Assembly (NCBI GenBank): GCA_963922205.1
Contig: CAWUHX010000144.1
Location: 310,001 to 374,000 of the forward strand
Source of the DNA: Romanomermis culicivorax
Lineage: Eukaryota > Nematoda > Enoplea > Mermithida > Mermithidae
Reading direction: 5' to 3'
DNA length: 64,000 bases
Shown: positions 1 to 64,000 of the stretch, piece after piece
Position numbering within the stretch: position 1 is the stretch's first letter
How the letters are laid out: the number at the start of each line of letters is the position of its first letter
Made by a program: the position numbers and the translations under genes
Notes under the pieces: model-generated
Seen by the model: only the letters and a program-made list of their open reading frames with translations
What the model was told of the DNA's origin: nothing
Database searches by the model: none

Positions 1-1401
1 CAACGATATCGGTTTTTCTATTTGAATCAATCAAACACAAAAAGTAAGAATTCCAGTTTTAAATCGGAATCTGACTGAATTCGCAGAGAATATCCAGAAT
101 TTCTTTTCACTCATCAGTCTTGACAGCCTGTAAAGTTTGCTGCAACGATACTAATACACTGTTCGAAGAGAAATCGTTCGCGTTCGGGTCAAATATACGA
201 ACAGGAAACATTGTTTTTTTCCCCCGGGCCTTTTCCCTAGATTTGGAAAGGGATCAAAATTTTTTCCCCATTTTCCCGAAGTCGTTTTTTTCGCTTAAAA
301 ATGCTCACAAACGCTTTATTTACGTGTTTTTGAGCGTTTTCAAGCCTTCTGGTGTTTTCAGACCCGTTAATTCATTAAAATTGAGGAAAAAATTGAAATT
401 TTCGAGCTCAAAGTTTAATCTACAAGCATTGGAACAAACTTTCAAGCTAACTATACAAAAACATAATGATTTTGAATTACATGAGAAATCGATGGTTTAA
501 GTCTTCTATGCTGACAAGTGAGAACCCAAAAGGAATGTTAATCTTTCCGGCGCCTCGCGCCGGAAAAATTTTTTGGGTATTGATATTCTGCGACGCTGGA
601 AAATCAATTTTCCCAACGTGTATTTCAAGAATTAGATTTGAATTTTGTGTTCAAAAGTCGTAATTTCTAGAATTTTACTTGAAAAATTTTAAAACCAGTT
701 ATAATTCATTTGTAAACTCTCATACTTGGTCGAAAATATATGAGAAAGCAGGGTATAAATTTTCGAAAGATATTTCCATGAAGCATTTGAATTGATTTAC
801 GTTAGAAAAGAAATAATTGCATCAAAAAGCTTAGAGACTTGACGTATTGATCTTTTTCAAAAGGAAAAAATGCGAATCTTAATTAAATATCATGATAAAA
901 TATTGAAGATTACCAATGAAAACATGAGATAATACGTTCAAGATGATGAAAACTATTATAGATTATATGATAAATGAAGGTAGACATGCTAAAAGTCGCG
1001 CCTGGGCTGAGTAATGCATAATAATGATTATTGAAGTTATAATCGGCGCGGAGCGCCGGAAAATTTTGAGATTATGACCTTCTAAAATGCACCAAAATGC
1101 ATCTTTTCTGTATCCGATCTGCACCAAAATGAATGCACCAAAATGCACCAAAATGCATCTTTTCTGTATCCGATTCTGTATCCCGAAAAAAAGTGATAGG
1201 AAATATTATATCCATTGACTCGGCGCGCAGCGCCGAAAATTTTTTACATTTTCAGCCCCTAAAACGTCTAAAAATTAAGGAAATTTAATGTTTGACCAGC
1301 CAAAATTTTTATGCTAATTGGCACAAACGCTCAAAATTTTTTGTCCCTTCCAATTTTTTTTTGTGCCAAAAACCATGTTCTGGCACAAAAAAAAAACACT
1401 G
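1..1401. mobile_element. GTGCC-word hAT-like element, right part, cut by window edge
   Basis: The first 200 bases match the interior of the complete GTGCC-word element at 41714-42540. The right end at 1204-1401 carries the same GTGCC/GGCAC words between A/T runs and closes with AAAAACACTG. The element is split by a CCCC-word element at 209-1195. Its left end lies before the window. No coding capacity is apparent; the ORFs here are chance frames. Confidence 0.7.
209..1195 (+). mobile_element. CCCC-word hAT-like element inserted in a GTGCC-word element
   Basis: It begins CATTGTTTTTTTCCCC and ends near AAAAAAAGTG. It is flanked by an imperfect 8-bp duplication (ACAGGAAA at 201-208, ATAGGAAA at 1196-1203). 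The left end has CCCC/GGGG-type words. The right end has lost its words; a segment with GCACCAAAATGCATC is tandemly duplicated there (1088-1180). The interior is the roughly 1-kb sequence shared with 39184-40195, with CCGGCGC palindromes near 552 and 1040. Confidence 0.8.
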
Positions 1402-1520
1402 CTTGTTCAGATTGTTTCATGATACAGTACATGGAGAATCTTTGATAAAAATCAAAATACACGGTGTACTTCAATTTTTTATAATTTAAGACACGACGGA
1501 TTCGACCTTATATTCATACG

Positions 1521-2733
1521 ATCTATTCCCAAGTGAGCGATCCCCAAGTGACCGAATTCCGGATTTTCAAGTGGGCGAATTCCTAATTGAGTGATTCGCA
1601 ATTGAGCGAATCCCTAAACGAGCTAATTTCCAATTGAGTGAATTTTCAAATGAGCGAATTCCTAATTGAGCAAATTGCCAACTGGGCGATTCTAAACGGG
1701 CGATAGAGAAAGTAAAACATTTTCTTCAAATTTTGCTTCTTTATCTTGTATTTTCCTAAGTATTATTTCTTTTTTCTTTGGTTCTGTGTGTTGCTTATGT
1801 TTTTGTTTATGCACGTTTTTGAATTTTTATCTTGTCTCTGCTTCCTTTCATTTTCTTTTTTCCTTGTCACCTACTTTTTTCTCATTTGCTCATATACATT
1901 ACAAGTTGTCATTTTTAATAAGCACTGTCTCCCATATAATGCTTATACAATTGGACACGCTCTATGTCCTATTTAATTTTACCTTTTGTGATTTTTTCTC
2001 CATTCTTACCTACTTTTAATCTTGGTATTTTGCTTCTACTTCTTTATCTCTTTCTCTTTCTATGCTCCTGATTCTTTCTTTTTTTGTTTTTTTTTCACAT
2101 TATTTTTTTCTTCCTGGCTGCTTTCTCTATCCTGCTTCTTCTTTCTGTCACTTATTGTCACTTTTTTTCCATGTTTTTTCTTTTTGTTATGCTTTTCCAC
2201 CCTTTTTCACTTATTCTTTATTTTTTTATTTTTTGAAGTTTCCTTTCTCGTGATGATTTGTTTCTTCCAGCATTGTTTTATTTATATTTTTATGAAGATT
2301 TTCACACTCACAACGATGAAAGACTCAAGCATGCCGAACCGTACAAGAATTACACGGAAGACGACGGTTATTTCAAATGACAACTATATATTGTATCATG
2401 AGCAAATAAAATTAGATGACAAGAAAGAAGAATATGAAAGAAAGCACAGACAAAACATGAAAACGTAAAAACATACATAAACAACACGAAAACATGTGCA
2501 ATACACACCAAAAACGAAAGAGAGAAGAAATACATATAAAGAAAAATATGAAGTGAAGAAGGAAAATGAGGAGAAAGTGTTATTACATTCTCGACCGCTC
2601 GTTTGGAATCGCCCAACGGGGAATTCGCTGAATTGGGGATGGCTCATATGGGAATTGCTCAATTGGGAATTTGCTCACTTGGAAATTCATTGACTTTAAA
2701 ATCACTCATTTGGGAATCGCTCGAGAATATCCC
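1521..2733. mobile_element. Element with inverted arrays of a GAGCGAAT-type word at both ends
   Basis: Bases 1521-1710 contain about ten copies of a roughly 17-base unit resembling CAATTGAGCGAATTCC. Bases 2585-2733 contain the reverse-complement units, such as GGGAATTGCTCAATTGG. The middle (1720-2480) is a T/C-rich low-complexity tract giving spurious Phe-rich ORFs. The inverted-array layout suggests a non-autonomous DNA transposon. Exact ends and target duplication are not resolved. Confidence 0.55.
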
Positions 2734-3793
2734 TACTCATACATGCGCAGCTGTGATTACGACAAAATTTTTTAGGTCCTATAACAAAGTAATCTGTACC
2801 ACGCTTGTACCTTAGGGGATGTGCGTCAATATTAGCATTATAAACTTGCGCCTGAGAATCTACTATTTCTTTGCATTTTCAAAAAATGTGCAATTTGAGA
2901 TATTCTGACCTTTCAGAGTTATTGAAGAGTCAATTTTATTTGTAAGCAGGTTGATAAATTCATTGACGGATTTGAAATCATATGTGCTACGTCCAACTGT
3001 AGCTGACACAACAGTCGTGTAAAGTACAGCTTCTTAAGTTTTTAGACTGTTAGCTGTAAATAAGCTGGATGGAAAAAATGAAAAAATATTACAAAATTTA
3101 GACTCGCAAACATACTATAGCCTTGTAAATGAAACCATGTAATGCATGCCTATAATGCATGCCTATTACAAATGTGTTTATTTCAGGACATGTTGAAAAT
3201 GCAGTTTTATTCAGTCATTGTTTTCAAATTTGCATCTTTGGGTCTGTACAACTTTTGAAGAGCAATTCTTACAAGAGCTCGATTGCATCCAATAGGTAAA
3301 CTATCGCAAATAAACTATCCTTGTTCAATTTTTTTAGGTAAAAACTGGTCTCATGTTTTTCACTTTAGATCCTCGGCTGCCTGAGCATTTTTTCCACTGA
3401 TATCCGTTTCCTTAATTTCGGAAAATCGTATTTTTCATGTGAACTTTTCTTGGATTTGACTGTAACTTGCGGAATTGCCACTCTTCTGACCTCGACACCT
3501 GAAACGTAAATTTACTTTTCTCGTTCATATGGATGTAATAAATACAGACGCAGTGGTAAAAAAATTAACCCATCCCAAAGTGTAATTTGCCATTTCGGAA
3601 AACCAATGGGAAGAATTGCATCTCCGTTGCGTCTTGATGGAATACACAGGTGTCGTTTCTAGAATCTTGAGTGATGTCGCTTCTCAGAGAGTGTCAACAT
3701 GTTGTAGCCGTTGTTTATTACGTCCTCAAGAGATCGAGTTTATTGTGTGTCAAGACTTTTTCTCGACATTGGCGTTTGCCTACATTTGCGGAC
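2734..3793. other. Unassigned stretch, no gene recognised
   Basis: About 1 kb without the terminal words of the repeat families around it. Only short ORFs are present (such as 3616-3822) and none resembles a known protein or shows a convincing exon pair. It may be older repeat or unique intergenic DNA. Confidence 0.4.
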
Positions 3794-3931
3794 CACTGTT
3801 TTTTTCCACATTTGCACTATAATGTGGAAAAAAATCTGGAATGTGGAAAAATTTTTTGAGGTCTTTCCACAAATGTGGAAGAAAAATTTCGGGTTTTCAT
3901 ATTAAAAAGATGCATTTTGGCGCATTTTAGG

Positions 3932-4373
3932 CACGTCGATTCAGGTGATAATTGAATATTTTGTATTCCGGAACAGATAGCTCCAAAAATACTACAAATC
4001 GGGAAAAAACAAAAGCAGATTCAGAACCAGCATTCTTTTTCCGACCAGAAAATCTAAGTTTCGTATGGTAGAGTCCATTAAGACGTAATCTAATGGGAGA
4101 ACCCGCACTGAAAAGTTTCGTAACTATCATACCGGAATTTGAAATTTTTGACTACAGTAAATCATGATGTCAAAATGAAAAAACGCGAGTGATATTCAAA
4201 TATCGCAACGCTATGTTGAAGACAATTGATAATTATGCAAGATTCACTATCGCACGCTGGAATTGGTTACTTCTTTGCTGAGATATATGTAATTAACCGG
4301 AATACTTTTTATTTCGTTATTACTGTAGCAACGCTGTAACAAATGTTGATTTCTCCGCTTATGAATTCACGTG
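3932..4373. mobile_element. 442-bp MITE with CACGT termini and 4-bp TAGG duplication
   Basis: The termini are CACGTCGATTC and, inverted, CACGTGAATTC. The flanks are TAGG at 3928-3931 and 4374-4377. Sister repeats read TTTTAGGAGGTCC uninterrupted at this point, so the insertion is clear. The 4-bp duplication separates it from the 8-bp hAT-like families. No ORF of note. Confidence 0.75.
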
Positions 4374-4542
4374 TAGGAGGTCCAAATCTCAAAATTTTCC
4401 GGCGCTTTGCGCCGGTTATAACTTTAATAATCATCATTATTTATTAAGTAGCTGAGGCGCGGCTCTTATCATGTCTACCTTCATTTATCACTTAATCTAT
4501 AATAGTTTTCATCATCCTAAACGTATTATTTCATGTTTTAAT

Positions 4543-5578
4543 CACTGTTTTTTTCCACATTTGCACTATAATGTGGAAAAAAATCTTGAATGTGGAAAAA
4601 ATTTTTGAGGTCTTTCCACAAATGTGGAAGAAAAATTTGGGGTTTCCATATTGGAAAGATGCATTTTGGTGCATTTTAGGAGGTCCAAATCTCAAAATTT
4701 TCCGGCGCTTCGCGCCGGTTATAACTTTAATAATCATCATTCATTATTCATTAAGTAGCTCAGGCGTGGCTTTTATCATGTCTACCTTCATTTATCACTT
4801 AATCTATAATAGTTTTCATCATCTTAAACGTAGCATCTCATGTTTTAATTGATAATCTTCAACATTTCATCATAATATTCAATGAAGATTCGCATTTTTT
4901 CCTTTTGAGAAAAATCAATATACGTCAGGTCTCTATGCTTTATGATGCGATTATTTCTTTGCTAACAAAAAATCAATTCAAAAGCTTCATGGAAATATCT
5001 TTCGGAAATTTATACTCTTCTTACTCATATATTTTTGACCAAGTTCATGAGAGTTTACAAATAAATTACAGATTTTAAAATTTTTCAAGTAAAATTCTAG
5101 AAATTACGACTCTTGAACACAAAATTAGAATCTAATTCTTGAAATAAATGTTCGGAAAATTGATTTTCCAGCATCCCAGAATGTCAGTATACCCAAAAAA
5201 TTTTCCGGCGCTTCGCGCCGGAAACATTACCATCTTTTTTGGGCTTTCGCTTGTCATCATAGAGGACTTGACCATTGATTTCTTGTGTAATTCAAGTCAA
5301 TTATGCACTTAGATAGTTTGTTAGAAAATTTGTTCAACAATGCTTGTAGATTAGGCTTTTAAGTCGAACATTTCAATTTTTTCTTCAATTTGAATGAATT
5401 AACTTCTCTAAAAACACCGTAAGGCTTGAAAAAGCTCAAAAACAGTGCGATAAACCGTCTGTGAGCATTTTTAAGCCAAAAAACGAGGATTTTAAGACAA
5501 AAATTTTTTTCCACATGTGGAAAAAAATTTGACCCCTTTCCACATTTGTGGAAAAAAAGTTCGTGGAAAAAAACAGTG
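4543..5578 (-). mobile_element. Complete CCACA-word element inserted into its own family member
   Basis: A 1036-bp copy opening CACTGTTTTTTTCCACA and closing GTGGAAAAAAACAGTG, with perfect duplication GTTTTAAT at 4535-4542 and 5579-5586. Both ends hold CCACA/TGTGG words, several as short palindromes such as CCACATGTGG. The interior matches the surrounding outer element and contains the hairpin CCGGCGCTTCGCGCCGG at 4702-4718 and 5205-5221. Confidence 0.9.
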
Positions 5579-6699
5579 GTTTTAATTGGTAATCTTCAAT
5601 ATTTTATCACAATAATATTTAATGAAGATTCACATTTTTTTCCTTTTGAGAAAGATCAATACGTCAAGTCTCTATGCTTTTTGGTGCGATTATTTCTTTG
5701 CTAACGTAAAATCAATTCGAAAGCTTCATGGAAATATCTTTCGGAAATTTATACTCTTCTTACTCATACATTTTCGACCAAGTTGATGAGAGTTTACAAA
5801 TAAACAGGGTTGGCAAAAACCAAACTTTTGAAATTTCGACTTTTTAGTTTTTTAGTGGTTTTTTATGGTTTTTTAATGGTTTTTTTAGTTTTTCTATGGT
5901 TTTTTAGTGGTTTTTTTCTGGTTTAATTCTTTAGAATGTTTGGTACATCAAAATAACTATGTAAAAACTGCTGGAAGCTCCCTGTATCATCTAAGACTAG
6001 TTAGGGAGCCTTAAAATGGCAGCTAGAAGTATTAATCTTATCGGAAGTGTCATTATTTTATGCTATAGGAAATCCCTACTATAGCAATAGAAATACAGTA
6101 ATAGTGGGCACATAAGAAAGGAACCATGAGTGAAGAACATAAGAAAAAGAACAGAGCATGTGATATGTAAGGGGCGAATTCAAGGAAAAGAAGAAAAATT
6201 ACAAATAAAGAGGAATATACAATACACAATGTAAGTTATCTAAATTCAAAAGAAATCAACTACAGAATTGTATCAATGCATCACATATATACATATGCAC
6301 AGAAAAGTTGAAATGACACAATACCATTTTCGATAAGAGGGTTTTAAATTGATAGATTATTACATATGTTATTAATATTACAAACTGCAGTTGAAGGTCA
6401 CACATAGACATTTCAGATGTTTCCAAATTTTTGCTTTTCAAACCTGTCTGCGAGCTATAACTACAGCAAATGGGTCTTATTGTATATACTATTCTCGCAT
6501 GCATGATAGATACGTATTTTTGTATGATTTTTTCTACTTAGTGGCGATGTCAAGTCACATAAAAATGAGCCACTCAAAAGCTCTTCTCTTTGTTAACCTA
6601 CATTATGCTTAACTGATCTGTATAAAATTTTATTGTTGTCTCATTTATATTTTGAAATTTCGAGCCAAGAAAATTGAAAAGCTTACCGTTACAATAAAT

Positions 6700-7393
6700 T
6701 CAGGATATTAAACTCAATCATATTTCTTTGATAATTAGAACCTTTATTTCCCAAGATACTTCTAACCTTGTACGCGCGTTTACTGTTTATGTTAGACCCC
6801 TGCTAGAATATTGTTCAACTGTTTGGAACCCTTACTATGCCTCTGACATAAATCTCATTGAAAAAGTTCAGAGAAGATTCACAAAGGGAACATGGGGTTT
6901 TGGGTCTATCCTTTCATATGATGAGCGTTTAACTAAGCTATGCCTTGATAGCTTAGAAATACGCCGACTACGTGCCGCCTTATGCATGATGTTTCAAATT
7001 ATTAAAGGCCACTCCTGTCTGCAAAAATCGGACTTCTTTATTAGCAGTAATTTCGAGTTTACCCGTCGTAAAAATGACTACAAACTCAAAACAGGTAAAG
7101 CTAAAACAAATATTAGATTATATGATTTTTCCAACAGGTACATTAATATATGGAATGAACTTTCAGCTGAAGTTCATTACCGTCATTAACTTGTTTACTG
7201 TAGCGCATATTTTCGCTGCGGTATTGTATTTGTCGTTTTGAAGTAGCCGTCGATTGAGTTTTCGAAACTTTTCTTCCTTTTCTTATTTCATTTTAATCGT
7301 TTGTTCTCGCGTTTTAACCTTTTTTCTTTTCTTGTGTTATATTTCGCCTGACAGGTAATAAATCTTCTTCATTCATTCATTCATTCATTCGTT
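6700..7393 (+). pseudogene. 3' fragment of a Jockey/CR1-type LINE, C-terminal reverse transcriptase region
   Basis: The frame at 6728-7189 encodes the conserved C-terminal region of non-LTR reverse transcriptases of the Jockey/CR1/Rex type: VRPLLEYCSTVWNP, then IEKVQRRFTK, then YDERLTKL and LEIRRLRAALCMM in order. Catalytic RT and endonuclease domains are absent, fitting 5' truncation. It ends in a short (ATTC)n tract at 7370-7393, the likely LINE tail. A more decayed relative lies at 45690-46380. It sits inside the hAT-like element 5805-7799. Confidence 0.8.
7370..7393. repeat. (ATTC)n microsatellite, probable LINE tail
   Basis: Tandem ATTC units follow the LINE coding fragment directly. 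A similar but shorter tail (ATTTCATTCGTTCAATC) follows the second copy near 46358, so the tract probably belongs to the LINE family. Confidence 0.65.
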
Positions 7394-8327
7394 CAACATT
7401 TTGATGATGATATGGATCAAGAGATGTCATCCCGTATGGTCGAATTACACTCCACGAAAGATTTAGCATCTACTTTTTTGTGAGCAAATTATAGAAAAGT
7501 TGACTCATGTACTAAATGTGTGCTTGCAAGATGGATACAAAGGATATCGATTGATTTATATTACATTTTTTGAGTACGAAATGTATCATAAAAATACGAC
7601 TTTTTTCTACTTTGTAGTGAAGTCAATTCAACTAAATTAATTGTTTTGTTGATTTAGATAGACACCAATACATGCCTAGAAGATCGACTAATGTGAAAAA
7701 ACAGTTTCCCAATGATTTTGGAAAAAAACTAAAAAACCAGAGATTTTCCAATTTTTTGGTTTTTTTTAAAACCAAAAAACCAAAGCCTTGCCAACCCTGC
7801 AAATAAATTACAGATTTCAAAATTTCTCAAGTAAAATTCTAGAAATTATGACTTTTGAACACAAAATTGGAATCTAATTCTTGAAATAAATGTTCGGAAA
7901 ATTGATTTTCCAGCATCCGAGAATGTCAATATACCCAAAAAATTTTCCGGCGCTTCGAGCCGGACAGATTACCATTTTTCTGGGACTTTCACTTGTCATC
8001 ATAGAAGACTTGACCACCGATTTCTCGTGTAATTCAAATCCATTATGCTCTTGGATAGTTTGCTAGAAAATTTGTTCAACAATGCTTGTAGATTAGGCTA
8101 TAAAGTCGAACATTTCAATTTTTCTTCAATTTTGATCAATTAACTTCTCAAAAACACCGGAAGGCTTGAAAAAGCTCAAAAACAGTGCGATAAAGCGTCC
8201 GTGAGCATTTTAAGCGAGAAAACGGGGATTTTAAGACGAAAAAAATTTTTTCCACATGTGGAAAAAAAATTTGACCCCTTTCCACATTTGTGGAAAGAAG
8301 TTCGTGGAAAAAAAACAGTGTTGCGGA

Positions 8328-8390
8328 CAGCGTTTTTTTTGTGCGCGGACATTTGTGCCAATTGGCACGAGGCCAAAAAAATTTATGCCA
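8328..8390 (+). mobile_element. Left end of a GTGCC-word element, truncated
   Basis: It begins CAGCGTTTTTTTTGTGC next to the TTGCGGAC duplication of the preceding element and contains the palindrome GTGCCAATTGGCAC. Family resemblance is lost after about 60 bases. A right-end remnant of CCACA type (GTGCAAATGTG, A run, CAGTG) occurs at 9616-9638. Confidence 0.5.
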
Positions 8391-8605
8391 TTATACATCT
8401 TGATGGTGTAACCTTGTTAATGGCTGACACCGACGATGTGGGCATTTCTGAAAGTTTTAAATGTCATTCTTCTGTAAATTTTGTAACAAAAGTACAGTAC
8501 TTTCAAACATTGAAGCTGATGACGGCAAAGACAACGCCGATATTGTTGTAGTACGTTTGTTGTACTATTATCTGCATTAATTTAGTATTAAATTGCATAT
8601 AAATC

Positions 8606-9131
8606 TCATCCTACAGTCTTTCTCTCGCGTCCTACAGTCTTCTTTGCATAGAAGACTGTAGGAAGATACTCGCATCCTACAGTCTTCTTTGCCTTGAACA
8701 GTTCCAGCTTGTTTTCATGTACATAACTGTCGATTATAGTGATAAGGCAATCTTTTTTGAATGGCATGCCTACAATGGCAGCAGCTTTGACCAGTTTGAC
8801 AACTAGCAATTGTTCAGCTACTGTGAAGTTACGTTTTACGACTAATCCTTTCCAACTGCCCTGCATTTACTTTGTTTTGTAATGTTCCATATGGAATATT
8901 GTAAACTCGAGCTGCTGCTCTGATTTTTGACCTGTTTCGAACAGCCTCAACAGCCTTTTCGACATCCTCTATTGAGTAATTTGTCAGGTATTTGCAAGCA
9001 TCTGGCTTTCTTTTGTAGCACCTGACCATATTGGGAAGTATGTAATCAATAAAAATTATATACAGGATAAAACAATTCGTCTGAAAAAGAAGTAAGATCA
9101 ACTTAATATAAATAGAAAAAATATGGCACAA
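8606..9131 (-). pseudogene. Relic of a pogo/Tigger-like transposase DNA-binding region
   Basis: On the minus strand, 9131-8829 encodes a psq-type helix-turn-helix: YSIEDVEKAVEAV, then IRAAARVYNIPYGTLQNKV. An overlapping, shifted frame (8866-8606) continues with a second domain resembling the CENP-B/Tc5-type HTH (FTVAEQLLVVKLVKAAAIVG). Order and spacing match pogo-superfamily transposases or CENP-B/jerky-like proteins. A frameshift lies near 8850 and there is no DDE domain. Its 3' part runs into the CCTACAGTC repeats. This is a broken transposon fragment, not a host gene. Confidence 0.6.
8614..8697. repeat. Direct and inverted copies of CCTACAGTCTT
   Basis: Three direct copies and one inverted copy (AAGACTGTAGG) lie within 84 bases, so a stem-loop is possible. 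It adjoins the transposase relic and may be terminal DNA of that element. Confidence 0.6.
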
Positions 9132-9149
9132 AAAAATTTAATTCGACCA

Positions 9150-9612
9150 AAGTTACCCGCCAAAATATAATGTGATCAAAGTTACCCGCTTTGACCAAAG
9201 TTTCCCGCCAACTGGCCAAAGTTTCCCGCTTTTGGACCGATTTTTTTCTCCAAAAAATGTAGTTATTTTTTTATACAGAACAGAAAGGAGAAATCGTCTG
9301 AAGATACTTAATTGTTAGCGAAAGTTTTGTCTAAAGATACCTAATTGTTAGTGAAAGTTTTGAGCGCAGCAGATGAGTGAAACCCAAATTTTTTTCAATT
9401 TAAAAACTTTCATAAAAGAATCACGACTTTGTCGACTCACAAATTTATCAATTTTATTTGGATTTCAATTTCCTTTCACAGTAGCATGTACTGATTACTC
9501 AGACATTAGTGTGCTAAGTTGTACCTGCTTACCTTGCTGCGGGAAAATTCGGCGATGTTTCAAGCGAAATTGACCAAAGTTGCCCCGTGGCCAAAGTTAC
9601 CCCACCTTACCT
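9150..9612. repeat. Repeated GACCAAAGTTACCCG units, probable transposon end DNA
   Basis: At 9148-9225 the unit GACCAAAGTTACCCG or GCCAAAGTTTCCCGC recurs four times. At 9570-9605 related units occur (GACCAAAGTTGCCCC, GCCAAAGTTACCCC). The two clusters bracket about 350 bp of unassigned sequence, and the transposase relic is just upstream. They may be the subterminal repeats of the pogo-like element. Confidence 0.5.
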
Positions 9613-10485
9613 TAGTGCAAATGTGAAAAAAAAACAGTGGCGGAGCGAGACAGTGTTTTTTTGTGCACGAACATTTGTGCCAATTAGCACGAAGGGCCAA
9701 AAAAAATTTGTGCCAATGGCACAAAAAAAAATTTTCACCCTCAAAACATACTGAAAACCTTCAAAAAGTTTTATGCCAAAGGTTTGATAAAATTAAGATA
9801 CTTTTACCGCAATAATTTGCATAAGAATCGTGCCTACCCTATTTTATCTGACCACGTCATTGAGATAAAAACTGATCGAGAAAACGATTTATACGATTCG
9901 AAAAAAATCGCATTGTGCGAGAATTCAGATATTTTTATAAAATTTATCAGGAAGTTTATAATTTTCTTTAATTTTCGGTTTTCTTCCTAACAATTGCTGT
10001 CTCCTGAAGAAAACTTGCCAAAGTTGCATAAATCTTCGGTCGAAAAATTGTGCCAACAATGTCAATTTTAACAAACATCAAAAATAAAAATTTCGGTTCT
10101 CGGTACAACCACTGAATGAACAGAGGAAGTCCAGAATTGCTATTCATTCACCGGTCGTTATGGACAAGCTATAAGTTCGCTACAGTGATACAAATATACT
10201 ATTAGAAGGTAATTCACTCGCGTTCGAAGCAAATAAAAGTAGTCAATTTTGCGCTTTCAGCCATACCTGTAATTGGGGGGAGGTTGAGGGGGACCCCCAC
10301 TTCCAACATGGTCGAACCCTATACCCAAATGTCGGGACCCCACCCCCAACTTGGTCAACCCTATACCCAACCCCTTCCCAAACTTGGGAAAATTGGAAAA
10401 AATTAGAAAAAAAGTGACGTTTTTTGGCCTTTTTGGGGAAATTTTCGAAATTTTTTCGACTTTTTGGGGGTTTTTCTACCCCCCC

Positions 10486-12062
10486 CAGTGCTTTTTTACT
10501 GTGCAAAACATTTTCCGCTCGTGCAAAACTTTTTTTTCAGATTTTTTGCACCGTGCAAAAATTTTTATCAAATGTGGAAAACAATTTTAAAGTTTTCATA
10601 TATAAAAGATGCATTTTGGTGCATTTTAGTAGGTCCAAATCTCAAAATTTTCCGGCGCTTCGCGCCCTTTATAGCTTTAATAATCATTATTATTTATTAC
10701 CAAGCTCAAGCGCGGCTTTTAGCAGGTCTACCCTCACTTATCACCAATTTTGGAATAATTCAAGTTTACGATATTTTCTCATTTTTTACGGAAAACCCGT
10801 TTTTGGGGTTTTCCATGATGTTCGACACGATTCTGAATTCGAAATAAATGGCGCTCATGAGGTTCAGTGGTCAAAAAGTGAAGAAAAGCAAATTATGCAA
10901 AGGAGCAAAAGTAGGCAATTTTCACCACTAAAATTGCGTTAACTGAAAATTTAACCTCCACATACCTAAGCCTAAGCCTGAACTATAGACTAAGCCTGAA
11001 CCTAAGCCTGATCCTGATCCTAAGCCTAAACCTAAGCTAAGCCTGAACCATAGACTAAGTCTGAACCTAAGCCTAAACCTGCACCTAAGCCAAAGCCTAA
11101 GCCTGAACCTAACCCTAAACCTAAGCCTGAACCTAAGCTTAAGCCTAAGCCTAAGCTTGAACCTAATTCAGAGCCTACGCCTGAACCTAAGCGTGAACCT
11201 AAGCCTAAGCCTCAACCTAAGCCTATGCCTGAACCTAAGGCAAAGCCAAAATCTAAGCCTGGAGCCTTGTGTTTTTTCGACTTTTCGACCACTGGAGTCC
11301 ATCAGCGCCACTTATTTCGAGTCCAGAATTGTGTCCAGCATCATGGAAGACCCTAAATCAAGTTTTTCCTGAAAAATGACAAAAAACGACAAAAAACTCC
11401 ACAATATCACTGCAAAAAAAGAATTAAAAATATCCATTTTTCCCTTATTTAACCCCTCATAAATCGGTGCCCGATGTTTGCCGCCATCTTAACTAAAGTT
11501 TTCCTGATGTTTCATGCCTCCCTCGACATAGTCATACCGGAAACTTGAATATATCCCTAATTTTAAATAGTTTTCATCGTCTTAAATGTTTACTTGGCGA
11601 TTTTCAATGTATTTATGATTAATGAATATCCGCATTTTTTCCTTCGTACACTTTTTGAGAAAGATCAACAGGACAACTTTCTAAACTTTTTGAAGCGTTT
11701 GTTCCTTTCTTAACGTAAATTGAATTCAAAACCTTCATGGAAGTATTTTTGGAAAATTTCTACGCTTCTGATTCATCAGGTTTTCGGCCAAATTTATAAA
11801 AGGTTACGAACAAATTATTGGTTTTAAAATTTTTCGAATGATAAAATTTCTAGAAATTATGATTAACAGAACATTCAAATCTGATTTTTAAGTTTTTTCC
11901 AAAAAATTTTCCACATGTGGAAAAAATTTGACCTTATTTTTGGAATAAAATTCGTGGAAAAAGTGATATATTTATTTATAGTACAAAAAAAATTTTTGGC
12001 GTGCAAAACTTTTTTGGTAATTTTTTTGCACCGTGCAAAACAGCTCGTACAAAAAAACACTG
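10486..12062 (-). mobile_element. TGCAC-word hAT-like element, innermost of the nest
   Basis: It begins CAGTGCTTTTTTACTGTGC and ends GTACAAAAAAACACTG. Both ends carry TGCAC/GTGCA words, including the palindrome TTGCACCGTGCAA at each end. The inner side matches the common roughly 1-kb interior (AAAAGATGCATTTTGGTGC). The flanks ACCCCCCC and CCCCTCCC are compatible with an 8-bp duplication in a C run. A degenerate TTAGGC-type array lies inside. Confidence 0.7.
10965..11266 (-). repeat. Degenerate (CCTAAG)n, TTAGGC-type hexamer array
   Basis: About 300 bp dominated by CCTAAG and variants (CCTGAA, CCTAAA). Read on the minus strand this is TTAGGC, the canonical nematode telomere unit. It lies inside a transposon and is heavily mutated, so it is interstitial, not a chromosome end. 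Confidence 0.8.
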
Positions 12063-12414
12063 CCCCTCCCCAAAATTTTGGAAATGTTGGGACCCTCACC
12101 CCAAAGTTTTGGGTTTACCCTCCCCCCCAACTAGTCGAACTTCTTACATGCATGCTCTCAGCCCCTAAAATAACTAAAAATCAAGGAAATTTAGCCCTAG
12201 ACCAGCCAAGAAATTTGTGCCAATTGGCACAAACGCTCAAAAATTTTTTTGCCATTCCAAATTTTTTGTGCCAAAAACCAAGTTTTGGCACAAAAAACAC
12301 TGGAGCGAGATCTCATCTATCATCCATTCGATTGGCCGAAAAATTTTATGTCATCAATTTGATTCGAAAAATTGTAGTCTAATCCTTCCTAACCGTGAGT
12401 CCGCCTAAGTCCAC

Positions 12415-13239
12415 AGGGCTTTATTTTTGCACAGGCCAGGTTGCAGTGTTTGGTTGCTCACTCTAAAACCAACAAATTAGCTTAATTTCATCAGAAAAAC
12501 CACCAAAAGCTAGTTTTCTTCTATTTCATTCGATTCGCGTCGGTTTTAGACTTTTAAAACCAAATTTTCTAAGTTTTGAAGAGGAAATGAAAAGATTGGT
12601 ATGAGCAACTTGTTCGGCGCCTAGCGCCGAAAATTTTTCTGGGATTTTGATATCCTAGAACACTGGACAATGAACTTTTTCAACTTTTATTTCCATGACT
12701 TAAGGTTTAATTTCAATGACTTTTTAAATGAAATTCAATCAAGTTTCAGTCGGGCAGACTACATTTCAAAAACTAGGAAAGCAACCAAGAATTTCGATTC
12801 TTCAACCAGCAAGAATTCTCACTTGGACTCAAAATGTTTTAATCACTTAAATATCAAAATGTTTTTAAAGACCTCAAAAATATTTTGGGAAAATTACCGA
12901 GAAAAATCTTGCTATTCGTCAAATTCTCAAAAAAATCGACACAGGATCAAACATTTATCCATAATATCTTGATAAAAGCTGTAAGCATTAACTAGAATGA
13001 GATTTTCTACCCGCGCACTGGAATAATATAAAAAAATTATTGAATAATTAAAATCCGGCGCGAAGCCCCGAAAACTTAATTAATTTTCCATTTTATAACG
13101 CGTAAAATGCATATCCGGACAGGAAACCCAATAAGCAAGTCAAAAGAGCCATCAAAAAAATTTTTCTCAAGATGATACCTAAGCACAAAAAAATTTGCCT
13201 CAATTTCAAATAAATTCCTCAAAAATGGTCGATTAATAA
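12415..13239. mobile_element. Mixed-word repeat: TTGCAC words on the left, CCTCA words on the right
   Basis: The left end is CAGGGCTTTATTTTTGCAC followed by GTTGCAGTG. The interior matches the third interior type, seen also at 40800-41480 and 43240-43850. The right end is CCTCAATTT and CCTCAAAAATGG, then A8 and CTGTG. It is either a recombinant with unlike ends or two abutting elements. No clean target duplication was found. Confidence 0.45.
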
Positions 13240-13352
13240 AAAAAACTGTGAACCTAAGCCTAAGCCAGAAAATTTGCCAGAACAACTAGAAAAATCAATA
13301 AATTTTTTCGCCCAATCAATGCTTTGTACATTGGGTTGGCTTGGCGAGGCAT

Positions 13353-13940
13353 CAGCGTTTTTTTTCGTCCACAGACATTTGTGCCAATTGGCACAACAAA
13401 AAAAATTTTCACCCAAAAATTATACTGAAGACCTTTAAAAAGTTTTATGCCAAAGGTTTGATAAAAACATAACTAAAGGTACTTTCACGCACAGTTTTTT
13501 CCTCAATCGACCATTTTTGAGGAATTTTTTTGAAATTGAGGCAATTTTTTTTGTGCTTAGGCATCACTTTGAGGAAAAATTTTTTGGTGGTCAAGCTGAC
13601 TACCTTTTTGATTGGGTTATAGAATTTCCTGTCCGAAGATGCATTTTATGCGTTAAAATGAAAAATTGTTGAAATTTTCCGGCGCTTCGCGTCGGATTTT
13701 AATTATTCAATAATTTTTCTATATTACTCCAGTGCGCGGTTAGAAAACGTCATTCTAGCTTATGCTTATAGCTTTTAATTATCAAGATATTATTTACAAA
13801 TGTTTGATCATGTGTCGTTCTTTCAATAATATGACGAAAAGCAAGATTTTTCTCGGTTATTTTCCCAAAATCTTTTTCCGGTCTTTAAAAACATTTTGGA
13901 ATTTGTGTGATTAAAACATTTTTTGTTGTATTCCGTGCAG
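13353..13940. mobile_element. GTGCC-word left end followed by CCTCA-word repeat fragment
   Basis: Bases 13353-13489 are a GTGCC-word left end (CAGCG, T run, GTGCCAATTGGCAC). At 13491 a CCTCA-word end starts (CACAGTTTTTTCCTCAATCG) and leads into the third interior, with the CCGGCGCTTCGCG palindrome at 13680. The far end fades out near 13940. Confidence 0.5.
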
Positions 13941-15032
13941 ATTTGAAGCATGAAAATTTTTATTATCATCATCAGACAAATCGTCAACAAAATCAATCAA
14001 ATCCATTTTGTATAAATAAAAAAAGACTCGTATCGAATGTTAATTCTGAGCTTAACTCTACTCCCTGGCAGAATTAAAATCGCGAGCTAAATTGGCACTG
14101 ATGGCATTAAACATTTTTTGATTTGTTGTCCTATCTATTACCAATAAATTACGCGCTCTAAAAACATTGAACGATCTGATACTTACTCTGTAGAGTGCAA
14201 AATCACTCCTACCCATTTCTTATTACTCCTTATTATTACGGACATGGCTTTTTTATGCGTTTTAATTTTTTCAGTTCACTGCTTAGAGTTGATGTATTAT
14301 ACTTACCGGAGCAAAAATCAACATCCGCAAGATTTTCAAGTGTTGAAGAAGTTGGGAAGTACGTGAAGTAATCAGAATCCCATTATGACATATATAACTT
14401 AAGGTCTTACCAATAAATAACTTTATAATGAAGAATTTTAATTTGTTTATTTTAATTTTTACGTACCCATCTCCAAAACCTCGAGGTTTACTCCTATGTA
14501 AAAATCTGACTTTGAAAAGTCTGGAAAAAGTTTCATTATTAGACCAGTGTGTGAATGTACGTATGAAAATTTTGCTGGAATAGACATGAATGTCTCCCAG
14601 TTGTTTCTGTTTCACATGAATTTCATGGCGGTACGAGTACATGTTTGAGAAATTGTGCTTTGGTAAGAATAGTGAACAAGTTAAATTATTTTCATTCTTG
14701 TAATGTTTCGATTCCATTTTACAAAGAGCTGGAAAGTTTTTAGGCGGGCAGAATTTGTCACGTACCTATACTAGACTATTGCCATATTGACAGGAAGAAT
14801 ATATTCTCAGAAAGTTAATTTTCGATGAAATGTTCTAAAGTTTCATCCTGCCAGCAATGCTAACGTCGTGAATCTTCGAATACTAACAGATTTCTGGCTA
14901 CTTCAACGACATCATTTAACTTTTGAAGAAGTTTATTGTCCTGATTTATAAGCAGAACTGAGGATTACAGAGAACTATTTAGTAGTAGTAGTATTTTCTG
15001 TAAGCCTTATTATGAAATAAATTTTTGTTCAG
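13941..15032. other. Low-repeat stretch upstream of the transporter, no firm gene
   Basis: Known repeat words are absent. A minus-strand 144-codon frame (14717-14283) has a possible acceptor near 14524 and possible donors near 14466 and 14306, but its product resembles nothing I know. The transporter's missing first exon could lie here, since its first recognised exon starts in phase 1. Confidence 0.3.
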
Positions 15033-18000
15033 TTGTGGATCGATCTGCGGAAAGCTTTTCCGAAGACGATGAGCTAATGAAGTACGTCAAGAATAATTCT
15101 CAATCGGTGGATATGTTTTCTGAAAGCGAAGAAGAGATATTGTTCGAAAAAGTAAGTCATGCAATCGGTCGATGCATCAATATCAGAAACAATTTCAGCT
15201 TCGACCATACATGTAACGGAGCCCCGTGGTCTGGGGTGGGTTGGGCGACTTTTTTGGGGCCGGGGGTCAGTAATTCACAAAATTTTGGGGGGAGGGGTCT
15301 CTCAAGGAAAAAAATTTGATTTATTCACGAAAAAAGTCCGAAAAATAGTTCAAAAAATAGTAATTTTTCTCTAAAAAGATCGAAAAAATGTATCCATGGC
15401 GCGAAGCGCCAAAAAAATTCACATTTTTTACCATTTTTCGTTCAAAAACTGACATTTCTAATCAAAAAATTGACGTTTTTCACTATTTTTCCGACCAAAC
15501 GTATGGTGGTCCCTACGGTTACCATATGGCCAGCCATTGGATTGGAAAATCCTGGGGGGAGGGGTCGCCGCCCAAATGGCTAGCCATATGGTCGATGATT
15601 TCTGGGGGGGGGGTTCTCATGACACTCCCCCCAATTACATGTATGGCTTCGACCTTACATGCACATATAGGGGGCAGGGGGAGTAAACCCCCCTGAGACC
15701 CTGGCCACCCCCCGGCCAAATAAATCGGCAAAACACCTCCACTTAACTTTTTTCAAGACAGCTTTTTTCATGATTTTTGTGCATATTTTATATGAAAAAT
15801 AGGCTTGTAGAACTTTTTTTGTTTTTTTTGCTCACCCACCCCCCTCCCTCCTGGGAAAAAGTCAATGGACTCTCCCCCTGGAAAATTCTTGCCGTGCATG
15901 TCTGGGTTCGACAGTTTTGGAATTATGGTGAACTTATCATTGATTTAAATGGCGGAAAAATCTGAATCCTCTATTAGTGATGAATTATAAAATTTACAGT
16001 TTTATTGTTCTGTGTCTTACAAACTTGCATTGTGGATCGTCAGACTTCCTATGTATGACTGTGCTTCCAGAGTCAGGCTTTTTTCTATCAAAGAATTATG
16101 CACGTTACGTTAGTCTCTTCAGGACTCTTTCATCGAAAATTCACATTCGCGATGTCAAGAATTCGTACAAATGCAAAATCAAACGAGAAGTAACGAGGTA
16201 GTTTCTTTAAATCGTAAAACAAATGGTGTCGTGTCGTGGCATCTTTTTTTATTACACGCCACCTCGTTTATTCTTGTAAGTTTCTCTTGAATGGATCATT
16301 TTATTCCTATCGAAGCGTTTATTTTATTTTCAGGGACTTTGCTTTTCCGTTCTCGGATCAACATTCAGCAGTTTTATGCTGCATGGTGTCGACAAGAATA
16401 TTGTTTCTCTAATGCTCATTTTGACGCTCAACAGCTTTGGTGTTGCCACCGGTGTTTGCATAGGTACACTGGCGCTTTCGAGTATATAATATTTATACAG
16501 AGTTGTATACAAGTTCTATTTTCAGGTGAATACTTCTTCAGACGATTGAACGCATTTTGTGTTTTAACACTTTCTTCACTGTTGGGCAGTATCGTAACCA
16601 TAGTTATACCTTGGAGTCCTAATAGTGTTTCGATCCATTGGATTTTCGTGGTTCAAGGTTGCACTATGGGTTTGATGTATAAAGGTGAGCTCAATTTTGC
16701 CGAACTTTTACGAGGTTCTGCTTTGGATCTCTCCTGATGACGAGAAGAGCGCATTGAGAAGTGAAAATTTTAGATGCCATGTCAAAGAAAAAATTATACA
16801 TCAGAAAAAATAAATTAGTAGACATATTGATTTTGCGCTTCCTTCGCCATTTTATGGCTTAATTATATATTTCTCTATGCTACGCTCCTCTAATTTTTTC
16901 ACACTCTTTTTTTTGTCTGCTTGTATCGATTTTATTCGTGTTTCCGTTTTCTCTATCAGCTGTTTCAAATTTATTTTTTTGTTTATCGTCGAATTTATCC
17001 CTTTATGACTGTTGATGTATTTAATTTATGCTTCCCAGACTTAACACGTGTCTACTATATGCGATATTTCCTCTGTAACACTCTTATTTCATTCGTTTTT
17101 GCGTCATTTACATTTTTTACCTTAGCTTTTATCATTTCAGAAAGGCAGATGCCGAAAAGATTTGAACTCATGACGAATTATAGTATAATTAGGCTTTTTC
17201 AGGGATTCATCACATTTATTACGTTTGTTGGCGTAAAAAATACCAAACTTACTTATTGATGTATTTTTCTATGACGATCGGATGCGCCTTATCGCCTTTA
17301 TTCGTTTCGACTTTTATGAGTAATTATCCGGTTCATTTGTCGACTAAACTTCACACGTTTAGCACGTCGTCGTCGATACTTAGTTCACTCGTGTCCGAAA
17401 CGCCGCCTCATTTAATGCACAAAAGGGAATCGAGCGTCAATATTTTTACGAATAAAACGTCGAATTTTACGGATTTTCAGAGTTTATTCCACAATGAAAC
17501 GGATATTTTCAATGTTCAAAACGTCACGACATATGGATCAACGACAATAAAAAGTTCGACTTCAACGACAACAAAAGTGAGAAAGCCGATGATCGCTGAC
17601 GGAACTAATATTGGTAAGCAAATCTTGGATTTGTCTGACTTTCTGAATCACGAAGTAAGAAATATCTACGTTTTTACTGAAACGTTACAGAAAAAATATT
17701 CGTCTTGATCCCATGACTATTTACACAATGCTGTGGATATCTTTTGCATGCATTGTTTCTCAAAACAAAGTAGAATGAATAGCTATCAGGGTTTTTTTTT
17801 ACGTACCAGTCAATCCGTATCGTAGGGAATTCTAGCTTAAAAAATTCCGCACCATCGTACCCATTTCCGTGCAATTATTATTTTCTACTTGCTTCATATC
17901 TTATAGGTAATATTTATAACATTAGTTCAAAGTATACCTTCGTGAAAGTACGAACATATTTGCTCACTCTGACATTGATAAATTTACTTACTCTTATCAA

Positions 18001-21000
18001 AAAATGGATTAAATGCTAGTTTTCTTAAACTTCATTCAAATCGCATCAGTTCTAAACTTATGCAACTGGATTTCATGAGTTTTGAGGGCAAATAATGAGG
18101 AGCCTGGTAAGACCATACATGTAATTAGGGGCGGGGGCGGAAGTGCTATGGGAAGCCCCCAGAAGTCGTCGACCATATGGCTAGCCATTGGGCGACCACT
18201 CCTCACAGGATTTTCCGATCCAATGGCTAGCCATATGGTAGCCGTAAGGACCCCATACCTTTGGTCGGAAAAATACTGAAAATATCAATTTTTTGATGAA
18301 AAATGTTAATTTTTGAAGACAAGGTAAAAAATGTGAATTTTCTTGGCGCTTCGCGCCATGAATACATTTTTTCAGCCTTTCCCCCCAAAATTTTGGGAAT
18401 TACTGACCCTCGACCCGAAAACAGTCGCCCGACTCCCCCCCCCAGACCTCGGGGCCCCGTTATATGTATGGGTAAGACTATCGATACATTTTCATTTCAT
18501 GACTTCTAAAATGTCGGAAAATGTATTTTCAACTTATTTTTCTGCAACCATACGTTATCGATCACAATCACTGCTTTTTAGCATAGATAATCATGCGTTA
18601 AAAGTGTGTTTTTAGACCAATGAAACCACGAGAATGAAGGTTGCAAAAATTTCAGCGGCAGACATTCCATCTTTTAGTCGAAGATCGTTAATGCTGGCGT
18701 GCACCGCCGGAAAATTCTCTTAAGTTCGATACTCTATAATGCAGGAAAATCAATCTTTTTTCAACTTTTTTGATACAAAAATTAGGCACGCATCTGATAG
18801 TTTTAATTCCTCAAGCAGAAAGAACGTCCGTCATTTTTCTGCGCTGATGACGTTTGAATCATATTCCAAATGGAAGTTTATGTTCACAAAACACAAAAAT
18901 ATTCAAACATTGCAAAAAAATTTTCAGAGAATAATTGGGAAAAATTTGGATTTTTTAAAATTATGTCAAGAAATAAAACAGGATCAAACATTCATCCATG
19001 ATGTGTTGATGTTTAAAAGCTACTGGAAAGTTTTTGGGATTTTTCGTTTTAAAACGCATGAAAATGAATTCCAGGACAGGAAATCCTATAAATAAATCAA
19101 AAGGGTCGTCAGGCTTTAGGTTGCACTGTAAAAAAATACGGAAAACTCGGTAAAAGTTTTCCGTACCAGCCGAAAAATGCCCGTCTGGTACGTGAAAAAC
19201 CCCTATGTACTTAGGGGTTTTTCTATGTACTTAGGCCAAAATAAATGTTTAGAATTAACTAATTTCTACGGTATAAGAAGATCACATGCATTGTTGAAAA
19301 AGCTTTGGAAGCTTCTTCAAGCTCTGATACTTTTTTGCACAGTTGGATTCTTTTTTACACAGTTGGGCTGAGTTGTTTTTTCTTTTCTTGTTCATAAAAA
19401 GTGATGCATCAGAAAAAATGAATGAAAAATTTGATACACATGTTCTTTAGGGGTAATCTTCAGAAAATTCCATTGTTTATAGGGCAAGTCTATAATTGAT
19501 ATAACCATAAAAGCGAGACAATGATCACAGACTTTTGAGAACCTCAATATACTGGAACTTATTTCTTGCAAAATAAGGTGCTTATAGCGACTACAATTTG
19601 GATCCATTTTTTAGAACCTCCGAAATTACGCGCCGACAACAACCAGCCTCGTATAGTCCCATCCACTTCAAGAACTCCACCCGTCGAAAACGTTTCCCAT
19701 TCAAATGCGTCCACAATGCATCGCAGTCCTACATCGCCAAACGTTACGACATTATCGCCTCGCATTCCCATAGCGACGTCTAATACGACAACAACGCTTA
19801 GGACTAGTAGTACTCCGACCAGTTTTGGAGTTACGACGTTACTTTCGCTTAAAAGTACGCTTTCATCGGAAAAATTTAAATATTTGACGTTGAGCTCTGC
19901 GATTATAACTACAGATAGTATAACCGTTGTAAACGCGAAAAATTTTACAACCGCGTCTAACGGTTCATCTATCTTGCAAACTTTGTTCACGAAATTTTCG
20001 AACGGGCGAAATTTGGACGAAGTTACACACGATGTGGACTACGTTTACGTTTGGATTGCTTTGTGTGCGCTCGCCTTATTCCTACTGTTTTTCATCACGT
20101 GTTGCTGTTCGTCGACGGCAGGTATTTTACGAAGAAAATTCGCTTACGATTCTAGGTTAGTGATGCGAGCTAATGTCAACGATGTTCTGGAAAAGTATTC
20201 GGGAGTCCATAATCTATAACTGTAGATTAACAGAGTTGTTCATGAAAATAGGTGACGTATCCAAAAGTAAAATTATGTGTAGTTTGAAAATGAAAAATTG
20301 CTCTTTGATCGTAGCTCAAATTAGATTACAAATTTGAATCATACATGCAACGGAACGCTTAGCTCTGGAAAAGGGTCAAGCGACTTTTTTGAGGGCGGGG
20401 TTCACCGATTCCTCAAAATTGTAGGGGGAATCGTTTAAGGGAAAAATTCGACGTTTCCATCAAAAAAGTCCGAAAAATTGTGGAAAAAGTATTAATTTTT
20501 GTCTTAAAAACCGTAAAAAATGTACTCATGGCGCGGAGCGTCTAGAACATTGACATTTTTGACCGTTTTTTGTTCAAAAATTGACATTTTTGACCATTTT
20601 TGTTCAAAAATTGTCATTTTTTACCGAAAAAATGACATTTTCCAGTATTTTTCTGACCAAAGTATGAGGGTTCATGACGAGCATATCGCTAGCCATAGGA
20701 CTGGCTAATCCTGAGGCATCGCCTAATGGCTAGCCATGTGGCCGACGATCTCTGAGGGGGAGTTCCAATGGCTTTCTCCCACAATTATGATTCGAATAAT
20801 TCAATGTAGACTTGTCGATACGCTTGATTTAAACCACTTGAATAGTTGTGTTATTTTTCAGTCAACTATTTTTGTAGGCTTTTTAGATCACAAAGTGTCT
20901 TTCCGTCCAAAAATAAATGATCACCACATCAGTCCCTCTTTTTCTCAGTGCGGCACTAATAAACTTGGGTCCGCGTCAATGGAAATTTTAGTCATTAGCG

Positions 21001-24000
21001 CAAAGGAAAATCAGACTATTGCTTCTGAAATGAAAAAGATATTTTATTTTGCGAGCTTAAAGCATATTATAGGATGATTAAAAACACAAACCATACTTTT
21101 CTCCCGCGCACCTTCGTCCGCACCGTGCCGAAACGACTCAAAATTGCATCCGTTTCAAGTTAATATCATTTGGAAAAGGCATAAAATGAGCGAAAATTGT
21201 ATAGATTGCCAGCAAAATCTGGTTTTTCTTACACGGCAACATTACTTCAGAATAATTGAGCAAAAAAGTTGTTGCTGTTGGCTTTTTGTGATTAGACCTG
21301 AAGACCTATAGATTTCGATCGACGCTTCATTTCGGCGGCTAGCGCCGGAGAAATTTCTTGATTTTGAAATTCTAAAACATTAAAAAGTGAATCTTTTCAA
21401 CACTTTTCTCTAAAATGAAGGCTTAACGTTTACAGTCTAAAATGACGTCTTTATCGTTTCCCAGTAAAAAATGTGTGCTTCACAAAGTTCAGGAATTTCC
21501 ACTCGAGAGGAAGAATTTATGAAGAACAATCAAAAAATCTCAATTTTCAAGAAAATCCAATCAGAATAGTGACGATTACCGATTGAAAAATGAGATGAAA
21601 TACTTCAGATAATGAAAATCGTGGAACAAAAACTCTTCCGGCGGCACTGCGCTGGCCCATTTTTTACACAGGAGCTTCTGAAATCTTGGAAAATGTGCTA
21701 GTATTAAATAAGTGAATGAAGAAATGAGAGAAAAATCGACGAATCCATATTCATCACTATTGGAAAATACAAATTTTCATTATATTTTCAAAGAAAGTTC
21801 GAGTTTTACGCACTCTAATCTGAGATGCTAGCAGATTCATGGAAGCAATGAAGGAAAACTGAGGAACGGCATTAAATTTCTTTTTTGCAGTGTTTCAGTT
21901 TAATCGAAGTTAATATAAGTTATTGTTATTGCGAGCGTGAAAGCGGGGAAAATTTGTGACTTCGACCTTCTAAATCGTACTAAAGTGCATCTTTTCATCA
22001 ATGCCAGTGGCAGAAGCGTCGAAAATTTCCGTTCTGTGCAGAAAATGTCGAAAAACTCCACACTAAGTCAAAAACAGAAAAATATCTACCTACGTATTCA
22101 GTCTTATCTCTAGTATTAATATTGCGAAAAATAACGTTGTAAGTTATGAGAATTGAGAACACGGATATTATAGAAAATTTATGAGAGCTAATTACATCCA
22201 CGCAGTCATTAACGACAGTGCTGATGGGTGTGTCGCTGAAAAACTGTCAATGAGTAATATCCGCTGGAGATATATATTGTGTTACTCATCTCCAGCGGCT
22301 GTAGTATCGCGTTAATGAATTACTGAAATAATGACTGCAGTATCGCTTTATTTTCAAATTTAATCAATTGGATTAAGCTGCTGTGCATCAGATGATTTCG
22401 AGAAATTGAAACGGCTCTGAAACGAATCCTAGTTTGTGTAAGGCGTACAGAAGTTTCATGTATTTGATCTTTTTGTCGGAGACAAAGTTCGTCGTGATAT
22501 CCGAAAATTTCAAAAGAAAGTTGAATGCCCGAAAGTTTGTTTCGTTTGAAAGAAGGTTATTTCAGAACAATTCATATCGATGTTTTGAAGACTACTGAAC
22601 AATAAGCATTGAATATTCGACGATTTTAATTTTGTTGGATCAGTACGACACAATTCAGACGCTGTGAAGATTTCCATTGTCGCATGAAAAATTATTCTAA
22701 CAGTTTTCCATGTTGTGAAGTGTAAATTTGCTGTATTAGATTCTGGTTCTTTGCATTTTTGGGTTTTCTTTGAATTTCGGAAGTGGGAAATCCCACCTGT
22801 TGCCACAATCACATACTAAAAACGTTGTTCCACTTCCACAAATATTTCTAGTTAACATTGGGCTAATTCATTTGCAGATTTTCATCTACAATCAGTTTTT
22901 CTTGAAATGCGTCTGCAAAAACTGCGAAAAGCAAGTCGTATTTCATATTTTTGTAATCTTCTGAACCACGGGGCATATAAATATGTAGATTCGCGCAACA
23001 ACTCAACTAACCTTCAATCATTTTTCTATAAAAAATTTTACAGTAAGAGCTTCGCATATTCGATTTTTAAAAAGTTAATTTTTGTCAATTTTTAATTTAA
23101 ACGCAATTTGTAAACAGCAGACTGTGCACAAGGTTTAAAAATTTTATTCATAGGTCAAATTCATCGGGATTCCGAACGAGAGAACATTAGTCTTTCTTTA
23201 TATGGTTGTGTTCAAATTGAAAAATGATAAGAATTAGAAGTACTGTCGTCAAATCCACAGAAAGTTCTTGACGCGAAATTTTTTGTTCGACAAATTTTTA
23301 GAGGCTATTCGAGATTACGCACAAATTTTCAGTCCTGTCCCGTGTGACATTATGGTACGATGGAAAATCGTAAAAAATTGAATATTACACTACCATGCGA
23401 AATTAACCGCCCACGCCGGATGCGTACGGGACAGGTCCAGCGCGCTTTGTCGACCAAACCGATTTTCCCGATGCTTCCCTTTTACCTTCCTATAGAAAGC
23501 ACGCATTATCTGGCAGATATATCAAATAGGTCAACTATTGTCATACTTTAGGCCCGAACTAGGGGCATCTCCACAAAAAGTCGCGTCCGAGACGCAATTT
23601 TTTGAGGGTTAATTTCGCCTAGTAGTGTACTTTTTTCCACTTCTATTATTTGGAAGCATTTCAGAAAAAACAAACCATAGCAGCTGATTCTTTATTGTCG
23701 ATTTGTACTGGATTTTCGCTTCCTTTTTTCCAGTGGTCTCGTATCCGAAGACGATGATTTCAACCAACTAACTTTCCGTCGAATGTGGATCAAGAGATCG
23801 AATATTTACGCTGGTATACTCGTCGCCGGATTATTCAGCTTCTTGAGTTCGGGTTTTGAAAATTTGTTTACCAACTCGCTCATTTTCTACAATTTGCCGG
23901 ATCAAAAGTCGACAGTCGGGCTCCTATGCTTAATAGTTTTTTGGTGCGGCGTCGCCGTTTCGCGTTTCGTCTGCGGCGCTTGTTACAAACGTTTGTGGCG

Positions 24001-25066
24001 CAATTCGTATTTATTATTCTGTTTTTGCTCAACGTTTTTAATTTTGGGCTCTTTGTTGGTATTTTTTGCCAATAATCAACCGACAGAACACGGAGAAACA
24101 TCGTCGGCATCTCCCGCTCTTCCCGTATTAAGTTTCCTCTTTGTCGGTTTATTTACGGGATTTTTGTCGCCTAATTTATTTTGCTGGTTCAGTGATCAAT
24201 TGTCCCCCACTGTGTGGTTCGGTACGTATTGGATTGTTATAGAACAAATGGCCAGAGCTTTCGTTCCTTTATTAGCGGCTAGTTTTGCGGATGACGATTC
24301 AGTGAGTTTCTTGCTACGAAATTTTTTGATTTGACTGTTGTTACGTATGAGATTCCTGATTTTGAGCTCATTAGTTGAATGGAATATCTATCTAGAATTA
24401 TAATTTTTGTCTGAAAAAAAACTTTCATGTAACTTATTCAAGTTTCCGATAGAAAAATAGTTCATCATTCATAGGTGATTAAGAGATCAGATTGATTTCT
24501 TTCAAGATATTCTTCTCGTTCTCAATTTGACACGTCCAAATATTCATTCAACTTGTTTTGAGACGAAATTCCACATTCAGGCACTAATAATGAGCTTTGG
24601 CTTGTAGTACAAACCAGGGAACGAAAAGAGTTTATGGAAGAGGGTGCCATCTGTTTATTACTAATAAAGTTGACGTGTTTCCCCCGAAATATCGCTCCAA
24701 CGTTCACTCTTCATGGTTTTCTCTCGACTGACGTAAGACTTATTCCTCGCCTCTCAACCACCTTCCTTTCTTGTTATAATCAATGTTCTGTACAAAACCT
24801 TATTTTTTTAGGTATTTGTTGGCGATAATTTGCAACGCCCTGTCCTCATTATGGCGTTGATTTTTCTGGTATTTTTGTGCTTGACGACCATTTTTGGTCG
24901 TAAAATGGTGGCCGAAAGTAGTCGGTTGTATTCTTCGATGAACAAATCATCCGATTCGACGTCGACAAGACGCCTGAAAGCGGCCGACGGACAGATTATC
25001 GAGTATAGGAAATACGTCAACAAAGAACAAGACGATGACGACGGATTTGGGAGTGAACTCGAATGA
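15033..25066 (+). CDS. MFSD4-like major facilitator transporter, eight exons, 5' end unresolved
   Basis: Exons inferred from AG/GT sites and continuous phase: 15033-15151, 16123-16275, 16334-16463, 16526-16684, 17203-17613, 19615-20155, 23734-24301, 24812-25066 (TGA). They give about 778 codons. The order of hydrophobic segments and motifs matches MFSD4 / sodium-dependent glucose transporter 1 proteins: TM1 ending GLCFSVLGSTF, a segment QGCTMGLMY, then MYFSMTIGCALSPLF, and a second half from NIYAGILVAGLF to LLCLIVFWCGVAVSRF. Between the halves is a Ser/Thr/Asn-rich loop of about 200 residues with many N-X-S/T sites, much longer than in vertebrate MFSD4. Cytosolic ends are acidic. The role, substrate transport at a membrane, comes from the family; the substrate is unknown. 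The first exon starts in phase 1, so an upstream exon is missing unless an internal Met is used. Introns hold several MITEs. Confidence 0.8.
15206..15645. mobile_element. CATACATGTAA-terminus MITE in a transporter intron
   Basis: 440 bp, starts CATACATGTAACGG and ends AATTACATGTATG, with duplication GCTTCGAC at 15198-15205 and 15646-15653. The interior has CCATATGG and GCTAGCCAT words and the palindrome GGCGCGAAGCGCC. It is followed directly by a second MITE that shares the target sequence. Confidence 0.9.
15654..15904. mobile_element. CATGCAC-terminus MITE, in tandem with the previous MITE
   Basis: 251 bp, starts CTTACATGCACAT and ends GCCGTGCATGTCTG. The flanks are GCTTCGAC (15646-15653, shared with the preceding element) and GGTTCGAC (15905-15912). 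Homologues with their own 8-bp duplications lie at 46968-47206 and 62135-62341. Confidence 0.85.
18114..18470. mobile_element. CATACATGTAA-terminus MITE in a transporter intron
   Basis: 357 bp with perfect duplication GGTAAGAC at 18106-18113 and 18471-18478. It carries the family words CGACCATATGGCTAGCC and a GGCGCTTCGCGCC palindrome near 18345, in reverse orientation to the 15206 copy. Confidence 0.9.
18650..19130. repeat. Third-interior repeat fragment in a transporter intron
   Basis: It shares with 12600-13100 and 40950-41500 the order: a CGCCGGAAA motif, an ATCTTTTTTCAACTTTT block, CAGGATCAAACATTCATCC, then GAATTCCAGGACAGGAAA and a TTGCACTG word. Termini are lost. The ORF at 18739-19095 is incidental. 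Confidence 0.5.
20340..20789. mobile_element. Decayed CATACATG-terminus MITE in a transporter intron
   Basis: 450 bp, starts CATACATGCAACGG and ends CACAATTATG. Duplication ATTTGAAT (20332-20339) versus ATTCGAAT (20790-20797), one mismatch. Family words AATGGCTAGCCATGTGG are present. Confidence 0.75.
20798..23733. other. Remainder of a long transporter intron, no gene recognised
   Basis: The intron contains decayed repeats, for example CGGCGGCTAGCGCCG near 21340 and GGCGGCACTGCG near 21640, and AT-rich sequence. Short ORFs (21998-22201, 22510-22812, 23360-23551) show no recognisable product. Confidence 0.5.
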
Positions 25067-25629
25067 TCGGACGCTTATATTATATTGTTTGAAAATTTGA
25101 ACAAAATGAATGTTGCAGCTTATATTTATTGAATCTTTTCCTTGCTATACAAAAATATACTTTTATTTTCATCGCGTGTACGAATTTGGGTCGTCATTTT
25201 TCTCAAACATTGGAAATCTTGCACATCATGAGTTTTTGACTAACAAGATTCAAATTTTCAGAGCTATGGGGTAGATTTTCGTTGGACTTCAACAACTTTT
25301 TTGTGAAGTAAAAAAATCATTGTGTAGTGTGTTTCCGCCGATTTTAGCTAATTTCGCAATTCTGAAAAGACGCACCCGACCGAACGGTTTACAAAACACA
25401 TGGAAAATCGTGTGCTGAAAACAATGCACAAGCATAGGGAATCATCGAAAAACATGTCCACGTAAAAAATGTGTCCCGAACAAAATTTTTTGTGAAAAAT
25501 TAGTAAAACCGTTACAACATCCGAGTTGGTGGAGGAACATAGAGGTCGAGTTTTATCGCCACAGTAGGCGTAGTTTCTACATGCTTGAAGCTTCAGGCGT
25601 GCTGTCTATACCCCCTGTATCATCCCGCA
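25067..25629. other. Intergenic stretch between transporter and retroelement
   Basis: About 560 bp after the transporter stop and before the 5' LTR. No canonical AATAAA was noted just after the stop. The flank of the LTR (CCCGCA before 25630) does not match the flank after the 3' LTR (CTTTGA). Confidence 0.5.
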
Positions 25630-26534
25630 CTTAACGTACCTGCTAAAGCAGTACTGTAAATATGTAGCATACTGTATGTGATAGACATTTATTAAATATT
25701 ATTCATTTTCGTATTTTATCGTCTCAAGGGTGTCTGGGATTCACACCCAAACATTCCTACAAAATTACGTGAAGTACTTTATTTTGATCCGTTCACACCC
25801 CGGTAGCCCAATTAAGATGCCCTAATTAATTTGCACAAACGGCAGCTGTTCCGCTAGAACCTACACTAAACTACACATTCCACAGATACCGTAATCCCCC
25901 GTAAAAATCGTAAACAACACCTGCACACAGTAAAATATGTAGAAGCCCCGCCAGACAGTAGTCTCAAGTGTAACGGTAGCGGCGGCCCCACAAAACATGT
26001 GTATACAGAGAAACCGATACAGGAAGCATGCACAGAAGCACAAAGGTGTGGCCAAGCCCACCGTAGAAAGCAAGCAAAGCACAGAAAGCCTACAGTACCA
26101 GAAAAGCATTAAAAAGGCGTAACTAAGAAAGCACAAAAAGCGTAGCAGGAAATGACGATTGGCGGAAGAAGATGGACAGAAGCTCGACCTCCCGCAACGC
26201 CCAGGGAGTGGCCAGAAACGTGGTATAAAAGAAGAAGCAAAGCGTGATTTGATCATTCTTATTCTTGTGGTTTTACATTTTTTCGACTTCCGCGCTCGCC
26301 CCGTCATTTTTTTATATATTTGCAAGCGGCCAATTGTCCGAAAGCAACTTAAACCGAGGCCCCGTTCGTATTATAAATCGAAACGTGTTTTGTATTGTCG
26401 ACGTTCAAGCGACCGTCGATCATTCGTGTATTATCGCCCATATTGTACCGCCCACGCCCCATCCCGTTATTCCGTCCCCGCCATATTGACCATTGGTTAG
26501 AAGTAAAGTACCTCACACAAATCTGGTCGTTACA
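25630..26534 (+). repeat. 5' LTR
   Basis: 905 bp matching 34043-34941 almost throughout. It ends GTCGTTACA. Its first two bases are CT where the 3' copy has TG. It has a 6-bp length difference near 26250 relative to the 3' LTR. An antisense frame of about 150 codons is open in both LTRs but resembles no known protein. Confidence 0.93.
26224..26230 (+). promoter_or_regulatory. TATA box of the 5' LTR promoter
   Basis: TATAAAA lies in the context GTGGTATAAAAGAAG, conserved at the same place in the 3' LTR. It would start the genomic transcript about 25-30 bases downstream. No other core promoter element was assigned. Confidence 0.6.
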
Positions 26535-26539
26535 TATTT

Positions 26540-26557
26540 TGGTGACTGTACCGTTAC
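26540..26557 (+). other. Candidate primer binding site
   Basis: TGGTGACTGTACCGTTAC starts five bases after the LTR end. The leading TGG is expected for pairing with a tRNA CCA tail. The matching tRNA could not be identified without the host tRNA set. Confidence 0.4.
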
Positions 26558-26777
26558 GTTAACCACTGGAACTCCCTGCCCCCAATTAGGTGTACTCTTA
26601 TCCGGGCATTTAGAAGCATTAGATAATACAGTAGTAATCATTTCCTACAGTAAGACAGTATTCATAGAAAGCAAAGTGGAAACCCCCTCCAACGAAGCAT
26701 TAAGCGATACATTTAAACGAATACAGCGTGAAGCAAAAATTGAAGCATTTAAGCAGAAATCCCAGCGTAAACCAAGA

Positions 26778-28568
26778 ATGACCCACCAAACACAAGATCA
26801 TTTAGGAGAAATCGTTAGAGAGCAGATAAACGATTTATTTTCAGAACATTTTCGTACCCTACCCACACAATTGAATCAGAATACAGTAAACCCTACCCTA
26901 ATAGACGATCTAAGAACAGCAAACATTCGTAATAACATGGCAAATAATTTCTACGCGAAACCTACAGTATTCACGGGCGGCGTGACCCAACATTTTGGTG
27001 AATGGAACAAAAGATTAGAACAATTCATGGCACTCCAAGGCATGAAAGATACAGACGTACAGTTAAAGTTGGCATGTTTAGAAATTCATTTAGGAGGAGC
27101 TGCGTTAGCAAAATTCAAAAGTTTAGCAAATTCCGAAAACCCTCCCCACACATACGAGCAGTATAAAGTCGCATTACAGGCCTTTTTCCCAAACAATAGA
27201 GATAATGAGCTACATCAACAATTCTTATGCGAAAGGAAGCAAAAGCGATCAGAAACAGTGACTGAATTCTTATTTGATCTAGAACATCTCGCAACCCTCG
27301 CCTACCCTAACTTTAACACAGACGCACGAGAAATGATCATAAAACCCCTCTTTGTAGAAGGCATGCAAAACGAAATCAGGGAAGCAATTAAGTATAGACA
27401 GTTCGCGACTCTAAAAGAAATGTCAGACGAAGCAGCTTACATTGAACAGCAAATCCTTAGAAATGAGTTAAAATCTAACGCCCTTCCCTTCATACCCCCA
27501 AAACCCGAACCCATCTTTTCCTTAACCAAAAATACAGATCAACAGGACCTTTTGCATCAGTTAGAACAACAAGTAAAAGATTTACAGTTGCAGATCAAAC
27601 AAAAACCTCAACCCCCACAACAGAGTAGCTACAACAATTTCAGTAACAATACTTTCAGCAGGAATAATGCTTACAGGAACAATACCACCCCTAGGCAACC
27701 CACATGCTTCCAGTGTGGACAAATTGGACACATAGCTCGTAATTGTAAATCAGTAGGCACCCGAAAATCATGTGAAATCTGTTTCCGTAATAATCACAGT
27801 ACACGTGATTGTAAAAGCCGATGCATCCACTGCTCCCAAACAGGACATAGATCTGATAACTGCCTTTCAAAACCCTACTCAAATTTTCAATGTTTTCTAT
27901 GCAAGCAGAGAGGTCATACAAGCAGGTATTGTCCAAATCAACAGAGTCGTAATATTCAAAATTGCATTGAGTACAGGCAACCCCAACCCCTCATGGACAT
28001 TGATGACCCCGCATTTTACTCAAAATTACCCGCCATAACTAATGGCCCTCAGACTACTTTAGGAACAATTATGCCCACTACCCACCGCCGCAGTGACGAA
28101 TACATCCTCGACCTCGACGTACCCGATTGGTGCACCATGTCACCACCCCCCACGCCTGAAGCCGCAAAAATCGAAAAATCGCCGCCCACCATCCCCGTAG
28201 GCTACAAGATCCCCCGAAAGCAAGACACCACACCGCCCAATGCCCCCGAAACCCCATTGAAAACAGGCCGCAACTTAATGTCCCTTTTACACGGCCTGAC
28301 CCCTGAACCCTACCATTTCCGCCCCCGCCAAACACTTCTACCAACCCCCACAAGTAAGCAAGTCCAAACCCCATCCCATAACTCAACTTCTAAGGTTTTA
28401 CAGAATGTTCAGATTGCAAACCGGCCACCCCCCCCCCCAAGCTCAAAATCGCAAAACGACAACACCAAAAGCCCCAACACCAAACCGGCCACAACGAAAA
28501 CATACAGTGCCCCGCCTCCTCCACTAAAACATTCTATTGGCCGATGTTTTGTATTTTTCTTTGTATAA
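26778..28568 (+). CDS. gag: Gag polyprotein (capsid and four-knuckle nucleocapsid)
   Basis: The structural protein of the retroelement particle. I chose the ATG at 26778; the frame is open from 26493, but that part overlaps the LTR and begins with TTG. It gives 596 residues. An N-terminal retrotransposon-gag type capsid region includes FGEWNKRLEQFM and LHQQFLCERKQ. A short coiled coil follows (DLLHQLEQQVKDLQLQI). Then come four CCHC zinc knuckles at 27704-27932, each of form CX2CX4HX4C, and a long Pro-rich tail. Four knuckles is more than the usual one or two. The stop overlaps the env start by 25 bases, env being in the -1 frame. Confidence 0.9.
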   Translation: MTHQTQDHLGEIVREQINDLFSEHFRTLPTQLNQNTVNPTLIDDLRTANIRNNMANNFYAKPTVFTGGVTQHFGEWNKRLEQFMALQGMKDTDVQLKLACLEIHLGGAALAKFKSLANSENPPHTYEQYKVALQAFFPNNRDNELHQQFLCERKQKRSETVTEFLFDLEHLATLAYPNFNTDAREMIIKPLFVEGMQNEIREAIKYRQFATLKEMSDEAAYIEQQILRNELKSNALPFIPPKPEPIFSLTKNTDQQDLLHQLEQQVKDLQLQIKQKPQPPQQSSYNNFSNNTFSRNNAYRNNTTPRQPTCFQCGQIGHIARNCKSVGTRKSCEICFRNNHSTRDCKSRCIHCSQTGHRSDNCLSKPYSNFQCFLCKQRGHTSRYCPNQQSRNIQNCIEYRQPQPLMDIDDPAFYSKLPAITNGPQTTLGTIMPTTHRRSDEYILDLDVPDWCTMSPPPTPEAAKIEKSPPTIPVGYKIPRKQDTTPPNAPETPLKTGRNLMSLLHGLTPEPYHFRPRQTLLPTPTSKQVQTPSHNSTSKVLQNVQIANRPPPPPSSKSQNDNTKSPNTKPATTKTYSAPPPPLKHSIGRCFVFFFV

Positions 28569-30427
28569 TAATCCCCACATCGTGTAGTGCCCAATTTCAG
28601 ATGTGTGGAACTTCATTGAGCGGTCACTCAGTCAGCATACCAAAACTTGTATCATGCATGCCCCCTTCCACAGTAGACAAACCCGTACAGACATTCGGAA
28701 AAATCTATATCCCCTCCACTAAGCCCCACATTACAGACGCATACAAATGCAGTGTTTGCAAACGCAAAATTTGTACTAATACAGGATTTTTTGGATCAAA
28801 AGGTATTGTCTTCGACCAAACCGAAATGCAAAATCTAACCCCACATGTTTGTAAGGCAATCGTTATAGACAAAGAACACAACGGTCAAAAATTATACGAA
28901 ACCCAACCAGGATTTTGGTCAACAAACAACTCCCTAAGTGTAGAATACACATGGTGTTGTACAGACCATTGTACCTCGGTCACTAACGTCATCATAGAAA
29001 TAGGACAAATAGCATCTTGGAATGGAAAATCTATGACAGGTACATTAGGTGACCTGGGGTCATGCAAACCGACATCAGGTCATTGTGTCACAGCCGACGG
29101 ATCTATTATCTGGAATGAAACAGCATTTGAAAACTTATGCCCCTTCGAATACAAAAATACACATCCCATCAAACTCACGCAAACCCACATGATAATAGAA
29201 GAACTACAAGGTGCATTCTCGGTTAAAAACACACTCTTTTCGCACCCCAATTGCCCAGAAATCCAAGACAGCATTCTAACCGAACAAGGCATTATTGTAC
29301 AATTAGACAAAAGCACACCACATCGTAACGCATTTTTAACCCCAAAAACCAACGAAACCCATACTACACTCTACGATTTTGATGATTTTGAACCCATCAA
29401 CGTGAAACTAAATTATCTAGCAGACAAAATCCAGGAATTCGAAATTCAAAATTTCAAAAATGTATGGAGTGAATCATGCAGACAGGCACAGCGTCACCTT
29501 GATCTCGTATGGCAAATTTTACGCCTTGATGCAACCCTTGGAGCACGTGCATTCCTACAGAGAACCGACATCATAGCAGAATTCACAGGAGAAGCCCTCA
29601 CAGTCTGGCCTTGCAAGCAGGTAAATGCATCTAAAATCTTTTACAACCACAAAATCAACCAAACATGCTACAAACTTTTACCCATTCTTGTAGGAACCAA
29701 ACTCATGTTTTCGAATCCAGGAGGCAACGATTTGACCCCTTTCTCACAAACCGTTGACTGCCATCACATGCATGTAGCCCTTTACAAACAGAATAATACA
29801 TGGGTCAGTGAAACAGGATCCCCGCATGTCACCAATTTACAGTTAGAAATCGTCTGGAACCAAAATTTCTCCCTTTTCCATTTTAATACACCCGCCATTT
29901 TTCATGATCAACTTGCAACTATTTCAACCAACTTACTCTTTTTGAAACAATACATTTACAAAACTCGCACACTGGAAAATGTTGTTAAAAAACTCGTCAA
30001 TTACACCGCCCAAATGTTTCTCAACTCAGATACAGTTTACAACATGATCTCAGGCACTGGCCAAGCACTCGGAAATACCCTCTCTGGCGCCGGTCAAGGC
30101 ATAGAACATGTAATAACTGGTACCACCCAAAGTCTCGCGGACGGATTAAACAATTTACTCAAAGGACCCCTGCAAATCATTATAAATCTAGCCGTTATTA
30201 CTGTAGTTATTGCAGGCGTCTTTTATTCTTTTCTCGTCCTTCGAAAATATTTCCCCTCTCCAAAGCACCATGCCACAAACGAACATGCATACGAAATACC
30301 ATCGAACAACAGACATTTACGTGAGACCATTTCCCCATCATTCGGCCATGCCCTCTTAGAATTAGCTAATCGTCGTGGGGCACAAACGCAGCAGAAATAC
30401 GTCCTTGTCGATATTGATACCCCCTGA
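28544..30427 (+). CDS. env: Env-like membrane glycoprotein located between gag and pol
   Basis: A 627-residue frame with an N-terminal hydrophobic signal-like segment (FCIFLCIIIPTSCSA), a large Cys-rich ectodomain with many N-X-S/T sites, and one strong transmembrane segment near residues 545-567, followed by a tail of about 60 residues. This is the design of a viral fusion glycoprotein. A central segment with LRLDATLGARAFLQR and EALTVWPCKQV looks like glycoproteins of some arthropod negative-strand viruses (chuvirus type) and LTR elements; I recognise this by pattern only. It starts in the gag tail. A good acceptor-like CCCAATTTCAG at 28590-28600 precedes an internal ATG, so expression from a spliced RNA is possible. 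The frame runs on into the protease after a single TGA. Confidence 0.75.
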   Translation: MFCIFLCIIIPTSCSAQFQMCGTSLSGHSVSIPKLVSCMPPSTVDKPVQTFGKIYIPSTKPHITDAYKCSVCKRKICTNTGFFGSKGIVFDQTEMQNLTPHVCKAIVIDKEHNGQKLYETQPGFWSTNNSLSVEYTWCCTDHCTSVTNVIIEIGQIASWNGKSMTGTLGDLGSCKPTSGHCVTADGSIIWNETAFENLCPFEYKNTHPIKLTQTHMIIEELQGAFSVKNTLFSHPNCPEIQDSILTEQGIIVQLDKSTPHRNAFLTPKTNETHTTLYDFDDFEPINVKLNYLADKIQEFEIQNFKNVWSESCRQAQRHLDLVWQILRLDATLGARAFLQRTDIIAEFTGEALTVWPCKQVNASKIFYNHKINQTCYKLLPILVGTKLMFSNPGGNDLTPFSQTVDCHHMHVALYKQNNTWVSETGSPHVTNLQLEIVWNQNFSLFHFNTPAIFHDQLATISTNLLFLKQYIYKTRTLENVVKKLVNYTAQMFLNSDTVYNMISGTGQALGNTLSGAGQGIEHVITGTTQSLADGLNNLLKGPLQIIINLAVITVVIAGVFYSFLVLRKYFPSPKHHATNEHAYEIPSNNRHLRETISPSFGHALLELANRRGAQTQQKYVLVDIDTP

Positions 30428-33400
30428 ACTCCTGCAATCGAACTCATTAATCAAATTCACCAATCTGCATCAAATAAGCCACCCCAAAATGTACCTGAGA
30501 AACATACCCCTCATATTCCAATCACACTTAATGGCAAATTAATGACGAAACGCATGATTGACACTGGTGCAGTCTACTCACTCATTGATTCCCGAATCGC
30601 TCAAATCTTGCAGTTAGACATGAAACCCCCACTAGTCCAAGCAAAAGCAGCAAATAATCTTCTGATTCACTTTGTAGGAACCACTTTTGTCACAGTGACA
30701 GCCCAAACAATCCAGGAAACAATCATGGTCCATGTCCAAAAAGATTGCACAGCAGACATCCTTCTAGGCAAAAACTTTCTCAGTCGATTTTCGGAATATA
30801 CTATCAACAATCAAAAATCTCAGGTCAAATTTGGCAATGTCATACTACCTTGTGACGGCCTAGAATACAGCCCACTTTCGACCCGTGGTGGAACTTATCT
30901 AGACGAGAAATTAGAATTACCACCCCATACAGTAACCGAATTTACTGTCCCCTTGCCCAAATCGTACTTACAGGTCAAACAGCTTGAATTCACCCCGAAA
31001 CCCAAACAGAATCCTAAAGTCCATTTCGCAGCCTGTATCTCTGAAAACCAAAACAGTTGCATACGCATATCCGTTCTAAACACACAAGAAACAGCTCAAA
31101 TTCTTTACCCCCGAACATGCATTGGTACAGTCTCCTGTTACATCCCAAAACAAAATGCTCCCGCTAACGTAACCCCCTCCACGCAAAACCAGCCCAACCG
31201 TTTTGATACATTCACATGGTTGAAAGAAAATGTTAATTTAGCCTCCAGTGACCTGACAGAAGCAGGAAAAACGCAACTCCTACGTGCACTATCGAAGTAT
31301 CCTACATTATATGCTAAATCCAAAATGGACGTGGTAGAACCACCCTCGTTTCACATACAATTGACACCAATGGCTCCCAGCCCGTACGTAGACAACTTTA
31401 TCGGACTTCCCCAAAAGAAAAGCAAATCATACAAGCAGAAGTTGAGCAACTCGCAGCAGCAGGTGTCATAAGCCAAAGCAATTCCCCATGGTGTACCAAC
31501 ACAGTTTTAGTCCCCAAAAAAGATGGAGGCCATCGTCTATGCATTGATTTTTGAGGCCTCAATAAAGTAACCAAAAAAGATACATATCCCTTGCCCCGCA
31601 TAGATGAAATTCTCGACACCCTACGTGGAATGAAATATTTTACGTCCCTTGACCAATCCAATGCATATTATTCCATTCCTATAGCACAAGCAGACAGAGA
31701 AAAAACGGCCTTTAATTGCTCAGCCGGCCAGTATCAATTCAATTACCTCCCTTTTGGACTCACCAATGCCCCAGCCACATTCCAAAGGTTAATGGATGTT
31801 ATTCTTTCGGGTCTGCAATGGAACACATGCCTTGTATATCTCGACGATGTTTTGGTATTCGCAGACTCCCATGCCCAAATGCTGGAACGTTTAGACACTA
31901 TTCTTGCCCGATTCTCACAAGCAGGCCTTAAACTAAACATACAAAAATGCAAATTCTGTCAGCCCCAAGTCCAATACTTAGGCCACATCATTTCTCAGCA
32001 AGGCATTTCACCAGATCCCCATAAGGTACAGGCCATCTATGACATACCCACACCCAAAAGCTCAAAAGAAGTTAAGTCATTCCTTGGCCTACCCTCCTAT
32101 TATCGCAGATTCATCCCAAATTGCTCTCAAGTTTCTAGCCCACTCACATCGCTACTCAAAAAGAATTCCGAATTTTCCTGGGGCCCCGAACAGCAAAACG
32201 CATTCACCAAGCTAAAAGAATTACTCATTCATGCCCCAATACTCCAGCATCCCGATTTCACAAAACCGTTTATTCTGCAAACTGACGCCTCGAAACTCGG
32301 AATCGGCGCCATTCTCAGTCAGCTAGATAGTAAAGGTCAGGATCGCCCCATTGCTTTTGGGAGCCGCACATTGAAACCCGCAGAACGCAACTACCCGATC
32401 ACTGAGTTAGAAACCCTTGCAGTAGTTGAGTTTGTCAAGTATTTCCGCCCCTACCTTTTCCAGCAACATGTTATTGTACACACTGACCATACAGCAGTTC
32501 AGGCAGTCTTACAGAAGGAAAACCCATCCCCTCGCATTGCCCATTGGGGATTAGCCCTCTCCTGAATTCAGCTAGACATTTGCCCTAAGAAAGGCACTGC
32601 TAACCGCAACGCAGATGCAGTTTCTCGATTCCCCTCACAGACAGCAAAGCAATCCTTTGATATTGAGCAATTAGAAACCCGCCCCGAAATATCCACCATC
32701 AATTCTGTTCTTGAGGCCGAAGCAACTGAACAAGAAGAACAACAGAAAAATTTTGCCGAACTCCAACGCACTGATCCAGCTGTCAAAAGTATTTTAGCAA
32801 AAATCGCCCAAAAACACCCCCTTACCCTGATCAAATTCGCAGTGCATCAAAACATCCTCTTCCGTATAGTCGACAAACAAGCAAAACTATACATTCCCAA
32901 GTCACAAGTCCAGCATCTCATCGCTTCACATCATGACAGCAAATTCACAGGTCATTTTGCAGCCCGAAAAACTTTACACTTGCTCAGACAAAAATATTTT
33001 TGGCCCCAAATGAGCCGTGATATCAAACGTTACTGCAAAACTTGCCACCCATGCCAGACACAGAAAGCCCTCCGACACAAAATACATGCAAATTTGGTAC
33101 CAATTCAGCCGACTGGCCCATTTGATAGAGTCGGTGTTGATTGCATGGGACCGTTACCCCTCACTGAAGATGGCAACCGATTCATTGTCGTTTTCATCGA
33201 TTATTTCACAAAGTATGTAGAGGCATTCCCGACCCCTGATATCACTGCAGCCACTATTGCCAAGCTATTCGTAACCAAAATTGTTTGCCGTCATGGGTCC
33301 CCAAAAATCATCCATTGTGATCGTGGCTCCGATTTTGTATCCGATCACTTCTCACGCATCACCAGTTTATGCAATACTCAGAAAATTCATACCACCCCAT

Positions 33401-34011
33401 ATCATCCCATTGCCAATGGGGAAGTTGAGCATTGCAACCAAACCCTAGCCACCCGTATCCGCATGTACATCAATTCAAATCACACTGATTGGGATACTTA
33501 TCTCCCATATGCCGTTTTTTCGATCAACATTCATAAAAATGATAGCACTTCATATCCCCCATTTGAATTACTCCACGGTAGGCAAGCTAATCTGCCGTCA
33601 GACGCAGCTTTAAATTTTTTCCCCACGTCCTACATGGTTGATTTAGAAGATTACGCCCTTCGTGTAAAATCACATTTTACAGAAGCACTCTCAACCGTGC
33701 AGAAAAGTTTACAAAAAGCCCAAGCCCACTATACCCGTCAGTATAACAAGCATGCTCAGAACATACACTACAAGGCAGGTGATCTTATTCTCTACAAAAA
33801 TCATTCGTGTAAACAAGGGCTGACTCCCAAATTCCTCCCTCGCCAAAACGGACCCTATACAGTTACAAATTTCATGTACCCCAATGTTACACTCAAACAC
33901 CCCCATAAGAATATCACATTTACGGTGCATGTAAATGAGACAACCCCTTTCTACCCTCGGAAAGCAGCTAACGAATCTACCCCCACCCCTCCTCAACCTC
34001 GAAAGCCTTGA
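30428..34011 (+). pseudogene. pol: Pol: protease, reverse transcriptase, RNase H, integrase; disrupted
   Basis: Aspartic protease with catalytic DTG at 30560-30568 and a later ILLGKNFL motif. Reverse transcriptase has the FGLTNAPATFQ motif and active-site YLDD at 31836-31847. RNase H has TDASKLGIG and VHTDHTAV. Integrase has an HHCC zinc finger (about 32930-33065) and a DDE triad at 33139, 33319 and 33427, with the standard D-35-E spacing and a GPY module near the C-terminus. Breaks: the reading frame changes between protease and RT around 31365-31390, and TGA codons interrupt the RT at 31552-31554 and the RNase H region at 32563-32565. Protease is in the same frame as env, separated by the TGA at 30425-30427. 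This copy could not make an intact Pol without recoding. Confidence 0.88.
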
Positions 34012-34029
34012 ACGAGGACGTTCAACTCC

Positions 34030-34042
34030 GGAAGGAGGGAAA
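34030..34042 (+). other. Polypurine tract before the 3' LTR
   Basis: GGAAGGAGGGAAA directly precedes the LTR TGTAATG start. It would prime plus-strand synthesis. Only 18 bases separate it from the pol stop, so there is no room for an env in the usual place. Confidence 0.85.
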
Positions 34043-34941
34043 TGTAATGTACCTGCTAAAGCAGTACTGTAAATATGTAGCATACTGTATGTGATAGACA
34101 TTTATTAAATATTATTCATTTTCGTATTTTATCGTCTCAAGGGTGTCTGGGATTCACACCCAAACATTCCTACAAAATTACGTGAAGTACTTTATTTTGA
34201 TCCGTTCACACCCCGGTAGCCCAATTAAGATGCCCTAATTAATTTGCACAAACGGCAGCTGTTCCCCTAGAACCTACACTAAACTACACATTCCACAGCT
34301 ACCGTAATCCCCCGTAAAAATCGTAAACAACACCTGCACACAGTAAAATACGTAGAAGCCCCGCCAGACAGTAGTCTCAAGTGTAACGGTAGCGGCGGCC
34401 CCACAAAACATGTGTATACAGAGAAACTGATACAGGAAGCATGCACAGAAGCACAAAGGTGTGGCCAAGCCCACCGTAGAAAGCAAGCAAAGCACAGAAA
34501 GCCTACAGTACCAGAAAAGCATTAGAAAGGCGTAACTAAGAAAGCACAAAAAGCGTAGCAGGAAACGACGATTGGCGGAAGAAGATGGACAGAAGCTCGA
34601 CCTCCCACAACGCCCAGGGAGTGGCCAGAAACGTGGTATAAAAGAAGAAGCAAAGCGTGATCTATTTATTCTTGTGGTTTTACATTTTTTCGACTTCCGC
34701 ACTCGCCCCGTCCTTTTTTTATATATTTGCAAGCGGCCAATTGTCCGAAAGCAACTTAAACCGAGGCCCCATTCGTATTATAAATCGAAACGCATTTTGT
34801 ATTGTCGACGTTCAAGCGACCGTCGATCATTCGTGTATTATTGCCCATATTGTACCGCCCGCGCCCCATCCCGTTATTCCGTCCCCGCCATATCGACCGT
34901 TGGTTAGAAGTAAAGTACCTCACACAAATCTGGTCGTTACA
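34043..34941 (+). repeat. 3' LTR
   Basis: 899 bp beginning TGTAATGTACC and ending GTCGTTACA, giving a 5-bp inverted terminus. It matches the 5' LTR with scattered substitutions and one 6-bp length difference. The conserved TATAAAA is retained. Confidence 0.93.
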
Positions 34942-35410
34942 CTTTGATGTATGTGTTTTCTAGAAGGTTATCTTTTGTGTAACCCCTGTACGGGCCTATA
35001 TAACTACAAAATTAGGAACTAAATAACATCATCTGCAGCAAATATTAATTTATTTGGGATATTTTATAAAATCTGCACTAAGCCTTTTTTATCCATGCAA
35101 CCTTTTGGCATGAATCATGTTTCAAATTTATTTTTCCCATGTATAATTTGATACTCTTGTTTGATTTTGAATTGTGTAATGCATGATCACACTGAGTATA
35201 TTGTATTTTTATTCATGTAGCATTTAGGTTAGCAGTGTCCAAAATTTCCGACCACTACATGTAGCAAGCGCCCCAAATGTGACCCTCTCTCAGAAGTTGT
35301 ACAAGTGTTATCATTTGAGGATCGGGTTATGCTATGTGATTTGTTACATATCAGTGTTTATGATACCATTTTGAATATTTATGTTTCAACGTATATATAT
35401 ATTTTTTCAG

Positions 35411-36710
35411 AAACAATGGCAATGCAGCATGACTCCAAGCAAAATAGATTATTTATCATGGTCTGAATTGTCTGCTGTCACATTTTTATACTTGCAAGTT
35501 GACTGTATGCGAAAAATTCTACACTTGCGTGGAACAGTTACAGGCAAGAAGCCCAAATTTTTTTTGGCAATTTTGCTGTATCTTTTGTAAGGAATAACTC
35601 ATTTGTTGATATTCATTATTTCACATTTTTACTTCCTTGTACAATTTTCTCTAATGTTAGCTAACTTTTCTAGTTCGATTCCGTGTTTCATGTTTGCTCT
35701 ACAGTTAAAATTTTGCTATAATTAGCTATCTATTGGAGTTCGACCATTATAATGAGAATAATATTTACTTAGCTGTTTTACTGCTTATAAACCTTTTTCA
35801 TAACAATAGATTTGCAGAGAAGCCCAGAACTATTTGCGTGATTCGCCATAGTTGTAGTCCCATTACGCTATTATTATAACTGCTACCAATCAGTTACACA
35901 ATTACCCTCGTATTAGGGCTACTCAATAAAACTCGATATTGTTATATTGTTATACTTTCCCATGCTCTTATCTGCTGTCTTATTCTGTCATCAAGCACCT
36001 AGTCTCGTTTTTGAGCAATAGTCCAGCTTGATCTACATGATTTCAAATTGCATATTGTGCATCTAAACTGTAAAACGGTTTCATTGTTGCAACAACCATT
36101 TTAGAAAAACTAATTGTAGTCTGTTTTTCTTGAAATGCTGGCAAATAATAGAACTGGAGTGGAAAGCGAGGAGTATTTCCCATTTAATGATTTTCTCGTA
36201 AACATGTCACACAAGGGCAGGAAATTTGTGACCATACTTGAATAATGCTCAACAAATTTTTTGAGTAGTAAATCTCCTTGTGGGCAGTACTATTCATTTT
36301 ATTCATTTTTCAATTATTAGCATAATTAAAATAGGGCTATTATTCAGTTTTCTTATGAAATTTCTGTAAGTCAAAATATGATTAAAAATCGCATACACAA
36401 GTAGTTTTTACTGTATAAAATCACAAAATATCCAACACACAACTTTATTTCTGCTATCGATGTTTACCAGAATAACAATAGAAATGGACTAACCTATATT
36501 ATAGTTAGCAGTTTGACTTGCGTACTTTCCATTATTATTTTTTACAGCTGTTTTGTCCGAGGAACTAAAAACTCAACGATCAAATGGGACAACATGAAGT
36601 CGAGCGTGATGCTCGGCATTGATGAACTAAAATTAATGCTCAAATGTAGGAAAATGAGTCAACAAATGTCTTCTTCTTGCACTGCTTCAACGTCGGATAT
36701 GAAAAAATGA
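35411..36710 (+). CDS. Candidate 3' gene end with a SAP-like motif, two exons
   Basis: Exon 35411-35586 follows a strong acceptor (ATTTTTTCAG) and ends at TTTT|GTAAGG. Exon 36548-36710 follows TTTTTTACAG and ends at TGA. The phases join correctly (2 plus 1). Together they encode 111 residues. The segment DCMRKILHLRGTVTGKK followed by a hydrophobic stretch resembles a SAP-type helix-loop-helix in spacing. The remainder is polar, with a Ser-rich end. No upstream exon is recognised; it may lie on the other side of the retroelement, which would then sit in an intron. Function unknown, and the call rests on splice sites in a low-repeat region. Confidence 0.35.
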
Positions 36711-36840
36711 CAAAAAACAGTTGCTACCATGTTGTATAAGTTTGAATTTTTATTGTGTTGTATGAAATAAGAAGCTCATATGATTCGAGTGTGTTAATTT
36801 CTGAGAAAACATCAACAGGTGTTACTGTTTTTTATGATTG

Positions 36841-38031
36841 AATCACGTGATTGATTGTTTCACTGTATTTTGAGTCTGGCCAATAACAGGCAGATGCGAA
36901 GCGAGATCTGTCATCATTTTGATTAGTCGAAAAAAGTTAATGATTTTTACAGTTGTTTCTGGCAAATTTTCTGGCTTAGCCTCACCGTTTTTTTTCCTCG
37001 AAGATTTTTTCCACATGAGAACCGGACCCAAAATTTTTTTCCTCATTTTCCAAAAATTTTCCACATTTATAAAAACGCTTATAATGTGGCTACGGATGCT
37101 TTTTTATGCATTTTAGGAGCATACCCATGCATTTTGTTGTATTTGGAGTCAGAAACCTGCAAAAATAAGAAAAAAATTGAGAAAATCCAAGTTATATTAG
37201 CCGAAATGAGCTCATGCATGAAGAATATATTGGTATTCTACAGGAGCGGGTGAAGCATGTTAACGAATAACGATAGAGTTTTCAGGAATTTATCCGCTAT
37301 TAACAATTCTATTTCTATGGCTCTCATTAGAATCATCTAATTTTATTTAGTCCTTCGTCCGGCGCGGAGCGCCGGAAAATTTTTTGGATTTTCACTTTCT
37401 ACAACGCTGGAAATTGAACCTTCACAACGTTGGGAAATAAATTAAAATTTAAAACGCGACTCATGAAGTATATAATTTGTTTCCCATTCCGGCGCGGAGC
37501 GCCGGGAAAATTTTTCAGTTTTTATATTCTAAAACGCTGGAAAATAAATCTCTCCAACAGATATTCATAAACAGAAGTTCGAAAATCGCAGTCTAGAATG
37601 ATGTCTTCAATTTCTATCTTCATTAAACGCAAAAGTTCAGGTTGCAGACGTTTAGAAAGTACCAAACATCGAGAGAAAAAATTGAGAAAATTGATGAAAA
37701 ATCTCAATATTGGGCGACATAATTGACTGTTAACGATTAGAAAATGAAACGAGCTAACTTGATTGATAGAAACTGTTGAGCATTAATTAGTGAGTCGAAG
37801 TAGATATGCTAATGGCCGCGCCTGATAGAAAATAGTCAAGATTGTACCCGTGACCGGCGCGAAGCGCCGGAAAATTTTGAGATTTTGACCCTTTTAAGTC
37901 CACCAAAACGCATCTTTTCGGTTTGGAATTCTCCAAAAATTTTTCCTCAATGAGAACCATACCCAAAATTTTTTTCCTCATTTCGAAATTTTTTTCCTCA
38001 AGAGACCCCATTTGAGGAAAAAAAAACGGTG
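36841..38031. repeat. Mixed CCTCA/CCACA-word repeats
   Basis: Near 36980-37065 CCTCG, CCTCA and CCACA words alternate between A/T runs. At 37915-38031 a complete CCTCA-word end occurs (four CCTCA/TGAGG words, then a long A run and CGGTG) attached to the common interior orientation. CCGGCGC palindromes lie at about 37358, 37487 and 37854-37870. Confidence 0.6.
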
Positions 38032-38162
38032 CTTAGCCTTAGACTCAGGCTTAGGCTTAGGCTTAGGTTTACGCTTGGGCTTAGGCTTAGGATTAGGTTT
38101 AGTATTGGGTTTAGACTTAGGCTTAGGCTTAGGCTTAGGCCTGGGCTTAGGCTTGGACTCAC
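38032..38162 (+). repeat. Degenerate (TTAGGC)n array
   Basis: About 130 bp of TTAGGC with variants such as TTGGGC and TTAGGT, directly after the CCTCA-word end. A second, minus-strand array is at 10965-11266, and a short remnant is at about 44298-44352. Confidence 0.8.
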
Positions 38163-38304
38163 GGTTAGGAAGGAGTAGACTACAACTTTCCGACCAATCG
38201 AATTGAAGGTGTGAAATTTTTTCACCAATGAAACTGATGACAGATCTCGCTCCCTAATGCTTTGTATAACAGGAAAGCATAGCAACAAAGCATTGCCTTG
38301 CGGC

Positions 38305-38750
38305 CATACATGTAATTGGGGGGGGGGGGGGAAGTGCTATGGGAACCCCCCCCCCCAGAAATCGTCGACCATATGGCTAGCCATTGGGCGACCCCCCCCC
38401 AGGATTTTCCAATCCTATGGCTAGCCATATGGTAGCCCTAGGGACCCCTATAGTTTTAGTCGGAAAAATACTGAAAAATGTCATTTTTTTCATGAAAAAT
38501 GTCAAATTTTGAACAAAAAATGGTCAAAAACGTCAATTTTCTCGGCGCTCCGCACCATAAGTACATATTTTATCATTTTTTAGACAAAAATTACTACTTT
38601 TTAAACCGTTTTTCGGACATTTTTCATGAAAAAAATGGAATTTTTTTCCTTCAGGGACCCCTCCCCCCAAAATTTTGGGAATTACTGACCCCCGGCCCCA
38701 AAAAAGTGCTCCAACCCCCCCCCAGACCTCGGAGCTCCGTTACGTGTATG
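38305..38750. mobile_element. CATACATGTAA-terminus MITE
   Basis: 446 bp with perfect duplication CTTGCGGC at 38297-38304 and 38751-38758. It contains long G and C runs, the words CGACCATATGGCTAGCC and a GGCGCTCCGC remnant of the hairpin. Orientation is as in the 18114 copy. Confidence 0.9.
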
Positions 38751-38927
38751 CTTGCGGCATGATTTTTTTGCACACAGCAACCAAATTTCGGGCTGTGCGT
38801 GCAACCAAATTTTTTGTATCAAGTTGCACAGTGCAAGCCGGAGCCTGACGGCCGTTATGATTAGGTTACAGTGTCTCCTGTCCGAAGATGCATTTTTATG
38901 CGGTATAAAATGGGAAATAGTGAAAAT

Positions 38928-40289
38928 CATACCTGTAGGCCCCCGACCAGTTGGGGGCATACCTGTACTTGGCCCTGGGGGGGGGGGGGGTTGGGGTGGG
39001 GACCCCCAACTTGGCCAACCCTGTACCCAAAATCATTTTCCCCCCAACCCCCCTCCAGTTTGGAAAAAATTAAAAAAATTTGCAAAAAAGTGTATGTTTT
39101 TTGGCCTTTTTTGGGAAAAATTTCGACTTTTTTCTACCCCCCCCCCAAATTTCGGATTTACCCTCCCCCCAACTGGTCGGAGGCACTGTTTTTTTCCCCG
39201 GGCCTTTTCCCCAAATGGGGAAAAGGGTCAAAATTTTTTTCCCCATTTTCCCGGAGTCGTTTTTTTTCGCTTAAAAATGCTCACAGACGCTTTATTTAGG
39301 TGTTTTTGAGCCTTTTCAAGCCTCCTGGTGTTTTTAGACCCGTCAATTCATTAAAATTGAGGAAAAAATTGAAATTTTCGAGTTCAAAATTTAATCTACA
39401 AGCATTGGAACAAATTTTCAAGCAAACTATCCAAAAGCATAATGACTTTGAGAATTACATGAGAAATTGATGGTTAAGTTCTCTATGATGACAAGTGAGA
39501 ACCCAAAATGAATGTTAATCTTTCCGGCGCGAAGCGCCGGAAAAATTTTTTGGGTATTGATATTCTGCGACGCTGGAAAATCAATTTTCCGAACATTTAT
39601 TTCAAGAATTAGATTTGAATTTTGTGTTCAAAAGTCGTAATTTCTAGAATTTTACTTGAAAAATTTTAAAACCAGTATAATTTATTTGTAAACTCTCATA
39701 CTTGGTCGAAAATATATGAGTAAGCAGAGTATAAATTTCCGAAAGATATTTCCAAGAAGCGTTTGAATTGATTTTACGTTAGAAAAGAAATAATCGCATC
39801 AAAAAGCTTAGTGACTTGACGTATTGATCTTTCTCAAAAGGAAAAAATGTGAATCTTCATTAAATATCATGATAAAATATTGAAGATGACCAATGAAAAC
39901 ATGAGATAATACGTTCAAGATGATCAAAACTATTATAAATTATATGATAAATGAAGGTAGACGTGCTAAAAGCCGCGCCTGAGCTAAGTAATGCATAATA
40001 ATGATTATTAAAGTTATAGTCGGCGCGAAGCGCCGGAAAATTTTGAGATTATGACCTTCTAAAATGCACCAAAATGCATCTTTTCTGCATCCGATCCCCA
40101 AAATTTTCTTCCCCAAATGGGGAAAGAGCCCAAAATTTTTTCCCCTTTCCGAATTTTTTTCCCCGAAAAAGCACGATTTGGGGAAAAAAACAGTGGTCGG
40201 AGGTCTTACAGGTATGGGGGGGGGGGGGGTTTGGTGATGTTGGGTACATGGTTGGTCAAGTTGGGGAGGTCCCCCCCAGTACAGGTATG
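38928..40289. mobile_element. CATACCTGTA-terminus MITE, split by a CCCC-word element
   Basis: Starts CATACCTGTAGG and ends AGTACAGGTATG with perfect duplication GTGAAAAT at 38920-38927 and 40290-40297. The left end is doubled: a second CATACCTGTA starts about 33 bases in. It is interrupted by 39184-40195. Confidence 0.85.
39184..40195 (+). mobile_element. Complete CCCC-word hAT-like element
   Basis: 1012 bp, opening CACTGTTTTTTTCCCC and closing GGGGAAAAAAACAGTG, with perfect duplication GTCGGAGG at 39176-39183 and 40196-40203. CCCC/GGGG words occupy both ends. The interior matches the CCACA-word element 4543-5578 throughout. Hairpin CCGGCGCGAAGCGCCGG at 39524-39540, and CGGCGCGAAGCGCCGG again at 40021-40036. 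Confidence 0.92.
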
Positions 40290-40480
40290 GTGAAAATTTT
40301 CCGGCGGGCGCTTCGCGCCGGATTTTGATTATTTGGTACTTATCCAGTTTGGCCCACCTAGTCCCTTGGCGTCAACCGCTGGCGTCGACAGTAAGACATC
40401 TGTCGATTCCTGTTGAACAGATATACAAACCTACTGATCGTATTTCCATCCGAGCGTCCCCGATCCAAGTCAACAGTCGG

Positions 40481-42795
40481 CAGTGTTGCCAGATTAAAAA
40501 ATCAAAACCGGCCAAAGGCCTCACAAAAACCGGCCAAAAGGCCAAAAAAAACCGGCCAAAACCGGCCAAGTGGTTTTTTCATCAGAAAACGCATATAAAC
40601 ATAATTATATAAGTACTCAAACATATTTCATGTAAAATAAGCAACAGGTATTTCTAAAATTTATTCGATGTGAACACAGTTTAAAATATCGTTATCCAGA
40701 ATTCCTTCAACATAATTTTCAGTCTCGCTGATTTCATCATTGTCCTCACAGGTTTGTATATCAGCATCAGTATCATGGATAAATTTTTAGTTGCTCACTC
40801 TAAAATCGATAAATTTGCTTAAATTTATCAGAAAAACCATCGCAAACTGTTTTCTTGACATTTCATTCGATCCGCATCGGTTTTAGGCATTTAAAACCTA
40901 ATTTTTTGAGTTTTGGAGACCAAATGAAAAAGTTAATGACTAGACTAGAGTAATTAGTTCGGCGCGTAGCGCCGTAATTTTTTCTGGATTTCAATATTCT
41001 GGAACGCTGGAAAATGAATCTTTTCACCTTTTAATTCCCAGACAGAAGGTTTGATTTCTCGGTGAATTTAATGAATTTTCAGTGGGACAAACTGAAATCC
41101 AAAAACTAGGCAAGCGGCTTTCAACCGCCAAAAATTTCTAGCATTGTCTTACACTCAAAATGTTTTAATCACATGAAAGTCAAAATTCAAATTTTTTGTG
41201 AAGATCGCAGAAAATTTTGGGAAAATTATCGAGAAAAATGTTGGTTTTCATCAACTTCGTCAAAAAACAATACAGGATCAAACATTTAACCATAATATGA
41301 TGATAATTAGAACCTTTAAGCACTAACTAGAATGAACTTTTCCAACCGCGCACTAGAATAATATAGAAAATTATAAATGAATTGAAACCCGGCGCCAAGC
41401 GCCGGAAAATTTTCACATTTCTCCATTTTAGAACGCATAAAAATGCATCTCCGGACAGAAAACCCAATAACCTTATCAAAAGAGCAGTCAGGCCTCAAGT
41501 TGCACTGTGCAACTTAGCAGAAAAATTTGGTTGCACAGCCCGAAATTTGGTTCCTGTGTGCAAAAAAAACCCTTGTGAACAAGAATCTGACAAAACACAA
41601 AATTATTCTAGTCTTTAGTACACTTCAATAACAAAAACGAAAACAAACAAAAGATTTCATGGAATGGGTATGTGATGAATCGGATTTATAGTAATTTTTT
41701 TTTGAATTGTGAACAGCGTTTTTTTTGTGCACGGACATTTGTGCCAATTGGCACAAAAAAATTTTTTCTACTAGAAACATACTGAAAAACTGCGAAAAAG
41801 TTTTATGCCAAAAGTTTGATGAAAAGTTAACGTTTAAAACGCATTAATTTTTTGGAAAAATCGTGCTCCTCAACCTATTTGTCAGCTAAACCATTTCAGT
41901 CAGATAAGAAAAAACTGTACAAGAAAATATTTCGCGACAACTCTAAAAGAAATGGAATGCTGACAAAATTTAAATAACTCGAGAATTGTTCAGGAAGTTC
42001 AAATTGATTCACTTCGACTCACGACGAATATGAATTATCGAATATCGATACATTTAGCAACACTGTAAAGACTAGGGAAAATTGAGTTAAAAATTGTGTA
42101 AATTTTCGGCCGAAATATTGTACCATTACCAAGGATATCGATTTTTCTATTTGAATCGATCAAAAACAAAAAGTAAGAATTTCAGTTTTGAACCGGAATT
42201 TGACTGAATTAACAGAGAATATTCAGAATTTCTTCTCATTCATCCATCAGTCATTGACAGCCTATAAAATGTGCTGCAACGATACTAATACACTGTTCGG
42301 AGAGAAATCGTTCGCGTTCGGGCGGGTCAAATATAGGAATAGGAAATACTATGTTCATTGACTCGGTGCGAAGCACCGAAAATTTTTTGTATTTTCAGCC
42401 TCTAAACGTCTAAAAATCAAGGAAATTTAATGTTTGACCAGCCAAAAATTTTGTGCCAATTGGCACAAACGCACAAAATTTTTTGTGCCATTCGAAATTT
42501 TTTGTGCCAAAAACCATGTTTTGGCACACAAAAAACACTGATTGTGAATTATTTGTCATTGTCCGCGGCTCATTTTAAGTTAAAAATTGAACTACAGTAA
42601 ATATCTGAACGAAAACAAGCTTTTAGAAAGTCAATCTTACGTTGTCGGTAAAATTTCAAAACCGGCCAAAAACCGGCCAAGTCGAAAAAAAAACCGGCCA
42701 ACAAAACCGGCCAAGACATAAAACCGGCCAAAAACCGGCCAGAGCCCAAAAAAACGGCCAATTTTGGCCGGTTTCCGGCCTATCTGGCAACACTG
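40481..42795. mobile_element. hAT-like element with CAGTGTTGCCAGAT termini and CCGGCC words
   Basis: A perfect 14-bp inverted terminus CAGTGTTGCCAGAT and perfect duplication ACAGTCGG at 40473-40480 and 42796-42803. Both ends hold arrays of AAACCGGCCAAA, about five on the left and eight on the right, as expected of hAT subterminal transposase sites. The interior is composed of other repeats, a TTGCAC-word fragment (about 40785-41577) and the complete GTGCC-word element at 41714-42540. No transposase. Confidence 0.92.
41714..42540 (+). mobile_element. Complete GTGCC-word hAT-like element
   Basis: 827 bp, opening CAGCGTTTTTTTTGTGCACGG and closing AAAAAACACTG, with perfect duplication ATTGTGAA at 41706-41713 and 42541-42548. 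Palindrome GTGCCAATTGGCAC at both ends. A CGGTGCGAAGCACCG hairpin variant near 42365 keeps the stem by a paired change. Confidence 0.92.
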
Positions 42796-43876
42796 ACAGT
42801 CGGCAAAGATCAGAGACACCCAGGAAGCGGAGCCAGCGGCAAGAGCCGAAGCACCGAGGGCGCCCGCGCAGACTCATGACCATGCGCGTCAAGAGAAGTA
42901 TTTTTCGTTTGATTCTAGCTTTGGGATGAAACATCAACCCTACGGGTGCAAAATTCAGTCAATAATCACGTGACATGCGTCATCAGGGAATTACTGTAGC
43001 TGATGTAGGCACTTACACTTGAGCACAATGCTTAAATGTAGACTGAAGACAGATAATTGGAGATTTAACGGTACATGCGCTACGCGCCCGCCCACGTGGC
43101 TCCGCGCTGCGCCCCTGAGCCTAAGGATTGTATAAGCAAGTTGATGCTTTTACTGATTCACACAGAATAGCTGCTCAATTACTGTAGACGCCAACGGTTG
43201 ACGCTGCGGCAGGTGGACCAAAGTGGATAAGTGCCGATTATTTAATAACTTTTCCATATTCGCAATTCGGAAATGTCATTTTAGCTAATGCTTATAACTT
43301 TTAATTATCAACATATATGGATAAATGTTTGATCCTGTGTTGTTTTTGACGAACGAAAAGATTTTTCTCCACTATGTTCGCAAATTTTTTTGCGATTTTT
43401 AAACAAATTTTGACATTTGTGTGATTAGAACATTTTGAGTCCAACTTGCTGGTAGAAGAATCGAAGTTCTTATTTGCTTTTGTCTAGTTTTTGAATTGTA
43501 GTCTTCCCGACTGTCGACTGATAATTCATTGTACCCCTGAAAAATTAAACCTTCTGTCTTGGAAGTAAAAGTTGAAAAGATTCATTTTCCAGCAATCTAG
43601 GATGTCAAAATCCCCAAAAGAATTTCGGCGCTGTGCGCCGAACAAGTTACTCATACGAACGTTTTCATTTTCTCTTCAAAACTCAGAAAATTGGGTTTTA
43701 AAAGCCTAAAACCGACGCGATTCGAATGAAATAGAGGAAAATACCGTTTGGTGGTTTTTCCGATTGAATTGAGCTAATTTATCGATTTTGGAGTGAGCAG
43801 CCAAAAATCTATCTGTGCAACCAAAATTTTCCCCCAAGTTGCACATTGCAACCTGGTCTGTGCAAAAAAAACCCTG

Positions 43877-44172
43877 GATACAATATTCCATTGAACATGA
43901 AATATTACGTTTGAGATGATGAAAACTATTAAAGATTAAATGGTAAGTGAAGGTAGACATGCTAAAAGCCGTGCCTGAGCTTGGTAATAAATAATAATGA
44001 TTATTAAAGTTATAATCGGCGCGAAGCAGCGGAAAATTAGGTTTGGACCTCCTAAAATGCACAAAAATGTATTTTTACAATATGAAAACACCAAATTTTT
44101 CTTCCACATGAAAGTGTTTTCCACATTCCAGATTTTTTTCCACATTATAGTGCAAATGTGGAAAAAACAGTG
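43877..44172 (-). mobile_element. Right-end fragment of a CCACA-word element
   Basis: The common interior runs to a CCACA-word end (TTATAGTGCAAATGTGG, A run, CAGTG). The other end is missing. The word array is in the same spacing as in 4543-4650. Confidence 0.65.
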
Positions 44173-44419
44173 TTGCGGCGAGAGCACTAGCATCGATTTA
44201 ATTGATCAAAAAAATTTCATCATGAATTTCATTGAGTGAAAAAATTTATAGCCTTGATCTGATTCGTCAGAAAAATATAGTTTACGGCATCTTAACCGCA
44301 AACTTGAGCCTAAGTTTAACCCTTAGTCTAAACCTAAGTCTAAATCTATGCCTACCAAAGCCAAAAAATTATTCAGAACAAAACTCAAAAATTCGATATA
44401 TCTTTTCGACCAATCAGAT

Positions 44420-44594
44420 CATACCTGTAAGAGGTTCGACCAGTTGGGTGGCGGGGTCGAAAAAATTCGAAAATTTCCCCAAGAAGGCATTTTTTTGCCA
44501 ATTTTTTCTAATTTTTCTAATTCTGGGGTTTGGGTACAGGGTTGGTCAAGTTGGAGTGGAGGGTACCTCTCAACCTCCTCCAATTACAGGTATG
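44420..44594. mobile_element. CATACCTGTA-terminus MITE
   Basis: 175 bp, starts CATACCTGTAAGAGG and ends ATTACAGGTATG, with perfect duplication AATCAGAT at 44412-44419 and 44595-44602. A decayed relative ends at 45467. Confidence 0.9.
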
Positions 44595-45689
44595 AATCAG
44601 ATCAATGGTAGTGCTCTCTCTGCAGTGCATAATACCATAGTATCTTCTCCTGCTCCTACCCGGATACTGTCAATGACTAAAAAAATATTGGATCCGGTCA
44701 ATAGACACTGCGTCAAAATACTCTTTTTCAGCATCTTTCTTTGCCAATTAGATTTTCTCTAATTGTATTCGAACTTGGTGTCCATCAGCGTCCGTCCTAA
44801 CTTGGCGTGCGCCAACCCGGCGTCCGTCCTAACTTGACATATTAGTCCGATGTTGGCGTCCATATCCTAACATGACGCCTAGCCCAGTTTTTTATTCGTA
44901 CACGGACACTTGTGTCAATTGGCACAAAAAGCCAAAAAATTTGTGCCAGTGGCAGAGAAAAATTTTTCTTCGTTAAAAAAATTCATATGAACGTTAAAAA
45001 ACTTTTGTGTTAAAAGTTTGGTAGAAACATAATTAAGATACTTTCACCGGACTAATTTACACAAAAATCGTGCTTAACCTATTTTGATCTATCAGTTAGA
45101 TAAGAAAATCTGATCGAGAAACCGTTTTATAACGATTCGTGAAGAAATCGAATGATGCAAGGGTTCAAAATCTCTAGAATTGGTCATGAAGTTAATATTT
45201 TTCTTTAAATTTGGGCTTCGAATTTTTTTCTAACAGTGCAAAGATTAAATTAAGGATGTCTATAATTGCTTTCTCCTAAAAAAGTGAAATCGAAAGTTAC
45301 GTGAATTTTCGGTCGAAAAATTGCGCCAACAATATCAATTTTTTTGTTTGAATCAAAGATAAAAAAAAGTTCCAGTCCCCAATTCCACTGAATGAACAAT
45401 TGGCCAAGTTGGAGGGAGGGGGTCGACTAAGCTGGGAGTCCCCTCCAACCCCCCAATTACAGGTATGTCTCAAAATCTACCAGACTTCACGTACCAATTT
45501 CCATTTGAATTAGAGTTTTTAAATAAGGTTTGTCCATTGCGCTGTTCTATAAAATATCAGCGATTTTGGAAAAGAAAACATTACGACGTTGTCCTTACAA
45601 GATCAAATGTCGCTACTTCTGTGTGAAAGCAGGGTCACTCCCGATCATTTCTGTTTATATAAGAAAAATAAATTAAAAAGTTGACGTAT

Positions 45690-46380
45690 TACTTTTAGAA
45701 TACTGCTTAACTGTTTGGAATCCTTTTTATGCTTCTGACATAAGCCTCATCTAAAGGGTCCCGAGAAAGTTCACTAAGAGATTATTTGGTTTCAGATCCA
45801 GGCCTACGTATGACGAGCGTTTAAACAAGCTAAGCTTAGAAAGGTTGGAAATACGTCGATTACGCAATGCACTAATGTCTGATGTTTCAAATTATTAAAG
45901 GGCCATCATGCCTTGATAAATCGGACTTTTTTTATCAGCAGTAATCTCGAGTCCACCCGCCGCAAAAATGATCATAAGCTATAAACTGGTAAGGCAAAAA
46001 CGAATATAAGTCTGTATGATTTTTAAAATAGATATATCAACATCTGGAATGAACTTCCGAATAAAGTTCTCGGTTCTTTCAATTTACACATTTTCAGAAC
46101 GAAAATCACCAAAACTGATAATTTTCGTTTTGAAAATGTGTAAATTGAAAGAGCCTGCTACAAAATCGTAACCTGTGCTTCCTTTTAATTTGTGTTTACT
46201 GTAATTCGCATTTCAGTTTTTACGTTTTCTCATCCTTCTTTCATTAAAACTAACCGTTAAAGAGTTTTCTGAGTTCCCAGCATGCTTTTCTTTGTGTGTC
46301 TCTTTTTCTTCTTGTTTGATGAGTTTTGTCATTTTTCCCCTGATAGGTAATAAAATATTTCATTCGTTCAATCCGATTAA
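45690..46380 (+). pseudogene. Decayed LINE 3' fragment, second copy
   Basis: Nucleotide sequence parallels 6800-7390, including the codons for EYC-TVWNPFYASDI, YDERLNKL and LEIRRLR, but with stops and frameshifts. It ends with a GATAGGTAATAAAATATTTCATTCG tail-like region. No intact RT. Confidence 0.65.
46076..46151. repeat. Long near-perfect hairpin, 31-bp arms
   Basis: Arms 46076-46106 and 46121-46151 are inverse complements with one mismatch, separated by 14 bases. It interrupts the LINE relic. It is AT-rich and could form a cruciform or a foldback RNA. Confidence 0.85.
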
Positions 46381-46967
46381 CGCAGTTAGTACACAAACTA
46401 TGGGGAGGAATACCGTACGTAAAAGGTCTGAAAGCAGAAAACGAAAGATAAAGCGTAATAAAATTAAGGGCAAAGAACAAATAAAAGCTCAATCCGGAAT
46501 AGGATTTTATTTTTCATTTTTTCTCCATAGGCCAATTGGCTCCTAGCTTCAAAATTTCACAGGTCAATGCGAATTTCAACTCAACGAGCCAAAACAAAAA
46601 CTTTTGTAAACGAATATGGTAATGTAAAAGGGTTTTTTTCAATAAATTTATTCAAAAACACGCTTGAAAATCACAGTAGTAGAAGCCCACATAATCAAGC
46701 ATTTCGAACACATTTTCGATCACACACAGAATAATAGGGCTCACATATTAGATCAGTCATCATTCAATCAACGATATGTATTACAATTTCAGTTAAAATA
46801 TTCAATCTTATAGTGAGGCACTACGTGTTCCTATGTCTATGCTTTGTCTAATTGAGCGAAATGCTCAGATAACAACGTATGCAATTTTTCTGCTGTACTG
46901 ATAGCAACTCAGCTTTTACGACAAATTTTTTTTTACGACAAACATTTTGCATTTGCATGATTCTACC

Positions 46968-47206
46968 CAGACATGCACGGCAAGAATTGGGGGAGGGTGC
47001 TTGGGATTTTTATCTAGGGTTTGAGGGGGTGGGCGAGCAAAAAAACAACAACAATAAATTTCACAAGCTTGTTTTTTACACAAAATATGCTTAAAAGTCA
47101 TCTAAAAATCTGTCTTCGAAAAAGTTCAGGGGGTGTATTTGACGATTATTTTCGGGCCCGGGGTCTCAGTAGGAGGGTTTACCCCCTACCCCTATGTGCA
47201 TGTATG
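46968..47206. mobile_element. CATGCAC-terminus MITE
   Basis: 239 bp, starts CAGACATGCACGG and ends ATGTGCATGTATG, with perfect duplication ATTCTACC at 46960-46967 and 47207-47214. It is the inverse orientation of the 15654-15904 copy. Confidence 0.9.
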
Positions 47207-47860
47207 ATTCTACCAGGATTAGGCGAGACCGATTTTGCAACAACTGCCGCCTTAGCTGTTTCAGATTCCTGATACTTTGGTGCCTCCACAAGAATTTTTG
47301 TACATTAGATCATGCGATATCACCTTGTTGATTCGACCGAATGAAATAGTTTAATGAGTTTTGGACAGTTTGAACTCGTAGAAATCAAAATCAACTCAAT
47401 GTTTCATGTCTAAGATACATAAAGTTCTTATTGTTGTGTAAATGAACATTTCGTGCAACACATCTGATATACATGCACAACTACAGCATCACAGAATAAC
47501 ATTTAAAAACCTAGGGTATGTACAGATGATATAATACCGCGAAGCGGCGATATTTTTTGAAATTCGAAGGTGAAAACACTTGCGTTACGCTAAAATTCCT
47601 TAATTTTTACAAGCCAATTTGGCTTGTGCCACTAAATTTTCTTAATTTTTAGTAGCCATGGCTTTCAGTTGACTTAAAAATAAAACCCTGATTTGAAGAT
47701 CAAAAAGATGGGAAACAGAAGAATCAATTCAACTTTGATTTTATAATGCATTGGACGCAAAGTTGGGAATGGACGCCGAGTTAGGACAGACATTGAATGA
47801 GGATCTTTTTTTCAACACTGATCGCCAAATTGAGACGGACGCCAAGTGATATCCGGATTT

Positions 47861-49709
47861 TTGGTGAGGTCGAATATCTGGTTATCCTGATATTTGATCA
47901 TAATGTGACAAATCGACTAGTGTTCACTGTTCTTAAATTTTATGAAAATTAAGCTTCTAAAATGTTTTTTGATATCGTCGCTGAGATGAAGATAATGAAT
48001 GGGGTCATTTTAAGAAAAAAATTTGGAAATGAGGAAAAAAATACTGGGCATGGTTCTCATTGTAGAAAAAAATTTGGGGAATTCAAAACAAAACCGAAAA
48101 GATGCATATGGTTAACTTTAGAAGATCAAAATCTCTTCTATTAAGCGCGGCCGTTAACATAACTTCCGTTTACTAATTAACTCTCAACAATTTCTATCAA
48201 TTCAGTTTACTTTGTCTCATTTTGTAATCCTTAATAATCAGTATTTCGCCAGAAATTGAGATTGTTCATGAATTTCTTAAATTTTTTTCTCTCGCGGCTT
48301 AGAGTTTTTCAAACGTTTTCAATGTGAACTTTTCTATTTCTAGACTGTAAATTTAGAGTTTCTATTCAGGAACGTTTGTTGCAGAAATTCATTTTTTAGC
48401 GTTTTCGAATTAAAAACTTGTAAATATTAAAATAATTAAAAATATATTGGTGTTCGTCAAATACTTGAAAAAACACTATAAGATCAAATATTAATCCATG
48501 ATATGCTGATGTTTTAAAGCTATTAACATAAGATAGAGTGACATATTCTGTCCGCCCATGAATTATAAATTATGTATTTCAAATCCAGCGCGAGGCGCCA
48601 GGAAATTTTCGATATTTTTCATTTTAGAACGCATAAAAATGAATTTCCGGACAGAAACAACCTAATCAAGAGGGCCGTCATATTCTCGGGTGCACTGTGC
48701 AACTTCTGGAAAAATTTGGTTGCTGTTATGCAAAAAACCTTGATCAGACATATCAAGAATTTGAGGGAACATGCATTAAAACGTGAAGAAATAGGAGGGG
48801 TGTGTATATCACCCCTACTCTACCTTGGGTCTTGAAAATAGTTGGAGAAGCCCGAAGGTCGCTGATTTCAGAAAAATCACGTTTTGAGATATTCTTGGCC
48901 AATTTGGGCATTAGTTTTATTAAGTCATGACAAATTTCACTGCACTCGGAAGAATTTAATGTGGTCTATTGAAAAAACTTTTCTGTACACGATTAAGTTT
49001 GAGAGTCGAGAAAATTTCACTCAAAGGAATCACAGTTTACCTCGCTCTGGCGCAGGAGGTCAAAAAATGTGTCAATCGCACAAATGTACTGCGGGAAACA
49101 TAAACTATCCAAAACTTGCGATGAATAATTATTAGTTCACATGGAAACGTGATTATAAAAAAATTCAATGAACATTGGAATTTTTGAGGAAATTTTTATT
49201 CCTCTTTCTCCTGTGTTTTTTCATAATTACGTGAGGAAGATGCTGAAAATCGGTCACTTTCTATTAAGACGCATTTGGAAATTGTAAAACTGTATCAGAT
49301 CGAACAAAAAAGCTGCTAACATCAGAGAATTTCCAAGATTTAATGATTAAACGTTAAATTTCGTGAGCATAATCGGCGTGAAAGGGTTCGGTGGGAGTTT
49401 TGACCTCACCCATATAGGTCTGACCAGATAGTGACAGGGCGAACAGGATTCCGCCAAAAAGAAACAGATTGAGTATCAGTCGCCGAATCTCGTTGAAATA
49501 AATCCAAAAACATAATTTAAAAAAACTTCTTTCGTTTTTACGGATTTGTATTTGTGGTTATAGTTTGGCTGAAATTTAGCGACTTTGTGAGGCGCATTAT
49601 TTTCCCAATTTGAGCTTGTTATTACTGTCATTGCTTATAATTTCAAGGGTGATGATTTTTTCAGGATCTTTTAATCTACGGTGCTTCATCTACCTACTCA
49701 ATTTTCTGA
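47861..49709. other. Decayed repeats, no gene recognised
   Basis: Contains a degraded CCTCA-type end (about 48005-48090), a third-interior fragment with a TTGCAC word (48540-48740), and AT-rich DNA. Short ORFs show no recognisable product. Confidence 0.5.
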
Positions 49710-51357
49710 ATGAAAGACCTTGCCAAAAGATTTTTACCATGCTTCATGAACGGAATTGTTGTCCACGGATTCCAACGCGGATCTAAACAGCTTGGCTGCC
49801 CCACAGGTGTGTATTAAATTAATTTTGTATGTATGTCTTGAAAAATTTTGGCATTGAATTGGAAGAATGTGGTCCTGAATTTTACCTGTTTTAAAAAATG
49901 ATGACCAAAGTTCAGCTAACATTGTGTATTATTAGATGAAATACAAATTCAAGAGTAGCAGTGGCATGGTGAAAGCCTGACATTAGTTTTCTCTTGATCA
50001 GAGAAACTCCGTTCTACTGAATTAATTAACCGTTATGTCTATGCGTAAGCTAAAATAACGATTTCGATCCAATCAAACAGCTTACATGTTTCATAACATA
50101 CTACAGCACTAGAGTCTTAATAAGCCTGCTAGTCTGTAATCACTTAAAAGTCGTTTTTTAGCTAATTTATCAGACAGAGTGACCACGAAATTAGATCCAA
50201 CTTTCCCCTACGGCGTTTATTTTGGTTACGCTTCTGTTGACAATGGACCCGTCTATCGAATGGTTTTGAGTTGTGGCACTAATCCTCACTTCCACAATAC
50301 AAAGAAAACCATAGTAACAATTGTTTACTCGTTGCTTCTGCTTTCGTTCATTAATTTATGATTTTTTGTTGAATTTTTTTAGGAAGCTCACTTATTACAT
50401 GAATTCCCCAATGATTTCTACGGCAGCATTCTGAAAATTGTTGTTCTTGGATATTTACGAGAAATGGCATCGTTCAAAACTATTGGTGAGTCGAATCAAC
50501 ATAACACCAATATGAAATGATGCGGTTAAACTCAATTAATTGCGAATAATCAAAAGTTTTCTTGATTCCAATGGGTTCACAGTAAATAGGAAGAACGTTG
50601 CGTCAATGCGAAGTAAAATTTGCTTTTTGTGTCTCTTTTGCTTTTAGGATTCAGTTCAGCCGTAGAAGTGTGAATTTTTGTTCACAGGTTGTTATATATC
50701 TTTAAGTCACAGTTTTTGGAATGAACTGTAGTTTATTCATTCTTAAATGAGCATCCAACCAAATGCAAAAAAAATCTAGAAGGATCCACAGACAGGTGAT
50801 GAACATGCATCGTAAGCCAACATCTTCGTTTCTCGAATTGTACTTGAAAGCGCTACAGTCAATATGAGGGAAAAGGCGGTTGTATAAGTAGGTTGCTTAC
50901 TATTTTCATGAAAATCTCTTTTCCTTCCGGGGCTCTTCTGGGAAGAATTAACTAAGGGCCTTAAACAATCTCTTCCTTCATGTGATTTAAAGTTTAGTAG
51001 GCGTTTTGAAGTAAACCTTGTCTTGATAATGACATTTTATCTAACTATCGTGACTAAAAGCCATAGTTTTTGAGGGATAACAACGGATCAGTCAGTTTCT
51101 TTACCACCAGAAAGTGTGATGGGTTTCATTCTCTAGCTTCTCTATATCTTATGAGTTTAGCCTAATTTTTAATTTTAGATGAATTGAAAGAAGCAATACG
51201 GAATGATATCAATTCTGCCAATAAAGCGCTGGATTATCTTGAGGAAGATGGAGCTTTCAATTTCAAGGAACATGACTTTTTTAAGATTATAGACAACTGT
51301 GAAAATGTTATTTATGGCCATGTTAGTCACAATCATACTGGTAAAGTAAATAATTAA
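49710..51357 (+). CDS. RFK: Riboflavin kinase, four exons, complete
   Basis: Phosphorylates riboflavin with ATP to make FMN, the first step of flavin cofactor synthesis, normally in the cytosol. Exons: 49710-49806, 50162-50313, 50383-50485, 51179-51357 (TAA), all with GT-AG borders and matching phases, giving 176 residues, close to other animal enzymes. Landmarks: GFQRGSKQLGCPTAN, where the PTAN motif that binds ATP/Mg is split by intron 1; the YGVYFGYASV strand; NPHFHNTKKTI; and EAHLLHEF with the presumed catalytic Glu, followed by DFYG. The start Met gives an N-terminus of the usual animal length. The C-terminus is somewhat longer than in the human enzyme and ends in a polar tail. Introns are short and free of recognised MITEs. 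Confidence 0.93.
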
Positions 51358-52238
51358 ACGATGCGGGAAAATATAAATTACTATAAACAATAAGGCTGTT
51401 AGAGCAAGATCCTCATATCTGATTCACAAGGACAATGTTTCAGGCGTTTAAGAACGAGTAGAGTACCTCGTATATTACTGTAATGTACAAATTATGGAGA
51501 AGAAAGAAAAATGTGACCGCGGTTCGTCGGTCTGTATCGTCGCGTCGTCGTCAGGCTGCATTGGATCAATTGCAGTGTGCAACCTGATGAAAAATTTAGT
51601 TGCGTGGAGAAATTTCAGGATGCAGTTTGCCTATTCTTCATGAAAAATACAGGCTATTGATTTTTTTTGTTATATTCCGTTTATCGCGGCTCGTGTCCAG
51701 TTTTATTTTGTAGACCTTCGAACTTCGTCAGATCTGGAAAGAAATTTTTGGGAACACTTTATTGGACGCACAGCATCTAAAAAATTTTTGATTTACTTAT
51801 AAGTTTTCGGCACATAACCTCCTGTAAGAGGTCCGACCTGACCATACCTGTAATTATATAGGGAGAGAAAAGACCTCCAACTCATATAAATTTGGAAAGT
51901 AGCTTTTTTTGGCCTGCTTGGAGAAAATTTTCAATTTTTTCGGTGGGTTTATGGGGACCCTCTAAAGTTTTGGGAATTTTGGGATCCCCACTCCAAAATT
52001 CCAAAAAAAAACAAATTAACTTTCCAAAGTTTTGGGCAGAGGTTCCCAAGGTCAGATTTTTCAGGAAGGGGTAAAATTGAAAATTTTCGCGGATAGTGTA
52101 GCTAAATGTCTACTAAACACGTCATTTTGTCTCAAAATTAGGCAACCAGTCATCAATTTTAAGGACTTTAAGTAGGGGCCGGGCCTGTCATGGCCCTCCC
52201 CATGGGACAGTCTGATTTTGGGGGAGACGGAGCTGCAC
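51358..52238. other. Decayed repeats downstream of riboflavin kinase
   Basis: A TTGCAC-type word cluster lies at 51570-51625 and a degraded CATACCTGTA family copy at about 51815-52060. No gene recognised. Confidence 0.5.
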
Positions 52239-53031
52239 CACTGTTTTTTTCTCACATTTGTACTATAATGTCGAAAAAAATCTGGAATGTGGAAAAAATT
52301 TTTGAGGTCTTTCCACAAATGTGGAAGAAAAATTTCGGGTTTTCATATTGAAAAGATGCATTTTGGTTCATTTCAGGAGGTCCAAATCTCAAAATTTTCT
52401 TTTCAAAAAAAATCAAAATCTTTAATAATCATTATTATTTATTACCAAGCTCCAGCGCGGCTTTTAGCATGTCTACATTCATTTACCATTTAATCTTCAA
52501 TAGTTTTCATCATCTTAAATGTATTATTTTATGTTTAATGGGCAATCTTGCATATTATATCTCTATATTTAATGAAAATCTGCATTTTTTCCTCCATAGA
52601 TTTTTTTAAGAAAGATCAACACGTCAACTTTCTCAGCTTTTTGAAGCGTTTGTTCTTTCTTTAACGTAAATTCAATTCAAAAGCTTCATGGAAGGATTTT
52701 TGGAAAATTTCTACACTTCTGACCCATTGCTTTTCGACCAAATTCATGAAAAGTTACGAACAAATTGATAGTTTTAAAATTTTTCGAATGATAAATTTCT
52801 AGAAATTACGATCTATGAACACAAAATTTAAATTTAATTTTTGAGATATATGATCTTAATGATTATCAGAATGCTTTAAAAAGCTTGAAACACTTAAATA
52901 AGGCGTTTATGAGCGTTTTCAAGCGAAAAACGAGAATTTTAAGATCAAAAAAAAATTTTTTTTCATATATGTGGAAAAAAAATTTGACCCCTTTCCACAT
53001 CTGGAAAAAAGTTTGCGGAAAAAAACCAGTG
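52239..53031 (-). mobile_element. CCACA-word hAT-like element, diverged copy
   Basis: 793 bp, starts CACTGTTTTTTTCTCACA and ends AAAAAAACCAGTG. Flanks AGCTGCAC (52231-52238) and GTCTGCAC (53032-53039) agree at six of eight positions. The interior is the common type, with the central CCGGCGC hairpin lost. Confidence 0.8.
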
Positions 53032-53334
53032 GTCTGCACTGCCTGTGCTCAAAAAAGTGTTTTTCGACCAAAAAATAAACAGAATACGCCCGCGTGCTCC
53101 ATGAAGTTTTACTTTGAAACTGATTCTGAAATTTTCGCTTTTTTGAACGGTTTTCTCGCCACACGACGCGAGTCATTTTCAACCAAAAATTTTTGTCGAT
53201 TTATGATCTGATTTCCGATAGAGTAAGGTACAGCTGCCGTTGCCGACAACTGAAAGTTGGGGGAGGAGGTCGTCGACAACTGCCCATACGATTGAAAATT
53301 TTGATCGGAACCTTCCCACGAAATCCCCGCCATT

Positions 53335-53545
53335 TACAGGTATGTCTCCGGCACATTACCAGTAAGAGGTCCGACTATTTGGGAGGTGCCGAAAATTTCG
53401 AAAAAAATTTCGAAGATGCCGAAAATTTCGAAAATTTTCGCAAAAAAGTTGTTTTTCGCCTAATTTTTTCGAGTTGGAGGGAGAATCCCTACGTTTGAGT
53501 ACGATGTCCGACCATTTTGGTGGAGGGGAGTTACAGATATCTTCC
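53335..53545. repeat. Degraded CATACCTGTA-family fragments
   Basis: TTACAGGTATG at about 53334, then AGTAAGAGGTCCGACTATTTGGG and repeated CCGAAAATTTCGAAAA units. Borders cannot be set. Confidence 0.4.
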
Positions 53546-53930
53546 GGAAAGTTGTAAAATGTGTTTTCCAGCTTATTTTACAAATATTTAGCGTTTCTGT
53601 CGTTTCGAAACTCAAACGGGGCTATTAAAATCAAACTTAATCTTTAATCGTATGAGAACAATATAATATGCATGCTAATTCGACGTTTAAAAGCTATAGA
53701 CATGTGGCCCGATACCAAAATGTTATTCTTCCAACACCTCCTCAACTCGTATACAGCTCCGACCAGTCGGGTACTTACTTGATAAAACTCGGTTTTTAGG
53801 GAGGGAACAGTCGACTTTCCAGAGTTTTGGGTTAGGGGTCAGCAAGTGTTCAAAAATGCATTTTTCCAACCAAAAAATGAAAAAGCTTTCGTGATTAATG
53901 AATTTCTGATGTGAAGGTAATGCTGAGTAC

Positions 53931-54117
53931 CAGGCCTGTCTGTAGCCAGGAATTTTTTCGGGGGGGGGGGCACACATTTCTTCACCCAGTTTACTGTGAA
54001 ATCGGCATTTCTGACTTGACTTTTTCTTGAAGAAAAAACCGAAGGTACCTTTGCCTTGTTTTAGCACTTGAAACATTTGGGGTGCATTGCCCTCCCAAGC
54101 CCATGTCTACAGGCCTG
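53931..54117. mobile_element. hAT-like MITE with CAGGCCTGT termini
   Basis: 187 bp. The left end is CAGGCCTGTCTGTAGCCAGG, then a T run and G run; the right end inverted is CAGGCCTGTAGACATGGG. The pattern CAGGCCTGTAGCCAGG plus T and G runs is typical of widespread animal hAT MITEs. Flanks CTGAGTAC and GTGAGCAT are only partly alike. Confidence 0.65.
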
Positions 54118-55258
54118 GTGAGCATTATTGCGGTATGAAATGCCTAAAATTTGGTTCTTTTTAGCCCAAAAAGTTATTTTCGACCAAAATATTATTATTT
54201 CTCATCGATTTCCGAGCGACTGGTGACTAGTTGTCGATAAATGAAGTTGGGGAGAGTCTTCGACAACTGCCTACACGACTGAATGTTTTTTGGGGATTGT
54301 TCTACCTCCGATCTCCTTATCTCAAAACCCACTCTCGGTCAGGCGTTGGCAGCTTTGTTACGACTGTTATGTTTTATCCAAGTTGGGGTGGGTGTCTGTT
54401 GAATGGGCAAGTTGTCAAAATATAATTGACTATTAGGTTGGATATTCACCATAATTAATTAGGTTAAAACGTAGTCTCAACACCTGGAATCGATATATGT
54501 GCGTTCATGCTGCAATATGCTACGCAATATGTTCGTGCTAGTAGACTGTAATGCCTAATTTCAGGTATTCGACTATTGATTTGTTGAGGAAAAATGTGAA
54601 ATCAAATGTTTTCTATCGTGATGCTTAGGAAGCAGGACTGGCCGAGGTTTGGTTTTTGTGGATGCAAATATTTTAGATTTTTTTGCCATGCTAATGGTAT
54701 GCTTCTTCATCTGAGTCATGCATATTTTTGATTTCGTTTTTACGATACTATTAATTGACCAAAATTAGCCTACCTAAGGTCATTTTTCGTCTGGCGATGA
54801 TTAATCCGACTTTCTCAAAAACTTTCGACTTGCATATTAAATAGTGTTTTTGAGATTCACCATTTACATATTTGTCCCGTTTCTGGTGCAAACAAATTGA
54901 ACAAACCACCCATCTTATAACGTTGCTATGTTATGACATGCCCTTAAATGTTGGTTTCTGTGGGTATAATGTCCATTTGCTTGATGACAATATCAACATT
55001 TTTTAGAATCGAAATGATGCCTTCTTCACATGAACGTACTTTTCTCGTCAGTTTCTTCTGTGTTTTGTATCATAGGCTTGATAGCAATTTCAATATGCTA
55101 GTCTTTCAAGTCTCATCATTTGCATTGCTCTCAATTTTTCCGGCTTTAATCAAAAAAATATGCTGCATTGTCAAATAAGTCTTTTATTTTTAGACGTCAT
55201 CTCAAGTATGTAAAGGTAACTGATTAATTCGAAATTTCAATCTCGCTGCCCTTCGATC

Positions 55259-58200
55259 ATGGGCATAGTGAAAATGGTTGTGTACCGCTTACTACGATGT
55301 TTTTTATATAAGAGGCGCCGTTATGCGATTGTAGCGATTTTAATTTTGTGTGTGATGTTGTCGATTTTCAATATCAATCACAAAGAGAGCTTGTTCGCTG
55401 AATTGTGGCGAGAATCAAGGAGACTTTATAATCCCTTGCAAGCAGATTCGGAATGTGCTCGCGAAGATACGATGCGGGAAAATTTTCAGCCGACTCCTGT
55501 CTATGATGACGGAAAATCCGGTGAAATGAACAGCAGTGGGCCTATATTAGACGCTCGAATCCTATTTTTCGTAGAAAGTCGATTTACGCAATTCGGCGCT
55601 CAAATTTCTTTCGTTTTAGACAGTTTGAAAATTCCGTTCAAAGCACAAACGCTTGAAAAATGGTTACCAACTTTGACGGAAGAATTGAACAGCCGTAGGA
55701 GTTTCTACAAAATCATTATTTTCGAAAATTTATACAAATATTTGAATTTGGCACCGAAAATAAGACAAACCTTGGATGAGTATTGTAAAATATTCAATGT
55801 TGGAATAATCGCCTTCATGTCCAGTAGACCAGATAGCCCATTCGCCCGCGCAAAAATGAAAGGATTTCCGGTATACATTCGACAGAATTTGAAAATTTCA
55901 AGGCTCCATATGAATGCGTACTCCGATTTCTACTATCTTACTAAAGTTGGCAACTTGCCAGATAACATTCTTAACCAAAGTGACCCAAGTTGGGTTGGAT
56001 TCGAATATTCTAAAAGATATTACGAATCTATCTTGAGAGGTGCGATTTCCGAACCTGATTTATCGTCAAATACGCAAAATATTTCTCTGGCTCTCTTGGA
56101 TGAGGGCAAATACGACGGAATTCGAAAGCTACTTTTCGGTAACAAGTTCAATTCGTTATGGATACTTAAATTGCTATTCGTAGACGCAATTAAATTTTTA
56201 TCCGAAAATATTTTCGGGTTATCGCTCGTTCGTTATCTACAAATCGACATTGACGATATTTTCGTGGGCGAAAAGAGCAAAAAAATGACTGCCGACGACG
56301 TTAAGGTTAGTTTGGTTACACTTCAAAACACCGTTTTTTATTTTTGTACAGGCCTCTTTGTACGAACACAATTTTTTTGTAAACTAAAAAACCACGATCT
56401 TTCGTGTATTTTCGTAGAAACCTTCTTCCTGATAGCACTCGAGTTTATGTCCTCCATGTATCATTTTACAAATTAAGAAAATACACTCATGTTCCCATAA
56501 ATCAGAAATGCTAAACCTGCAATTTTTGAAAATTGCTTCCACGATGCTTCTGAATTCAAACTTGGCATTATGTTTAATAGTAAAGTTACAAAGAAGTTGG
56601 AAACATAAATTTTGAGCTTCTGAAATGCTCCAAAATTCGTTTTTTTCCATATATTTTTCGTCAAAATTTTCCCTTTTCCGGAAATTTTTTCCCCAGGTTT
56701 TTCCCGGTTTGTAGAAAAATAGTGAATAGATCAATGCAAAGAATACATTTAGCGGGGTACCGAGGTCTGGGGGGTCGGCCACTTTTTTGAACCGGGGGTC
56801 AGTAATTCCCAAAATTTTGGGGGGAGGGATCTCTGAAGGAAATAAATTTGATTTTTTCACAAAAAGGTCCGAAAAATAGTTAAAAAATAGTAATTTTATC
56901 TAAAAAACCGAAAAAATGTATTCATGGCGCAGTGCGCCGAGGAAATTGACGTTTTTGACAATTTTTTGTTCAGAAATTGTAATTTTCCAACAGAAAATTG
57001 ACTTTTTAGTATTTTTCCGTCCAAAAATATGGGAGTTCCTACGGCTACCATATGGCTAGCCATAGGATTGGAAAATCCTGGGCAGGGGGTCGCCCAATGG
57101 CTAGCCACATGGTCGACGATTTCTAGGGGGGGTTCCCATAGCACTTCCCCCCAGGGTTTTTTTACCTACGAGTCACAAGCCAAGTGGCTTGTTGACATTC
57201 CAAATTTTTGCAAGCCAATTTTATAATATCAGTATACGTAAATAAATTCCTATGCTAAGTTATTTTTTAGAGAAATGTATATATTGAGCACCACGGCAAT
57301 CGATCAAAAAAGCATTCAACATTTATTCAATAACATTTTAGAGCCGTTAATTCATCAAAGTTCAGGAAACATTTGAAATTTTTGAGTTTGATCGAAGTCT
57401 AATCTACAAGTATTGTGGGAAAAATTTTCCAGCGAACTATCCAAGAACATAATGACTTTGAATTACATGAGAAATCGACAGTTATATAAGTCCTCTATGA
57501 TGACAAGTGAGAGCCCAAAAAAGCTAATTATCTTTCCTGCCTGAAAGGCCGGAAAATTTTTTTGGGTATTGACATTCTGCGATGCTGGAAAATCAATATT
57601 CCAACCTTTACTTGAAGAATTAGTTTCGAATTTTCTGTTCAAAAGTCGTAATTTCTGGAATTTTATGTTTGAAAAATTTTAAAACCATTAATTTATTCAC
57701 ACACTCTGATGAACTTGGCCAGAAATATATGAGTAAGAAGAGTTGAAATTTCCGAAAACTACTTCCATGGAGCTTTTGGATTGATTTTACGTTAAGAAAG
57801 AGATAACCACTTCAAAAAGTTTACAGACTTGACGTATTGATCTTTCTCAAAAAATGTGTTAAGAGAAAAATGTGAATCTTATTAAATATCAAGATAAAAT
57901 ATTGAAGATTACCAATTAAAACATGAGATAATACGTTTAAGCATACCTGTACTTGGGGGGGGGGTTGGGGGGATCCCCCCACCAACTTGGCCAACCCTGT
58001 ACCCAAAATCATTTACCCCCCCCCCCCAACCCTCCCCCCAGTTTGGAAAAAATTGAAAAAATTTGCAAAAAAGTGTATGTTTTTTGACCTTTTTTGGGGA
58101 AAATTTCGACTTTTTCCTACCCCCCCCCCCCCAAGCCCAACTGGTCGGAGGTCTTACAGGTATGCGTTTAAGATGATCAAAACTTGAAGATTAAATGATG

Positions 58201-60967
58201 AGTGAAGGTAGACAGGTTAGAAGCGGCGCCTGAGCTAGGAAATAAATAATAATGATTATCAAAGTTATAACCGGCGCGAAGCGCCGGAAAATTTCGAGAT
58301 TATGACCTTCTAAAATCCACCAAAATGCATCTTTCCTATATCCGATATGATCAAACACATGACTCAAAAAATTCTGACAAGCCATTTTGGCTTGTTGGAC
58401 TAAAATTCTACAAGCTATTTTGTCAGTCCAACAAGCCATGGCTTGTAAAATGCTAAAAAAACTATGCTTCCCCTCCAGTCACATGTACGATGCAAAGAAT
58501 TATCAAATGAATTTTTCAGTGGTGAGACTAGAACCTGGAGGAGCTTTTTCTGACCAGATGATGTCGACAAAATCTTTTTGTCCTTTGTACAAAGCTTATC
58601 AAAAAACCTTTGTTCGAAGCCGAAATGTTTGCCTCGTACAAAAAAAAACGCTGATTCTAAAATGACTTGAAGAAACCTTCTTCTTGACCTGAAATTCTTA
58701 TATTTCGTTTCGCTTCAAGAGGTGAGCTCTCATCACCCTTGCTTGAATTAATTCTACTCTGACGTACTTTTTGAGGCTCTGTTAGAAGCTCAAGAGACGA
58801 TTCGCAGCGATGTTCGCAATTTCACCTTCAATTTGGGATACTGTGGAAAATTCTTCGGGCGAAATGGTTATTATGAAGACGAAGGCGATTATCGCTTAGT
58901 TGGTGAGTGTTCGATACATAAAATTTGGCAGTCTTTTAAAACTTCATTGAACTGAAGGCATTTGAAAGAAATTTCTTACATCTACGGTTTGGAAACCCTG
59001 TATTAGCTCGAATCAGATTTTTTAAAATTTGCTGTATTTGTAGAACATGCTCAAAATTTTACTTGGTTTCCACATCAATGGCGCCATAGTCAACCACATC
59101 TGTGGAATTTGACTATGCTAAAAACGTTTATGCGTTATAATGAACGTTTTGCAAAGGTTAGTCTCGGTAGACTCAACAAATTATTCTGGGCTGCATTTGG
59201 TGATTGGTGGAATTATGAGCGCTATCGTGTCGCACTGAACGTTTCATGCGTATTTTGTATATGCTTTTGTGGTTTAAATTTATTCTGTCGTTCAGCTTCA
59301 GCTAATCGGTTCTGGTGGTTTTCGCATTTTTGGAACCATGGCCAAGCCCATGGTAGGAATTTCACTGATCTTGTGGACGACAGCAACCATAATAAATTAT
59401 TTGCTGAGGTAGCTGGTTTTCCTGGTTTCGCTTAATCACTTCTGGCTCATAAACACTGATGCTTAAAATTGAGAATTATCAGTTTTTAGTGATGTGAACT
59501 AAGCTGTTTTTGTTTTATTTTTTTGGCAAATCAGGCCATGCTAATGTTAAGACTAAAACTGCATGCATATTGATATTTGCACGGAAGTTTGAATAATGAT
59601 TATTCTTTCGTGGTGATATGTAACTTTTCAGGAGCATTCTATTCCGATCAAGTGGTCTTATGCAGTTTCACCTCATCATTCGGGAGTTTATCCAATTCAC
59701 GAACCGTTGTATAGAGCATGGAAGCAAATCTGGAATATTACCGTTACGTCTACAGAGCAATACCCTCATTTGCGGCCAGCCAGTCATAGACGGGGTTTCG
59801 TTCATGACAACATCCAGGTTAGTTACAATCATATTGGTTGGAGTAATGTGTAAATCAACACCTAATCAGGTCAAATAATTCGAATTTTCCAGAAGTTGAA
59901 CTTTTTTCGTCGACAAATTTAAGATATTGAGAAAAATTCACTGAATGGTCTCGAAATCGAAACTTAAGAGATCATTTCACATCAATGCCTGTGGAGTGTG
60001 ATTTGCACAGTATCGTTTGTGATATCGATCGAATACTTTCCTCTAAAACTATCGAACCACAATATGCAATAAATGCACTTTACAGTAAAATTCAAATGAA
60101 AAGTTGCCCGCTGTATACGTTTTGTGGTATAATAGGTTTACCTGTTACAATCGATTCTTTCAGCCCACATCGATAATCAGTACGCGGTTCCACCAAATAG
60201 ATTTATGGTAAAAATTAAGAAGGTTTAGCTTGTACGTCTCTGATAAAAGTGGACTCTGACCTTTTCTACAGTAATCGCTGAATCTCGGATCAGAAACAAT
60301 AAATAAGTCATTAGTCTTGTCACACGTTTCAGGTATTGCCTCGTCAAACCTGCGGTTTGTATACTCATACGACTTTGATCGACAATTATCCCGGTGGAAG
60401 AGAGCGTTTAGATTCAAGTATTCAGGGTGGCGAATTGTTTTTTACATTCGTTTTAAATAAGGTAACAACTTGCTGAACAGTTTTTGTCAAAACGATGAAT
60501 CATTTCTCTACTTCATCAATTTTTGGATTTGAGCTAAATCCAAAATCTACTCACCAATTCATCCGCATCAAATAATGTTATTTAAAGTACATTAGGAAGC
60601 AGAAGGAAAATTATAGTTTTCAAAAGAAAACAATTCTTGATAATTTACTACGTTATCTTAGCGTCGCTATATCGCGTAAATATTTTGAATGACGCAAAAA
60701 TTCTCTTTAATATAGTCGAATAAGTTCAAGTCGATCAAACTTTCAAGGTTGTTGTTGATTCCCTTCAATTTTTCATACTTGCAGTTTCTCATCTTCATGA
60801 CTCATCAAAGTAATTACGCTCAAGAACGCTTAGCGTTGTATACGTTCATAAGCGTTTTGCGGTTTATTCGGTGTTACACAAATATTGAGCTTCGATCGAT
60901 CCCACCACCGCTAATGGCCGATAAATACTTTGCACACTATCCAAGTGAAAAAGAGCCTATTTGGGGA
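55259..60967 (+). CDS. NDST: Heparan sulfate N-deacetylase/N-sulfotransferase, N-terminal part
   Basis: A Golgi enzyme that removes acetyl from GlcNAc of heparan sulfate and then N-sulfates it. Six exons in the window: 55259-56305, 58776-58902, 59044-59156, 59632-59817, 60333-60461, 60785-60967, phases consistent, 595 codons, ending at a GTAAGT donor. The N-terminus has a short basic tail and a membrane anchor near residues 23-39 (type II protein). Family landmarks: [15 protein letters not shown] across the end of exon 1, [12 protein letters not shown] in exon 2, [11 protein letters not shown] in exon 3, [13 protein letters not shown] in exon 4, [19 protein letters not shown] in exon 5, and [18 protein letters not shown] in exon 6. 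This covers the deacetylase half. The PAPS-binding sulfotransferase exons were not found before 64000, so they should lie beyond the window. Intron 1 is filled by nested transposons. Confidence 0.92.
57151..58465 (+). mobile_element. CAAGCC-word hAT-like element with the common interior
   Basis: The left end is CCAGGGTTTTTTTACC, then ACAAGCCAAGTGGCTTGT. The right end has GACAAGCCATTTTGGCTTG and CAACAAGCCATGGCTTG before a TAAAAAAACTAT end. Duplication ACTTCCCC (57143-57150) versus GCTTCCCC (58466-58473). The interior is the same roughly 1-kb sequence as in CCACA- and CCCC-word elements, with hairpin CCGGCGCGAAGCGCCGG at 58270-58286. Confidence 0.8.
57942..58164. mobile_element. Complete CATACCTGTA-terminus MITE
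   Basis: 223 bp, starts CATACCTGTACTTGGGG and ends CTTACAGGTATG, with perfect duplication CGTTTAAG at 57934-57941 and 58165-58172. It contains ACCAACTTGGCCAACC, long G and C runs and CCCAACTGGTCGG. It is the cleanest copy of this family in the window. Confidence 0.93.
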
Positions 60968-61068
60968 GTAAGTGTCGATATAGGATAGTAAATAGGGCTA
61001 GATGTTCTTCTATTTCTCAATGTAGTAGTGTGCCAACTAGGGATCCGGCCATTCTTTAGACCTCCGAC

Positions 61069-61702
61069 CAGGCTTTTTTTAGTCATTTTAGGAGCCTGGG
61101 CTCCCAAAAGTTCGAAAATGGCTCCTAAAATTTTACTTCAAGGAGCCAATTTGGCGCCGAAAAATTCAGCTGAAGTTTAACGAATTTTAGTTGTTTTTCT
61201 CTAGTGAACAGATTAAAGACGAAATTTCGGTCGCGAACAACAGTAAGGTCTTACTCGATCAAGAAATCAAGTAGCAAAATTAGATTTTTCATCGATCATC
61301 AAATCAGGCTGAACATTTGGACGTGTTGATGCGTTAGCATAAATGCCACAGCAATTGTAATAATTTTGATTTCGAAAGTGCTTACAAAATATGGGCTAAA
61401 AAAACGCGATATAAAACTGATGATTTTGCTAATAAACGTAATGAATAAACGTCTCGTGTTTTGACTGAAAATATACTTTTTTGATGAGTTCCGTTTTAAA
61501 AGCGAATTCAAAAAATTTGCCCTATCTGTGATACAAGTAAATTTGGATTAAATACAATCAAACTATACGAATTATATAATGCATTAATTTTTATCAAAAG
61601 TGTGCATTGATTATTTATGGCCCCTAAAAATGTCTGTTTGGCTCCTAAAAATTTAGGTCTAGGAGGCATTTGGCCTGTAAATTTTTGATGAAAAAAAGCC
61701 TG
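61069..61702. mobile_element. GGAGCC-word hAT-like element downstream of NDST exon 6
   Basis: 634 bp, starts CAGGCTTTTTTTAGTC and ends GAAAAAAAGCCTG, with perfect duplication CCTCCGAC at 61061-61068 and 61703-61710. Words GGAGCC/GGCTCC with TTTTAGGAGCC units occur at both ends. The interior does not match the common interior. Confidence 0.9.
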
Positions 61703-62134
61703 CCTCCGACTTTTGGGGCGGAAGTAGGGAAAATCATGGCCGTAGACCAGGTCAGATGGTTTTTTTGTAATATGGATCAGAATATGCCAACATTCATCTC
61801 TTTGTGTACATCCTAAAAACCAAATATTCTGCTAGCGTTATCTGCATAATAAACAACGGGCCTACAAAATGCTAATGAACACAGCACGGCTGTGCAATGT
61901 GCTTATATGCTGAAGTTTTTTAACCGCTATATGGTGCTATCTGTCGGCTAGAAAACCAAATAAATAAGCGAGAAATCAATCATTTTTCATAAATATGGAA
62001 GAAATCGGAAAAATCATTTTAATTTCGTGGTTGAAATTGACAATAAAAATTCAAAAATCAGGCAATCAACCGAAATTTGAATTTTCCAATCAACAAAACT
62101 GCCATCCCCTAGCACTGTTTATGAACACCGCACG

Positions 62135-62341
62135 CATACGTGCACAAAGGGTAGGTAGGAAAATCGCGAAACACACCCCCTGAAATTTTTTCAAGGCAGC
62201 TTTTTGATTATTTTTGTTCATATTTTGTATTAAAAACAAGCTTTCAGAATTTTTTGTTTTTTTGCCCGCCCACCCCCCTACCCCGCTGGAAAAAAAGTTC
62301 AAGGACCCTCTCTCCTGGGAAATTCTTGCCGTGCATGTCTG
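62135..62341. mobile_element. CATGCAC-family MITE downstream of NDST exon 6
   Basis: 207 bp, starts CATACGTGCACAAAGG and ends GCCGTGCATGTCTG, with perfect duplication ACCGCACG at 62127-62134 and 62342-62349. Orientation as in the 15654 copy. Confidence 0.9.
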
Positions 62342-62730
62342 ACCGCACGTGTTTACGTTATTTTCGTACATAGAATACAGAATGGAAGATCAGTACCTTT
62401 TTTGAACATATTTTCTATCAGTATTTCTAGAAGTGCTCAACATCTCAGTGGTTTGCATTCTAGGTATGAATTCTCTCTTTCGTTTGGGAGTTTTTCGAGG
62501 TTCGGCCCAAAAACGAAAGTAAAGCTAAGTGCCTCTTATGAGGGAAAGTCTATAGCTGGGCAGCAGAGTTTTTTTGTACTTTACAAACGAAACGGTCCAG
62601 AGTACAAACACCATCTGCTAATAAGACAACAGGGTAAAGCATACAAAAATTCAATTGAAAAGCTCCTGATTCAGTCATGCCTATATTAGAGATGTGCGCC
62701 AAATCCGATTCCCGCTTCTCCCCCACTCTA

Positions 62731-62775
62731 TGCAAGATTGCAGACGGGAAATTGCTTCCCGTCTGCAATCTTGCA
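62731..62775. repeat. Perfect 20-bp hairpin with 5-base loop
   Basis: Arms 62731-62750 and 62756-62775 are exact inverse complements around the loop ATTGC. It lies within unassigned DNA after NDST exon 6, probably still intron. Confidence 0.9.
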
Positions 62776-64000
62776 AAAAGCGCTGTTTCTGCAAATTTCA
62801 GTTTGAATCTAAAAACTTTGAATAGTTTCAACAAACACTTGTGATTTCGAGTACCTATATTGAGAGAATGATTTTATTTATAGTTTGTGATAAGTTAGAC
62901 TTACGGAGTGATTTCTATACGATATGTTATACAGACTGAATTAAATATATTCTGCACAATCGATTTAGTTCTAAGACGGCTTTGTGTTGTAGCTTGTTTT
63001 CTAGGAAAATTGAGTGGGATTTGATATGCCACTTTCCCACAGTTCATTCCTGTTTTATGGACACTAAAGTTAGTAAAACAGTTCAACCCATTTGGAAGCA
63101 CACATGTGTGAGGGGGTTATGGGAGGAACAAGCTTACCCCAAGAGTTTTGGAACTGGAAAGTTTTTTAGGAAAAAAATTTTTTGGTCAACTTTATTGAAT
63201 TTGTTGTCTCAAAAAATACCAAAAAACCAGGTTCTGCCCCCTGTACTCTCCTCAAAATTTCGGAAATAAACATGTATGGTTGGAAAATGTATTGACGCAC
63301 TCAGCTGCAGAATATACTTTTTCACAGACATGGAAAATTTTTCGATGAGAAAGAATGAAAACCTAATATTACAAAAGTGAATTTTTTCAAACTTTAACTC
63401 AAGTTCTCAAAAATATAGTCCACTCCTTTTTCTAGTTGGCAACTTTCCAAGCAAGTATTTTCTTTATTTTTTGCCCCACCGGGGCATTTTTTGATAAAGT
63501 AGTTCACCTCATTTTAGTGGGCCTCAACCATACATGAAAACCTTCGTAGAAAGTTCCCAAAAAAATCGCAGTTGGTTTTCCGAGCTCGTTGATGTGGCAG
63601 CAAAAGAACAAAAATGAAACAAAATCTATGGGCGATAAAGACGGTGAAGTTCTGGATTTTTAAATCTGTCCATTGAAAAGATGAAGGAAATTCCGAACTT
63701 GATGAATTTGTTTTTTTCCTTATCAGTACATACATATTTGATCTTTTCAGCAGTTAGTTCATATCTCAGCTATTTATAAATTTATTAATTTCACCTTGGC
63801 TTGTGAAAATGTACAATCTCTTAATCCGGAGCCAGAAGTTAGCACGGCAGGAGCGCCTGCCGGGGTAAATAATCTTTTCTCCGTCCGTTTCCTATTATCA
63901 AGCTGCTATGTATTGCTAAATGAATCCTTAAATTGCGCGAATAATCAGTGCACGTCAAATGTCAATGTGTGTGGGAATGAAACAAAAATTTTCAAGAATT
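62776..64000. other. Unassigned DNA, probably NDST intron
   Basis: No NDST sulfotransferase motif, repeat border or other gene was recognised. A short palindromic GCCCCACCGGGGC lies at about 63473-63485. The small ORFs have no recognisable product. Confidence 0.4.

Follow-up and report, generated by a model that had tools for sequence, protein, structure and literature searches.

The window, 64,000 nucleotides from the mermithid Romanomermis culicivorax, a mosquito-killing roundworm, holds a series of partly nested, non-autonomous, hAT-like elements, named here after the short words repeated in their ends (Table 1). They carry CANNG termini (CACTG, CACCG, CAGTG/CAGCG), a T-run, about five words per end and 8-bp target duplications (TSDs), the hAT length, which also flank copies of the CCACA, CCCC and CCTCA families. 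A CANNG-type terminus is the hAT consensus. The subterminal repetition expected of this class amounts to 10 word sites across both ends of the CCACA consensus, those of the left module lying at positions 14, 31, 51, 76 and 83. No long transposase-like reading frame was seen in the elements when the list of open reading frames was inspected by eye, and screening the window for tRNAs and Rfam families gave no matches. The CCACA, CCCC, CCTCA and CAAGCC families have at least 40 listed copies each, many near-identical non-coding copies being a mark of MITEs; at 0.8–1.3 kb the elements are long for a MITE.

Table 1. Transposons and transposon parts in the window (positions in the window).
Feature	Position	Strand	Evidence or remark
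Truncated CCCC-lineage element inside a GTGCC copy	209..1119	-	93% to 39184-40096; interior groups with CCCC in trees
Older outer CCACA element	3794..8320	+	TIR and 8-bp TSD TTGCGGAC on both sides; BLAST pieces
Complete CCACA-word element, non-autonomous, hAT-like	4543..5578	+	CACTG...CAGTG termini; TSD GTTTTAAT twice
Left end module of 4543-5578: CACTG, T-run, five CCACA/TGTGG words, fixed spacers	4543..4658	+	
Hairpin block CCGGCGCTTCGCGCCGG, directly inward of the left end module and close to the mosaic breakpoint	4687..4718	+	Sequence alignment
Right end module of 4543-5578: words and CAGTG terminus	5478..5578	+	Consensus sites 966, 971, 996, 1003, 1017
GTGCC-word element (CAGTG), host of the TGCAC element	9651..12302	+	TSD GAGCGAGA
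TGCAC-word element: old-CCACA-lineage interior in TGCAC ends	10486..12062	+	Nested in GTGCC element 9651-12302
Relic TGTGG word of an earlier CCACA left end, within a TGCAC end	10570..10579	+	By eye
Relic CCACA right end CCACATGTGG ... CGTGGAAAAAGTG within a TGCAC end	11911..11965	+	By eye
Complete CCTCA-word element, CACCG termini	36983..38031	-	TSD CTTAGCCT
Complete CCCC-word element	39184..40195	-	CACTG...CAGTG termini; TSD GTCGGAGG twice
GTGCC-word element	41714..42540	+	TSD ATTGTGAA
Old CCACA copy, truncated: left-type end and about 180 bp	43894..44172	-	
Old CCACA element	52239..53031	+	Against young CCACA consensus: left end 95.5%, right end 89%, interior 76%
CAAGCC-word element: CCCC-lineage interior, CAAGCC ends	57152..58466	-	TSD CTTCCCCC/CTTCCCCT

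The complete elements belong to large families. At least 39 other near-full-length copies exist for each of the CCACA element 4543–5578 (93%–95% identity), the CCCC element 39184–40195 (95%–98%) and the CCTCA element 36983–38031 (37 at 92%–96% and two at 88%–89%, together with further pieces). A perfect 8-bp TSD was found for 19 of the 25 scorable CCACA copies (27 loci, two without a scorable TSD), and a TSD within one mismatch for 7/10 CCCC and 8/10 CCTCA copies, one of the ten CCCC copies having no scorable TSD. The CCACA consensus leaves out the 10 of 27 copies that lack complete termini. The outer element 3794–8320 is broken by three insertions, at 3932–4373, 4543–5578 and 5805–7799.

The CCACA and CCCC elements align end to end, in inverted orientation, at 83% identity, which bears out the claim of the initial annotation that they share an interior; the CCACA/TGTGG and CCCC/GGGG pairs quoted there do lie at aligned positions, far beyond chance. 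All seven aligned word sites free of shifts changed from A to C (on the opposite strand, T to G), one base per word, whereas the corresponding change affects 13 of the 549 interior A/T positions. Ten further CCCC copies have the C version in 69 of 69 end words of the form CCNCA/TGNGG, a count that excludes sites mutated out of this form, such as the outermost half-word of one copy, which reads CCACC. The CCACA, CCCC and CCTCA words are separated by a single central base, CC(A/C/T)CA. Between CCACA and CCCC elements the interior is 89.5% identical and the left ends 72%. The words of four families, CCACA, CCCC, CCTCA and GTGCC, are set in common end scaffolds, whose spacers still align after the words are masked, with z of 5.6–10.3 for the left type and a weaker 3.3–7.1 for the right type (simple shuffles in two-base blocks, 200 per pair), while left- and right-type ends show no cross-match beyond z 3.1 in these families. 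Since the sequence between the words has been kept, the contrast among these four families is not accounted for by exchange, and whole-end exchange as its sole cause was ruled out; judged from the aligned ends, the contrast is in-place recoding on one scaffold. The earlier argument that point mutation cannot easily change scattered copies in step was too strong, since a single substitution suffices for each CC(N)CA switch, which could be driven by selection for mobility.

Within a copy the words switch as a set, as had been proposed. CCNCA-TGNGG palindromes agree in 18 of 21 cases outside the CCACA-targeted loci, where 11.2 would be expected if their arms were independent. Inside those loci 75 of 77 agree, and neither group contains an A/C mixture. 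Counted over words of the forms CCNCA/TGNGG, the central base in the CCACA ends of 27 copies is A 231, C 26, T 25 and G 2 times, the C and T cases, about one each per copy, fitting the spacer sequences TGGGG and TGAGG. In the CCTCA ends of 10 copies it is T 49, A 28 and C 17 times. One CCACA arm is unswitched in nine of ten CCTCA copies and is a fossil half-step of recoding. Apart from this one fixed site, no independent variation of words within a copy was seen, and the interiors were homologous where examined. The CCTCA element carries CCTCA words as annotated, but it spans 36983–38031 instead of 37915–38031 and shares the interior unevenly: identity to CCACA is only about 56% in its middle, while the ends and the hairpin block are better conserved. 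The latter (4687–4718 in the CCACA element) is nearly identical in the aligned CCACA, CCCC and CCTCA sequences. Inner CCACA/TGTGG relics are also present in 36983–38031.

The GTGCC elements had been described as keeping the end layout on a different interior. The layout is indeed kept, but the difference is not complete: a stretch of about 180 bp at one end that includes the hairpin is 69% identical to CCCC (E 1e-14 and 8e-12), and the alignment to CCACA covers 144 bp at 69% (E 3e-10). This homologous end and hairpin block rule out an unrelated interior. The right end of the family bears the left-type scaffold with GTGCC words (copy L046:879-1720). The right-type match is strong to CCCC alone (z 6.7), with z of 3.3 to CCACA and 3.7 to CCTCA; the two lower values are no better than those of the TGCAC ends, which were not counted as scaffold.

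The TGCAC and CAAGCC elements share the interior, as the initial annotation stated, but a common end layout is not demonstrable for them by masked alignment. Between CAAGCC and CCACA/CCCC elements the ends are 37%–43% and the interior 85%–88% identical (38.5% for the left end and 87.7% for the interior against CCCC). At least 39 further CAAGCC copies match as two abutting pieces without the later insertion found at about 57942–58161 in the window element; two of them stop short of the end. The TGCAC element has no clean TSD (flanks ACCCCCCC / CCCCTCCC), and a second TGCAC copy, in L050, has the same left junction. The window element keeps old CCACA ends inside its TGCAC ends. In both families the shared interior lies between ends that cannot be related to the scaffold, apparently through end replacement. 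The TGCAC, CAAGCC, GGCCA and AGGAG ends were not counted as scaffold versions because their masked z against ends with other words is mostly below 3. The highest values were those of TGCAC_R with GTAC_L086 (4.5), CCACA_R (3.7) and CCTCA_R (3.6), and TGCAC_R may yet be a version of the common scaffold. The CGCCA end (L028), whose masked z was 3.6 against CCCC_R and 3.9 against GTGCC_L, and the GTAC ends, which reached 3.5 with the four scaffold families, are possible versions too.

The young CCACA family combines two lineages. With the words masked, 23 of the 24 diagnostic sites in the left end of its consensus agree with old CCACA copies, and 108 of the 132 in the interior agree with CCCC; the ratios of sites shared with old CCACA to sites shared with CCCC are 23:1 (left), 24:108 (interior) and 12:5 (right). 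The old copies behind these ratios are few: five cover the left end and one the right. Fisher tests on these counts gave p of 1.6e-13 and 2e-5. In sliding comparisons the left-end spacers agree with those of the old CCACA copies and not with those of CCCC. A single history for ends and interior is rejected by AU tests, although the rejected end tree also forced CCCC apart from L038 and L046a. The family is, on these sites, probably a product of CCACA-lineage ends joined to a CCCC-lineage interior, clearly so for the left end and from thinner data for the right. The proposal that ends are exchanged as sets, like keys on one cargo, is therefore supported for the mosaic CCACA family and for CAAGCC and TGCAC, but not for the contrast among CCACA, CCCC, CCTCA and GTGCC.

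hAT domains are abundant in the genome (150 scored of 1837 candidates). No transposase carrying the ends described here was found: the T-run scaffold was the hAT element's own end in none of the 32 hAT 3' flanks read, the end being unplaceable in several (such as L052, L060, L063 and L078). These flanks carry other words (GGATCC, GGTTTC, GGTTCC, GGGTACC, CGAGTC, etc.), and many end in ...CATCCCTA or ...CATCTCTA. A hAT fragment in L036 was ruled out as a partner by its end, CAGGGTTGG (by eye). BED domains are described as binding the subterminal repeats of the hAT element Hermes (PMC10368747), and four hAT-encoded BED proteins are reported to match subterminal regions of their own elements (PMC8097297). 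The words, proposed in the initial annotation as binding sites for transposases or host zinc-finger proteins, are putative binding sites of transposase BED domains.

We consider it probable that a gene-less hAT cargo had its words recoded on a scaffold, exchanged or captured ends, and outlived several transposases. These short transposons would be moved by transposases encoded elsewhere. In each end a CANNG terminus, a T-run and A/T spacers of fixed length form a scaffold for about five copies of a word, most simply the recognition site of a BED-type DNA-binding domain of the transposase. When the specificity of the available transposase shifts, elements with words recoded to the new site would amplify, stepwise, as the unchanged arm of CCTCA suggests. 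Ready-made ends could then pass between interiors via template switching or gene conversion, perhaps helped by the conserved hairpin block just inside them, and occasionally an interior may be captured between quite different ends. A more far-reaching reading, which we put forward only tentatively, is a key-changing system, with ends of standard frame, at least four recodable words, two-sided end modules circulating between interiors, and cargo that survives a succession of transposases. If so, past transposase specificities would be preserved in the genome as a fossil series that includes half-switched intermediates, and the matching BED domains should differ correspondingly at their recognition residues.

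Strong constraint on the ends could imitate part of the mosaic pattern. Were transposase-bound ends slow to change while interiors drift, and had CCCC ends arisen once from CCACA by rapid adaptive change, no swaps would be needed. In favour of this, each end is a short, functional sequence, the left end is 95.5% identical between old and young CCACA copies against 76% for the interior, and CCTCA displays stepwise change. We regard this account as unlikely, however, as CCCC-type ends, with the same spacers and ATCGGATACAG, are also borne by L038, by L046a and, at its inner boundary, by CAAGCC, the interiors of which branch outside the CCACA+CCCC grouping (support 73). Moreover, AU tests reject monophyly of CCCC-type interiors (p 0.004) and of CCACA interiors (p 0.014), and the mosaic sites leave out word positions.

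Less probable still is that host repressors, whether zinc-finger or BED-derived proteins or small RNAs, target the words and that families evade silencing by switching all words together. Host proteins derived from hAT BED domains are reported to bind diverse motifs (PMC8097297), and 150 zf-BED matches were scored in the genome, many in short reading frames; yet the end words keep a fixed phase with the terminus, their spacers are conserved, the word sets are tied to mobile copies with TSDs, and evasion would presumably favour scattered loss, not word-for-word replacement. The A/T-rich ends and the difficulty of assembling nested copies also raise the thought of an assembly artefact or chance likeness of low-complexity sequence, which we hold to be very improbable given that each family has dozens of copies, spread over different contigs and flanked by distinct TSDs, and that masked spacers beat shuffles by up to z 10.3, while left against right types stay at or below z 3.1.

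The recoding and exchange of ends preferred here suggest a route by which gene-less elements may outlive their transposases. Multi-site transposon ends are a compact case for asking how the specificity of a DNA-binding protein changes jointly with its many dispersed sites. Since four word versions on one scaffold, a half-switched fossil and a mosaic that points to end exchange sit in one genome, both the sequence of steps and the accompanying changes in the proteins are directly testable.

Non-autonomous hAT elements and MITEs, such as Ds of maize and mar of Drosophila, likewise have 8-bp TSDs, CANNG-type termini and subterminal words and lack a transposase gene. In most Ds classes the word is constant and the internal filler varies, whereas in Romanomermis interior and scaffold are constant and the word varies. 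The Ac transposase site is the hexamer AAACGG (PMC3260210). Hermes, as described in PMC10368747, also has several short repeats per end, two of them as a quasi-palindrome; its repeats are BED-bound with rigid spacing to the TIR, but it is a single element with demonstrated binding, whereas binding of the Romanomermis words is inferred. In Galileo, a P-superfamily element of Drosophila with long TIRs, exchange between dispersed copies and template switching have likewise been invoked for structural change, and the part of that account at hand describes no word set (PMC4168063). A likeness in conservation is offered by the coral CMITEs, piggyBac-type MITEs whose interiors are more conserved than their termini between families and among which a novel element made by insertion has been described (PMC2872659). 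The same holds for CCACA against CCCC and CAAGCC against CCCC, but not for CCTCA, where the ends are better conserved. The CMITEs are about 100 bp long, with TIR differences and a TTAA TSD, as opposed to the 8-bp TSDs of the Romanomermis elements, and the CMITE account, as far as consulted, contains neither scaffold words recoded in step nor a tree-based test of exchange (PMC2872659).

Whole-length alignment bears out the claim of the initial annotation that the CCACA and CCCC elements of the window share one interior, and the same interior was seen in alignments under the TGCAC and CAAGCC words, as had been proposed. A scan for CANNG termini combined with 8-bp duplications yielded eight elements in the window, including those tabulated on that basis below. 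The window lies in a genome assembly of 359 Mb (contig C144); the published account of the R. culicivorax genome gives >270 Mb, 36% GC and a repeat content of about half (PMC3890508). The tabulated ORF places the host as this mermithid or a near relative of it.

Word elements and an open reading frame in the window
Feature	Position	Basis
CCACA element	4543-5578	CANNG termini and 8-bp duplication scan
CCCC element	39184-40195	CANNG termini and 8-bp duplication scan
CCTCA element	36983-38031	CANNG termini and 8-bp duplication scan
GTGCC elements	9651-12302; 41714-42540	CANNG termini and 8-bp duplication scan
CAAGCC element	57152-58466	interior common with CCACA/CCCC elements
TGCAC element	10486-12062	interior common with CCACA/CCCC elements
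ORF	55220-56476	99% identity over 80% of length to R. culicivorax heparan sulphate N-deacetylase domain protein

Four of the word versions (CCACA, CCCC, CCTCA and CAAGCC) are amplified families. Besides the window copy there are at least 39 near-full-length copies each of CCACA (93–95% identity), CCCC (95–98%) and CCTCA (37 at 92–96% and two at 88–89%), and at least 39 of CAAGCC, each found as two abutting pieces, with two stopping short; these numbers are lower bounds, as 40 candidates were scored per family. A perfect 8-bp target site duplication (TSD) surrounds 19 of 25 scorable CCACA copies. One CCACA copy outside the window (L023, C27:65840-66960) has lost the outermost half-word of its right end, so that the terminus abuts the next word pair, yet it is flanked by a TSD (GGTGGAAT), which suggests that an end can be rebuilt without loss of mobility.

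When the CCACA consensus, built from 17 of 27 copies, is aligned with two copies each of CCCC and CCTCA, the words of the three families coincide in position and are distinguished by their middle base, CC[A/C/T]CA. Seven of the ten CCCC word sites align with those of CCACA without a shift and all seven are changed, in contrast to 13 A->C or T->G changes among 549 interior positions; of the other three, two appear as an offset GGG and one has been lost by deletion. Ten further CCCC copies carry the C version in 69/69 words of CCNCA/TGNGG form, a count limited to that form, from which a few sites have mutated away. In the CCTCA family most sites are switched, one arm remains CCACATGAGA in nine of ten copies (the tenth reads CCACGTGAGA), and inner CCACA/TGTGG relics persist, as expected after stepwise recoding.

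The spacers between the words point to a common scaffold. After masking of the words and trimming of the termini, left-type ends from CCACA, CCCC, CCTCA and GTGCC (in the latter, its right end) match one another at z 5.6–10.3 and right-type ends at z 3.3–7.1, whereas no comparison of a left-type with a right-type end within this set exceeds z 3.1. The lowest right-type values, GTGCC-CCACA (3.3) and GTGCC-CCTCA (3.7), do not surpass those of the uncounted TGCAC ends, and the right-type place of GTGCC therefore depends on its match to CCCC (z 6.7). Additionally, about 180 bp of a GTGCC end, hairpin block included, align with a CCCC end at 69% (E 1e-14). A GTAC-word element elsewhere in the genome (L044:6210-7060; CACTG, TSD GTTCATGG) has a similar end layout, its masked spacers matching the scaffold only weakly.

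In the young CCACA family, ends and interior appear to have different histories. Compared with the young CCACA consensus, the old CCACA copy at 52239-53031 is 95.5% identical in the left end and 76% in the interior, whereas CCCC is 72% identical in the left end and 89.5% in the interior; sliding identity switches near consensus positions 115–125 and, less sharply, 930–945. When diagnostic sites, all word positions being masked, are counted as agreeing with old CCACA or with CCCC, the young consensus scores 23:1 at the left end, 24:108 across the interior and 12:5 at the right end (Fisher p 1.6e-13 and 2e-5), a comparison based on few old copies and, for the right end, on one. The ends tree splits CCACA from CCCC-type with support 100; the interior tree groups CCACA with CCCC (support 73). 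Neither a clade of all CCACA interiors (p 0.014) nor one of all CCCC-type interiors (p 0.004) survived the AU test; for the ends, CCACA joined with CCCC was rejected in a tree that also separated CCCC from L038 and L046a, two loci outside the window. Since these loci carry CCCC-type ends on interiors branching outside CCACA+CCCC, the CCCC end seems to predate the divergence of the CCACA and CCCC interiors. The young CCACA family most likely acquired its ends, or its interior, through recombination. The block GATGCATTTTGG ... CCGGCGCTTCGCGCCGG, nearly unchanged even in CCTCA, adjoins the left breakpoint and is a plausible site for template switching. The hairpin CCGGCGCTTCGCGCCGG with flanking AAAATTTT (4687-4718 and equivalents) is repeated near the left end and within the interior, almost unchanged where the remainder of these families has diverged, and similar hairpins occur in AGGAG and GTGCC elements.

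The CAAGCC and TGCAC ends are probably replacements. CAAGCC ends are 37–43% identical to scaffold ends, while the interior, between junctions near 104 and 867, has 87.7% identity with CCCC (39184) and 84.7% with the CCACA consensus. A TSD with a single mismatch flanks the window copy; the flanks of a second copy (L129) match, by eye, over the six bases compared. Inside its own ends the TGCAC element retains remnants of CCACA ends, a decayed right one and part of the left, and a second copy (L050) has the same left junction; the inspected flanks of the window copy showed no clean TSD. A satellite-like CCTAAG array at 10953-11261 within it matches tandem repeats in locus L039. Poly-C/G-rich insertions are found repeatedly within or next to word elements (57942-58161, 10262-10486, 38957-39146); some contain a CATACCTGTA motif, and they are a further repeat family. 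The window also holds a retroelement (25632-34941) with two terminal repeats of 97.3% mutual identity and, by eye, long gag/pol-type reading frames and one glycoprotein-like frame.

hAT and BED domains were sampled genome-wide, 150 hAT dimerisation domains being scored of 1837 candidates and 150 zf-BED domains of 799. Words in the 3' flanks of 32 hAT domains differ from those of the scaffold elements, and in some families the word differs beside similar termini (GGGTACCCGTTGCATCCCTA, GAGTACTCGTTGCATCCCTA, GGTTAACCGGAACATCCCTA), so word divergence extends beyond T-run elements. The T-run scaffold was the hAT element's own end in 0/32 flanks, several of which had no placeable end. In a further hAT group (flanks L049-L078), whose elements end in ...CATCCCTA, similar termini accompany differing palindromic words (GGGTACCC, GAGTACTC, GGTTAACC and others), the divergence occurring here with a transposase domain alongside. 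Three hAT derivatives with GGATCC words (L085, L086 and L088, on C15, C9 and C309) keep a BED reading frame and a dimerisation-domain tail and join a T-run element with GTAC words at the same point in all three copies read. The joined structure may be an amplified composite, since 37 zf-BED matches among the 150 scored, L085 included, share an identical 43.9 bits.

In a title-level literature search, with subscription journals mostly outside it, none of the titles listed dealt with in-step word recoding on a conserved scaffold, which is weak evidence of novelty. In known hAT elements, AAACGG subterminal repeats of Ac bind transposase (PMC3260210), the AAGT sites of Hermes are bound by BED domains with rigid spacing (PMC10368747), and hAT-derived BED proteins recognise diverse motifs (PMC8097297). 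By analogy, the fixed word spacing of the scaffold elements would fit transposase binding. The closest precedent found for a conserved interior with different termini is that of the coral CMITEs (PMC2872659).
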